Virus record (IMG/VR): IMGVR_UViG_3300027973_000097
Span: 1 to 40,169 of that record
Origin: a virus
Reading direction: 5' to 3' (one strand)
Length of the DNA: 40,169 bases
The notes beneath the pieces are model-generated. The model saw only the letters and a program-made list of their open reading frames with translations. It did no database searches and was not told where the DNA came from. Shown in pieces: positions 1 to 40,169 of this stretch (its first letter is position 1; every line of letters starts with the position of its first letter). The translations under genes and the position numbers were made by a program.

Positions 1-61
1 CTGAGTTAGCAAGCCGATTTAATTCTGCTACGAGTGTACTTCCGTCATATCCAGTTGCCAT
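1..61 (-). CDS. Partial copy of the 91-residue head/connector-region protein (5' end only)
   Basis: The reverse strand from 61 reads MATGYDGSTLVAELNRLANS and runs off the window edge. It is the same N-terminus as the complete gene at 39798-40073, so this is the duplicated end of a circular map and not a second gene. It precedes the Cys-rich micro-protein's stop by 10 bases in the late operon. See the full copy for a description. Confidence 0.85.
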   Translation of the reverse strand, partial: MATGYDGSTLVAELNRLANS

Positions 62-157
62 TACTTACTCCTTATTTGTTTCCTTTGATTTCAACAGGTG
101 GCGTATTAACGTCACGGCCACCAATCCCGTATGGGTTAACTGTTCCAAAGTTGTCGT
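1..157. repeat. Imperfect terminal direct repeat, left copy
   Basis: The first 157 bases match the last 157 bases (40013-40169) with only three substitutions, near 20, 23 and 147. This means the contig closes on itself or has terminal redundancy; the unit is about 40,012 bp. Two of the differences are synonymous third-position changes in the 91-residue protein gene (Glu and Leu codons) and the third changes Phe to Val in the small Cys-rich protein. That pattern looks like natural strain variation in a mixed population rather than random sequencing error. Confidence 0.93.
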
Positions 158-200
158 CTTGGTTGACTTGGGTACTCCCACAGCCGCATGTAGAGCACAT
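72..200 (-). CDS. Cys-rich micro-protein (42 aa)
   Basis: This short minus-strand frame begins MCSTCGCGSTQVN and ends PVEIKGNK. The closely spaced cysteines (Cys2, Cys5, Cys7) suggest metal binding, but no function is known to me. It starts two bases after the stop of the proteasome-like gene (TAA-TC-ATG) and is followed closely by the 91-residue protein, so it belongs to the late operon. The truncated second copy at 40084-40169 carries one amino-acid difference (Phe to Val at about residue 18). The tight spacing and population-level conservation of the frame make it a likely real gene. Confidence 0.7.
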   Translation of the reverse strand: MCSTCGCGSTQVNQDDNFGTVNPYGIGGRDVNTPPVEIKGNK

Positions 201-202
201 GA

Positions 203-928
203 TTACTTGCCCTTTTTCTTTAGCATTGACATGCCTTTTGAAACTTCTTTTTTAACCTGGGCTTTTGATTCGCCTTTTTTAAGTTCCATCTTCTTCTGAG
301 CCTTTGGCTCAGTCTTTTCAAAGGCTGCGTATGCTGCCTTTTTTGTAACCTTCTTCATTGCTGCTGCCATGATATTCCCCTTTTGTGTTATGACTTTTAT
401 ATCCCCGCCAACGCTAATTGTGTAGTCGGCAGAAATCTTAATTGCCCTGCGTGCTGCAAACTCTGCAGCCTTCATAGAGTTCTTGTTGAAGCCAGTGGCT
501 AATGCACCTAGTGCTATTGAGCCACCGCTTCCTACTGCGTACAATCCACGGTCATCCCTTGACCATAAATAGTCCTGGTCTACTTCGTAGATAATTCCGT
601 TTAAACAGATAAGAGCATCAAAACCAGCATCTTTATCGTTTGTGCTTGGTGCATAATTGTTCTCTGTCATAACTTCGCGCAAGGAAGGTAGAACCTTTGT
701 CTGTATAAATATATCCGTAGGCACTGTCTTTATCACCTTGGGTGGTGCCCATATAAAATTCGCTATATTGCCAGCAATGGCATCACCTGCAAAGGCAAAT
801 ACATAATCACCCTTGCGTGTTACCTTTTCAAAACTTTTGGAAAAGTATGGCTTGTCATCATAGGTAGTCATGGAATCTGCTGCTATAACTGCCCAGCCTT
901 TTCCCTGAATACCTACGATGGCTGTCAT
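203..928 (-). CDS. Proteasome/HslV-like Ntn-hydrolase peptidase (family T1 fold)
   Basis: The 241-residue protein starts MTAIVGIQGKGWAVIAADS. After Met removal this puts Thr at position 1, as in HslV and 20S beta subunits, with no propeptide. Counting Met as 1, the expected active-site set is present: Thr2, Asp18 (AADS), Lys35 (FEKV, followed by the core strand FAFAGDAIAGN), the GSG loop at 133-135, Asp168 and Ser172 before GG. The family-type helix AAEFAARRAI lies at 154-163. From about 190 to the end there is a very Lys-rich tail not found in ordinary beta subunits. The gene sits in the virion module downstream of the capsid gene and overlaps its upstream neighbour (ATGA). A capsid-maturation or virion-associated peptidase is an inference; the fold assignment is strong. 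It contains one GTTTAAAC site at 599. Confidence 0.85.
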   Translation of the reverse strand: MTAIVGIQGKGWAVIAADSMTTYDDKPYFSKSFEKVTRKGDYVFAFAGDAIAGNIANFIWAPPKVIKTVPTDIFIQTKVLPSLREVMTENNYAPSTNDKDAGFDALICLNGIIYEVDQDYLWSRDDRGLYAVGSGGSIALGALATGFNKNSMKAAEFAARRAIKISADYTISVGGDIKVITQKGNIMAAAMKKVTKKAAYAAFEKTEPKAQKKMELKKGESKAQVKKEVSKGMSMLKKKGK

Positions 929-1197
929 CCCTTAAATCCTCCCGTATTGGCATCAAATGCTTTGCCAACTTTGTTGGAAGCATCTATTGCTGTTTGAATT
1001 TGTTTTGTAGATGTGCCTGCAGGCTGTATACCTTGCTCACGAGCAGACTTGTAAAGGTCTAACTCTTTGTTCCACTTCTTTTGTGGCATGTTTTCTGCAC
1101 GACCTGCATCGCCAGTGCCTAATTCTAATGTACTAATCTTGCAACCAAAGCAGCCTTCAACAAACTCAGGGTGCTGGGTTCTCTGATGTAGACTCAT
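925..1197 (-). CDS. Small head-module protein with CxxC motif (90 aa)
   Basis: This protein has an N-terminal HPEFVEGCFGCKI segment, whose Cys-x2-Cys could bind zinc, followed by WNKELDLYKSAREQGIQPAG and an alanine-rich end. I recognise the general pattern (CxxCK, then W..EL..Y..AR.QGI.P.GT) from hypothetical proteins in actinophage structural modules, but no function is known to me. It overlaps both neighbours by four bases (ATGA on each side), so it is translationally coupled between the 90-residue protein upstream and the proteasome-like peptidase downstream. A minor head or head-tail role is inferred only from position. Confidence 0.75.
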   Translation of the reverse strand: MSLHQRTQHPEFVEGCFGCKISTLELGTGDAGRAENMPQKKWNKELDLYKSAREQGIQPAGTSTKQIQTAIDASNKVGKAFDANTGGFKG

Positions 1198-1466
1198 AGT
1201 GCTGTTATGTTCTCCCCGTATACGCCACCGATAGAGGCATCGGTTAGGCGGTTTTTAGTTGCCTCATCAATAGTGTACTCGTGTCCACCTAGATAGTGTT
1301 CAGAGGATGCTGCAATGTCTGTCTGTGCTGGGAAGCGATAACTAGAGTATAGCCCATCAATCATAAGGACAGATACTCCACGGTGGATACCGTAACGAAT
1401 AAACAGTCTATCCCACGCTATAGGTGTTTCAAATACTGTGGGTGGTACAAACTTGTACTCTGCCAT
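1194..1466 (-). CDS. Small head-module protein (90 aa)
   Basis: The protein begins MAEYKFVPPTVFETPIAWDR and shows alternating aromatic and charged residues without a signal peptide, membrane segment or known motif. A good ribosome site (AGGAGG, read on the minus strand) precedes its start, just after the post-capsid hairpin. It ends in an ATGA overlap with the CxxC protein. Being the first gene after the major capsid protein, it could be a head-completion or tail-attachment protein, but I cannot name the family. Confidence 0.72.
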   Translation of the reverse strand: MAEYKFVPPTVFETPIAWDRLFIRYGIHRGVSVLMIDGLYSSYRFPAQTDIAASSEHYLGGHEYTIDEATKNRLTDASIGGVYGENITAL

Positions 1467-1483
1467 TTATCCTCCTTTTAAGC

Positions 1484-1523
1484 GCAGAGGGCGGGCGAAA
1501 GGAAACTAACTCCCGCCCTCTGC
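1484..1523 (-). terminator. Strong hairpin after the major capsid gene (attenuator or mRNA stabiliser)
   Basis: GCAGAGGGCGGG at 1484-1495 pairs perfectly with CCCGCCCTCTGC at 1512-1523, a 12-bp GC-rich stem with a 16-base loop. It lies between the capsid stop codon and the ribosome site of the next late gene. There is no U-tract, so it is not a classical full terminator. A partial attenuator or a 3'-end stabiliser that keeps capsid mRNA in excess would fit. Confidence 0.55.
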
Positions 1524-1530
1524 TATCAAA

Positions 1531-2709
1531 TTATGACTGGATTGATGAACCAGTCTCAATGCGGTATAACGCAGCCTGACGGTATAGTGAGAATCCGAGG
1601 ACTCCGTACCAACCGATAGGACGGAAACGCATCAAGCGGTCAACGACTGGTCCGATGATAACGTTTGGCTCCTGTGCAACTGCCTCAGCAAGTGCTTGCT
1701 TTCCAGCAAGAATTGTGCGGTAGTTAGCAACTACTGGAGTTACTGTTACAACGGTTGTCGCTGTTACTGCTGCTGTGTTAGCAGTGTCAACAGTGATTGT
1801 AGTAGTTGAACCTGATGTAACCAAAGATGTAATCTTTGCACCTGATGCAACGCCTGTACCTGAGATTTTATCTCCTGCTTCTGCAGAAGTAGCAATGATT
1901 GATGTTGAAGCAACACCAAATGTGTAACCTGCTGATGTACCAGCAACAGTTACTGCAGTTGTAGCAAATGCTGAACCATCTGCACCATCTATGCCACGGT
2001 ACATACGAGGTGTTTCTACGAAGTAGGCACCCTCAAATGTTCCGATAGTTCCAGGCCAGAACTGACCTGTTCCTGTTTCTGCGTACTTGTGCATGTCGTT
2101 CCATCCACCAACGCCTGTTTCTGCACGAAGGTCATGTGATACTTCTGGGTGGATACCACACCAGTAGAGTGAACCTTCGCGTGGAACAGCCTTGTTTGAA
2201 CGCAACTTAGCAACAGCCTTACGGATGTTTGCAGAAGTGATTGTGTCAGATGCTGTGATTGTTGCAGTTGATGTGCGTGAACCACCGTAGATAACATTTG
2301 TACCAGTACGCAATGTTTCCATTGCAATCTTGTCAAGTGAGTCTGCCATGTTGAACGCAATGATGTCAGCCACTGCTGGGTCAACATCTGATAGTGAGAA
2401 CAATTGTAACTTACGAGTTACAAGTGAAGCATTGCCGTATTCAGCAAGTGATACTGAAACGGTTGAAACATCTGACAGTGCTACTGCATCTGGGTCAGTT
2501 GTTTCTGATGAGAGTGCGGATGTTGCCGCAGCCAAGTCATTGTAGATTGAGAATACAACGCTTGAACCTGGCATTGCTTGCTGAGCGGGGCGCTTGTCTG
2601 CAACTGAACGAATCAGTGGCTGAGCACGAAGCGCGAACTCTACATAGCGGTCATACGCGGTTTTGATTAAGCCAGCAAGTGCTGACGAATCTGTATACGC
2701 TGTAGCCAT
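1531..2709 (-). CDS. Major capsid protein, N4-gp56/HK97-fold type
   Basis: At 392 residues, directly after the scaffold gene, this is the expected capsid position. The core matches the N4-gp56-like pattern: N-terminal helices (TAYDRYVEFALRAQPLI), YGNASLVTRKLQLFSLSDVD at 91-110, helical DIIAFNMADSLDKIAMETLRTG, and a C-terminus RFRPIGWYGVLGFSLYRQA at 361-379. Residues about 243-326 are unusual, made almost only of Thr, Ser, Val, Ala and Gly with a beta-rich pattern. They interrupt the fold between YFVETPRMYRGI and VANYRTILAGKQAL and look like an inserted surface (decoration) domain. The gene has a strong ribosome site (AGGAGGTGAAC) and is followed by a large hairpin. Confidence 0.85.
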   Translation of the reverse strand: MATAYTDSSALAGLIKTAYDRYVEFALRAQPLIRSVADKRPAQQAMPGSSVVFSIYNDLAAATSALSSETTDPDAVALSDVSTVSVSLAEYGNASLVTRKLQLFSLSDVDPAVADIIAFNMADSLDKIAMETLRTGTNVIYGGSRTSTATITASDTITSANIRKAVAKLRSNKAVPREGSLYWCGIHPEVSHDLRAETGVGGWNDMHKYAETGTGQFWPGTIGTFEGAYFVETPRMYRGIDGADGSAFATTAVTVAGTSAGYTFGVASTSIIATSAEAGDKISGTGVASGAKITSLVTSGSTTTITVDTANTAAVTATTVVTVTPVVANYRTILAGKQALAEAVAQEPNVIIGPVVDRLMRFRPIGWYGVLGFSLYRQAALYRIETGSSIQS

Positions 2710-2738
2710 AGTTCACCTCCTGGTGATTGGTAGTTTTT

Positions 2739-3206
2739 TTAGTTATATGTTTGAACGCCAAGGATTGCACTCAAATCAGCAGCCGATGTAGCATTTAAAA
2801 TCCTTGCAAGTGCATCTTCGTCCACCCCTGGAGGTGTACCTGTTTGCATCACATCTTGGATTCTGCGTTGTGCTGCGTTAGCAGGGTCCTTAGCCTTTTC
2901 ATCGGCTGGAGCCTGTACTCCGAACACATCGCCATACTCAGTAAGCCATGCTGACACGGCTTCTTCTGTAGTATCAATATCCTGTGGGATAAATGCTGCG
3001 ACTTTAGGGTTAATACCCTTTGCTGATAGAACATCCTTGACAGTACGTTGACGTGTCTGATTTTTCAGACCATTTGCTTCTACCTCAAGTTCTTTCAAAC
3101 GCTTTTCAAGCGTGCGATTTACCTTGCGTAGTTGCTTAACAACGTCTCCACCATCGGTGGTTAAGTCGTCATCTTCATCATCGTACTCGTTGTAGTTGGT
3201 AGCCAT
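2739..3206 (-). CDS. Capsid scaffolding protein
   Basis: This 155-residue protein has an acidic start (NEYDDEDDDLTTDGGD), a clear coiled coil at about 24-55 (VKQLRKVNRTLEKRLKELEV), a middle region (KDVLSAKGINPKVAAFIPQD) and a short C-terminal helical part. Acidic N-terminus, coiled coil and the position immediately upstream of the major capsid gene are the standard features of phage scaffolds. No protease domain is fused to it. A 123-base non-coding gap precedes it, where a separate late promoter could lie, though I see no convincing one. Confidence 0.75.
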   Translation of the reverse strand: MATNYNEYDDEDDDLTTDGGDVVKQLRKVNRTLEKRLKELEVEANGLKNQTRQRTVKDVLSAKGINPKVAAFIPQDIDTTEEAVSAWLTEYGDVFGVQAPADEKAKDPANAAQRRIQDVMQTGTPPGVDEDALARILNATSAADLSAILGVQTYN

Positions 3207-3329
3207 CTACCTATCTCCCTTTTGTTGGTTGTATTCGCAATCCACAAACAAGGTTCGGGGAAACCAAGTTGGCTATTGCTACCAGTCTTGTACGCTCCTC
3301 AGGGCTGGTGGGTCTGAGTGAGGATTCTT

Positions 3330-4814
3330 TTATATTGCGCTTTCTGATTTCAACGAGCCTGCTCCTAAGCCAGAGCCGCCACCAAAGCGTGCTGCCTCAC
3401 GCGCTGCGCGGCGCTGTGATTCAAGGATTGCTGCTTGGTCTTTACCAAGGATTGCTGTTACTGCATTAAGGTCATCATATTTTTGACCTTCAATTGCAGC
3501 AAGTTTGCCTTGATTACTTGCAAGTTGACGAGACTGTTGGAATGTAACATCAAGGGATGCAAGGTCCATAGTTCCAGCGGCGTTAATGAATGATTCAGCA
3601 ACTCCGTAACCTGCTGCAGTTTGACCAAAATCAAACTTAGACTTTGCAGCCTGAGCACCGATTTCAGCAGCACGGGCTTGGCGCTTGATTAAATCTAGGC
3701 CAATTGTTGGATTAAGAAGGTATGTGATTGCTGCTGACTTGTCTATACCGTAGTATAAATTAAGTTCTGCAAGAACATCTGGGTTCTTTTCAACATCTTG
3801 TGATGCAAGGGCTACTCTATCTTCAAACTCTTTTGGTGAAGTTAACCCACCAATGTATTTACCCATTTCGGCAGTAGTGCCAAAGATGTTCTTGTCAATG
3901 CCGTAGTATTGCAGGGTCTGTAAGAAACCCTTTTCCATATTGATATATGTGCCTTCGTCAACTGCTTTACCAGCAGCGCGTAGAGCATCCATACCAGGAA
4001 AGCGTGCTTTGTAAGCAGGGCTTTTGATTAACTCTAAATACATCTGTGCTTTTGTGTAATCGTTTTTGATTAAACTATCTAATTCATCAACTAAATCTTG
4101 AGGTAGGCCAAGGCCCTTCATGGTATTGGCATACTCAACATTGGCTGCAAGTCGTCCTTGTTTTGCTATATCAGCAGCAGTTTGCGCTGCAATATCTACA
4201 ATGACACCGTTCTTATATGTTGAACCAAACATAGTTCCACTAAATGGTTTGCCATCTTGTGTAAATGGGTCACCAACTGTACCGCTACCACCAAAGTTAC
4301 CAGCAGTAGAATTGGCTGGGTTTCCAACTTTGACTATTCCATTGGTATAAGTCTGTCCGTTGTATACGCCAGTAAAAGGTGCACCATTAAATTGAAGTAC
4401 TCCACCTACGGTTTTGTAACCAGTGGTATCTGTTGCACCAGTAGCACCCGTAACAGCAGTGCCTCCGCCACGAGAACCTGATACAAAATCAGGATTTTTT
4501 TCAGTAACAGTAGAAACCTTTTCTCCACCCTTACCGTCTGCAGTTACTGCACGGCGTAGTGTTCCAGTTGTAGAAGTATTGTTTTGGTAATCCCAACGGA
4601 TAAATGTTCCCGCTGCTGGAAATGTAACCGCAGCCTTTGTAACTACAGGTACAGCAGTACTTACTACAGTAGTTGCAGTTGCTGCAGCACGCAATCGTGC
4701 ATCCATTTGAGAGTCAGTAAGTACTGGTGCCTTAGTTGCTACTACTGGTGCCGCAAGTACATCTAGTGCACCGAGTGATGTTACCGTTCCGCTGAATAAA
4801 TCTGGGTCGCGCAT
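3330..4814 (-). CDS. Probable internal virion protein (494 aa)
   Basis: The protein has an Ala/Thr/Val-rich N-terminal part (about 1-90) and a Gly/Thr-rich middle with two similar motifs, FTGVYNGQTYTNGIV and FSGTMFGSTYKNGVI, roughly 40 residues apart. A long helical half follows and ends in QRRAAREAARFGGGSGLGAG. It is coupled to the upstream gene by a TAATG overlap and lies between the giant protein group and the scaffold. The duplicated G-x-x-Y-x-N-G-x(V/I) motif suggests a small beta repeat. Function is unknown; a core or ejection protein is inferred from position and composition. Confidence 0.6.
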   Translation of the reverse strand: MRDPDLFSGTVTSLGALDVLAAPVVATKAPVLTDSQMDARLRAAATATTVVSTAVPVVTKAAVTFPAAGTFIRWDYQNNTSTTGTLRRAVTADGKGGEKVSTVTEKNPDFVSGSRGGGTAVTGATGATDTTGYKTVGGVLQFNGAPFTGVYNGQTYTNGIVKVGNPANSTAGNFGGSGTVGDPFTQDGKPFSGTMFGSTYKNGVIVDIAAQTAADIAKQGRLAANVEYANTMKGLGLPQDLVDELDSLIKNDYTKAQMYLELIKSPAYKARFPGMDALRAAGKAVDEGTYINMEKGFLQTLQYYGIDKNIFGTTAEMGKYIGGLTSPKEFEDRVALASQDVEKNPDVLAELNLYYGIDKSAAITYLLNPTIGLDLIKRQARAAEIGAQAAKSKFDFGQTAAGYGVAESFINAAGTMDLASLDVTFQQSRQLASNQGKLAAIEGQKYDDLNAVTAILGKDQAAILESQRRAAREAARFGGGSGLGAGSLKSESAI

Positions 4815-6262
4815 TAGCCCACCATTCCAAACATCTTAGCCATGTCCAGTGCATTTGTGCTATAGACTTCTTTAGCATTGCGTGTCTGTTGCCATAGTGG
4901 GTCTGATTTAACTTCTTTAGTAAAGTCTGCAAAGGTGCGAGCAGCACCTGTAGTTGTATCAATAGTCTTTTTCATCAAGTCATTCCAAGTAACATTGCTT
5001 TCATCTACTTCAAGTAGACTAGCCATCTGTCCTCGGTATGCACGAGTTGCTTCATAGAGTGTTCGTCCTGAATCAAGTGCAGTTTTAAATGCAACATTGT
5101 TAGGGTTTTCAATCGCCTGACGGCGCATCTCTGCAATGTAATAGTTTGCATCTTTGGCATCTGTTGGGTCAAGTAGTGAGTTGTTAATTATCTTCTCATA
5201 CTCAGGTGAAAGGCTAACACCATAGGCATAGGCAGTATCACGAATCTTAGATAGTGAACTACCAATCTCTCCACCACCAGTAAAGACAATGGCTGCCTGT
5301 CCTGCAAGGTAGTCTTTAAGTTGGTTATCATCCCAGCCGTTCTTAACGGCTTCCTGTGCAATACCACTGACATAGCCAGTCTTATCAAATGCTTTGCCTG
5401 TTATAGGGTCAATTCCTTGCACGTTTAAACCAAGTTGTTCTAAGTAACTAGATACAGAGGCAACCTTGTTACGGATTAACTCAACAGTAGTTGACTGCTT
5501 GCGTGGGTCATGGGTATCTAAATACCATGAGCGTAGGCTAGGTAGCGTTGTCTGCCACCATGAGGTACCTTCAAGTTGCATTTGGAACTGGTCTGCTGTC
5601 CAGCCTTCGGCTGATGCTTTATCAAAGAGCGCATCAATCTGAGTCTTTTGGTCTTTGTTATCTAAGCCAGCAAAGGTTGAGCGTAGGTAGTCAACATACA
5701 TTGTTTTTAGTGCTAATTCTTTTGCAGTAACTGCAGCATCTGCAACACCTTTTGCTTTTGCTGCTTTGTCTGTTATTACTTTTGCATCTGCTATCTTTTT
5801 AGCAGCCGCTGCTTTTGCATCTGCTTCTTTTTTGGCAGCGGCTTCTTTTGCAGTTGCTGCTGCTGCAGCAGTATCTTCTGGTGTTCTTGTAGTTACAGAA
5901 GGACGAGTAGTGGTACCTGCATCATAGGCAGCAGTACCTGGAGCAAGACTTGCACCAGTCTTAGGGTCATACTTAAGTACTGGTGTTCCAGCCTTATCTG
6001 CCTTACGCTGTGCTTCTTCTGCATCTGCAACTGCTTTTGCTTTATTTTTAGCAGTTGTATCTTTTGTTGTAGCAGCCTTTTGGAGAGCATCAATTTGTGA
6101 TTGATAATCTTTAAGAAGTTTTAAAGAGGCTTGATATTGTGTCTTAGCCTTATTATAGTCATCAGTACCAACCTTGGACTTGTCCATTACAGAGTTCCAC
6201 TGAACAATACCAATCTTAGTTTGACCGATTTTTTCTTGAAGTTGCGGAAGCGTAAGTGCCAT
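4814..6262 (-). CDS. Probable internal virion protein (482 aa) with Ala/Lys-rich helical linker
   Basis: Residues 1-60 form a coiled-coil-like helix (LPQLQEKIGQTKIGIVQWNS). A low-complexity segment rich in Ala, Lys and Asp follows (about 75-190, with repeats of AAAKKEADAKAAAAKKIADA type), then a helical C-terminal half containing QMQLEGTSWWQTTLPSLRSW. Long Ala/Lys helices are common in phage proteins that cross or line the tail channel. It shares one-base TAATG overlaps with both neighbours, so the three genes from 6678 to 3330 are probably made in fixed ratio. No enzymatic motif was seen. It contains a GTTTAAAC site at 5423. Confidence 0.6.
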   Translation of the reverse strand: MALTLPQLQEKIGQTKIGIVQWNSVMDKSKVGTDDYNKAKTQYQASLKLLKDYQSQIDALQKAATTKDTTAKNKAKAVADAEEAQRKADKAGTPVLKYDPKTGASLAPGTAAYDAGTTTRPSVTTRTPEDTAAAAATAKEAAAKKEADAKAAAAKKIADAKVITDKAAKAKGVADAAVTAKELALKTMYVDYLRSTFAGLDNKDQKTQIDALFDKASAEGWTADQFQMQLEGTSWWQTTLPSLRSWYLDTHDPRKQSTTVELIRNKVASVSSYLEQLGLNVQGIDPITGKAFDKTGYVSGIAQEAVKNGWDDNQLKDYLAGQAAIVFTGGGEIGSSLSKIRDTAYAYGVSLSPEYEKIINNSLLDPTDAKDANYYIAEMRRQAIENPNNVAFKTALDSGRTLYEATRAYRGQMASLLEVDESNVTWNDLMKKTIDTTTGAARTFADFTKEVKSDPLWQQTRNAKEVYSTNALDMAKMFGMVG

Positions 6263-6678
6263 TATTGTACCTGCGCCTTTCTAACATCGGCTGCAACTGA
6301 CTGATAGATAACATCAAGATACTTATTATCTTGCTTTATCTTGTACTCAGGTGACTGGGTAATTGTATTGGTGAGAGCCTGCTGCCGAGCAGCAGGGCTT
6401 GTATCTTGTGACTGAGCCATAATAAGACTGATTGCTTTTGAATAATCATTACCTGTGGCATTGCGCCCAAGCATTTGCTGATATACAGATTGAACATAGT
6501 AATCGGCTTCTTGCTTTGTAAAGACTGCTCCACCTGTACCAGATGTTGTACCACCACCTGATGACTTTACTGCATTGAATAACGCCGCAAAATCAACAGT
6601 GCCAGACGATGTGGCTGCAGGCTTCTTAACAGTGGTATCACCCATTGCTGCTGCACCTTTTTCTACTGGAGTTGTCAT
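6262..6678 (-). CDS. Probable virion protein (138 aa)
   Basis: A flexible Ser/Gly/Thr-rich N-terminus (about 1-48) leads into a compact helical region that begins FTKQEADYYVQSVYQQMLGR and ends VAADVRKAQVQ. The segment YYVQSVYQQMLGRNATGNDY has the look of a short repeat that also appears loosely in phage internal proteins, but I cannot assign a family. It starts inside the stop codon of the giant gene (TAATG) and ends inside the start of the 482-residue gene in the same way. A partner of the giant protein is a reasonable inference. Confidence 0.55.
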   Translation of the reverse strand: MTTPVEKGAAAMGDTTVKKPAATSSGTVDFAALFNAVKSSGGGTTSGTGGAVFTKQEADYYVQSVYQQMLGRNATGNDYSKAISLIMAQSQDTSPAARQQALTNTITQSPEYKIKQDNKYLDVIYQSVAADVRKAQVQ

Positions 6679-9600
6679 TAGAGCACCACCGAATCATTTG
6701 CGAAGTAACGGTTAATAAATTGTTCAAACTCTGGACTACCATTGGTTAGTTCGTCCACAAACATTTGATATACTTGAGCAACATCTGCGTTGCTTTTAGC
6801 ACTCATGCTTCCTGAGCCACCAGCGTTATCACGCTCTTGGAGAATTGCAGCAATTTGTTTACGCCCATCAAGATAGACGAGGGCTTGCTTTACAACAGCA
6901 CGGTTGCCGTTTTGAGCCATCCACTTTTTGTCTTTAAAGACATCATCAAGGATGGTTGCGCGGCGTTCATACTTTGCTCTATCTGGGGAAGCATAGGCTG
7001 AGTACCAGTCAAGATTTTCTTTCTTCATCTGGTCAAGCCAAACTGCTTTAACTTGCTTAATGATTGCCATGCTTGGGTCCTTATTATCAATGATACCGTT
7101 TTGCTTTTGGTATGTACTGATTTGGCCCATCAAGTCTTGGAACTGTGCCCAACCACGCTTGACATTGGCTTCAATAAGAAGTTCATTGGCTGTACGGTTC
7201 TGACGGTATGTGCTACCGCTGCCTGGTGTTGCACCATGCTTGTACTGCCATTGGTAGGCAGCCTGTGAAAATGTGTACTGGTTATCACCATCGTTAGCAA
7301 GAAAGCCTAGAAGTTCGCTATCACCTGAACTTTGAGCCTTAGCCATAATGTTGCTAAACTTTTTAAGGTTACGAACAGTCTGAACGCTTGGCTCTAAGCC
7401 ACCCTCGTTCTTTGACTGGCTAATTGTGGCCTCAAAGAAATCTGGATACATTTCAAGGAACTTGGCATCTGCCATTCCAATTACACGCTCACCAGTTTGT
7501 GGGTCGCGGTAGTCAGCATATTGCTGCTGGAATTGGCGGTATGTCTGAGCATAGAAGTCAACCTCAGGTGCCACGGCAAATGGCGCTGAGATAGAAGTCA
7601 ATGCACGAAGGAAGAAGAACTTATTAGTTCTATCTGTAATTTCCTGTACCGTTGGAGCGGTAGTGCGCTTGCCTTGGTTAAAGTTGTAAGTCTCATAGCG
7701 AAGCATCTGATTGTATGAGCGAACATACAAGTCATCTCTGCTCCACACAGTGCTCAAACGGCGCATTGCACTTGGTAGGAACAAGTCTGTTGCTTTCTGT
7801 GGCATACCCGCTGGGAAGAATACCTTGAGAGCATCTTCTAATTCAGGGCGTTCCTTAAGTATTAAGTACGCTGGAAGAACTGCAAATGGGCCAAAGCCTG
7901 GGTTACCTGGCTGGCCCTGTGTCACAACATCAAGGCTGTTAAGTGGAATGTTAATGTTCTTAAATGAATCTTGAACAATACCTTGCCATGCCTTAGGCAG
8001 TGAGTCAATGAATCCTTGAGGTACACGCACTACAAGGTTAGCCATCTTGCCACCTTGTAACTGGTTTGCATCTGTGATGCGGTTACCATCTTGGTCAATG
8101 ATTGTTTGACCATGTACAACCTGTGCGATTGTACGGCCTGCTGTTGCGATAAGCGATGGGTCCTCCATCGCCATACCACCCCAACGGCGGATAGTGTTTT
8201 CGTAGGCTGCGTAAAAAGGAAAGAGTAGTTTAACTACACGGCTAGATGATGCACCACTACGGCGAACAATAGTGAACAAAGTCTTTTCAACTTCTTGGCG
8301 TGAAGTCTCACGAGCGTGAGTTACTGCACGGTTAAGTTCATTAGCGGTAAGTTTTTCCTCACCCTTGACACGGCTAATAGCACCGATATTAAGTTTAAGT
8401 TGTTTGTCATACATAGCAGATGCTAGTGGGTGACGAGCAAATACATCTTCTGGTAGTGAGCCAAGGAAGCGCATAACACGGCGGTTAACAGTGTCAATGA
8501 TGCGTTCTTGGTCCTTATATTCCTTAGATGTTACAACAAGTAAACCGTTAAGTGGTGGCAACTTCTCAGGAGCAACAGCAAAGCGTTCTGTTAGGAACTG
8601 CTGAATCTGTCCACCAGTAAGTGGCTTGCCATCTTCCCTAGAACTGCTAAGGATTACTGCTGTTTCGTTGTCTGGGATATAAGCCCTAACTCCACCACGA
8701 GTAATGTTTATTTTTTCAAGTAACTTCTCATCCATCTCACCGCTTGTTATTTTGTGGAAACCAAAGTACTTGCCAGGTTGAGTGTATGTTGAGTTAGCAT
8801 AGATGCTTCCTTCGCGGGTATGAAACCATTGAAGGATTGCATCATCAGACTGGTTATCAAGAATCCTACGAACAACATCATCCATAACGCCTGTCTCAGG
8901 GTCGCGGAAGTGCATGTTAAGAATGTTTGCCCAGCCTTCAAAGTAGCGTGGGTCAGTAGGTTGAATTAGGCGAACGCTGCGTGAGCCAATGCCTGTAAGG
9001 AAAGCCATTTCCTGATTAGATACTTGGTTGTTCCAAGTCTGCTCAGCAGAAGTACGACCAAAAAACCATGTTGCATCTTGATATGCCTTAGGTAATTCGT
9101 AGTTGTGTCCACCAGCAGTAATCTGATGATAGCCATAACCAACGCGCTGTTTAACGGCGTTAGTTTCTGCTACATCAATACGAGCACCAAGGCGAGTAAC
9201 TGTGTCATCAAGTGCTGCAAGAGATGCAGCCCTGCTACGAGCAATGTTTGCAGCAGCATCTTCGATACCGTTGTTAATCATGGCCTGTAAACCATCTTGT
9301 AGATAGTAAGGCGATACAGCGTTATCTCTAATGCCTGAGCGAGCACGCTTGCGTGAAGCACGGCTTGCAAGACGGCGTTCTGCAGATGTCATATTGGCAG
9401 CCTCAAAATCAACTGCAACATCTGCCATAGCCTGAGGCAATACGCCTTCTTGCAGTGACTTAATGTATTGCTTTACTTGGCGTTCACGGCCCGATGAGCC
9501 AATAGCGCCAGGAAGAATAATGTGGCTTTGTCCAGCAGCACGCTTATCATCTGCAACAACAAGACTGCCGTATCCATTGTCTGTAGCCCAACGGGTTACT

Positions 9601-12600
9601 GCATCATCTTTGTTCTGCCAGCCTTTTGTCTTAAGCCATGTATTAAAGTTAGAAGATTTATTACCAAAGGCTTCTGCTTTAAGTTCTGCTGGCAAGTTGC
9701 GCCATGAGCCAACAATATCTGCTGGTGTCATATCGCCTTTACCCGCAGCAAATTCTGCCTGTGGTTTCTTAGTAAGGGTTAGTGCCTTACCGTAAGAGCG
9801 AACCTGTGCTGTCTTGCCTTCGTTAAACCCAACGCGAAAGACTGGGCGGTGAGTCATGTTCTTGAAAAGTAATGTTTCTTCTTCGCCATTTTCTGCAGCA
9901 AGTACAAGGGTTTCAAAGTCAATAGCCCTAACTTTTTGCCAAGAGGCACCCTTCTTAATTTCAACTTTCTTACCTGCATTAACTGCATCAATCATATCTG
10001 ATTGCAATTTGATTGTGGCTTCTTTTAGTCTTTCTTGCCGTGCAGTGCTTGTGCTAGGTTTGCGACCCACTCCGACTGTTCCGCTTCGGACATTTGATAA
10101 AAGTTCTTCGGGATTGACACGAACAACCGTTCCTTCCCCGAAGATGCTGTCGGGGTGCTTTTCGTATTCTGATTTTCCAAGGCTGCCACCCGTTCCTCCT
10201 GTTGATATTTCTTTAGAGTTCTTTATATCCCAGATACTGTACTGGTCACGATTAGTGCCAAGTGTAGTAGCAATATCTTCTTTGGCAACATTGTCAGAGA
10301 AGTCCAAGACTAATTCTTTAGCCTGCTTATTGTACCAACCACCAAAGTGAAGCGTTGGGTCTTTCTCAAACACAGCACGATTCTTTTCAAGGTACTGCTT
10401 GATATGACCAATAGTTTCATCAACGCTTTGTGAAGGTAGAGTTACCCCACCAGTAGCGCGAGCAACCATATAACCACTTTTTGGAGAGTCATAGGTTACG
10501 CCATTGACAGAAAAGCCACCAGCATGAATACGGTTAGCAAGTTCTTGTTCAAGAGTTAAAGGGCCTTGCCATGGTTCGCTGCGTGGGTGCTCCATTGGCT
10601 TATCACCAATACGACCTGGGCGACCAGATGGAGTCTCAATGTACTGTTCTACTGAGTGGAATGTTCCACCCTTGGCGTAACGGTCAGCGATTGACTTAAC
10701 ACCAGATGTAGAAAGAGAACGAGCCTCGTTAATGTCAAAGCGAGTTGAAGAACCGTGGTATGTAACCTTTGATTCTAAATCTGACAAAGCGCCCATAAGA
10801 ATTTTAACTTCATCTTCAACGCGTAGTGGTCGTCCACCCTTTTCAGGCATTGGACCTTGGCGGTCAATGAAACCTTTTTGGCTATCTAGTAACTCACCTA
10901 AGCGTTGGTTAATATGCTTAGCCATCTGATTGCTAGTCATGTCATCGTTGCGTAATGCATCAACGTAACGACCAACTTCATCGGCTAGAACCTTGGAGTC
11001 ATCTGTTCGACCAAGCATCACATTGATGTGGTCACCTAAACGTGAGAAACCAGTCTTACGGTTATTAAAGAAGCGTGCTGCTCCCTCTTTACCATTGGCA
11101 AGGAACATACCTGGAAGGGCAAAGCCCTTAGCAGCCATAGATAGTTGAGCCTCTGTTACGTTTCGGACTGTATATCCAAGGCGCATAAGTACAGATGTCT
11201 TGAAAATATCATTGATAGTGTCAAGGGCTGCTAAGCCCTTTTGTCCACGCAATGCTAAATCTTGTGTGTCAACACTTGAAAGCAACATCTTAAGAGAGCC
11301 TTCATGTGCATCAATAGCGTACTTAAGTTTACGCATGTCAGCAATAATGACAGTGTTGGCTGCTTCACGATTAAGAATTGGAGCAACTGCATGTTGAATA
11401 CTATCGCCTACAAAGTAGGAAATGAAACCTTGGTCCTTATGCTTTGCAATGGCACCAGCACGGCGTGAGTCAAATAACTGATACAGGGTATCAATCTCAT
11501 CTTGTGAGTACTTTGGAAATAAATGTGAAAGTGCTGACTGTTCTGCTTTTTTAATAACATCTAAGCGTTCTGCTTCTGTTGCTGCATTAAGATAGTTATC
11601 TGCTAACTCGCGGCCCTTTAAACCAAAGGTACGACCAGATAAGTCATTGACTTCACGCAAGAATGTATTGAACTCTTGATATGAGTTGCCATCATTGACA
11701 TTGAACACACCACCTGGCAAGTCCTCGCGCAAGTAGTTAACAACCTTTATGACTGGGTGAAGGCTTGTCTTTTGGAAAGTTTCAATTATTGGCTCACCAA
11801 ACGTACGGGCTGCTTGCTTTTCGCCAGCCTTAATTGATGCGCCTTTTGAAAGACCACGTTCAAAACCATACTTAAGTTGTGTACCGCCAGTAGCAACCTT
11901 ATCTAGTGCCATTGAATAGCGAGTATCTGATGCAATTAAATCTGTTACATAACTAGATATAGCAGCGTTGTGTTCTTCTGATACGAGAATGTCGCCCTGT
12001 AGTTTGCCATCTAGCAATTGGCGCTCTGCATGCGATGGACCATTAAGGAACTTCTCAAGAACTAAACCAGTCTCTGGGTCACGCTCTGCAAGGGCAGCCA
12101 TAGCCTTTGTATTCTTGCCAGTAATAGCACTAAATACTTCGCCAACTTCTTCTACAGATTTAGCGCGACCAAAAAGAAATGCCATAGCATCAGGGTTGGT
12201 AACCTTTTTCTTTGCCCAGTAGCCTGCTTGTTCAGCAGCATCTGTATCTGCTAAGTACTGTAAATCTTTAGCAGCAGCGCCTTCGCCTTTAACACCAGCA
12301 GCAACTAGAGCATCAACCTTTTCAGGTGTCATTGCGATTTTGCCAAATACAGCACGAGCCATACGCCCGTTAATCTGGTCGAGCATTGTTGCCTTCGATG
12401 CAATTACTGCACCTTTGCCAAGAAATCCCGTAAATGTCAGTGGGTCAATGACTGTAGATGCAACAACATCTTCCATACCAGATAAGAACTTACCTGTGTA
12501 CTGGTCTTGAAAGGCAGCCTTGCGGTCATCAGCGTTAAAGATGTCAAAGCCTGCAGACATAAAGCGCAGGTTGTTATCTGTCCAGTCTTGAAAGAAACCG

Positions 12601-13007
12601 CTACGGTCTGCTGAGTTTTTGCCAGGTGATAAAAGTGAGAGTGTTGCCTGACCTAAAGAAATCTGGTCTTTGTTTGCATCAACGCGAGCCTTGTAAGCAT
12701 CGTATGTTTCATCAGTATTCTTAAACTTGTTATACATTAAAGGCGTATCAAGGATACCCTTTTCAATGGCTTGACGTGCAACGCCACCTACTTCATAAGA
12801 CTTTTCACCTACAGCAAGTACGCCCTTAACGGCAGCACGCACTGGAGTAGTGCCAATCTTACCAATGTCTTTTGCTATGTTTAAACTGTCAACATACCAA
12901 GGGTCATCGTTAGACATTGAGGTAGACAAGTCATGGTATAAACCAGTTACACCAGTAAAATCGCCTACGCCCTTAACCATCTTGCCAAGAGAATTAAACC
13001 AACTCAT
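6678..13007 (-). CDS. Giant multidomain virion protein (2109 aa)
   Basis: This one gene takes up 16% of the genome. The N-terminal third is helical and includes SVLMRLGYTVRNVTEAQLS (near 600), a pattern seen in large phage internal proteins. Around residues 830-920 there is a small domain with SGYMVARATGG, HFGGWYNKQAKELVLDFSD and QYSIWDIKNSKEI, which resembles an uncharacterised domain recurring in large actinophage polyproteins. The middle has several Arg/Ala-rich helices, and the C-terminal third is again helical. I see no transmembrane segment or certain catalytic motif, although NADARQ-like toxin or ADP-ribosyltransferase domains were looked for. It lies between portal and capsid genes, so an ejected internal core protein is likely. 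The start overlaps the upstream gene by ATGA. Confidence 0.7.
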   Translation of the reverse strand: MSWFNSLGKMVKGVGDFTGVTGLYHDLSTSMSNDDPWYVDSLNIAKDIGKIGTTPVRAAVKGVLAVGEKSYEVGGVARQAIEKGILDTPLMYNKFKNTDETYDAYKARVDANKDQISLGQATLSLLSPGKNSADRSGFFQDWTDNNLRFMSAGFDIFNADDRKAAFQDQYTGKFLSGMEDVVASTVIDPLTFTGFLGKGAVIASKATMLDQINGRMARAVFGKIAMTPEKVDALVAAGVKGEGAAAKDLQYLADTDAAEQAGYWAKKKVTNPDAMAFLFGRAKSVEEVGEVFSAITGKNTKAMAALAERDPETGLVLEKFLNGPSHAERQLLDGKLQGDILVSEEHNAAISSYVTDLIASDTRYSMALDKVATGGTQLKYGFERGLSKGASIKAGEKQAARTFGEPIIETFQKTSLHPVIKVVNYLREDLPGGVFNVNDGNSYQEFNTFLREVNDLSGRTFGLKGRELADNYLNAATEAERLDVIKKAEQSALSHLFPKYSQDEIDTLYQLFDSRRAGAIAKHKDQGFISYFVGDSIQHAVAPILNREAANTVIIADMRKLKYAIDAHEGSLKMLLSSVDTQDLALRGQKGLAALDTINDIFKTSVLMRLGYTVRNVTEAQLSMAAKGFALPGMFLANGKEGAARFFNNRKTGFSRLGDHINVMLGRTDDSKVLADEVGRYVDALRNDDMTSNQMAKHINQRLGELLDSQKGFIDRQGPMPEKGGRPLRVEDEVKILMGALSDLESKVTYHGSSTRFDINEARSLSTSGVKSIADRYAKGGTFHSVEQYIETPSGRPGRIGDKPMEHPRSEPWQGPLTLEQELANRIHAGGFSVNGVTYDSPKSGYMVARATGGVTLPSQSVDETIGHIKQYLEKNRAVFEKDPTLHFGGWYNKQAKELVLDFSDNVAKEDIATTLGTNRDQYSIWDIKNSKEISTGGTGGSLGKSEYEKHPDSIFGEGTVVRVNPEELLSNVRSGTVGVGRKPSTSTARQERLKEATIKLQSDMIDAVNAGKKVEIKKGASWQKVRAIDFETLVLAAENGEEETLLFKNMTHRPVFRVGFNEGKTAQVRSYGKALTLTKKPQAEFAAGKGDMTPADIVGSWRNLPAELKAEAFGNKSSNFNTWLKTKGWQNKDDAVTRWATDNGYGSLVVADDKRAAGQSHIILPGAIGSSGRERQVKQYIKSLQEGVLPQAMADVAVDFEAANMTSAERRLASRASRKRARSGIRDNAVSPYYLQDGLQAMINNGIEDAAANIARSRAASLAALDDTVTRLGARIDVAETNAVKQRVGYGYHQITAGGHNYELPKAYQDATWFFGRTSAEQTWNNQVSNQEMAFLTGIGSRSVRLIQPTDPRYFEGWANILNMHFRDPETGVMDDVVRRILDNQSDDAILQWFHTREGSIYANSTYTQPGKYFGFHKITSGEMDEKLLEKINITRGGVRAYIPDNETAVILSSSREDGKPLTGGQIQQFLTERFAVAPEKLPPLNGLLVVTSKEYKDQERIIDTVNRRVMRFLGSLPEDVFARHPLASAMYDKQLKLNIGAISRVKGEEKLTANELNRAVTHARETSRQEVEKTLFTIVRRSGASSSRVVKLLFPFYAAYENTIRRWGGMAMEDPSLIATAGRTIAQVVHGQTIIDQDGNRITDANQLQGGKMANLVVRVPQGFIDSLPKAWQGIVQDSFKNINIPLNSLDVVTQGQPGNPGFGPFAVLPAYLILKERPELEDALKVFFPAGMPQKATDLFLPSAMRRLSTVWSRDDLYVRSYNQMLRYETYNFNQGKRTTAPTVQEITDRTNKFFFLRALTSISAPFAVAPEVDFYAQTYRQFQQQYADYRDPQTGERVIGMADAKFLEMYPDFFEATISQSKNEGGLEPSVQTVRNLKKFSNIMAKAQSSGDSELLGFLANDGDNQYTFSQAAYQWQYKHGATPGSGSTYRQNRTANELLIEANVKRGWAQFQDLMGQISTYQKQNGIIDNKDPSMAIIKQVKAVWLDQMKKENLDWYSAYASPDRAKYERRATILDDVFKDKKWMAQNGNRAVVKQALVYLDGRKQIAAILQERDNAGGSGSMSAKSNADVAQVYQMFVDELTNGSPEFEQFINRYFANDSVVL

Positions 13008-13459
13008 ACTGTTGGCGTTGCTATTTGGCTTTTAAGAGCGCGGTAAAAGTTACGAGTTGCATTACTTGCATTAGGCATCTCCGCGATGCGAGCGTATATG
13101 GGAAGCAAGGCTGCAAGTTTAGCCATGTCCTCATTGTTTTGTGCTTGAAGATAAGCAGTAGATGGTAGAAGTTCCAAACCACCACCAGGACCAGTTGCTG
13201 CTCCCGTTGCTGGGTGCTCATCTGGGCGTTGTGTTGGTGCATCAAGTGCAACACGCTTTTCATCCATGTTCATTACAGGTGCTTTTCCACCTACACCTTT
13301 AGGTGTTGTAACGCCTGACTTATTCATCTTTGCTGATGATTCTAATTCTTGAAAATCTTGGGCATTGTCAACGCCAGAAACATAGTTTGCTGCTTGACCT
13401 GAACTGCCTGCACCGCCCGTAGCAGAGACTGTAAAGTTTTGTTTTGCTGGTAGTGCCAT
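13004..13459 (-). CDS. Small virion-module protein (151 aa)
   Basis: The sequence is Gly/Ala/Ser-rich and probably disordered over residues 1-90 (FTVSATGGAGSSGQAANYVS). A helical end follows (YLQAQNNEDMAKLAALLPIY and NASNATRNFYRALKSQ). It sits between the portal-proximal 62-residue protein and the giant protein, whose start it overlaps by ATGA. The C-terminal helix pair could bind the portal or the giant protein. No family was recognised. Confidence 0.65.
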   Translation of the reverse strand: MALPAKQNFTVSATGGAGSSGQAANYVSGVDNAQDFQELESSAKMNKSGVTTPKGVGGKAPVMNMDEKRVALDAPTQRPDEHPATGAATGPGGGLELLPSTAYLQAQNNEDMAKLAALLPIYARIAEMPNASNATRNFYRALKSQIATPTV

Positions 13460-13527
13460 TGTTTTATCCTTCGCTATAAGAGCGGTATTGTGAATGGACA
13501 GTTTTTAATCATGTCCAGGATTGATAA

Positions 13528-13716
13528 TTACTTTGAACCGCGTGTTCCTGATGGTTGCTTTGTTAACATTGTTACTGATGCCTTAGGCTTAGCAGCCTTA
13601 GGTACGCCACCTGTTCGTGGCTGTGCAATGTTTGCCTTTGCCATTCCACCCTGGTTAGCAGGCTTTGAGCCTTTGCCAGGTTGGTTTGCTGGCTTTACTG
13701 GATTTCCAAATGCCAT
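13528..13716 (-). CDS. Small basic Gly/Pro/Lys-rich protein (62 aa)
   Basis: I take the start at 13716 because GGAGGAGG, an almost perfect ribosome site, lies just upstream; the longer in-frame version would overlap the portal gene. The product begins MAFGNPVKPANQPGKGSKPA and stays rich in Lys, Pro, Gly and Ala to the end, with no predicted fold. Basic, disordered small proteins beside portal genes are common, but I know of no specific role. Confidence 0.6.
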   Translation of the reverse strand: MAFGNPVKPANQPGKGSKPANQGGMAKANIAQPRTGGVPKAAKPKASVTMLTKQPSGTRGSK

Positions 13717-13732
13717 GGTTTTCCTCCTCCCC

Positions 13733-15550
13733 TTAGATAGGTTGTCGCCGTGCGACAGTTGCTTGTAGGTTAGGTTCACCACGAGCACCAAGAGATGCTA
13801 GTAGCGATTGAATATCTGGTCTACCACCTGGGGCCATTTGCCCTGGAGCGACTCCCTGCATACGACCCGAAGGATTTAGTCCTGGAGGTAGTTGTTCTTG
13901 CCCCGCACCTGCTGGAACCGCACCTGGTTGCCCTAATTCGGGACTTACTCCTGCAGGGGTAGCAGCAGGTGGGGGATTCTGAGGTGCCCATGCCTTTTGG
14001 ATAGCAACTTCTATTGCTGTTCCCTTTTGGCGTTCGCTAATGACGGTAGAAAGTTTCATAAGAATGTCAGAAGGGTCTTGTCCTTGTGAGGCAAGGGCTG
14101 GAATAGCCTGTGCGTATGAAGCAATCGCTTGTTTCATGGCATCGCGCAGTTCTTCCGTCTCAACTTTTTCTTCTTCTTGTGTTGCATTGAAATTAAATGG
14201 CATCTGTCGGCGTAGGAAATCGCGTGAGATTAACTTATCACCTCGTGCTTGTAGTCCAAAGACCAGTGCACGGTTAGGGTCCAGACCAGCCATGAGTCCG
14301 TATTGGACATCTACGGTGTAGTCACTATCAATATCACGACTTGGCTTATATTTAATGTTGTACGGCGTACCATTAAAGATACCCGATAGTGTTTTTTCCT
14401 TGTTACCAAAGATTTTTTCGTCTGTCTTGAGTGCTAAGGCTAGTAATTCTGTGAATACACGGGCAAACATTGAGTGTGCTGTCTTGATTTGTGTATCAAA
14501 ACCACCCATAAGTGCTTGAACACCACGGCCTGTGATGATAGAAGCATCTGAATTACCTGTTCGTGTCTCTGGATAACGTGAACCTAAGCGGAGTTCGCTT
14601 TCAAGAACATGCTGCTGTTGGAAAGTATTAGCAGGTATTTCAAGCGGGACTCTGCGAATTTCATTAGGCTTACTGGAACGCATAATTGCATCTGGTCCAA
14701 GGGCTAACTCCTGTACATCCTGAGGCATCGCTATCGGTGCCTGTACTGATTTGGTTGCTGCTTCCAAAGAAAGCAATGCATAACGTGCTTTAGCAACCTG
14801 AATTGCTAGTACATCATCGAACTGTCCTCGTGCTTGGTCATCAATAGATGGTCGGCGTACAATGCGAACCATACATTCGCCCATCTCATTGACTGCCTTA
14901 TCTAAAATAAGGTTACTTCTTTGAGGTAAAAACAGTACATCTTGGTCTTTATCGTGGAAACGAATGACCTCTGACATAGATGATTGACTATTCTTGTCAT
15001 AAATCAAGTGTGCAATCTCTGGATACTGTGACATTAGTTCCTGAGTTGGCTTGTTAATGCGCTGGAAGAACATCGTGCATCGTCCAAAGCGGTCAATAAC
15101 TGGGTATGAACCCATAGAATCAAGGAAACGGATACGAGGCATCATGGCATCGTAATCAATTTCAACCTGTGCAGGAACAAACCCGTAAGTTACATAGCGG
15201 TCAGCAGCAACAAACATCTGTGACTGTAAATCGGAGAAGTCAACGTATCCGTTAACAATTTCTTCGCGCTTGTCAGCCTTCTTGCGAACTGTCTCAGATA
15301 CCATAGATGTTGAGTTGCAGTTAAAGGCTGGAAGTGGAGCGATTGTTTCGGATAAGTCACGGGCAGCAATGTCAACCATATTAGCCACGATAGGATTTTC
15401 AAAAGGACCATCGGGGAATAAATCAGGGTAAACATCACGCATCCTACCTTGACGAACTAGCAGAACTTGGTTCATACGCTGGTCGCGGTCATCGTACATA
15501 CGCCGATAACGGTCATAAGTATCTTTGATTTCGGAAATGGAGAGCGCCAT
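13733..15550 (-). CDS. Portal protein
   Basis: This 605-residue product directly follows TerL. The N-terminal region (YDRYRRMYDDRDQRMNQVLL, then FENPIVANMVDIAARDLSET) matches the start of actinophage portals, where the NPIV-type motif precedes the wing. Central parts show MPRIRFLDSMGSYPVIDRFG, and the stem and crown region includes RYPETRTGNSDASIITGRGV followed by a helix rich in Ala and Leu. The C-terminal 100 residues are Pro/Gly/Gln-rich (PPGLNPSGRMQGVAPG) and probably disordered. It forms the DNA-entry ring at the capsid vertex and docks the terminase. Only 17 bases separate it from the terminase stop. Confidence 0.85.
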   Translation of the reverse strand: MALSISEIKDTYDRYRRMYDDRDQRMNQVLLVRQGRMRDVYPDLFPDGPFENPIVANMVDIAARDLSETIAPLPAFNCNSTSMVSETVRKKADKREEIVNGYVDFSDLQSQMFVAADRYVTYGFVPAQVEIDYDAMMPRIRFLDSMGSYPVIDRFGRCTMFFQRINKPTQELMSQYPEIAHLIYDKNSQSSMSEVIRFHDKDQDVLFLPQRSNLILDKAVNEMGECMVRIVRRPSIDDQARGQFDDVLAIQVAKARYALLSLEAATKSVQAPIAMPQDVQELALGPDAIMRSSKPNEIRRVPLEIPANTFQQQHVLESELRLGSRYPETRTGNSDASIITGRGVQALMGGFDTQIKTAHSMFARVFTELLALALKTDEKIFGNKEKTLSGIFNGTPYNIKYKPSRDIDSDYTVDVQYGLMAGLDPNRALVFGLQARGDKLISRDFLRRQMPFNFNATQEEEKVETEELRDAMKQAIASYAQAIPALASQGQDPSDILMKLSTVISERQKGTAIEVAIQKAWAPQNPPPAATPAGVSPELGQPGAVPAGAGQEQLPPGLNPSGRMQGVAPGQMAPGGRPDIQSLLASLGARGEPNLQATVARRQPI

Positions 15551-15566
15551 ATCTACCTCCTGTCTT

Positions 15567-17429
15567 TTATATTGTTATTAAGTCGGATAAGGAAACGGTC
15601 ATTTGTTGAGACTTGTCATAACGCGTATGGAACATGGAGGCGTTATTGTGGTTACGGGCATATATGTTTGCGCTATTGATTCTGTCTCGCACGGCGAGTT
15701 CAGTAAACCAAAGTGCCATTACACAGTCAGTCTTTTGTGACTTAGGTGCATCTGGATACCAAGTAACCAACTGCTCAATGAGAGCCTTGAGTCCTTCTGA
15801 TGCATGAGTAGAAGGAAACTCTATAAGAGCATTGCCTTCTTGATACCCATGGAAAAGTGTGGTTAGAGATGCAACACCGAAATCGGTATCCCATTTGTTT
15901 TGGCCCGTATGATGTTCTCGTAGGGTTGCACCTCTAGCCGATAGGTATTCTCGTACCTCACGGTCCTGAGTTAACATTGCTTGAAAAGCATTTTTTTCTA
16001 CACGCCACTCAGAGATTTTGTATTTGTCGGTCCAGTCTTTAATTAAACTTCTAATATCGTCGGGTTTCATGCCAGGAACATTTGACACGTCAAGCAAGTA
16101 CCGTTTTTGTGTGTTGATGTCTACACCCATACATACGGCTGCCGTATAACCTGACATGGCGGGGTCAAGCCCTGCCACAATAACCAAACCATCCATACCG
16201 TGGTGGCGGTTACCTGCTTTGCCTTTAGGAATTAAGCCAATGTTGCGTGCTCCGTTAATAACACCCTTGACTGCTGCACCTGGAAAGGCTGAATCTTCAT
16301 GTACTTGCTGTTGTTGGTAGACCATTGCCCACAAGTTAGGTGAGATACGTCCACGCTTCTTGAATAGAGCAGGTCCTGACCATTTATCGTATAGTCCGTT
16401 TTCGTCAGGGATACCTTTACCAGATACGGGTGGCATATTAGTCTTAGGCCAAAGCGTTACCCAGTCATTCGGGTCATCTGCAAACTCAAGGACAGCGGGT
16501 TGGGCAAAGTATGTCCAAGGGCTTTCCTCATCAGGGTAGCGCATAGGGTCGCGCAGTTCTGAATATAAGTCTTTAGGGCGTAGGCGTGTACCTACAACAA
16601 GTAACTTACCGCCGTCATTGTCAATACGCGACATAACTTCTGACTGAATCCAGTCAATTTGGCGTTCGTACTCATGGGCGTTGGTATGGTCAACACAGTC
16701 GTCCATGATGATTAAGTCAGCACGGGAACCGTAGATGTGTCCACGAATACCAATGGCCTGAACAGTAGGGTCCTTTTCACCAGAGTCGCGTGACTCCGAA
16801 GAAAGGTAAATTAAGTCCTGCTTCCATGAATCCGAATTTTTTTCAAATCCGCCTGGAGGTCCAAAGGCGAGATGTAAGTCTTGATACCTTGGATGGGTGA
16901 GTCGGTTTTTGATGGAGAGCAGGAACTTTTGCGCCATAGCCTGTGTCTTAGATACCACCATTATTCTGATGTTGGGGTTCTGGCAAATCCGATATACGGC
17001 ATAGTTGACCGTGATGGTTGTAGACTTAGCGTGCTCAGGTGGTGTATTAACAATCAATAAGTCGGAGGCACCTGGCTCATATACAATGGCTGGGTGCACA
17101 TCAGTGATGGGTCTGGATTCTAATAAGTCAATCCAATGCTTCTGATGTGCGAATACTTCTGTGCCTAGATACTTAAGAGAGAACTCGTCAAAAGGTGGTA
17201 CCTCAACGGTACCGCTCTGGAGTTCGCCACGGGCGGTCATGGACCGCACCTTGTCTATTTGCAATCCGAAGGATGGGTCAGTCTTACGGTAGTACTCGTA
17301 AGTTTTGACACTTCTGCCTACGGCATCCATTGCTTTCTGGACTGAGTATCCTTGCATAAGGAACTCAATGACTTGCTTTTTAATAGCATCTGCATTTAAA
17401 GATGCTGCGCTTTTTGGCTTTTTTTCCAT
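15567..17429 (-). CDS. terL: Terminase large subunit with N-terminal helix-turn-helix-like extension
   Basis: The 620-residue packaging motor has a variant Walker A, TPPEHAKST at 129-137, a Walker B ADLIIMDD at 237-244, and an RNase-H-like nuclease with GLDPAMSG (Asp422), WRVEKNAFQ (Glu478) and WDTDFGVASL (Asp514/516). Residues about 12-50 (IKKQVIEFLMQGYSVQKAMD, then VGRSVKTYEYYRKTD) look like a helix-turn-helix of the kind usually found on small terminase subunits. I see no separate small terminase gene, so this segment may supply DNA recognition. It is the first gene of the late operon, downstream of an 859-base control region. Confidence 0.93.
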   Translation of the reverse strand: MEKKPKSAASLNADAIKKQVIEFLMQGYSVQKAMDAVGRSVKTYEYYRKTDPSFGLQIDKVRSMTARGELQSGTVEVPPFDEFSLKYLGTEVFAHQKHWIDLLESRPITDVHPAIVYEPGASDLLIVNTPPEHAKSTTITVNYAVYRICQNPNIRIMVVSKTQAMAQKFLLSIKNRLTHPRYQDLHLAFGPPGGFEKNSDSWKQDLIYLSSESRDSGEKDPTVQAIGIRGHIYGSRADLIIMDDCVDHTNAHEYERQIDWIQSEVMSRIDNDGGKLLVVGTRLRPKDLYSELRDPMRYPDEESPWTYFAQPAVLEFADDPNDWVTLWPKTNMPPVSGKGIPDENGLYDKWSGPALFKKRGRISPNLWAMVYQQQQVHEDSAFPGAAVKGVINGARNIGLIPKGKAGNRHHGMDGLVIVAGLDPAMSGYTAAVCMGVDINTQKRYLLDVSNVPGMKPDDIRSLIKDWTDKYKISEWRVEKNAFQAMLTQDREVREYLSARGATLREHHTGQNKWDTDFGVASLTTLFHGYQEGNALIEFPSTHASEGLKALIEQLVTWYPDAPKSQKTDCVMALWFTELAVRDRINSANIYARNHNNASMFHTRYDKSQQMTVSLSDLITI

Positions 17430-17482
17430 AGGCTGCGTAGCAGAAACACTAACTTGTTTGTGTGTTTCGCTTAACTCACTTT

Positions 17483-17624
17483 CCTAACCGTAGGCTGTAG
17501 CCCCAAGGCGGAAGCCGTAGGTTAGGGCTTTATTTAGGGTATCAGCCTAAGGGCTGATTGCTTACTAGCGAGGGGCGGAAATAAAGAAGCCCCTCACTAT
17601 AGTATTAGGTGTCCAGAAGGACAC
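17483..17624. promoter_or_regulatory. Cluster of four hairpins in the late-transcript leader
   Basis: CCTAACC/GGTTAGG (17483-17526, with an inner GGCT/AGCC extension), ATCAGCC/GGCTGAT (17541-17558), GAGGGGC/GCCCCTC (17570-17595) and GTGTCC/GGACAC around an AGAA loop (17609-17624) follow one another. Read leftward they would form the 5' leader of terL mRNA. They could be antitermination or attenuation elements, or block stray rightward transcription. Function is inferred. Confidence 0.45.
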
Positions 17625-17643
17625 TGTTGGACATCTATAGGTA

Positions 17644-17659
17644 TGTGATTTACATCACA
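17644..17659. promoter_or_regulatory. Crp/GlxR-type operator palindrome
   Basis: TGTGATTTACATCACA matches exactly the TGTGA-N6-TCACA consensus of Crp-family regulators and also the stricter actinobacterial GlxR form TGTGANNTANNTCACA. It lies about 215 bases upstream of terL, close to a possible leftward -10 (TATAGA on the minus strand near 17635-17640). Host cAMP-sensing control of late or early transcription is possible. Confidence 0.6.
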
Positions 17660-17955
17660 ACCTATCATAGCAGTATAAGTGCAGGTCAGAGCCTACATGA
17701 CCCCCCTATCAAAGTTATGTAGGTCTCTACATATAGGCATATACGCAGGCATATTTAAAAACCCTGGGTTCGCTCTCTGTCGTTCGCTCCCCTACTAACA
17801 CTGCTTGCACGCTTGCCCTGCCTGCTGCTTGCTTGCTTGCTAGTAAGTGAGCAGGTCTATCTCGCTTGAGCGCGACTACTCTAAGCGCGGGGGCATACAC
17901 AGCGCCCCCCCCCTCCTCGTTTAAACGCTGCCCGCATCGCAGCGCACACAGCGCA

Positions 17956-18001
17956 AGGTAGTTGAAAGTTAAACTACCTCATAAGTTACTCATTGGTAAC
18001 T
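17956..18001. promoter_or_regulatory. Two adjacent inverted repeats
   Basis: AGGTAGTT (17956-17963) pairs with AACTACCT (17972-17979), and AGTTAC (17984-17989) pairs with GTAACT (17996-18001). A third related one, TTACTC/GAGTAA, lies at 18089-18102. The spacing and dyad form suit binding of dimeric regulators or initiators; no protein can be assigned. Confidence 0.4.
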
Positions 18002-18003
18002 CT

Positions 18004-18073
18004 CTAAAGTCAGTTGTTTACTATCACTTCAGAGCATGCGAATAATTGCCATGCGCTAAAGTCAGTTGTTTAC
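18004..18073 (+). repeat. 18-bp direct repeat, two copies
   Basis: CTAAAGTCAGTTGTTTAC occurs at 18004-18021 and again at 18056-18073, exactly 52 bp apart (close to five helical turns). It is flanked by inverted repeats, so iteron-like initiator sites or operators are both plausible. Confidence 0.7.
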
Positions 18074-18211
18074 ACTACTTTCAGCGCCTTACTCGTGAGT
18101 AACTTAGCCATGGTGCATCTATTGGCGCTCAAGCCTTAGCCCTGCCCGCCCCTAATCGGGGCACGAATTGGGGCCACAATTAGCCTTGTGAGCAGCACTT
18201 ATGCAGGGTGC

Positions 18212-18240
18212 TTGATATTCCTACAGCACGAGAGTATTCT
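18212..18240 (+). promoter_or_regulatory. Early promoter
   Basis: TTGATA (18212-18217), 17 bases, then TATTCT (18235-18240) gives a good sigma-70/SigA-type promoter. Transcription would begin near 18247, so the GTTTAAAC at 18252-18259 lies across about +6 to +13, a position where a bound protein would block initiation or escape. The first early gene starts 49 bases downstream of the -10. Confidence 0.6.
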
Positions 18241-18288
18241 CCGCGTAGCGGGTTTAAACAGTAAGCCCCTCAACCGTAAGGACTGGCA

Positions 18289-18870
18289 ATGAATCGTGAA
18301 CAATGGCTCAACGAGTTAGCGAATCAGGCCCTGCCTGTAATCGCTCGAACTCTCGATAGTTACGCTCAATTCCGCGAAGAAGAATCGGCTGTACGCCTCT
18401 CTTGCGGTTTCCCCGCTCAACAAGGCAAGCGCAACAAGGTTGCAGCCTGCATAGTGCCTCCTACCGCCTCCGATGATTTTAGCGGGGAGATATTCGTATC
18501 TCCTACGATTTCACAAGGCGCGGAGGTTGCCCTCGCTGTGCTGCCCCTATTGTGCGCAACAGTGACAGGCGACTATCGCAAGGGCGCTGCTTACCGTGAG
18601 GCACTCAAGCGCAACCGTTTAAACGCTGCAAGCCTGCCTGCATGGGCTGCTGCAATCGTGTCAACCTTGCCCGCTTACCCTCACGCTGCAATCACGCTGC
18701 AGCCTCAAGATAAGCAGACTACCCGCCTCCTCAAGGTTGCCTGCTTAGGTGACCTAATGAATGGCGAACAGCATGCAGCCTACATTGTGCGAATCTCTCG
18801 CACTACCCTTGCCAATTATGGCGCCCCAATCTGCCCCCTATGTGGTGCAGCCCTAGCGGAAGGAATCTGA
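18289..18870 (+). CDS. SprT-like metallopeptidase-family protein lacking the HExxH motif
   Basis: The 193-residue product follows the layout of phage SprT-like proteins: VRLSCGFPAQ at 35-44, GEIFVSPTISQGAEVALAVL at 66-85, AYPHAAI at 129-135, TTRLLKVAC, and a terminal APICPLCGAAL zinc half-site. In the active family the segment after EV..VL carries HELVH; here residues 86-90 read PLLCA, so the zinc-binding catalytic residues are missing. The first zinc-ribbon Cys pair is also reduced to one Cys at 152. The frame is intact and holds a GTTTAAAC site, so it is a maintained but probably non-catalytic protein. It is the first early gene, two bases before the amidoligase start. Confidence 0.65.
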   Translation: MNREQWLNELANQALPVIARTLDSYAQFREEESAVRLSCGFPAQQGKRNKVAACIVPPTASDDFSGEIFVSPTISQGAEVALAVLPLLCATVTGDYRKGAAYREALKRNRLNAASLPAWAAAIVSTLPAYPHAAITLQPQDKQTTRLLKVACLGDLMNGEQHAAYIVRISRTTLANYGAPICPLCGAALAEGI

Positions 18871-18872
18871 CC

Positions 18873-19607
18873 ATGAGCGCAACATTCGGAATTGAACTCG
18901 AAATGTCTGACCTCTCAATCTCAACAGCCCAACAGCGTTTAAACGCCATCGGCCTTAACTGGTCATGCAAGCCTGACGGTACCCGCGGGGTTACCGCGGA
19001 GGCTGTTAGCCCAATCCTTGCCTACACTGACCTGAGCGAGGGCAGCAAGGCAGCCCGCGCACTGGCTCAAGCAGGCGCAACAGTCAACAAGCAGACAGGC
19101 TTTCATGTTCATTTAGGTGCAGACCACTACGGCCTAGAAGGTATCGCCCTCCTTGTGCAGAATTGGAATCTGGCTCATGAGACAATCGGGGCGCTTGTTG
19201 CACCCTCCCGTTTAAACAATCACTTCTGCAATTCTGTACCATTAAGCCAGATTGACTCATGGGTAGAGAATGTACGGGCGGGCAATATCCGCAACATGGG
19301 CAACGGTGGACGCTATTACAGCCTCAACCTTAACGCCTATGCAACACATCGCACGGTGGAGGTTCGCCTACATCATGGCACGCTTAACGGTAGCAAGATT
19401 AAGGCATGGGCCGAGTTTTGCGGGGCCATGGCTCAATTCTCCGCTGACGGGGGAATCCTAGATAGTCAATTCTCCAACATTGCAGACCGAGAGGGTGCCC
19501 GTTTAAACGCGGTGCGAAATCTCCTAGATATTCTATCCGAGAATCATCTCGACATTGCCACAGCCTCTTACCTCAAGGGTAGAGCAGCAGACCTAAACGC
19601 CCGCTAA
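18873..19607 (+). CDS. Amidoligase-type carboxylate-amine ligase (glutamine-synthetase fold)
   Basis: The start at 18873 (GGAAGGAATCTGACC ribosome site) gives 244 residues. The family marks of the putative amidoligases are clear: FGIELE at 5-10, GFHVHLG at 76-82, RYYSLNLNAY at 147-156 and RTVEVRLHHGTLNGSKI at 160-176. These enzymes activate a carboxyl with ATP and join it to an amine, and comparative work links them with class II glutamine amidotransferases in phages and other operons. Such an enzyme lies 390 bases downstream here. The substrate is unknown: cell-wall peptide or protein modification is possible. It contains three GTTTAAAC sites, each encoding Arg-Leu-Asn. Confidence 0.85.
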   Translation: MSATFGIELEMSDLSISTAQQRLNAIGLNWSCKPDGTRGVTAEAVSPILAYTDLSEGSKAARALAQAGATVNKQTGFHVHLGADHYGLEGIALLVQNWNLAHETIGALVAPSRLNNHFCNSVPLSQIDSWVENVRAGNIRNMGNGGRYYSLNLNAYATHRTVEVRLHHGTLNGSKIKAWAEFCGAMAQFSADGGILDSQFSNIADREGARLNAVRNLLDILSENHLDIATASYLKGRAADLNAR

Positions 19608-19614
19608 GCGGGCA

Positions 19615-19679
19615 GCCTGCCCCTAGTGGGTGAGCGAGGGTGCAATCCCCTCGGCAGGCACTCATGGCGCAAGCCATGA
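19615..19679 (+). ncRNA. Structured RNA candidate resembling a tRNA acceptor/T-arm minihelix plus a GNRA hairpin
   Basis: GCCTGCC (19615-19621) pairs with GGCAGGC (19653-19659), a 7-bp acceptor-like stem. Just inside its 3' strand lies GAGGG-TGCAATC-CCCTC (19636-19652), a 5-bp stem with a 7-base loop that differs from a tRNA T-loop at one key position (G for T55). A 14-base linker replaces the D and anticodon arms. TCATGGC-GCAA-GCCATGA (19662-19679) follows as a 7-bp stem with a GNRA tetraloop. The region lies between the amidoligase stop and the next ribosome site. It could be a tRNA mimic, a processed RNA or an mRNA regulatory fold. Confidence 0.45.
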
Positions 19680-19727
19680 ACACGACAAGCACAACGCGAA
19701 CTCGTGTTTAAACAGTAAGGACTGGAA

Positions 19728-19817
19728 ATGAATCTTTCAATCATAGACGGGCGCTCATTCTTAATCGTTGCAATCATTGCTGCCGTGTGGATTTGGTACT
19801 GGTGCGGTGAAAGATAA
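19728..19817 (+). CDS. Single-span membrane micro-protein (29 aa)
   Basis: The frame reads MNLSIIDGRSFLIVAIIAAV followed by a Trp-rich end WIWYWCGER. One transmembrane helix covers most of it. Its start has the same AAGGACTGG ribosome site seen before 18289 and 19995, with a GTTTAAAC site (19706-19713) just upstream. No family is known to me. The strong ribosome site is the main support for a real gene. Confidence 0.55.
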   Translation: MNLSIIDGRSFLIVAIIAAVWIWYWCGER

Positions 19818-19983
19818 CGAATTGTTATACATCGTTGAAGGTGTAGACCCTAGCGGGCGCAAGTTCGCTGGGCTATACAACATCGAAGAAGCCCGCGACC
19901 TAGCGAGGGCAAGCCGTTTAAACATAGTGCGTGATAGATACACGCATGCTGTGATACAATCAACCAATCAACCGAAAAGATAG
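19807..19983 (+). CDS. Small protein (58 aa), GTG start
   Basis: I choose the GTG at 19807, overlapping the membrane micro-protein by 11 bases, rather than an earlier ATG that would lie wholly inside that gene. The product (VKDNELLYIVEGVDPSGRKF, later YNIEEARDLARASRLNIVRD) has the form of a short beta-beta-alpha unit and contains an in-frame GTTTAAAC. It ends 11 bases before the amidotransferase. Function is unknown. Confidence 0.55.
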   Translation: MKDNELLYIVEGVDPSGRKFAGLYNIEEARDLARASRLNIVRDRYTHAVIQSTNQPKR

Positions 19984-19994
19984 GACTGGAAAAT

Positions 19995-20816
19995 ATGTGC
20001 GGAATTGCTGGATTTTGTTTAACGCCTGCCGAATGTGCGACCTCATTGGAGGTTAGCAACATGGCTGCTCAAATGCTTTATGACATCGAACATCGTGGAC
20101 AAGATGCCACTGGTGCATCATGGGTCAACACTGGAACCAAGAAGCGGGCAATCTTAAAGCACGCTATGCCCGCCTCTCAATTTGTGCCAATCGTGGGCGA
20201 TTACCTATGCGAAAACGCACAGACTGCAATCTTACACACAAGATATGCAACCAAAGGCAACCCAAATAACCGCGACAACAATCACCCAATCGCACGAGGT
20301 AACATCGTGCTCACACATAACGGACACATCAGCAATGACGATGAAGTGTTTAAACGATTAGGCGTACATCGCAACGCTCAAGTTGACAGCGAAGCAGCAG
20401 CAGCACTGCTTGCTTTCACTAGCAAGTACCACCCTGCCGAAGTGCTGGGAACTCTTAAAGGTGGCGCAGCCCTTGCGTGGATTTCCTCCACCGATGCAGC
20501 AACGCTACACCTAGCACGCCTTGCCTCCTCTCCCCTATGGGTAGGACAGACAGCACGGGGCAGCCTTGTCTATGGCTCAACCTATGAAGTTATATTTAAC
20601 GCAGCAATCATGCTCAATGACGACCTATCATGGGAGTACGAAGTTGATAACGGAACTTACCTAAAGGTAAGAGACGGGCGCATCATCGAACACGAGACGT
20701 TTAAACCCGCACTCTCTGCAATCTACAGCATGGCAACATGGCAAGATAAAAAGATAGATGCTGGAATCAAACAGGCAACACATCAAACACGCATGCAGGA
20801 ACTACTGCCCTTCTAA
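19995..20816 (+). CDS. Class II glutamine amidotransferase (GlmS/PurF-type N-terminal domain, stand-alone)
   Basis: The 273-residue protein begins MCGIAGF, giving the N-terminal nucleophile Cys2. It carries the whole family set: HRGQDATG at 33-40, HTRYATKG at 81-88, NNHPIARGNIVLTHNG at 95-110 and DSEA at 131-134. This domain releases ammonia from glutamine and normally passes it to a synthase domain, which is absent here. The amidoligase upstream on the same transcript is the natural partner, so the pair may form an amide on an unknown acid. It has an AGGACTGG ribosome site and ends before a good terminator. Two GTTTAAAC sites fall in Phe-Lys codons. Confidence 0.9.
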   Translation: MCGIAGFCLTPAECATSLEVSNMAAQMLYDIEHRGQDATGASWVNTGTKKRAILKHAMPASQFVPIVGDYLCENAQTAILHTRYATKGNPNNRDNNHPIARGNIVLTHNGHISNDDEVFKRLGVHRNAQVDSEAAAALLAFTSKYHPAEVLGTLKGGAALAWISSTDAATLHLARLASSPLWVGQTARGSLVYGSTYEVIFNAAIMLNDDLSWEYEVDNGTYLKVRDGRIIEHETFKPALSAIYSMATWQDKKIDAGIKQATHQTRMQELLPF

Positions 20817-20831
20817 TCACGACAACATCAA

Positions 20832-20858
20832 CCCCTCGCAGAAATGCGGGGGGTTTTT
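20832..20858 (+). terminator. Rho-independent terminator of the first early transcript
   Basis: CCCCTCGCA (20832-20840), a GAAA loop and TGCGGGGGG (20845-20853) form a 9-bp stem with one G-U pair, followed by TTTTT. It lies 15 bases after the amidotransferase stop. Confidence 0.85.
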
Positions 20859-20888
20859 GCTTGCCGCCAGGGACTCGTCATGGCTGGT

Positions 20889-20979
20889 GTTTAAACAATA
20901 GAGTTTACCTCCAGGCGGCCCGCGAAGATTTGACGTTTAAACACATGCGTGACATGGTGTTAGCGGCTGGTGTTTAAAC
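20889..20979. repeat. Cluster of three GTTTAAAC palindromes
   Basis: GTTTAAAC lies at 20889-20896, 20935-20942 and 20972-20979, spaced 46 and 37 bp, between the terminator and the second early promoter. Two have the same preceding context GGCTGGT. This is the densest cluster in the genome and the only one wholly in promoter-upstream DNA, which supports a protein-binding role. Confidence 0.85.
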
Positions 20980-21000
20980 AAAAAAATAAATTAAAATTTT

Positions 21001-21029
21001 TTGAAATGTACTTGACCTGTATGTATAAG
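21001..21029 (+). promoter_or_regulatory. Second early promoter
   Basis: TTGAAA (21001-21006), a 17-base spacer and TATAAG (21024-21029) form a strong sigma-70/SigA-type promoter. An A/T-rich tract (20979-21000), like an UP element, precedes it, with the three GTTTAAAC sites directly before that. It would drive the genes from 21082 to 22883. Confidence 0.65.
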
Positions 21030-21081
21030 GCATGAGAAGATTCATCTATAGCAACCACGCTATACCTAACAAAGGACTGAC

Positions 21082-21234
21082 ATGATTACTAACACAGATT
21101 TAATTGCGATAATCATCGCGCTAGTATCGGCTGGCTTAGTGCTTGCCATTGCACTACGAAAGAACTACTTACTGGAACAAGAGAACGCAAACCTCAAGCG
21201 CAGGATTAAGATACTCAAAAAGGAAAAAGAATAA
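21082..21234 (+). CDS. Membrane-anchored coiled-coil micro-protein (50 aa)
   Basis: MITNTDLIAIIIALVSAGLV gives one transmembrane helix, then a charged heptad-like tail (NYLLEQENANLKRRIKILKK) likely to form a coiled coil inside the cell. It is preceded by AAAGGACTGAC as ribosome site and ends in a TAATG overlap with the next gene. Such small proteins are common in phage early regions; function is unknown. Confidence 0.65.
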   Translation: MITNTDLIAIIIALVSAGLVLAIALRKNYLLEQENANLKRRIKILKKEKE

Positions 21235-21506
21235 TGAGCACGCACGCTGGTATCTACGCAGACAAAACCTATTCGGGTTGGCGCAACTATGAAACATGGA
21301 ACTGTGCCCTATGGATTAACAATGACTATAAACTATACATCTCTGCTCGTGCTTTCATGCAGGGATACAAAGGCAAGACACCTTACAAGACATGGATAAA
21401 GATTGCTGACCTAGAAGGCAAGCAAACTATAGACGGCGCACGCTGGAGTGGTAAGAAACTATCTTACACTCAACTCAATAACATGATGAAAGAACTGGTG
21501 GAATAA
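21234..21506 (+). CDS. DUF7249-like phage protein with NYETWNxALW motif (90 aa)
   Basis: The product carries SGWRNYETWNCALWINNDYK near residues 14-33, a signature I know from a widespread uncharacterised phage family. The rest is polar with several aromatic residues and no membrane segment. It shares TAATG overlaps with both neighbours, so the four small genes from 21082 are coupled. An early host-takeover role is only a guess. Confidence 0.7.
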   Translation: MSTHAGIYADKTYSGWRNYETWNCALWINNDYKLYISARAFMQGYKGKTPYKTWIKIADLEGKQTIDGARWSGKKLSYTQLNNMMKELVE

Positions 21507-21880
21507 TGAAACACCCAGAAGTTAAAGGCGTAGTGTTATTTACAGATGGCACTCACGAGGAACGCACGTTTAAACAACTCAAGGACTACCAAGATGCAGT
21601 CGGTGGACTCATTGAAATCGTAAAGTTATACGATGCAGCGGGCAAAGACTTAGCCACGGCCTATGTAAATGAGGAAGGGATTATGCTCAACCTACCGTTA
21701 AACGGATTCGGTGGTGCACTCTCTTTCATGCTGGGAAATAACCCAATGCTAATGGGTAACATGATAGTAGTAGGCACCGATGATGGCGAGGGATATGACA
21801 CAGACATAGACACAATGCTATTGTCTTTCATTAAGCATGTGTTACCAACGAGTAAGGAATTAGAAGATGAATCTGTTTAA
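21506..21880 (+). CDS. DUF3846-like protein (124 aa)
   Basis: After a short beta-strand start (VKGVVLFTDGTHEERTFKQL) the protein shows the pattern GGLIEIVKLY, AYVNEEGIMLNLPLNGFGGA and GNMIVVGTDD. This matches the DUF3846 family of phage and mobile-element proteins (NEEG, LP.N, GN..V.G). The biochemical function of that family is not known. It overlaps the transglycosylase start by 14 bases. One GTTTAAAC falls in Phe-Lys codons. Confidence 0.7.
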   Translation: MKHPEVKGVVLFTDGTHEERTFKQLKDYQDAVGGLIEIVKLYDAAGKDLATAYVNEEGIMLNLPLNGFGGALSFMLGNNPMLMGNMIVVGTDDGEGYDTDIDTMLLSFIKHVLPTSKELEDESV

Positions 21881-22310
21881 ACATATACACCCACATGCAC
21901 GCATTTGGTTTATCACTGTACTAATTCTAATCGGAGTGTTGTTCGTGAACCCACGAGTGGAATATGTAATTCACCCACCTAAATCTCAGGTGCTTGCTTA
22001 CTACACAAACGATTACCAACACTTCGCCATTGGCGAACTCATCAAGCAGAACAAACTTGAGCAGTACCCATGCCTCTATGAACTATGGCAACGAGAGAGC
22101 AACTGGCGACCCGCTGCCGTTAACAAGAGAAGCAAAGCCTCAGGTATTGCACAACTCATGCCCAACACATGGCAAATACTTAAGGTTAAGCCAACGAAAG
22201 ATGGGTTTAAACAGGTAACAATCGGATTGAAATATATTGACCGACATTACGGGAAAGACGGCGGAATATGCAGAGCATACGCACATCACCTAGCAATGGG
22301 GTGGTACTAA
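21867..22310 (+). CDS. Membrane-anchored lytic transglycosylase-like protein
   Basis: Residues 13-27 form an N-terminal membrane anchor (WFITVLILIGVLFV). The lysozyme-like domain follows with CLYELWQRESNWRPAAVNKR at 69-88, where Glu77 is the expected catalytic acid, then SGIAQLMPNTW at 92-102, GLKYIDRHYG and the terminal MGWY. This is the small Slt/Rpf-type domain common in actinophages. Being in an early operon, separate from the late endolysin, it may open peptidoglycan during infection or remodel it rather than lyse the cell. GTTTAAAC sites fall within codons 3-5 and 113-116. Confidence 0.8.
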   Translation: MNLFKHIHPHARIWFITVLILIGVLFVNPRVEYVIHPPKSQVLAYYTNDYQHFAIGELIKQNKLEQYPCLYELWQRESNWRPAAVNKRSKASGIAQLMPNTWQILKVKPTKDGFKQVTIGLKYIDRHYGKDGGICRAYAHHLAMGWY

Positions 22311-22498
22311 TGGCACCTACAAACTACAACACATTGAAAGATGAGATTGTCTTTCACCTTATTCAAAGCGGATACACATTCTCATCAGAGAACGGCGACC
22401 CCGTGGTAATCAGACCAATGAAGGTAGCAGTGCTGCTAGATTCAGTGCTTGACTACATGATAGGGGCTGGCTATGCAACCACAACGAAACTCTCCTAG
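22310..22498 (+). CDS. Hypothetical protein (62 aa)
   Basis: The start at 22310 is set by a TAATG overlap with the transglycosylase stop. The product begins MAPTNYNTLKDEIVFHLIQS and includes VVIRPMKVAVLLDSVLDYMI, a mixed alpha/beta pattern without membrane segment. It overlaps the WhiB gene by 26 bases. I know no family for it. Confidence 0.6.
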   Translation: MAPTNYNTLKDEIVFHLIQSGYTFSSENGDPVVIRPMKVAVLLDSVLDYMIGAGYATTTKLS

Positions 22499-22883
22499 CG
22501 TAAAGTTTATCCACATGCTCAGCAATATACCGAGAGCATACAAGCCACAATTCCACAGAGTTATGAAGTCAAAGGTAATAAATGGCTTGACCTACTACCG
22601 TTTAAACTACAATGCTAAAGCCTTCGAAGGTGCAGCATGTGCTGGTGCCGATACGGAAATGTTCTACCCCGATAGCGTGCAATTCAGCAGAGAAGAAGCC
22701 CTGTTCTATGCCACATTATGTAGTGATTGCCCCGTCAAAGCAGCATGCTTGGAGTGGGCACTAGCCCACGAAAGGCAGGGTGTATGGGCAGGAACCTCAC
22801 CCGAAACACGAACTGCCCTACGCAAACGCCTTAAGATAGGACTCAAAGACCCAAACGATTACACCGACTCAGAGTTGCGGTAG
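22473..22883 (+). CDS. whiB-like: WhiB-like Fe-S transcription regulator
   Basis: This 136-residue protein has the four cluster-binding cysteines of the family at 56, 83, 86 and 92 (C-x26-C-x2-C-x5-C, segment CSDCPVKAAC). The G(V/I)W-G turn follows as GVWAGTSPE at 103-111, then a basic C-terminus RTALRKRLKIG. Wbl proteins are found essentially only in Actinobacteria and their phages, which is the main host clue here. They bind the primary sigma factor and alter transcription or redox response. The first 45 residues are an unusual extension. It is the last gene before a terminator and contains one GTTTAAAC. Confidence 0.92.
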   Translation: MQPQRNSPSVKFIHMLSNIPRAYKPQFHRVMKSKVINGLTYYRLNYNAKAFEGAACAGADTEMFYPDSVQFSREEALFYATLCSDCPVKAACLEWALAHERQGVWAGTSPETRTALRKRLKIGLKDPNDYTDSELR

Positions 22884-22903
22884 TTGTGATAGAGTAAGTG
22901 TTA

Positions 22904-22944
22904 GGCACTCAGCCCCACGAAGGGGAAGCGCGGGATTGAGTGCC
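22904..22944 (+). other. Nested hairpin after the whiB-like gene
   Basis: GGCACTCA (22904-22911) pairs perfectly with TGAGTGCC (22937-22944), and CCCC/GGGG (22913-22925) form an inner hairpin. It lies 20 bases past the WhiB stop and just before the bidirectional terminator. It may be a stabilising 3' structure or part of a small RNA. Confidence 0.45.
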
Positions 22945-22950
22945 CATAAA

Positions 22951-22993
22951 GAAGCCCCACCACAGGAACCAGTCCTCCTGTAAGTGGGGCTTC
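22951..22993. terminator. Bidirectional terminator between convergent early transcripts
   Basis: GAAGCCCCAC (22951-22960) pairs with GTGGGGCTTC (22984-22993), with an inner CAGGA/TCCTG. It separates the rightward whiB-like operon from the leftward replication operon and is followed at 22999 by a GTTTAAAC site. U-tracts are weak. Confidence 0.7.
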
Positions 22994-23005
22994 GCTATGT
23001 TTAAA

Positions 23006-23548
23006 CTATAATTCCTTAGACTTAGCAAGCATGAATACTTCATCTGCTAAATCAGATAGTGAACCAGCGTTAAGGATTACATCATCAAAGCGCCAGTTAT
23101 CCATCGCAGTTTCAGATGCATGTAAGTTAACTGGCTTATGATTCTCACGCTGCACACGCCACACTTGCCCGCCCTTATCAACGATAGCCTGTGCCTCATT
23201 AGGAAAACGAACATCGTTGAAAACGATTCGCTCATCATTGGTTATCTGTTTAAACGCAATGTCTACCCAAAAAGATTCACCAAACATTTTTCGCCCAACT
23301 TCGGTACCAAATACTTGTAGCAATCTGCGTGCATCGGTATCTTTCTTAGCCCACTCCCACCCATATACATCTACTGCTTCATCAAGGTACATCAAGCGAG
23401 ATGAGTATGCCACTATCGGATTCAATGCTAACAAAGCCTTACGCATAGGCTCAGCGAATGAACGGCGTTCGTATTCATAGTTAAGTAGCAATAGTTCAGC
23501 CACTGTATCTTTACCAGACTGTGCGTACCCACTCAAACCAATTAACAT
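23006..23548 (-). CDS. Deoxynucleoside monophosphate kinase
   Basis: The 180-residue protein opens MLIGLSGYAQSGKDT with the P-loop G-x4-GKD at 7-15. It continues with FAEPMRKALLALNP, GTEVGRKMFGESFWVDIAFK and the acceptor-side IVFNDVRFPNEAQAI, all typical of phage dNMP kinases related to T4 gene 1. It phosphorylates dNMPs to feed replication. It is the last gene of the leftward replication operon; its stop codon abuts the GTTTAAAC at 22999. Confidence 0.85.
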   Translation of the reverse strand: MLIGLSGYAQSGKDTVAELLLLNYEYERRSFAEPMRKALLALNPIVAYSSRLMYLDEAVDVYGWEWAKKDTDARRLLQVFGTEVGRKMFGESFWVDIAFKQITNDERIVFNDVRFPNEAQAIVDKGGQVWRVQRENHKPVNLHASETAMDNWRFDDVILNAGSLSDLADEVFMLAKSKEL

Positions 23549-23551
23549 TGA

Positions 23552-23674
23552 CTATAACCCCCACCAAATAGCGATTACAACTGGACCAAAGAACAACTCA
23601 ACACATCTCAAGCCATCATAGTAAGCAGCACCAACCATAAACATGCGCCAGTTAAACTCAAATACAAACTTCAT
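23552..23674 (-). CDS. Membrane micro-protein (40 aa)
   Basis: The start at 23674 overlaps the sigma-like gene by ATGA. The product, MKFVFEFNWRMFMVGAAYYD then a hydrophobic end VELFFGPVVIAIWWGL, is strongly hydrophobic and probably inserts in the membrane. It ends four bases before the kinase start. No family known. Confidence 0.55.
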   Translation of the reverse strand: MKFVFEFNWRMFMVGAAYYDGLRCVELFFGPVVIAIWWGL

Positions 23675-24345
23675 TCTTGCTCCTTTAATTCTGCCTGCGC
23701 TTGTGCGTTGGACTTGCGGTACCTTCTGTTGTTCCATATCGGTGCATCACCACCGAGTCTATCTTGTAACTTAGTAAGAGCGCGACTAACGCGCTTGCGT
23801 ATGGCCTCCTCAGAGGCGGTGTACTCAATTGCTAATGCATCGAAGTCAGTACCACCATCATCAAACCTGCGCTGGAGTAGCAACCTATCTGCATCGTTTA
23901 AACGCTTCAATGCCTGGGCCACATCAGATAATAAAGCAAGTCTATTGTTTCCTTCACTTGGCTTGGTACTTCTACTAATGAACTCACTATCGGCAGGTGT
24001 TGAGGACTGCACCCAATACTCATAGTGCCACACATCTTTGAGTAACTCTTGTAGTACCTCGTGTGTGTAGTAGAAAGAATCACTTGGACTTGACTTAGAT
24101 TTATACGCTCGTTCTTTTGCTGCAAACTTTTGACCCTCGTTGTTAAAGGTACGGCGCAGTTTAAACACGAGGCTGTCTTGCGCTTCCCATTCTTCTATCT
24201 TGTGCCAGTGTTCCAATGCCCACACATTCAGGTGTTGATACACATCATCAGAGGATACAATGTTGCGATGCACTCGCGCTGTGCGCTGGCTCGCCATCTT
24301 TGCTACCTTAAATATCTGGTCTAATAGTTCTTCTTTGTTACTCAT
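23671..24345 (-). CDS. Sigma-factor-like protein (region-4 helix-turn-helix)
   Basis: The C-terminal part, about residues 140-195 (AQALKRLNDADRLLLQRRFD and later YTASEEAIRKRVSRALTKLQ), has the sigma-70 region-4 pattern: an early acidic-helix turn, then recognition helix ending in a basic stretch. Residues 1-95 include DDVYQHLNVWALEHWHKI, which resembles region 2 of ECF factors. It could redirect host RNA polymerase to phage promoters or act as a sigma-fold replication-linked regulator. It overlaps both neighbours (ATGA at 23671; eight bases at 24338). GTTTAAAC sites encode Leu-Asn and Phe-Lys. Confidence 0.72.
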   Translation of the reverse strand: MSNKEELLDQIFKVAKMASQRTARVHRNIVSSDDVYQHLNVWALEHWHKIEEWEAQDSLVFKLRRTFNNEGQKFAAKERAYKSKSSPSDSFYYTHEVLQELLKDVWHYEYWVQSSTPADSEFISRSTKPSEGNNRLALLSDVAQALKRLNDADRLLLQRRFDDGGTDFDALAIEYTASEEAIRKRVSRALTKLQDRLGGDAPIWNNRRYRKSNAQAQAELKEQE

Positions 24346-24724
24346 TGATTAACTTCCTCGTTGCTGTTAGTAAATCTTCTACTGTAATGAGGAAGCCCTT
24401 GCTTAAGTTTGGTGGTATCTCACATGTTATTTCCCTGCCAAAGTTCTCAACTGCATACTTAAGTGTTGGTGTTGTCACCATCACGACACTCTTTTCTAAT
24501 ACGAACGCCCAGTAGTCTGCCTCTGTTACGTTTAAACCCGAAGGTTGCCATGACATAGACTTCCTAAAGAAACACTCAACCTCAATGTAAAGGTTGTTAG
24601 TTTTCCACCACTTCCTATCACGCTTGACTTCAATAGTCCTACCACCAGTGAGTAAGTCCTCAACAAGTTGCTCACCCTTGCGACCATATCCAAAGTCTAA
24701 ATCAAACGATGAGCGATTAACCAT
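24338..24724 (-). CDS. PD-(D/E)xK-like nuclease-fold protein (128 aa)
   Basis: The motif series is GRKGEQLVEDLL (about 14-25), then TIEVKRDRKWW (about 30-40, with Glu-x-Lys) and LYIEVECFF. This is the classic beta strand E-x-K arrangement of small restriction-like nucleases and resolvases. The start is placed at ATG 24724, sharing one base with the previous stop (TGATG). Substrate is unknown; DNA repair or host-DNA degradation are possible. Confidence 0.6.
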   Translation of the reverse strand: MVNRSSFDLDFGYGRKGEQLVEDLLTGGRTIEVKRDRKWWKTNNLYIEVECFFRKSMSWQPSGLNVTEADYWAFVLEKSVVMVTTPTLKYAVENFGREITCEIPPNLSKGFLITVEDLLTATRKLINE

Positions 24725-24810
24725 CACCTAGCACCCATCATTAAGCCCAACAGAAATGATGCTGTTAAACTAAGAAATATAACTACACTTAATACATCTT
24801 CTTTATTCAT
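24724..24810 (-). CDS. Membrane micro-protein (28 aa)
   Basis: The frame reads MNKEDVLSVVIFLSLTASFL followed by LGLMMGAR, one transmembrane helix. Both ends share a base with the neighbours (TAATG at 24810 and TGATG at 24724). Coupling on both sides makes it a probable gene despite its size. Confidence 0.55.
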   Translation of the reverse strand: MNKEDVLSVVIFLSLTASFLLGLMMGAR

Positions 24811-24992
24811 TATCCCAACCCCTTCTCTATGGCTTGGATAGTTGAGCAAAGGTATTGATTGCATACACCGCAATGGTTGAACTCATCAGGCTTATGCAAC
24901 TCCACTACTGCGCGAAGGGCTGCATTGTCCTGACTCCCTGCGTACCTACGATTAGTTGAACTTAATTTTTTCAGCAATTCATCGTGTGTCAT
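24810..24992 (-). CDS. Small putative zinc-binding protein, MTHDELL family (60 aa)
   Basis: It begins MTHDELLKKLSSTNRRYAGS, contains ALRAVVELHKPD and then Cys-x2-Cys, a further Cys and the end TIQAIEKGLG. It is a close paralog of the product at 25597-25827 (shared ALRAVVELHKPD, CxxC and TIQAIEK). The pattern is familiar from actinophage genomes, where function is unknown. ATGA overlap with the gene upstream. Confidence 0.7.
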   Translation of the reverse strand: MTHDELLKKLSSTNRRYAGSQDNAALRAVVELHKPDEFNHCGVCNQYLCSTIQAIEKGLG

Positions 24993-25225
24993 TCCCCCAC
25001 CTCAATCCCTAAGTCAATTGCTACTTCTTTGATGAAGGTGCAGGGGTAGCGAATAGACCCAACCATTGCGGTTGAGGCGTAATAAACGCCTTCACATACT
25101 GCACACTTCCCATCTACTTCCTTGTGCTTCTCCACCTGTCGGCGTAGGGCTAGCCAAATCGGTGAGCCTTCGTTGTAATGCACATACTCATCTAACTTCG
25201 CCAGTACCTTCTCGGTTAGGTTCAT
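24989..25225 (-). CDS. Small putative zinc-binding protein, divergent paralog (78 aa)
   Basis: The protein has WLALRRQVEKHKEVDGKCAV at the place of ALRAVVELHKPD in its neighbours, then CAVCEGVYY and a final Cys in IRYPCTFIKEVAIDLG. The order helix-CxxC-Cys-helix is the same, so I take it as a distant member of the same small family. It starts within a TAATG overlap and ends in ATGA with the next copy. Confidence 0.65.
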   Translation of the reverse strand: MNLTEKVLAKLDEYVHYNEGSPIWLALRRQVEKHKEVDGKCAVCEGVYYASTAMVGSIRYPCTFIKEVAIDLGIEVGE

Positions 25226-25380
25226 TAGAACTCCACCGATAACCAGATGAAGCCCAGACCGATGTTCAATGAGTACTTATCAAGCGTGAACTCAATACTG
25301 AATCGTTGGAAGTGCCAGCCATAGGAGACCCACTTGCCGAGTATCTTCTTCTCACTGCTTTTATAGTATGGTCGCATCAT
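25225..25380 (-). CDS. Hypothetical basic/aromatic protein (51 aa)
   Basis: I place the start at 25380, because GGGGAAGATA lies directly before the ATGATG; a longer frame has no such site. The product MMRPYYKSSEKKILGKWVSY then WHFQRFSIEFTLDKYSLNIG is beta-rich with many aromatics and ends in a hydrophobic stretch. TAATG overlap to the next gene. No family known. Confidence 0.5.
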   Translation of the reverse strand: MMRPYYKSSEKKILGKWVSYGWHFQRFSIEFTLDKYSLNIGLGFIWLSVEF

Positions 25381-25528
25381 TATCTTCCCCAAGCAACTCC
25401 CTAAGAGTCTTACTCTTTGGGTCATTGCGGTGCTTGAAAGACCATAGCCAACTCTGGCACTGGTACTGAAACTCCTTAATAAAGTGTGCTACTGTCATTC
25501 CTATTGCTATTTGTAACCATAGTTCCAT
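25361..25528 (-). CDS. Hypothetical protein (55 aa)
   Basis: MELWLQIAIGMTVAHFIKEF is a short amphipathic or membrane helix, followed by Trp/Lys-rich SWLWSFKHRNDPKSK and an acidic end. The ribosome site AAGGAGAACACA precedes ATG 25528. It overlaps the next gene by 20 bases. I know no family; the ribosome site and coupling support it. Confidence 0.5.
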   Translation of the reverse strand: MELWLQIAIGMTVAHFIKEFQYQCQSWLWSFKHRNDPKSKTLRELLGEDNDATIL

Positions 25529-25596
25529 TGTGTTCTCCTTAGTTGTAGTCTAAATATAGTGGTCGTGGTATTATGTTAAGTTGTACTCTTCTCTGT

Positions 25597-25827
25597 TCAT
25601 CCCAACACCTTCTCTATGGCTTGAATTGTGGGGCAGGGGTAAGACTCACCCATATCGTGTAACCCGTGACAATGGCTGCAATCATCTGAACTATCTGGCT
25701 TATGCAACTCCACTACTGCGCGGAGGGCAAATAAAGAACGAGCAGGAAACCATTCACCACAGGCATTAGCAAAATCACCTTGGTCAATGTCTTTATTTAT
25801 ATGTTCCAGCAATTCATCGTGTGTCAT
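25597..25827 (-). CDS. Small putative zinc-binding protein, MTHDELL family (76 aa)
   Basis: The product begins MTHDELLEHINKDIDQGDFA, has FALRAVVELHKPDSSDDCSH, then Cys-x2-His and SYPCPTIQAIEKVLG. The ALRAVVELHKP and PCPTIQAIE signatures match a small family repeated in actinophage genomes. It starts inside the stop of the 50-residue paralog (ATGA). A 68-base gap downstream, before 25528, could hold a promoter for the following small genes. Confidence 0.72.
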   Translation of the reverse strand: MTHDELLEHINKDIDQGDFANACGEWFPARSLFALRAVVELHKPDSSDDCSHCHGLHDMGESYPCPTIQAIEKVLG

Positions 25828-25976
25828 TTAAGTTCCTCCTCTATGGCTTTGATTCCCTCTAACACTTTGCCCCATACTGCGGAGCCATAGTTAGTATTGA
25901 AGTATTCAAACATCTCTAAGCCTGCTTGAGTTTTAATATCAGACTTATCTGTTTGATATGTTTCATCGTGTGTCAT
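25824..25976 (-). CDS. Small MTHDE protein (50 aa), truncated relative of the zinc-binding family
   Basis: MTHDETYQTDKSDIKTQAGL shares the MTHDE start, and VLEGIKAIEEELK recalls the IQAIEK end of the neighbours, but the central HKP/CxxC part is missing. Its ATG follows the primase stop inside a GTTTAAAC-ATG junction, where the octamer supplies the stop codon TAA. ATGA overlap downstream. Confidence 0.6.
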   Translation of the reverse strand: MTHDETYQTDKSDIKTQAGLEMFEYFNTNYGSAVWGKVLEGIKAIEEELK

Positions 25977-25978
25977 GT

Positions 25979-26596
25979 TTAAACACCTGCTCGCTTGCGT
26001 AAACCATCGGCACCTTCGTTGAGGTACACATCATTTACATCAGCACCCTCAGGCATGAACACGGGGAACACGTTATCTAGTTCACGACTAAGGTTCTTAG
26101 CCATCTCTCTACCTGCATTATCACCGTCGCATAGCAGCACAATCTTGCCCCAGTCTGCCAGTACACGAGAGTAAAAAGGTTTCCAGTTGTTAGCCCCTGG
26201 CAACCCGACTGCATTGAAGCCAGCCTGCGTTGCTACTACAGTGTCAAGTTCTCCCTCACATATTACGAGGACTTCTGACTCCTCGTATAACGCTTGTACG
26301 TTATAGATATGCGTGGTAGCCCCTGGCCTTGACAGATACTTTGGTCCATTGTCCATGACGATACTTCTAAAGCGAAGGTCAATGGGTCCAGCGGGTGTAA
26401 GATAAGGGATTGATAACTTCCCGATGTACGGTTCGTGTCCAATCTCAGGCTCCTTTACGAAGCCGAGGCGAAACGTACGAGCCGTCTCCGCTGTTATACC
26501 GCGACCCATTAGATACGGAAGTATCTCGTCTAGGTTTTGTTCGTAGTTCGTTGTTGCTTTCGCCAGTAATTCTCTCTGCGATTTGCTTAGCCTCAT
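25979..26596 (-). CDS. DNA primase catalytic (TOPRIM) subunit
   Basis: The 205-residue protein has the primase core linkers (GRGITAETARTFRLGFV, LSIPYLTPAGPIDLRFR, KYLSRPGATTHIYNV) and the TOPRIM motifs CEGELDTVVA (Glu114) and LLCDGDNAG (Asp157, Asp159). The zinc-binding part lies in the separate upstream gene, with which it overlaps by 152 bases in the +1 frame. A later start at Met30 (26509) would shorten that overlap. It makes RNA primers for phage replication. The stop codon is part of a GTTTAAAC site. Confidence 0.85.
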   Translation of the reverse strand: MRLSKSQRELLAKATTNYEQNLDEILPYLMGRGITAETARTFRLGFVKEPEIGHEPYIGKLSIPYLTPAGPIDLRFRSIVMDNGPKYLSRPGATTHIYNVQALYEESEVLVICEGELDTVVATQAGFNAVGLPGANNWKPFYSRVLADWGKIVLLCDGDNAGREMAKNLSRELDNVFPVFMPEGADVNDVYLNEGADGLRKRAGV

Positions 26597-26822
26597 TGAA
26601 TGGCACTCCCTCTTTCTTCATAATGATGGAGTACACATCGCCTGCCATGTCGCAGCCGAAGCATCTGAATCCACCGTTGTCTATGTTTAAACGGGCTGAC
26701 TTAACTCTATCACCATGGAAGGCACATCGCACTGTAATCCATCCACGTTTTTGTGCTGGCAATTCAAATCCATAGTGTTCTAATACTTTTCCTATGTCAT
26801 GTTTAGAGTTTGGCGAGAGCAT
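26445..26822 (-). CDS. DNA primase zinc-binding (CHC2) subunit
   Basis: With the ATG at 26822 the zinc ligands are Cys33, His36, Cys54 and Cys57 (VRCAFHGD and FRCFGCDMAGD), the C-H-C-C arrangement of CHC2 domains. Motifs such as SARLNIDNGG and MKKEGVPFNEAKQIAERI agree. The last about 35 residues (after GESNNELRT) are Ser/Arg-rich and are read in the zone that overlaps the TOPRIM gene. Two chains, or a frameshift fusion, could form the working primase. One GTTTAAAC encodes Leu-Asn. Confidence 0.82.
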   Translation of the reverse strand: MLSPNSKHDIGKVLEHYGFELPAQKRGWITVRCAFHGDRVKSARLNIDNGGFRCFGCDMAGDVYSIIMKKEGVPFNEAKQIAERITGESNNELRTKPRRDTSVSNGSRYNSGDGSYVSPRLRKGA

Positions 26823-27168
26823 CACTAAGCCTTTGCACTACATAAGCCTCACTAATCCCCTTGTTTGAAGCCTTAATAACTACCAATGGCGTAGGCGCTA
26901 CCTTTAAATGCTTAGCCTTGCGATAGTTCTCTGCCTCTACATCTGCCTCACGCAACCAACCCGATAGGTCAATCTTTCCATCACGGCGTGGTGCCTTGGC
27001 TTCGATTACATATATGTCATTGTCTGTTGGTAGTGCAACATCACCAATGTCGTTGCGCCCTGCTCGTGGTAGACGTTGAGCGTTTAAACCCTGTGTCATC
27101 AACCAATCTGCAAGTTCAATCTCAAAGGCTGCACCTCTGCGCTTGTTACTTTTCTGTGGTGTTGTCAT
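26803..27168 (-). CDS. Holliday-junction-resolvase-like nuclease (Hjc/PD-(D/E)xK)
   Basis: Starting at ATG 27168 (ribosome site GGAGG), the 121-residue product reads NKRRGAAFEIELADWLMTQG with Glu16, then AGRNDIGDVALP with Asp43, and YVIEAKAP with Glu56-Ala-Lys58. This set is the archaeal Hjc-type resolvase pattern. It would resolve recombination or replication junctions before packaging. It overlaps the glycosyltransferase end by 23 bases and the primase zinc subunit by 20. Confidence 0.78.
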   Translation of the reverse strand: MTTPQKSNKRRGAAFEIELADWLMTQGLNAQRLPRAGRNDIGDVALPTDNDIYVIEAKAPRRDGKIDLSGWLREADVEAENYRKAKHLKVAPTPLVVIKASNKGISEAYVVQRLSDALAKL

Positions 27169-27880
27169 TAGACTGTGCCTCCGCTGCTTTCGCTGCTTGC
27201 CAATACAATGCATAGAAGTTCTCATCGAAGGCAAATCGTTTCATGTGTTTTGCAATGGCACCTGTATGTGCATGCACATCAATACCTGCTGCTTTTAACT
27301 TACGGAAGAACACAATGTCCTCACCTACAAACTTTTCTCCTAAGTTCTCAACCTCAGCAAACATAGACTGGTCAGGGAACTTGGCTCGTAGTAGTGGAAC
27401 AACTGACTTATGCATGAGCGTAAGTCCTAGTCCAGCACAATCAACCTTAACCACTTGATTTTTAGGTAACGGATGCAAGTATTTAATCTGGTGCTCATGG
27501 CTACCTTCATCAAATAGAGCAGGCATAGGTTGCATCAATGATGATTCCATCTGTTTAGATATAAAGTACACACCACTAACTACTGGACGGGCTATCTTAT
27601 CTGCCGTATTCCATAGTAGTTCTAGTATGTCAAGGGTTAACACTATGTCGGAGTCAACCCATAACAACCAGTCTGTTTTAATACTGTCAGCCCACATGTC
27701 AAAGAGGGCTTGGCGCTGCCTGCCTATCTGATTACCTTGCACACGCACGGCATTATGAATACCAATTCCACGCGTTGGTGCTGTGATAGTTGTATAGAGT
27801 AAACCTTCGGTAAACTTACCATCAGTCAAACCATTATCACACCAACCAATAGATAGTGTTTCTTTACTTGAGTGTGCCAT
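27146..27880 (-). CDS. Glycosyltransferase, GT-A fold
   Basis: The ATG at 27880, directly after the octamer junction GTTTAAACATG, gives 244 residues. The DxD sugar-nucleotide site is WLLWVDSDIVLTLD. Other family parts are GIGIHNAVRVQGNQIGRQRQ at the N-terminal side and VKVDCAGLGLTLMHKSV, EKFVGEDIVFFRKLKAAGID. It could glycosylate phage DNA, virion protein or a host surface molecule; with no modified-base pathway visible, the target is open. It sits unexpectedly inside the replication operon. Confidence 0.82.
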   Translation of the reverse strand: MAHSSKETLSIGWCDNGLTDGKFTEGLLYTTITAPTRGIGIHNAVRVQGNQIGRQRQALFDMWADSIKTDWLLWVDSDIVLTLDILELLWNTADKIARPVVSGVYFISKQMESSLMQPMPALFDEGSHEHQIKYLHPLPKNQVVKVDCAGLGLTLMHKSVVPLLRAKFPDQSMFAEVENLGEKFVGEDIVFFRKLKAAGIDVHAHTGAIAKHMKRFAFDENFYALYWQAAKAAEAQSNDNTTEK

Positions 27881-27882
27881 GT

Positions 27883-28242
27883 TTAAACTTCTCCCTCTGA
27901 AATGTCTAGTACTTGCATTGCGTTCTCTGCCATCTCTTTCCAAGCCGTAGCCATCTCAAAGAGTTGGTCTGCTAAAGCGGTAGTACAATCATCAGCACGG
28001 CACTCTTGTAAGTGCTTACCTAATTGACCAACATAGTCTGCAAACTGTATTGACTCTAACCATATTGCCGAAGGGTTATAGATTTGTTTCGTTGCATCTT
28101 CGATGCGGTCCATAACCTCAGGCAATTCATGTCTAAGTAGTTCCTTCACTTCCGATGGAATGTTTGACTTCTCCACCATGGCTAGGATTTCCTCTGGTGT
28201 ATTCGGCAGTTCCCGTTTCAAGAAACTGTTTAAACTCGTCAT
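27883..28242 (-). CDS. Helical hypothetical protein (119 aa)
   Basis: I start at ATG 28242 (AGGAACTCACAG upstream), where the product is MTSLNSFLKRELPNTPEEIL; a start at 28179 is also possible. It is almost wholly helical and acidic, with a late segment CTTALADQLFEMATAWKEMA. It overlaps the 108-residue gene by 110 bases. Its stop TAA is inside GTTTAAAC (27881-27888), and the site at 28228 encodes Leu-Asn here and Phe-Lys in the overlapping frame. Confidence 0.6.
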   Translation of the reverse strand: MTSLNSFLKRELPNTPEEILAMVEKSNIPSEVKELLRHELPEVMDRIEDATKQIYNPSAIWLESIQFADYVGQLGKHLQECRADDCTTALADQLFEMATAWKEMAENAMQVLDISEGEV

Positions 28243-28459
28243 CTGTGAGTTCCTGGAATCTACCAGTCTCCTTTTTCTTCCAAACAATCGCTTTCCATCC
28301 AATCGTATAGGTCGCATTTGCTGGCACTAACATCAACTGTGCCTTCATATCAGTTAGCAACTGCTTGGTGGGTATTGTTAATTCATTTGTTACTTGTTTT
28401 AGTGGAACCTCACCACCGTTTTCGGCTACGGTTAGTTCCCATTCACTTGCGTTACTCAT
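28133..28459 (-). CDS. Hypothetical replication-module protein (108 aa)
   Basis: The sequence MSNASEWELTVAENGGEVPL, then PTKQLLTDMKAQLMLVPANA and TIGWKAIVWKKKETGRFQEL, reads as a compact alpha/beta protein with no catalytic motif. It is coupled to the ATPase upstream by ATGA (28456-28459). Location between helicase and glycosyltransferase suggests a replication accessory role. No family known. Confidence 0.58.
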   Translation of the reverse strand: MSNASEWELTVAENGGEVPLKQVTNELTIPTKQLLTDMKAQLMLVPANATYTIGWKAIVWKKKETGRFQELTDDEFKQFLETGTAEYTRGNPSHGGEVKHSIGSEGTT

Positions 28460-29235
28460 GCTTGCACCATGTCCAATACACTCATACTTGCGGGGTCATA
28501 AGAAAGCCAGACTGGTGAACCACCACTGGCATCAGCAGGACCGTAACGATTTTTAACTGCGTTAACTCCCATAGTTGCTAACTGCGGATAGACAGTCAGG
28601 ATAAGGCTTGGCGTTTGTGCTACCTTGCCATGTAATGCAAAGCGTGGAGGACAAGGGTTACCTTGTACACCCTCGCTAGTGTGATGACAGACAAGCACTG
28701 CTGCGCCTGTCTCTCTAGCCCACCACTTGAGTTCCTTCATCAGTGTGCGTAATCCGCCCCACTCATCTTGTCCATCAAGGGTTACATCAACTGCATTGTC
28801 TAAGACAATCAAGTGCACATCTTCACCAAGGCGCTCTCGCGCAGCAAGGACTGCATCTTCAATGTCTTTTAATGTTGGTGCTGAATCAAACTCCCACATG
28901 ATGTGGTCAGCAGGCTTGAGCATTTGTGCTGCCCATTCCCTGTCTTGGTCCATCAAAGGCTCAACCTCTTGTTGAGGTTTACCTGTGAGCATAGCCAATA
29001 GGCGTAGGCTCATGGTGTGTGAGTGTGTATCAGCAGATATGTACAGCGTGGGTACCTTGGCATGTACTGCCAGTGCTAAAGCAAATGTAGATTTTCCAGC
29101 CCCTGGAGGGCCAGCAACCATGCTTACCTCACCGTAACGAAATGAAATCTGTTGCGCTCCAAGAGAGTGCCACACTGTAGGCAGCGTAGCACCCCCTTGG
29201 GATGCGGTCTTAATAGCCCGCGATAGTAAGCGCAT
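28456..29235 (-). CDS. DnaB/RecA-like replicative ATPase
   Basis: The 259-residue protein has a Walker A MVAGPPGAGKST at 39-50, YISADTHSHTMSLRLLAML (DnaB motif 1a type), Walker B VHLIVLDNAVDVT at 140-152 and the sensor AAVLVCHHTSEG at 178-189. It lacks the N-terminal DnaB domain, as do many phage helicase or RecA-like recombinase proteins. I prefer a replicative helicase or loader because primase follows in the operon, though a recombinase is not excluded. Confidence 0.8.
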   Translation of the reverse strand: MRLLSRAIKTASQGGATLPTVWHSLGAQQISFRYGEVSMVAGPPGAGKSTFALALAVHAKVPTLYISADTHSHTMSLRLLAMLTGKPQQEVEPLMDQDREWAAQMLKPADHIMWEFDSAPTLKDIEDAVLAARERLGEDVHLIVLDNAVDVTLDGQDEWGGLRTLMKELKWWARETGAAVLVCHHTSEGVQGNPCPPRFALHGKVAQTPSLILTVYPQLATMGVNAVKNRYGPADASGGSPVWLSYDPASMSVLDMVQA

Positions 29236-29237
29236 GA

Positions 29238-29645
29238 TTATCCCTTAGCGGAACAAGCAGTCTCTCGTGGATTTGGGCAAGCAAAGAACGACTTGTATGG
29301 CTTACCCACTTTACTAATGCCTGCAGGAACCATACGCATAGGCAAGCCATGGTCGCAGGTTGGTGAAACACTAGGTGTTGATTGATACGGAGTTGTTGTG
29401 GTGTTAACTGCAGTTGGTGCAATAGCACCGTAATGTGCCTGTTGTGCCACAGGTTGTGGATTTAATCCAGCACTTGATAGTGCACCTAAGGCTGTAACTG
29501 TCTGCTCAAGAGCAACGATGTTAACGATGCGTGTTGTTAATGAATCAATGTACTGGTCTAACTCTGCCTCACTCCATGCACGGACATTAAGAAGTGTTCC
29601 GCCAGGGGTCTTGAGGTTAATCTGAAATGGTGCTTCGTTACTCAT
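29238..29645 (-). CDS. Protein with C-terminal zinc finger (135 aa)
   Basis: Residues 1-55 hold a short fold and a helix (EAELDQYIDSLTTRIVNIVA). A Gln/Thr/Pro-rich linker follows, then a C-terminal Cys finger: CDHGLPMRMVPAG, KPYKSFFACPNPRETAC. That GRF/topoisomerase-like finger binds single-stranded DNA in other proteins. It lies between the nuclease and helicase genes, so a DNA-binding accessory or SSB substitute is plausible, as no SSB gene is seen. Confidence 0.68.
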   Translation of the reverse strand: MSNEAPFQINLKTPGGTLLNVRAWSEAELDQYIDSLTTRIVNIVALEQTVTALGALSSAGLNPQPVAQQAHYGAIAPTAVNTTTTPYQSTPSVSPTCDHGLPMRMVPAGISKVGKPYKSFFACPNPRETACSAKG

Positions 29646-30489
29646 GGACTTCGCTTTCTGTTAGTTCGGGATAGAGATATGAATCTTTGCCGTTGACGGC
29701 ATAACAAGCATGATTGACTGAACAAGTACCACACATGAATCCAGTGTTAGGCATGAAGATGTTGTTCTCCACTGCCAGTTTAAACGACTTAACACGGGAG
29801 CCAAGGCGTGACTCTGTATAGTGTGAGAGGTCGGCGGGGCTACTTAATTCCCCAGTCCTAGCCATCCAGTAGGCACCCTTGACAGGGAGCATACCAAATA
29901 CTTTCTCTACCAGTATTGCATACGTGCCCAACTGTTCGTTGGACTTAGGTTCTTGTGCACTTGTCTTGATGTCAATGACAGTGAGTTCACCGTCAGGTGA
30001 GACCATGAGGCGGTCAAGATAGCCTCGCACTTTTACTCCATGTACTTCTTTTAGGAGTTCAGTTTCGATTGCTGGCCTTCCATCAGGCATAATGAATACC
30101 TGATACCCGCTTTCTTGGCGGAATTGAATCCAGTAATCAACCATCTTTGGACCATTGGCAAGCCACCATGAAGCATCTTCCTTGTTTGGATATGCCTTAG
30201 TTGACCTACCGCCTGCCCTGAATGGCATGCCAGTATCGCTGGCTGCGTACTCTTTGTTCCACTCGTTGGTAAATACCACCGTAGGGTCAAAGACTCCCGC
30301 ATCAGCGGGCCATGTGTCATATATTTCAGTTGCAGTGTGTACAGATTTACCGCCTACTAACCAGTAGGAAGGGTTCTCTGCCACGTTCTGCACTCGGCTA
30401 AGGTAATAGTTCCAACCACAGTTGAGCCAAGTTGTAATGGCGCTGTGACTGACGTAATCCTTGCCAGTTAGATTTTGTAATGTTGTCAT
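29638..30489 (-). CDS. RecB/Cas4-like PD-(D/E)xK exonuclease with probable Fe-S cluster
   Basis: The 283-residue product begins the leftward operon. The nuclease motif is VRGYLDRLMVSPDGELTVID (Asp159, Asp173) followed by IKTS (Lys175) and the Gln motif at 186. Cys24 together with Cys253, Cys256 and Cys262 (CGTCSVNHAC) is the Cas4/AddB arrangement for a 4Fe-4S cluster. It probably resects DNA ends during recombination-linked replication. Ribosome site AAGGAGAA lies close to ATG, next to a leader hairpin that may compete with it. Confidence 0.87.
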   Translation of the reverse strand: MTTLQNLTGKDYVSHSAITTWLNCGWNYYLSRVQNVAENPSYWLVGGKSVHTATEIYDTWPADAGVFDPTVVFTNEWNKEYAASDTGMPFRAGGRSTKAYPNKEDASWWLANGPKMVDYWIQFRQESGYQVFIMPDGRPAIETELLKEVHGVKVRGYLDRLMVSPDGELTVIDIKTSAQEPKSNEQLGTYAILVEKVFGMLPVKGAYWMARTGELSSPADLSHYTESRLGSRVKSFKLAVENNIFMPNTGFMCGTCSVNHACYAVNGKDSYLYPELTESEVHE

Positions 30490-30501
30490 GTTTCTCCTTC
30501 A

Positions 30502-30534
30502 ATAGAGGAGACTACTACACAATCTCTCCTCTAT
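30502..30534 (-). promoter_or_regulatory. Leader hairpin that could mask the ribosome site of the replication operon
   Basis: On the minus-strand mRNA, AUAGAGGAGA (30534-30525) pairs with UCUCCUCUAU (30511-30502), a perfect 10-bp stem with a 13-base loop. The UCUCCU in its 3' arm is also exactly complementary to AGGAGA in the true ribosome site a few bases later. Two exclusive folds are therefore possible, one freeing and one hiding the start. Confidence 0.6.
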
Positions 30535-30552
30535 CGAGGTCTGTGCATAATT

Positions 30553-30582
30553 ATTTTATCGGCGTGTCTCGGCGTGTCGCAA
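30553..30582 (-). promoter_or_regulatory. Leftward replication promoter with tandem operator in its spacer
   Basis: Read on the minus strand, TTGCGA (30582-30577), 18 bases and TAAAAT (30558-30553) form a promoter for the operon starting at 30489. The spacer is almost exactly two head-to-tail copies of GACACGCCGA (30578-30559). A tandem repeat fitted to the spacer suggests a repressor or activator site. Confidence 0.55.
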
Positions 30583-30617
30583 GAAATCTGCAAAAAATTG
30601 CGAGTACACTCCTGTTC

Positions 30618-30845
30618 GTGCAGAGCAAGGGTGTATTGGCGAGGTTCCACCGAGCCAAACGAGTTAAGCAGAAGCCTAGCATAGACCTGCGAGGAATACC
30701 AAGCCATGCCTGTATATGTGGCTCATTGGTATTTAAAGTCAAGTGCATGTTTGAGGACAATAACATTTCGTTATGGTTTGTTGATGCAGAGTGCGACCAA
30801 TGCGGAGCGTTGGTAACCGTGCCTACCCCAGTAGATGTGCTCTAA
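30618..30845 (+). CDS. Zinc-ribbon protein (about 75 aa), start uncertain
   Basis: The conserved part is SIDLRGIPSHACICGSLVFK followed by ISLWFVDAECDQCGALVTVP and PTPVD, a two-CxxC zinc ribbon I know from actinophage hypothetical proteins. No ATG lies at a suitable place; I use GTG 30618, with TTG 30636 as alternative. The stop overlaps the next start (TAATG). The gene diverges from the replication operon. Confidence 0.65.
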   Translation: MQSKGVLARFHRAKRVKQKPSIDLRGIPSHACICGSLVFKVKCMFEDNNISLWFVDAECDQCGALVTVPTPVDVL

Positions 30846-31006
30846 TGGAAAAGACTTTAGAGATACACCTTGCTGAATTGCGTGAGAAGATAGCCAAGGA
30901 CATTGAAGATGGCGGATACGTTTGGCTCAATAGCGAATCAAGTAATATCATTGTCAGAAAGATTATCAGTCAAGCAGCAGAGTATGCCAGAGGAAATGGT
31001 GAGTAA
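30845..31006 (+). CDS. Hypothetical helical protein (53 aa)
   Basis: Start at 30845 by TAATG coupling to the zinc-ribbon gene. MEKTLEIHLAELREKIAKDI is a clear charged helix and IIVRKIISQAAEYARGNGE another. No membrane segment or known motif. The next small gene starts one base after its stop. Confidence 0.6.
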   Translation: MEKTLEIHLAELREKIAKDIEDGGYVWLNSESSNIIVRKIISQAAEYARGNGE

Positions 31007-31007
31007 C

Positions 31008-31097
31008 ATGAAGAAAGAAAACCTAGTCAGTATCTTAATCTTCACACTCATGGTGTTAAGTTTTGCCATGGGCTACATCTCTAAAGCATACGGATAA
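31008..31097 (+). CDS. Membrane micro-protein (29 aa)
   Basis: MKKENLVSILIFTLMVLSFA and MGYISKAYG form one transmembrane helix with a positive N-terminus. It begins directly after the preceding stop and ends six bases before the TTG start of the next gene. No family known. Confidence 0.5.
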   Translation: MKKENLVSILIFTLMVLSFAMGYISKAYG

Positions 31098-31103
31098 CAG
31101 CCT

Positions 31104-31277
31104 TTGATTTACCCATACCAATGCACCAAGTGCAGCATCACTGTTGAACTTGAGCGTTCTATCCATGCCGAAGCAGATGCTCCTATGTGCACACCATGCG
31201 GTGAGCCTATGTCACGCATATTCAGCGTGCCAGGAGTTAAGTTCAATGCCCCTGGTTTCTACTCAACGGGTGGCTAA
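31104..31277 (+). CDS. FmdB-type zinc-ribbon protein (57 aa), TTG start
   Basis: The frame starts at TTG 31104 (a stop codon at 31095-31097 in the same frame rules out earlier ATG) and reads YPYQCTKCSITVELERS, then MCTPCGEPMSRIFSVPGVKF and NAPGFYSTGG. Two CxxC pairs and the terminal PG(V/I)KF..PGFYST are hallmarks of FmdB regulatory zinc ribbons found in many phages. Its stop overlaps the methyltransferase start (TAATG), which supports the frame. Confidence 0.75.
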   Translation: MIYPYQCTKCSITVELERSIHAEADAPMCTPCGEPMSRIFSVPGVKFNAPGFYSTGG

Positions 31278-31843
31278 TGGATTATCCTAACTGGTTTATA
31301 GACACCAATGCCATAGACAACTTCAAGCGCCACCTGCTGCCCCTTAAGGGCAAGCCAGTGGATTTCCTGCAGATAGGTGCCTATACGGGTGATGCATCCA
31401 AGTGGATGCTAGATGAAATCTTGAGCCACCCCGACTCAACCTTGACTGATGTTGATACATGGGAAGGTAGCGATGAAGCACTCCACGAAAACATGGATTT
31501 CGATGATGTATTTAAAACATACATAACAAAGGTTGGCAACTATGGCAACCTTACCTACCGCCAAGAAACAAGCGTTGACTTCTTTGGAAGTAACAAAAAG
31601 TTATATGATTTTATCTACATAGATGGCGACCATACAGCCTTCGGTGTAATGAAAGACTTGATGAGTTCATACTCAGCCCTTAAGTCTGGCGGGATTATTG
31701 CATGTGATGATTACCAATGGTCAGAAGGCAAGGGTAATTACTTTGACCCACGCCCTGCCATTGATGCTTTCTTCAACATAACACGCGACTATTTTACAGT
31801 CATTGAAATTGGCTGGCAAGTATGGTTTAAACATGCAGCATAA
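31277..31843 (+). CDS. Class I SAM-dependent methyltransferase (Methyltransf_24-like)
   Basis: The glycine loop is VDFLQIGAYTGDASKWML, the acidic strand ends LTDVDTWEGSDEAL, and later motifs are YDFIYIDGDHTAFGVMKDLM and LKSGGIIACDDYQW. This arrangement matches the Methyltransf_24 type, which often modifies sugars or small molecules rather than DNA. Together with the glycosyltransferase at 27146 it could build a modified glycan. The C-terminus WFKHAA is encoded across a GTTTAAAC site. Confidence 0.78.
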   Translation: MDYPNWFIDTNAIDNFKRHLLPLKGKPVDFLQIGAYTGDASKWMLDEILSHPDSTLTDVDTWEGSDEALHENMDFDDVFKTYITKVGNYGNLTYRQETSVDFFGSNKKLYDFIYIDGDHTAFGVMKDLMSSYSALKSGGIIACDDYQWSEGKGNYFDPRPAIDAFFNITRDYFTVIEIGWQVWFKHAA

Positions 31844-32162
31844 GTTGCTTCTTAAGAACCCAACTTTGCGCTTTGGCATCTGTATCATTTGTGGCCCTAC
31901 AAAATTAAAGAAGAAACAGTACGGCTGGTCGTGTCGTACTAAGTACAACCAATACCGCTCTAGTCATTACAAGTTAAAGAAACTGCATTGTGAACTATGC
32001 GACTTTGTAGCAGAGCACCGTGCCCAGTTAGATGTGGACCATATAGACGGTGACCACGATAACAATGAACCTGAGAACTTACAGACTTTATGTGCTAACT
32101 GCCACCGTCTTAAGACAGTAAACAATAAAGATTGGGAAAGCAAAAAAGCCCCCCGCAATTAA
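31833..32162 (+). CDS. HNH endonuclease
   Basis: The ATG at 31833 follows a GTTTAAAC and overlaps the methyltransferase end. The 109-residue product has two zinc-finger pairs (CIICGP, HCELCDFVA) and the HNH core LDVDHIDGDHDNNEPENLQ with LCANCHRLKT. This is the free-standing phage type, often a homing nuclease. It ends within the loop of the terminator shared with the lysis cassette. Confidence 0.85.
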   Translation: MQHKLLLKNPTLRFGICIICGPTKLKKKQYGWSCRTKYNQYRSSHYKLKKLHCELCDFVAEHRAQLDVDHIDGDHDNNEPENLQTLCANCHRLKTVNNKDWESKKAPRN

Positions 32163-32174
32163 GCGAGGGGCTTT
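32145..32174. terminator. Bidirectional terminator between HNH gene and lysis cassette
   Basis: AAAGCCCCCCGC (32145-32156), a six-base loop AATTAA containing the HNH stop codon, and GCGAGGGGCTTT (32163-32174) give a 12-bp stem with one mismatch. A-rich and T-rich flanks on the two sides allow termination from both directions. A GTTTAAAC follows at 32179. Confidence 0.85.
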
Positions 32175-32188
32175 GTCTGTTTAAACTA

Positions 32189-32389
32189 TTAGTTAGAACC
32201 AGGGCCGTAATCTTTTGAGTGCTTGTTAGCCCACTTGGTCAGCGGCAGGGCCAATGAACCAATAAGAACTGCGTACTGAGGTTCTAGGTTGGCAACTAGG
32301 GCAACGCCCATAGTAATTGCAGAGGCAATGACGGCTAGACCGTAATCTTTAAGAGCCTTGATTTGTTTGTCTGATAAAAACTTCTTCAC
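32189..32389 (-). CDS. Holin-like membrane protein
   Basis: The 66-residue product, GTG start, has two transmembrane helices (YGLAVIASAITMGVALVANL and QYAVLIGSLALPLTKW) and a charged C-terminus KHSKDYGPGSN, the usual small holin layout. It is coupled to the endolysin (TAGTG overlap) and is the last late gene. The holin would time the release of the endolysin through the membrane. Confidence 0.75.
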   Translation of the reverse strand: MKKFLSDKQIKALKDYGLAVIASAITMGVALVANLEPQYAVLIGSLALPLTKWANKHSKDYGPGSN

Positions 32390-32892
32390 TATTTACTCCA
32401 TTTCGGTCTACCGAAGCCTATGATGTATGGCTTTAGTTTTGCTTTGTTGTTTGCTTTGTAAGCACGAGTGCGGATAGCAACTTCCCCACCGTTGGCTTGG
32501 GAACCCTTCGCTTTCTTTTCAGGTGAAGTATTACCTTCAATGGTAGTAACAGTACCGTCAAGGTTATCTTTAACAACGATGCCAACATGCTCTACCTTTG
32601 CTCCACCTTCGATGAAATCGAAGAATACTATGTCTCCAGGTGCAGGTTTAGCAGTAGCAGCGTTGCTCCACGTTCCTATACCTTGAAAACCTGACACCCC
32701 AGCAGGGGTATAAATACAATTTGGAATCTTTAATGCTGGCTTGAGTTGTGCAAAGCACCAGTTAACAAAGGAACCACACCATGGCTGTCCATCGTGCCCA
32801 CTCCACTTGCCATACTTGGTATTGTTCTTGCCTTCTTCAACAGTACCAACTTCGGCTTGTGCTATTGCTAGAAAATCATTTATTTGAGTCAT
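32389..32892 (-). CDS. CHAP-domain endolysin
   Basis: The ATG at 32892 (site AAGGCGAG) gives 167 residues. The CHAP catalytic set is PWCGSFVNWC with Cys39, KVEHVGIVVKD with His102 and TTIEGNTS with Glu119/Asn121. No separate cell-wall-binding domain is visible; the short basic C-terminus (YKANNKAKLKPYIIGFGRPK) may bind the wall. It would cut peptide stems or cross-bridges of peptidoglycan. It lies directly before the holin. Confidence 0.88.
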   Translation of the reverse strand: MTQINDFLAIAQAEVGTVEEGKNNTKYGKWSGHDGQPWCGSFVNWCFAQLKPALKIPNCIYTPAGVSGFQGIGTWSNAATAKPAPGDIVFFDFIEGGAKVEHVGIVVKDNLDGTVTTIEGNTSPEKKAKGSQANGGEVAIRTRAYKANNKAKLKPYIIGFGRPKWSK

Positions 32893-33139
32893 CAAATCTC
32901 GCCTTCATCACAGCAACATCAATTTTAATAGTATGTTGGTGTTCAAGTAGTTCTTCAACTTTGTTAATTAACCCAGTCTTACCATCGTTATACAAGGCGT
33001 ACATAATCTTGCTTAACTGGTCTTTCAATTCTTCCGTTTGCTTTGCTACGTAATGTCTTGCCATTATGCTGCCACCTGCAAGGATGGAAATTCCAACAAA
33101 GAAGTATGAGTAGATGATGGTTGCTGTATCTGGGTTCAT
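32876..33139 (-). CDS. Membrane protein with coiled-coil tail (87 aa), possible second holin
   Basis: One N-terminal transmembrane helix (IIYSYFFVGISILAGGSIMA) is followed by a long charged helix (VAKQTEELKDQLSKIMYALY, then LINKVEELLEHQHTIKIDVA). Such one-span proteins next to endolysins resemble XhlA-type or accessory holins and spanin substitutes. It overlaps the endolysin start by 17 bases. Confidence 0.65.
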   Translation of the reverse strand: MNPDTATIIYSYFFVGISILAGGSIMARHYVAKQTEELKDQLSKIMYALYNDGKTGLINKVEELLEHQHTIKIDVAVMKARFDDSNK

Positions 33140-33151
33140 TAACAGTATTCC

Positions 33152-35185
33152 TTATACGACAGTACGGGCTATGACTTGGCAAATGCCGCCAAAGCCTGAG
33201 TAGTTGCGGGCAGATGGGGTTGCGCGGGTGAATGTAATCTGTTCAATGACACATTCGATAGGTTCTCCACCAGCGGTGAAGTCTTGAATAATGATAGTTG
33301 CTCCGATGCTTTCCACTGATTCAAGTGCAAATAATCTTTCACGAGCATAGCCTTCATATCCAATAGTGTTGCCAGTCTTATCTGTTTCTTTGTCATACAT
33401 GAACAGCGGAATCTGTATGACACGAGCACGAGTTGGTGAAGGTAGGGCTTTAACTGCAACACCAACTACCGTTGGACCTGTAGTTGCATCTGTAGTTCTT
33501 TGAAGTAATTGAACAGTAAATGCAGCCTCTGGTATTACATCGGGGTAAGAATCAATTAGGTCTACATCTGCAGCAGTCGTCGTATCTTCTATAAATGTTT
33601 TGATAACAGTTTCAGTGCCATCATAACCAAGTTTATACAACTGAATATCACCATTGGCTGTATCATTTAAGGTACGCACACGCACACGTTTCCATGCTTT
33701 ATTCTCCATGGTGTCGTAGCGGATTTTACCTGAACGAAGTTTGCCATCGCTAACTAGGCTTGTAGCATGCTCCATCCATATACCTGAACCTTCAACCGCT
33801 AAAAGAACACGGCTTGGTGAGTCAAAGATACGAACAGAGCGTACTGTACCAGTTGCACCATCGGAATATACGTCAGTTGCACGAGCATAGACACCAGTTG
33901 AAATAGGTTGAGCGTACCCTGAAAGGGTAATAGGTTGACCTAGATTGATACGCATTGTTCCTGAGGCAGAGTTAACACCGTTGGTATTGGCTGCCCAAAT
34001 GTAAGAGTCACGGCCCTCAAAGTCATAGACACCGTTCTCATTGTGGAATACTAATGGTCCATAAATTAAGTCACCGTTTTGGTCTAGCGTTGCAATACGT
34101 GCACCCTTATTTGTTCCAACCATAATATATGTACCAAGGTAAGAATAAAGCGAAAGGATAATTTCGCCTCGTGGCATTACTGCTGCAGTAACAATGGTAC
34201 CCAAGACACCAGAACTATCTACTTGTAATTTAGCGATAGTGGAATGGTCGCCACTGTAGCCACCGAAATAAATTGCGTTTGCGCCTTCTGTTATAGCAGT
34301 CCACGTCCAAGAAAAAGATGCAGTTGTTGAGCCATTAATAAGAGTTCCCGCACTTGCCGCCATTGTTGTCTTAATATCAACTGCTGCCCCTGAACCTTTG
34401 TTGAGAAAAGTAAGTTCATAGGCTGAGTAAGTGCCATCAGTAAATTTCATTGCTGCAACAATACGGCTTTTAACATATTTAAGAACTACATGTTCTGCAG
34501 TTAAAGCATTGTATGCATAATGTTTGTGTGTTGTACCGTCAGATAGTTTGACATCGTAGATACCAGCAGTTGTAGCCACATACATGTATGTACCATCTGA
34601 TGAGGTACCAAGGATTGTTTCATTGCTAATAGAAGAATAATTAACTAAGGCAGTGGAGACACCAGCGGTAGTAATCTTATACATTGCAGTAGTCTGTGTT
34701 GTGCGTACACTCATATCAGTAGCAACAGCAAAGGGCACGCCAGTGGTACTAGCACCCGTATCAACCTTGCATTTGCCAGCAAAAGCCTGAACAAGTGTTG
34801 TCTTTTTAAGCAATGTTAACTGGCCTGGAGTCCATACGTTTATGCCATAAGAGTTGTTGAAACGAAAGCGTACTTCGTTATCGTTACCTTCCATTGGCTC
34901 TGTGTACTGGATACCTTCGCCATAGTGCCAAGAGGACTGGCTACGTGTCCAATAGCCTGAGCCTGCGAGCGTATGCTCACCTGGGTCACGCATCTGGTCT
35001 ACACGCTGAGCACGAAACTCTGCAGTCTGTCGCTTATATGGTGTGTTATCTGTTACTGCCATAATGAATGGCAGACCAGCAATAGCAACATCAAAGGCAT
35101 TAGCGTTTAAATCATAGTATGTGGATAGACGGCCCGATAAATCAATTATCGTGCGCTCGGTAATATCTGGTGCTCTTGATACCAC
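33152..35185 (-). CDS. Large tail protein, beta-rich (677 aa)
   Basis: The N-terminus (DITERTIIDLSGRLSTYYDL, then YKRQTAEFRAQRVDQMRDPG) looks like a docking segment. The middle is a long series of short beta repeats with T/G/Y motifs (for example ILGTSSDGTYMYVATTAGIY), which suggests a beta-propeller. The end contains ERLFALESVESIGATIIIQD and FTRATPSARNYSGFGGICQV. Location between fibres and lysis genes fits a tail nozzle, hub or minor tail protein. No peptidase or sugar-cutting motif was found. Confidence 0.65.
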   Translation of the reverse strand: MVSRAPDITERTIIDLSGRLSTYYDLNANAFDVAIAGLPFIMAVTDNTPYKRQTAEFRAQRVDQMRDPGEHTLAGSGYWTRSQSSWHYGEGIQYTEPMEGNDNEVRFRFNNSYGINVWTPGQLTLLKKTTLVQAFAGKCKVDTGASTTGVPFAVATDMSVRTTQTTAMYKITTAGVSTALVNYSSISNETILGTSSDGTYMYVATTAGIYDVKLSDGTTHKHYAYNALTAEHVVLKYVKSRIVAAMKFTDGTYSAYELTFLNKGSGAAVDIKTTMAASAGTLINGSTTASFSWTWTAITEGANAIYFGGYSGDHSTIAKLQVDSSGVLGTIVTAAVMPRGEIILSLYSYLGTYIMVGTNKGARIATLDQNGDLIYGPLVFHNENGVYDFEGRDSYIWAANTNGVNSASGTMRINLGQPITLSGYAQPISTGVYARATDVYSDGATGTVRSVRIFDSPSRVLLAVEGSGIWMEHATSLVSDGKLRSGKIRYDTMENKAWKRVRVRTLNDTANGDIQLYKLGYDGTETVIKTFIEDTTTAADVDLIDSYPDVIPEAAFTVQLLQRTTDATTGPTVVGVAVKALPSPTRARVIQIPLFMYDKETDKTGNTIGYEGYARERLFALESVESIGATIIIQDFTAGGEPIECVIEQITFTRATPSARNYSGFGGICQVIARTVV

Positions 35186-35204
35186 TATGACTCCTTAAAT
35201 AGAA

Positions 35205-35426
35205 TTACGAAAGTAGAAGCGTTGCCTCTTCTTGGGTGATACCTAACCGCTTGAGTACGGCGGCCTTCTCAGTTGCCTTCACTGCGGCCTCTGCATCATC
35301 TAACACTTTCTGTGCCGCGTATGCGGCAGCATCAGCCTCGCGTTGTGCTATCTCTGCATCGGTCAGTTCGTGGATTGTCTCCACGCCTGTCGTGCAATCA
35401 ACTTCGATTCTTGTTGGTCTGGTCAT
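35205..35426 (-). CDS. Small tail-fibre-associated protein (73 aa)
   Basis: After RIEVDCTTGVETIHELTDAE comes an Ala-rich helix and the end KAAVLKRLGITQEEATLLLS. The ELTDAEIAQRE ... LKRLGIT-EEA pattern is common in small proteins beside phage tail fibres, some of which help fibre assembly. It lies between the fibre paralogs and the large tail protein. Confidence 0.65.
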   Translation of the reverse strand: MTRPTRIEVDCTTGVETIHELTDAEIAQREADAAAYAAQKVLDDAEAAVKATEKAAVLKRLGITQEEATLLLS

Positions 35427-35436
35427 TTGTTTCTCC

Positions 35437-35949
35437 TTAACTAGATTTGATGCCGTAGAGGGTGGCGCTGGAATACTGAACGAGCGAGCCTAATTTGTCC
35501 ACAATAGTCACTTGATTTATCGCGGCAGTATTAGACCAAAGCCCTGCTACTAGCATAAGATATGCGGTTGCGCTATTGAACTCTTCGCCGCCTTCGTTTG
35601 AGACCGATTTATAATTGGCTGATGCGTAGTTTGGTATGTATAAGCCAGCACTACCAAAAACATTAGCCGTATTAGTCGCGGCTGGCATCGTAGGTAAATC
35701 AATTCCATCAGTATAATTCATACCCGAACTAGATGCAGTAGCACCATTACCTAAAAGTTGTTTGCCTGAGTAGTTAGTAGTAGCCCCGTTGAATCTCACT
35801 ATCGGATTGGAGTATGGGTTTGCGTAGTTTGACCTTAATGAAATCTGTACGAACAAATCCGTATAAGTCGCAGGGATACTTGTGAAGTCAATGCTTGCCG
35901 CACCGCCAGAGCCGACTGTGATGGTGGAGATTTTGATGTGGGTACTCAT
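35437..35949 (-). CDS. Tail-tip paralog 3 (170 aa)
   Basis: It is one of three related proteins (with 35949-36446 and 36815-37360). Shared parts are the core (D/T)F(T/S)SIPATYTDL near residue 21-33, VRFNGATTNYSGKQLLGNGA, and the terminal LYGIK. The sequence is beta-rich with many Ser, Thr and Asn. Such repeated small proteins after a main fibre probably make receptor-binding tips or decorations. TAATG overlap with paralog 2. Confidence 0.72.
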   Translation of the reverse strand: MSTHIKISTITVGSGGAASIDFTSIPATYTDLFVQISLRSNYANPYSNPIVRFNGATTNYSGKQLLGNGATASSSGMNYTDGIDLPTMPAATNTANVFGSAGLYIPNYASANYKSVSNEGGEEFNSATAYLMLVAGLWSNTAAINQVTIVDKLGSLVQYSSATLYGIKSS

Positions 35950-36446
35950 TAGGCGGCCTTAATTCCGTAGAGTGTGAAGGTACTGCCAACTGCGAAAGTA
36001 GATGAAGATACTTTTAATAATACCGATGTGATTGCGGCAGTTGAACGCCACAAGCCAGTAGTTAAGTCAGTTCCATAACTAGCGTGGTTGCTTCGTGCAA
36101 TCGCAGTTTTATTTGTAGTTGCATTGGCGTAGTTCATTATATGGATGACGGCATTATGAAATGCCGTAGAGGTGTCAGGTGCGGCAGAATAACCAACTCT
36201 GATAGTTGCTTGTGTGGAACGCCTTGCGCTTGATGCAGTAGTTCCGTTGCCAGTCAATACCGTGTCAGAATAATTCGTGCCAGTATCACCATTGAACTGC
36301 ATAAGTAAATCAGGATTACTAGCAGACGAGGCGGTATTACACACCAACACCAAATCCGTATAGGTAGCAGGTATCGAACTGAAAGTAACTGAGGCTGCTG
36401 CTGAGCCGAGTGTCTGCGTTTCGATTGGGTCGTAAGTCTTAGCCAT
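35949..36446 (-). CDS. Tail-tip paralog 2 (165 aa)
   Basis: The start at 36446 (MAKTYDPIETQTLGSAAASV) has GGTGGGG as ribosome site just after the HNH stop. The family core reads TFSSIPATYTDLVLVCN and LMQFNGDTGTNYSDTVLTGN, ending LYGIKAA. It differs from paralogs 1 and 3 mainly in the middle (about 70-130), where the receptor-facing loops would be. Confidence 0.72.
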   Translation of the reverse strand: MAKTYDPIETQTLGSAAASVTFSSIPATYTDLVLVCNTASSASNPDLLMQFNGDTGTNYSDTVLTGNGTTASSARRSTQATIRVGYSAAPDTSTAFHNAVIHIMNYANATTNKTAIARSNHASYGTDLTTGLWRSTAAITSVLLKVSSSTFAVGSTFTLYGIKAA

Positions 36447-36448
36447 GA

Positions 36449-36814
36449 TTACCCCACCTTCCTGTTCGCCCAAACTTTACGAGCGCGAACACGATTACAT
36501 TCAGCGCACTCTCGTTTGCCATTCTTGCGAACCATTATGTTCCCCTCAAAAGTATGCCCGTGATTACATTCGGAGCGATTGTCAATGTTGTGAAGTCCAG
36601 CCATAATGTTTTCTTGTTGAGTAACAACTCGAAGATGGTCTAGTGCTACGCAAGCACGATTACGGCATATATGGTCAATGACCAATCCATCTGGAATCTT
36701 GCCATTGACAAGTTCCCAAGCCCAACGATGAGCGCGTACATTCTTTTTGCCTACCCATAGTTTGCGGTAGCCATTGACTGTTGTTGAAGTTTTCGCTTCG
36801 ATGCAGGTAGTCAT
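36449..36814 (-). CDS. HNH homing-type endonuclease between tail paralogs
   Basis: The 121-residue protein has VNGYRKLWVGKKNVRAHRWA, the HNH core GLVIDHICRNRACVALDHLR (His, Cys, His) and a C-terminal zinc finger CNHGHTFEGN with CAECNRVRARK. This is the HNH_3 type of free-standing homing nuclease. It sits exactly between tail paralogs 1 and 2, three bases from each, as a mobile insertion would. Confidence 0.87.
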   Translation of the reverse strand: MTTCIEAKTSTTVNGYRKLWVGKKNVRAHRWAWELVNGKIPDGLVIDHICRNRACVALDHLRVVTQQENIMAGLHNIDNRSECNHGHTFEGNIMVRKNGKRECAECNRVRARKVWANRKVG

Positions 36815-37360
36815 TTATTTAATTCCGTAGAGGGCGAAGCGACTGTTTGCTTCCCAAGAACCTGAGTTAGTGCTGAGCGTGAGCGATGTAATCGCTGATG
36901 TACTGCGCCAGTTGCCGCTATTAAACATTAAGTACCCAGAGCCGTTATTGTCATATCCACCCATCACGCGAGTTGTCTTGTATTTGTTTGTATTCGCATA
37001 ATCGAGAATGTCTAATACCACCACTCCGTAGATGTTGGCTCCCAAACCTGAATAAGCATTTGGCGGCAATTCGATGCTAGATGAAGAAACAGACGATGCG
37101 GCAGACGGGGAAGCACCGTCACCCATAAGTCTGTGCCACGAATAGTTAGCACCAGTATCAGCATTGAATTGAAGCAAGATGCCGTCAGTCGCCGCAGTGC
37201 ATCTTCCGATAGACCTAATCTGTAAGTGCATATAGGTGCTAGGAATAGACGAGAAGGTAATTACTCCACTTGAACCAGTACCACTAGCACTAGCGATTGA
37301 CTCGAAATCGCCAACAAGCGCACCGTATGAACCAAATAGAGCCTGTTGAATGCCAGCCAT
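36815..37360 (-). CDS. Tail-tip paralog 1 (181 aa)
   Basis: The family core is ITFSSIPSTYMHLQIRSIGR and LQFNADTGANYSWHRLMGDG, with the common end LYGIK. It carries an N-terminal extension MAGIQQALFGSYGALVGDFE that the other two lack. This may attach the group to the main fibre whose stop codon it overlaps (TAATG). Receptor-binding tip or decoration is inferred. Confidence 0.72.
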   Translation of the reverse strand: MAGIQQALFGSYGALVGDFESIASASGTGSSGVITFSSIPSTYMHLQIRSIGRCTAATDGILLQFNADTGANYSWHRLMGDGASPSAASSVSSSSIELPPNAYSGLGANIYGVVVLDILDYANTNKYKTTRVMGGYDNNGSGYLMFNSGNWRSTSAITSLTLSTNSGSWEANSRFALYGIK

Positions 37361-38874
37361 TAGGTAAGACCGCTTCCGCTAATCATCCAAGTTGTAGATG
37401 TAATCTTGATTGCAGTAGCCATACCAAATGCGGCTAGAGTCCTAGAACCAGTTGTGCCAGCAGGAGATAGATACATCGTGTCAGTTGTGATTGCGATGGT
37501 AACTGTTGCACCAGTAGCGGCAGTAACCGAGAATGTGAAACCGATTGGCAGAGCAAGGTTCGCGTTTGAGTCAATGGTAAGTGTACGAGTAGCAGTACAG
37601 TGGATGTGCTTGCCGTTATCGGCTGCGGCTATTGTTGCAGCACCAGTAGTTGTTGCGTTCTGTGGGATACCCACATAACCAATACCAGATGCTCCAACGG
37701 CTACTGTACTTGCAGGAGCAGTTGAATCTGTTGCTATTAAAGTCTTAGATGTAGGAATAGTAGTTGAGTTAATTGTTATAGCAGCCAAGTTAGATATAGT
37801 TACACCTGATGTTACAACTGTTGTACCCAGTGTTGGTGCCGTGTAACTAGCAGCAGGTGCTGCCCACGCTGCGGTAGTACCAGTAGATGCAAGTACCCAA
37901 CCGCTAGTTGTAGCAATAGATAGATTGGCTGGCGTACTAGCAGCAGAGGCTACAAGAATAGAACCAGTAGAAGCGTATGTGCTCTTGGTCACAGCATTAG
38001 TCATAGCAGCGGCTGCACTGGCAGCCGATGTAGCAGCATTAGTTGCACTGGCTGCTGCAGATGTAGCCGACGTGCCAGCAGCAGTTGCAGATGCTGCTGC
38101 AGATGTTGCGCTAGTTGAAGCAGATGTAGCACTTGTTGCTGCTGCGGTTTGGCTTGTTAAAGCAGATGAGGCCGATGTTGCAGCACTAGATGCAGATGTT
38201 GCGGCACTTGTTGCCGATGTCGCCGCAGCGGTCTGGCTTGCAGTTTGTAGCACAAGGATTGCATCAACATAGGATTTAGGTGCTGCACTAGATGTACTCA
38301 TTCCTGCACTAGATAGACCAGTAATTGTTCCTGCGCCACTAACAACAATAGATGCTGTTGAACTTACTGTACCCGTAAGGGTTGCACCGTTAATGGTGGG
38401 AGCGGTAAGAGTCTTACGTGTAAGAGTTACTAATTGGTCTGAACCAACGACATTGCCATCGTTGGCTGCAAGTCCATGAATATGTGTTAGTCCAGCAGAG
38501 GCAAGAATGGCTGTGTCATTGTCATAACCACGAGCAGCCTGGTGAGTTTGTTCTTCTTTAAAGTCGCGCCCAGATACACCGTGGCGTACAGATGAAGCAG
38601 CAGCATGAGAGACAGCAGCAGTATTGTCTTGCCCACGGGTCATAGTAAGACTGGTTGATGTTCCGCCAGTAACCGTTACTACTTCTTCTTTTGAACCATC
38701 TGGGTCAATAATGAGCGTGTAAGGAAATGTTGATGGAAAACCACTGATAGATACAACGGCAACGCTTGTTGTTGTATCGCCACTTCCTGCTGCTGCCAAA
38801 GTGTTAACTAATGATGTTTGAATTGCTGTAGCGGAAAAGTTCCGCTTGAGTACTCCTGGGTCGCCTGCTGCCAT
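37360..38874 (-). CDS. Tail fibre with Ala/Ser/Thr heptad-like repeats (504 aa)
   Basis: The N-terminal 120 residues (LKRNFSATAIQTSLVNTLAA, DPDGSKEEVVTVTGGTSTSL, RGQDNTAAVSHAAASSVRHG) form a base domain common in actinophage fibres. Residues about 205-295 are repeats of ATSATSAATSASSAATSASS type, which form a trimeric shaft as in lambda Stf-like fibres. The rest is beta-rich with Thr/Ala/Val and ends in a compact domain ALPIGFTFSVTAATGATVTI. It would contact the host surface. Confidence 0.8.
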   Translation of the reverse strand: MAAGDPGVLKRNFSATAIQTSLVNTLAAAGSGDTTTSVAVVSISGFPSTFPYTLIIDPDGSKEEVVTVTGGTSTSLTMTRGQDNTAAVSHAAASSVRHGVSGRDFKEEQTHQAARGYDNDTAILASAGLTHIHGLAANDGNVVGSDQLVTLTRKTLTAPTINGATLTGTVSSTASIVVSGAGTITGLSSAGMSTSSAAPKSYVDAILVLQTASQTAAATSATSAATSASSAATSASSALTSQTAAATSATSASTSATSAAASATAAGTSATSAAASATNAATSAASAAAAMTNAVTKSTYASTGSILVASAASTPANLSIATTSGWVLASTGTTAAWAAPAASYTAPTLGTTVVTSGVTISNLAAITINSTTIPTSKTLIATDSTAPASTVAVGASGIGYVGIPQNATTTGAATIAAADNGKHIHCTATRTLTIDSNANLALPIGFTFSVTAATGATVTIAITTDTMYLSPAGTTGSRTLAAFGMATAIKITSTTWMISGSGLT

Positions 38875-38883
38875 GTGGGTGCC

Positions 38884-39801
38884 TTATCTCTGATAGTGTG
38901 AACGAACGGGGAATTGACGGCGCATGTTCTCCGCCACTTCGTTTAAACGAGTATTGTAAACATTGAACAAGAAGCGGGCTGCATTAGCACCAGAGCCCGG
39001 GCCGCGTTGATTATCGAGCACATCTGCTTCTGCAGATAGTGGACCCAAGCGTGCAGGGTCAAGAAATGAAACCATACGAAAGGCTGCGCCATAAATAAGC
39101 ACATCTTCTGCATACGATGGCAATCCAGTAACGGTTGACATCTCTTGTGTTGCTGTAGAGTTAATATCAAAAAGTGTTGGGCGCTTGGCATAAGCCACGT
39201 TAACTAATCGTCCTGGAACGATTGGTGAATATACGCTTAGGCTGTGCCCAAAGTTAGTACCATCGCCAAAGGCTGTCGGGTTGGCAGTTCTATCAATCTG
39301 CCACGCACGCACTGGTAACCATTCTTTAGATGGACCAATAACTGCGTGAGTAACTGAAAGGATATTCTCAACTACATCTGGAATATCATAGGTTGTGCGA
39401 GCAGCAATGTAACTGAATTGATACTGGCCTATGCCAAAGACTTGAGGATAAACAGAGTTAAGTGAATCGTTAATTGCTTTCTTAATTTCATAACGTGGAA
39501 AGACTGGAGCAGTAATAACCTTAGAAAGGTTATCGTGTGTAGCAGCAACTGAGCCACGCTGACCGCGCCCCCATGGGGCTAGGGTTAACACGTTATCAAT
39601 GTTGTTGGTGCTATTGACATACATGAGTTCATCGCCTACTTGTGCAAAGCCACGGCTAACAACGCTTGCATCATTAACTGCGATGCTGGTAGTTACTGCA
39701 TCAGTGATAGCAGCAGTTAGCCAAGTGGTTGATTCAGTGTTCATGCTGTAGCCGTGGAGAAGTGTCTCAATACGGTCAGTCATCTGTTCAAGAGTGCTCA
39801 C
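38884..39801 (-). CDS. Head-tail connector/tail adaptor candidate (305 aa)
   Basis: Starting with GTG at 39801 (GTGA overlap), the protein has an N-terminal helix (LEQMTDRIETLLHGYSMNTE), a beta-rich insert (VGDELMYVNSTNNIDNVLTL and WGRGQRGSVAATHDNL), then EIKKAINDSLNSVYPQVFGI and a long C-terminal helix ending EVAENMRRQFPVRSHYQR. The phage gp4/adaptor type of short-tailed phages has this shape. A GTTTAAAC at 38941 lies in Leu-Asn codons. Confidence 0.6.
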   Translation of the reverse strand: MSTLEQMTDRIETLLHGYSMNTESTTWLTAAITDAVTTSIAVNDASVVSRGFAQVGDELMYVNSTNNIDNVLTLAPWGRGQRGSVAATHDNLSKVITAPVFPRYEIKKAINDSLNSVYPQVFGIGQYQFSYIAARTTYDIPDVVENILSVTHAVIGPSKEWLPVRAWQIDRTANPTAFGDGTNFGHSLSVYSPIVPGRLVNVAYAKRPTLFDINSTATQEMSTVTGLPSYAEDVLIYGAAFRMVSFLDPARLGPLSAEADVLDNQRGPGSGANAARFLFNVYNTRLNEVAENMRRQFPVRSHYQR

Positions 39802-40073
39802 AGGTTAATGCTCCTTAAGGCTGATACGGCTGACTTACCAGTAGTGCCAGCAAGTTCGTTGCATACTGCGTTTAAACCCTTATAGTCATTTGGCTGGCGA
39901 GATGCACTAGCCTTGTAGTTAAGTGCTCCCAGTAAATCCTTGCCAGTTGTGCCAGCATAGGCATTAGCAGCCCCTGGTGCCTCTAGGAAGGCAGTACGGG
40001 CTGGGTATGTGCCTGAGTTAGCAAGCCGATTCAACTCTGCTACGAGTGTACTTCCGTCATATCCAGTTGCCAT
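39798..40073 (-). CDS. Small head/connector-region protein (91 aa), complete copy
   Basis: The product starts MATGYDGSTLVAELNRLANS and has two similar Ala/Gly segments, AYAGTTGKDLLGALNYKASA and ELAGTTGKSAVSALRSINL, with the shared AGTTGK(D/S). I do not recognise the family. It overlaps the adaptor candidate by four bases. Its 5' part is repeated at 1-61 because the map is circular. A GTTTAAAC site at 39870 is in frame. Confidence 0.7.
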   Translation of the reverse strand: MATGYDGSTLVAELNRLANSGTYPARTAFLEAPGAANAYAGTTGKDLLGALNYKASASRQPNDYKGLNAVCNELAGTTGKSAVSALRSINL

Positions 40074-40169
40074 TACTTACTCCTTATTTGTTTCCTTTGA
40101 TTTCAACAGGTGGCGTATTAACGTCACGGCCACCAATCCCGTATGGGTTAACTGTTCCAACGTTGTCGT
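40013..40169. repeat. Imperfect terminal direct repeat, right copy
   Basis: Same sequence as 1-157 except for three substitutions. Together they show that the genome closes between the 91-residue protein gene and the Cys-rich micro-protein gene, inside the late operon. Confidence 0.93.
40084..40169 (-). CDS. Partial copy of the Cys-rich micro-protein (3' part)
   Basis: This is the duplicated end of the gene described at 72-200; only the C-terminal 27 or so residues are in the window. It carries Val instead of Phe at the residue encoded near 40158-40160, one of three differences between the terminal repeats. Confidence 0.8.
   Translation of the reverse strand, partial: DNVGTVNPYGIGGRDVNTPPVEIKGNK

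Follow-up and report, generated by a model that had tools for sequence, protein, structure and literature searches.

Octamer array and early genes

The window, by which we mean the whole 40,169-nt stretch analysed, belongs to a freshwater actinobacterial phage and contains 35 exact copies of the octamer GTTTAAAC in its 40 kb, where 0.8–1.1 would be expected. Thirty of the 35 lie between positions 17,919 and 32,186 (binomial p 1e-9), in agreement with an earlier note that had given these counts against an expectation of about 0.8. Dinucleotide shuffles (n = 100) contained a mean of 0.83 copies and a maximum of 3, and Markov models of orders 1–4 predict 0.89, 0.82, 1.14 and 2.83; after this correction strong enrichment remains, and GTTTAAAC is the top over-represented 8-mer of the window. 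Its one-mismatch neighbours, all pooled, number only about 12, which upholds the suggestion that the exact palindrome is selected. The conserved core spans 8 bp exactly; a pyrimidine is weakly preferred at −1 (30/35), and the flanks are otherwise devoid of clear signal. As a palindrome, the octamer has no orientation and so is not fixed to the direction of transcription.

The early array opens at 17,919–17,926, in the non-coding gap preceding the early arm, followed by a site at 18,252–18,259, 29 bp upstream of the start of a gene for a SprT-like/zinc-ribbon protein (18,289–18,870, + strand), which itself contains a copy (18,617–18,624). Three copies lie in an amidoligase gene (18,937–18,944, 19,210–19,217 and 19,501–19,508), one is intergenic (19,706–19,713), one is coding (19,916–19,923) and two fall in a glutamine amidotransferase gene (20,348–20,355 and 20,699–20,706), beyond which three form an intergenic cluster (20,889–20,896, 20,935–20,942 and 20,972–20,979). 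Further sites occur in a DUF3846 gene (21,568–21,575), at a stop/start overlap (21,875–21,882), in transglycosylase-like (22,205–22,212) and WhiB (22,600–22,607) genes, at a gene junction (22,999–23,006), in a dNMP kinase gene (23,248–23,255), twice in a sigma-factor gene (23,896–23,903 and 24,159–24,166) and in the gene at 24,338–24,727 (24,530–24,537). The remainder of the early region has copies at the primase stop (25,977–25,984), in the primase N-terminal gene (26,685–26,692), in a RusA-like gene (27,082–27,089), near the start of a glycosyltransferase gene (27,881–27,888), in coding overlaps (28,228–28,235 and 31,825–31,832), in an exonuclease gene (29,778–29,785) and in the intergenic DNA where the region ends (32,179–32,186). 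The late region holds only those at 599–606, 5,423–5,430, 12,879–12,886, 38,941–38,948 and 39,870–39,877.

As previously described, the sites lie in genes of both directions and in coding, junction and intergenic DNA, with 9 of the 30 early sites touching non-coding or junction DNA. Within coding DNA, only reading frames 1 and 2 are used, because frame 0 would give a TAA stop. Between 17.9 and 25 kb the sites are spaced more evenly than in random arrangements (CV 0.45; the lowest 1% of these reach 0.61), and no helical phasing of the sites in the window was detected at the cut-off applied.

The SprT-like protein combines a degenerate protease domain with a C-terminal ribbon of the form KQTTRLLKVAC...CPLC. 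The HExxH motif, kept in most relatives, is lost, with LPLLC at that place. The protein has no Pfam match itself and aligns over its length to relatives, 20 of 28 of which match Pfam SprT-like (PF10263). Across the family, the Q, the R and the first Cys of the ribbon are invariant and a second CP[x]C knuckle is common; in the window branch one Cys pair is incomplete. A PDB sequence search returned no relative. Foldseek placed an active family member near minimal gluzincins (abylysin and selecase; E 0.004) and gave nothing firm for this phage's protein.

Coupling of the octamer to a SprT-like gene

The octamer had been thought peculiar to one phage module. Instead, GTTTAAAC and the asymmetric variants GTGTAAAC and GTCTAAAC, which are still 8 bp, recur in many unrelated phages, and several unrelated carriers have sites genome-wide. 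We scanned IMG/VR twice, by motif alone and then by protein alone, and both scans linked the octamer to one phage gene, whose SprT-like (Spartan-type) product has a zinc ribbon at its C terminus. Because hundreds of otherwise unrelated GTTTAAAC phages have this gene in common, its product is the likely sequence-specific reader. Among loci fetched by the SprT protein alone, 79 of 80 were enriched for GTTTAAAC (906 copies observed versus 47.8 expected). In the motif-only scan, all enriched records 15 kb or longer had a SprT gene, and 1 of 50 low-count controls had a clear SprT gene, that control being itself mildly enriched for the motif. In a co-occurrence test, SprT alone spanned 16 of 19 deep carrier lineages, the next best family reaching 7.

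The coupling extends to individual ribbon residues. Across 24 whole genomes of cultured phages, a QxTR ribbon was accompanied by GTTTAAAC or GTGTAAAC in 17/17 cases (4–41 copies), and a ribbon without QxTR by 0–1 copies in 7/7; VGSR ribbons accompany GTCTAAAC. A ribbon-blind scan gave 64/75 versus 7/21. The exceptions are 10 of 107 QxTR rows from which the motif is absent (fragments, or another specificity) and 8 of 26 non-QxTR rows in which a motif variant is present. Phylogenetically independent contrasts point in the same direction but have too little power, with 5 supported pairs and a median p of 0.5. A word search in the QxTR-less phages Dismas, Armstrong, Didgeridoo, Epa5, PSA20 and MW2 revealed no comparable iterated word. 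GTGTAAAC occurs in both orientations in Percival (6/8) and Honk (15/18) and is biased in some phages, such as Emotion (2/15); given its asymmetry, a simple model of a homodimer on a palindrome is not required.

A sister group of this phage differs in its SprT ribbon and has another motif, TGTCTTAAGACA (motif B), which sometimes occupies the same position in a gene and runs into a GGAGA Shine–Dalgarno sequence. At QxTR SprT loci, motif A (GTTTAAAC) was found 906 times versus 48 expected and motif B 13 times versus 37, whereas sister SprT loci contained motif B 1,569 times versus 107 expected and motif A 27 times versus 18. Either SprT type is thus predictive of one motif only, its own. Orthologous places have GTTTAAAC in A phages and GTCTTAAGAC in B phages; at the primase stop, for example, sister phages can have GTCTTAAGAC at the same junction. 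Within this lineage, linked inheritance of the two motif types is not fully separable from selection, and it was for this reason that unrelated phages were tested.

Placement is conserved among close relatives, in which the number and position of GTTTAAAC sites are kept: a copy lies at most 110 bp upstream of the SprT-like gene in 15 of 15 (window-type loci). Most cultured carriers share this upstream site, among them Powerpuff, in which one of 27 GTGTAAAC sites precedes the SprT gene by 36 bp, as well as Honk, Persinger, Mano, MQ-4, Arya, ep3 and Mica. Over all loci it is found in 36 of 137 versus 9% expected. It is not general in the largest IMG/VR clade and is at chance level in the B group (7/35), and we reject autoregulation as a universal rule. 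Intergenic DNA is over-represented in Reedo (14 of 28 sites versus 3.1 expected) and Marky (14 of 34 versus 3.0), and many sites lie deep inside coding DNA. Taken together, these computations establish the enrichment, the coupling of gene and motif, the switch of motif with ribbon type and the conserved placement.

Candidate readers and roles

Judging from these sequence comparisons, GTTTAAAC is probably the recognition site of the phage SprT-like protein, putatively contacted through the C-terminal zinc ribbon, and the approximately 35 copies would constitute an iterated operator system. Of the roles proposed earlier, a binding site for a DNA-binding protein fits best.

Less likely, although the strongest of the alternatives, is a protease anchored by sequence: the SprT domain would be tethered at spaced sites and remove DNA-bound proteins (silencers, nucleases, stalled complexes or crosslinks), the octamer labelling phage DNA for cleaning. 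SPRTN-type proteases do attack DNA-bound proteins in a DNA-dependent manner (PMC5128726), most members keep HExxH, and sites are genome-wide and evenly spaced in Percival, Marky and R5C (CV 0.40–0.63, p 0.002). However, the window family lacks HExxH, and ribbon-only versions (55–99 aa) persist with full arrays; the motif therefore does not need the protease. The intergenic and upstream bias, moreover, points to regulation.

The same even spacing could reflect a protein that condenses or organises the phage genome for architecture, segregation or packaging, and ParB-like or DNA-binding genes adjoin some SprT genes. We consider this role improbable: in this phage the sites are restricted to the early region, the ParB-like neighbours seen adjoin QxTR-less SprTs without an array, and most loci are not spaced more evenly than random. 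As a universal rule even spacing fails, reaching significance in only about one locus in five, with the opposite trend in others. The partition role raised earlier also finds no partition gene common to the carriers.

Equally doubtful is a different protein reading the octamer, the SprT gene merely travelling along. Whole early arms are exchanged as units, the WhiB and dNMP kinase sequences of this lineage likewise fall into groups that match the motif types, and in Powerpuff, Reedo and Percival the SprT gene is immediately preceded by one annotated 'DNA binding protein'. Against this, no other family spans the carriers, motif identity tracks the ribbon residues, and ribbon-only remnants retain the motif. 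WhiB was rejected as reader: it is not common to the other carriers and, as annotated, is absent from the proteobacterial ones. The phage sigma factor, also rejected, is freely exchanged between A and B phages, at up to 98.7% identity.

A host nucleoid protein or methyltransferase recognising GTTTAAAC, as the earlier note had considered, is strongly disfavoured and very improbable, for although an 8-bp palindrome without near-misses resembles an enzyme site, phages of one host (Microbacterium foliorum NRRL B-24224) have or lack the motif depending on which SprT ribbon they themselves encode, the sites present in Arthrobacter and Pseudarthrobacter genomes are confined to prophage blocks, carriers infect actinobacteria, proteobacteria and one cyanobacterium, and the co-occurrence test found no methyltransferase family common to them.

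Proposed function and known parallels

Under the favoured reading, in which the SprT-like protein recognises the octamer, it would bind at the site that immediately precedes its gene, giving autoregulation, and at many others lying within early genes or in the gaps that separate them. Occupancy may hold down or tune early transcription at initiation and probably at elongation, as L5 stoperators do; we infer the physical binding, the sign of regulation and the elongation block from sequence. Where family members retain HExxH, the release switch could be self-cleavage dependent on DNA, like that of human SPRTN. In this phage, with its decayed catalytic site, the protein would act through binding alone.

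The SprT-like protein is also a candidate for the missing repressor of some temperate phages without a known one. Cluster AZ/EH phages, for which the immunity repressor was reported as unidentified (PMC8758107), are carriers, and Powerpuff (cluster AZ) is temperate and homoimmune. It is conceivable, though we hold it only tentatively, that a SprT-like metalloprotease with a sequence-reading zinc ribbon forms a new repressor class, silencing the prophage via genome-wide GTNTAAAC sites, being inactivated by DNA-triggered self-cleavage and serving as the cluster AZ/EH immunity repressor, with ribbon variants setting immunity groups. A role as lysogeny repressor is doubtful in this particular phage, because the window genes scanned included no integrase. 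PHROGs scans covering 20 window proteins, namely the products of 19 early genes plus the terminase, found no gp71-like repressor.

These results offer a concrete candidate for the cluster AZ/EH repressor and a likely recognition sequence for a protein widespread in phages that infect actinobacteria, proteobacteria and a cyanobacterium, whose annotation so far goes no further than 'SprT-like protease' or 'transcription elongation protein'. A literature search returned nothing relevant on GTTTAAAC or GTGTAAAC in phages, and papers on these phage clusters list other repeats, the octamer not among them.

HIP1 (GCGATCGC), which is genome-wide in its cyanobacterial host, is likewise a highly iterated exact octameric palindrome; GTTTAAAC, by contrast, is carried by phages, and its occurrence tracks a single phage gene. 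The start-associated sequences of cluster K and EF phages are also words repeated near start codons, as is sister motif B with its GGAGA, whereas GTTTAAAC is often distant from starts and inside genes. With the DNA-dependent metalloproteases SPRTN, Wss1 and SprT (PF10263), the protein shares the protease-domain family, a C-terminal zinc element and a DNA-linked function; unlike them, this phage's copy has lost HExxH. The SPRTN/Wss1/SprT literature searched described no member that reads a specific sequence iterated across a genome, and the protein would be the first sequence-specific one of the Spartan type, as far as that literature shows.

Another close parallel is the operator–stoperator system of mycobacteriophage L5 and cluster A phages with its Rep (gp71). 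There, too, 20–30 copies of one short word are spread genome-wide, often in the brief gaps between genes; sister phages whose words differ have correspondingly different readers, and the array is borne on the prophage. The L5 reader, however, is a monomer with HTH and stoperator domains rather than a SprT-like zinc-ribbon protein, and its 13-bp site is asymmetric, with an orientation fixed relative to transcription, whereas the octamer is a palindrome or near-palindrome of 8 bp that also occurs inside genes. The best reading is of an array stoperator-like in behaviour whose reader is unrelated.

Octamer copies and motif types in the lineage

The window, an IMG/VR virus record of 40,169 bases, contains 35 copies of the palindrome GTTTAAAC where dinucleotide shuffles predict 0.83, and the octamer ranks first among all window 8-mers, with 0.8–2.8 copies expected under Markov models of orders 1–4. 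The early/replication half (17,919–32,186) holds 30 of the 35 (p 1e-9) and one-mismatch neighbours are almost absent, which bears out the count, the clustering and the rarity of near misses described in the earlier note. Conservation at the sites is limited to the octamer, the preceding base being C or T in 30 of 35. Among the 30 early sites, nine overlap non-coding or junction DNA; within genes, frame 0 is never occupied, because a stop would arise. Immediately ahead of the first early site, a C run (GCCCCCCCCC, 17,895–17,920) lies within an 860-bp non-coding gap.

We mapped the motif in 80 IMG/VR loci that share the DnaB-like helicase of the window. Two motif types emerged: 55 (window included) carry GTTTAAAC (type A) and 19 carry TGTCTTAAGACA instead (type B); 7 are unclear fragments. 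TGTCTTAAGACA is an imperfect palindrome of 12 bp, the strict half of which continues into a Shine–Dalgarno-like GGAGA. In three group B loci (L011, L020 and L061), GGAGA and a start codon very often follow TTAAGACA, so that the word overlaps the ribosome-binding site. The A and B words share several gene-relative places (the primase stop, the start of gene 24,338–24,727, the RusA-like gene and dNMP kinase), and at one aligned place A phages have GGGTGTTTAAACATGG and B phages GGGTCTTAAGACATGG. At the primase stop, two phages of type B in which a gene was recently exchanged (L010 and L014) show GTCTAAAC, perhaps as decaying sites, where the A partner has GTTTAAAC.

The sigma factor and the genes to its right have been swapped between the types (identity up to 94–100%), whereas dNMP kinase, WhiB and the remainder of the 17.9–23.6 kb arm show no exchange; the determinant of motif type therefore probably lies in this arm. 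The boundary is sharp (23,548–23,671), with free recombination of the sigma factor and rightward genes and none of dNMP kinase and leftward genes. The WhiB-like regulator (22,473–22,883) and the sigma factor (23,671–24,345) lie close together in the early region. Amidoligase and glutamine amidotransferase genes (18,873–20,816) occur only in lineage phages with a GTTTAAAC-type arm.

A linked SprT-like gene

A gene-blind IMG/VR scan for two octamers 20–50 bp apart returned many unrelated contigs that are likewise enriched, by cut-offs of our own choice and in records that are mostly fragments; the octamer is thus not special to one phage module, contrary to the reading in the earlier note. The sole window protein recurring in these contigs is the product of 18,289–18,870 (+), a SprT-like protein with a C-terminal zinc ribbon. 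The catalytic HExxH is gone from it, and three related contigs keep the ribbon alone. Every enriched record of at least 15 kb had the SprT gene, compared with one clear carrier, itself mildly enriched, among 50 low-count controls. The reverse scan, from the protein alone and by a pattern within the ribbon, retrieved 80 loci with 906 copies of GTTTAAAC (47.8 expected), 79 of them enriched. Because that scan used the ribbon, we added a ribbon-blind one: 64 of 75 loci with the QxTR ribbon signature were enriched for GTTTAAAC or GTGTAAAC, as against 7 of 21 without it. The exceptions include VGSR ribbons, paired with GTCTAAAC (22 versus 1.0 expected) and GTGTAAAC (15 versus 1.0). Four loci with QGCR ribbons (L403, L412, L416 and L418) hold five copies of GTATAAAC (0.3 expected), possibly a fourth word variant.

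Across 19 deep carrier lineages, SprT was linked in 16 and no other family was so (runner-up, 7); annotations place it in Percival, Reedo and Marky too, where greedy ORF choice had missed it. Loci fetched with the B-type SprT (ribbon GRNTN, HEVAH retained; n = 80) contain 1,569 copies of TGTCTTAA (107 expected) and 27 of GTTTAAAC (18 expected), whereas A-type loci contain 13 of TGTCTTAA (37 expected). In a protease-domain tree, a motif accompanies 97 of 107 QxTR rows and 8 of 26 others; with just five supported independent pairs, the test on this tree is underpowered.

Among 24 named phages counted over whole genomes, the word was found in 17/17 with a QxTR ribbon, and the other seven, in which the SprT form is different, decayed or reduced to the ribbon, had 0–1 copies. 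In phages of Microbacterium, Arthrobacter and Streptomyces, as well as in Bacteriophage 4A, GTGTAAAC occurs about 14–41 times. GTTTAAAC occurs 17 times in Dinoroseobacter R5C, 16 times in Pseudanabaena Pan1 and 4–7 times each in Arya, Mica, MQ-4, Persinger, Mano and ep3, the ep3 count being weak taken alone (0.7 expected). Microbacterium phage Armstrong (L291) has six copies of a ATACTTCTATTGTA-type repeat. Microbacterium phage Didgeridoo (L324) encodes a small ribbon-only relative of the SprT C terminus (377–538), directly followed by a ParB-like gene, and has no octamer array.

SprT as a putative regulator

The SprT gene of the window has a site 29 bp upstream; in 15/15 close relatives one falls within 110 bp upstream, and in Powerpuff, Honk, Persinger, Mano, MQ-4, Arya, ep3 and Mica one begins 23–44 bp ahead of the gene. 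In Reedo and Marky, sites are 4–5 times over-represented in intergenic DNA and enriched close to starts. This placement supports a regulatory role for SprT, with an operator of its own and an array across the genome that it is predicted to bind. AlphaFold models of the protein alone are confident (pLDDT 91 and 88), and that of an active member resembles minimal gluzincin peptidases. A role as a protease acting at the octamer sites is weakened by the loss of HExxH and by the ribbon-only forms. A host protein as reader, raised in the earlier note, is unlikely, because phages of the single strain Microbacterium foliorum NRRL B-24224 occur both with and without the word, and because the GTGTAAAC sites of Pseudarthrobacter and Arthrobacter genomes are concentrated in prophage blocks (about 18–20 sites in 30–37 kb) and sparse outside.

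For SprT as regulator, Powerpuff offers a case open to test in a laboratory strain with simple tools. This cluster AZ phage makes homoimmune lysogens, although no repressor has been recognized in AZ or EH phages (PMC8758107). It has 27 GTGTAAAC sites and a SprT with a QxTR ribbon and an upstream site, directly before which lies what we read as a promoter-like stretch; its SprT is a candidate repressor for homoimmunity. In active SprT members, self-cleavage on DNA might serve as a release switch, as suggested by human SPRTN, which cleaves itself on DNA (PMC5128726).

The array is best read as an iterated operator system with predicted SprT binding, similar in its working to the stoperators of L5 (PMC9283540) but outside that class, because it differs in the form of its site, in orientation and in reader.
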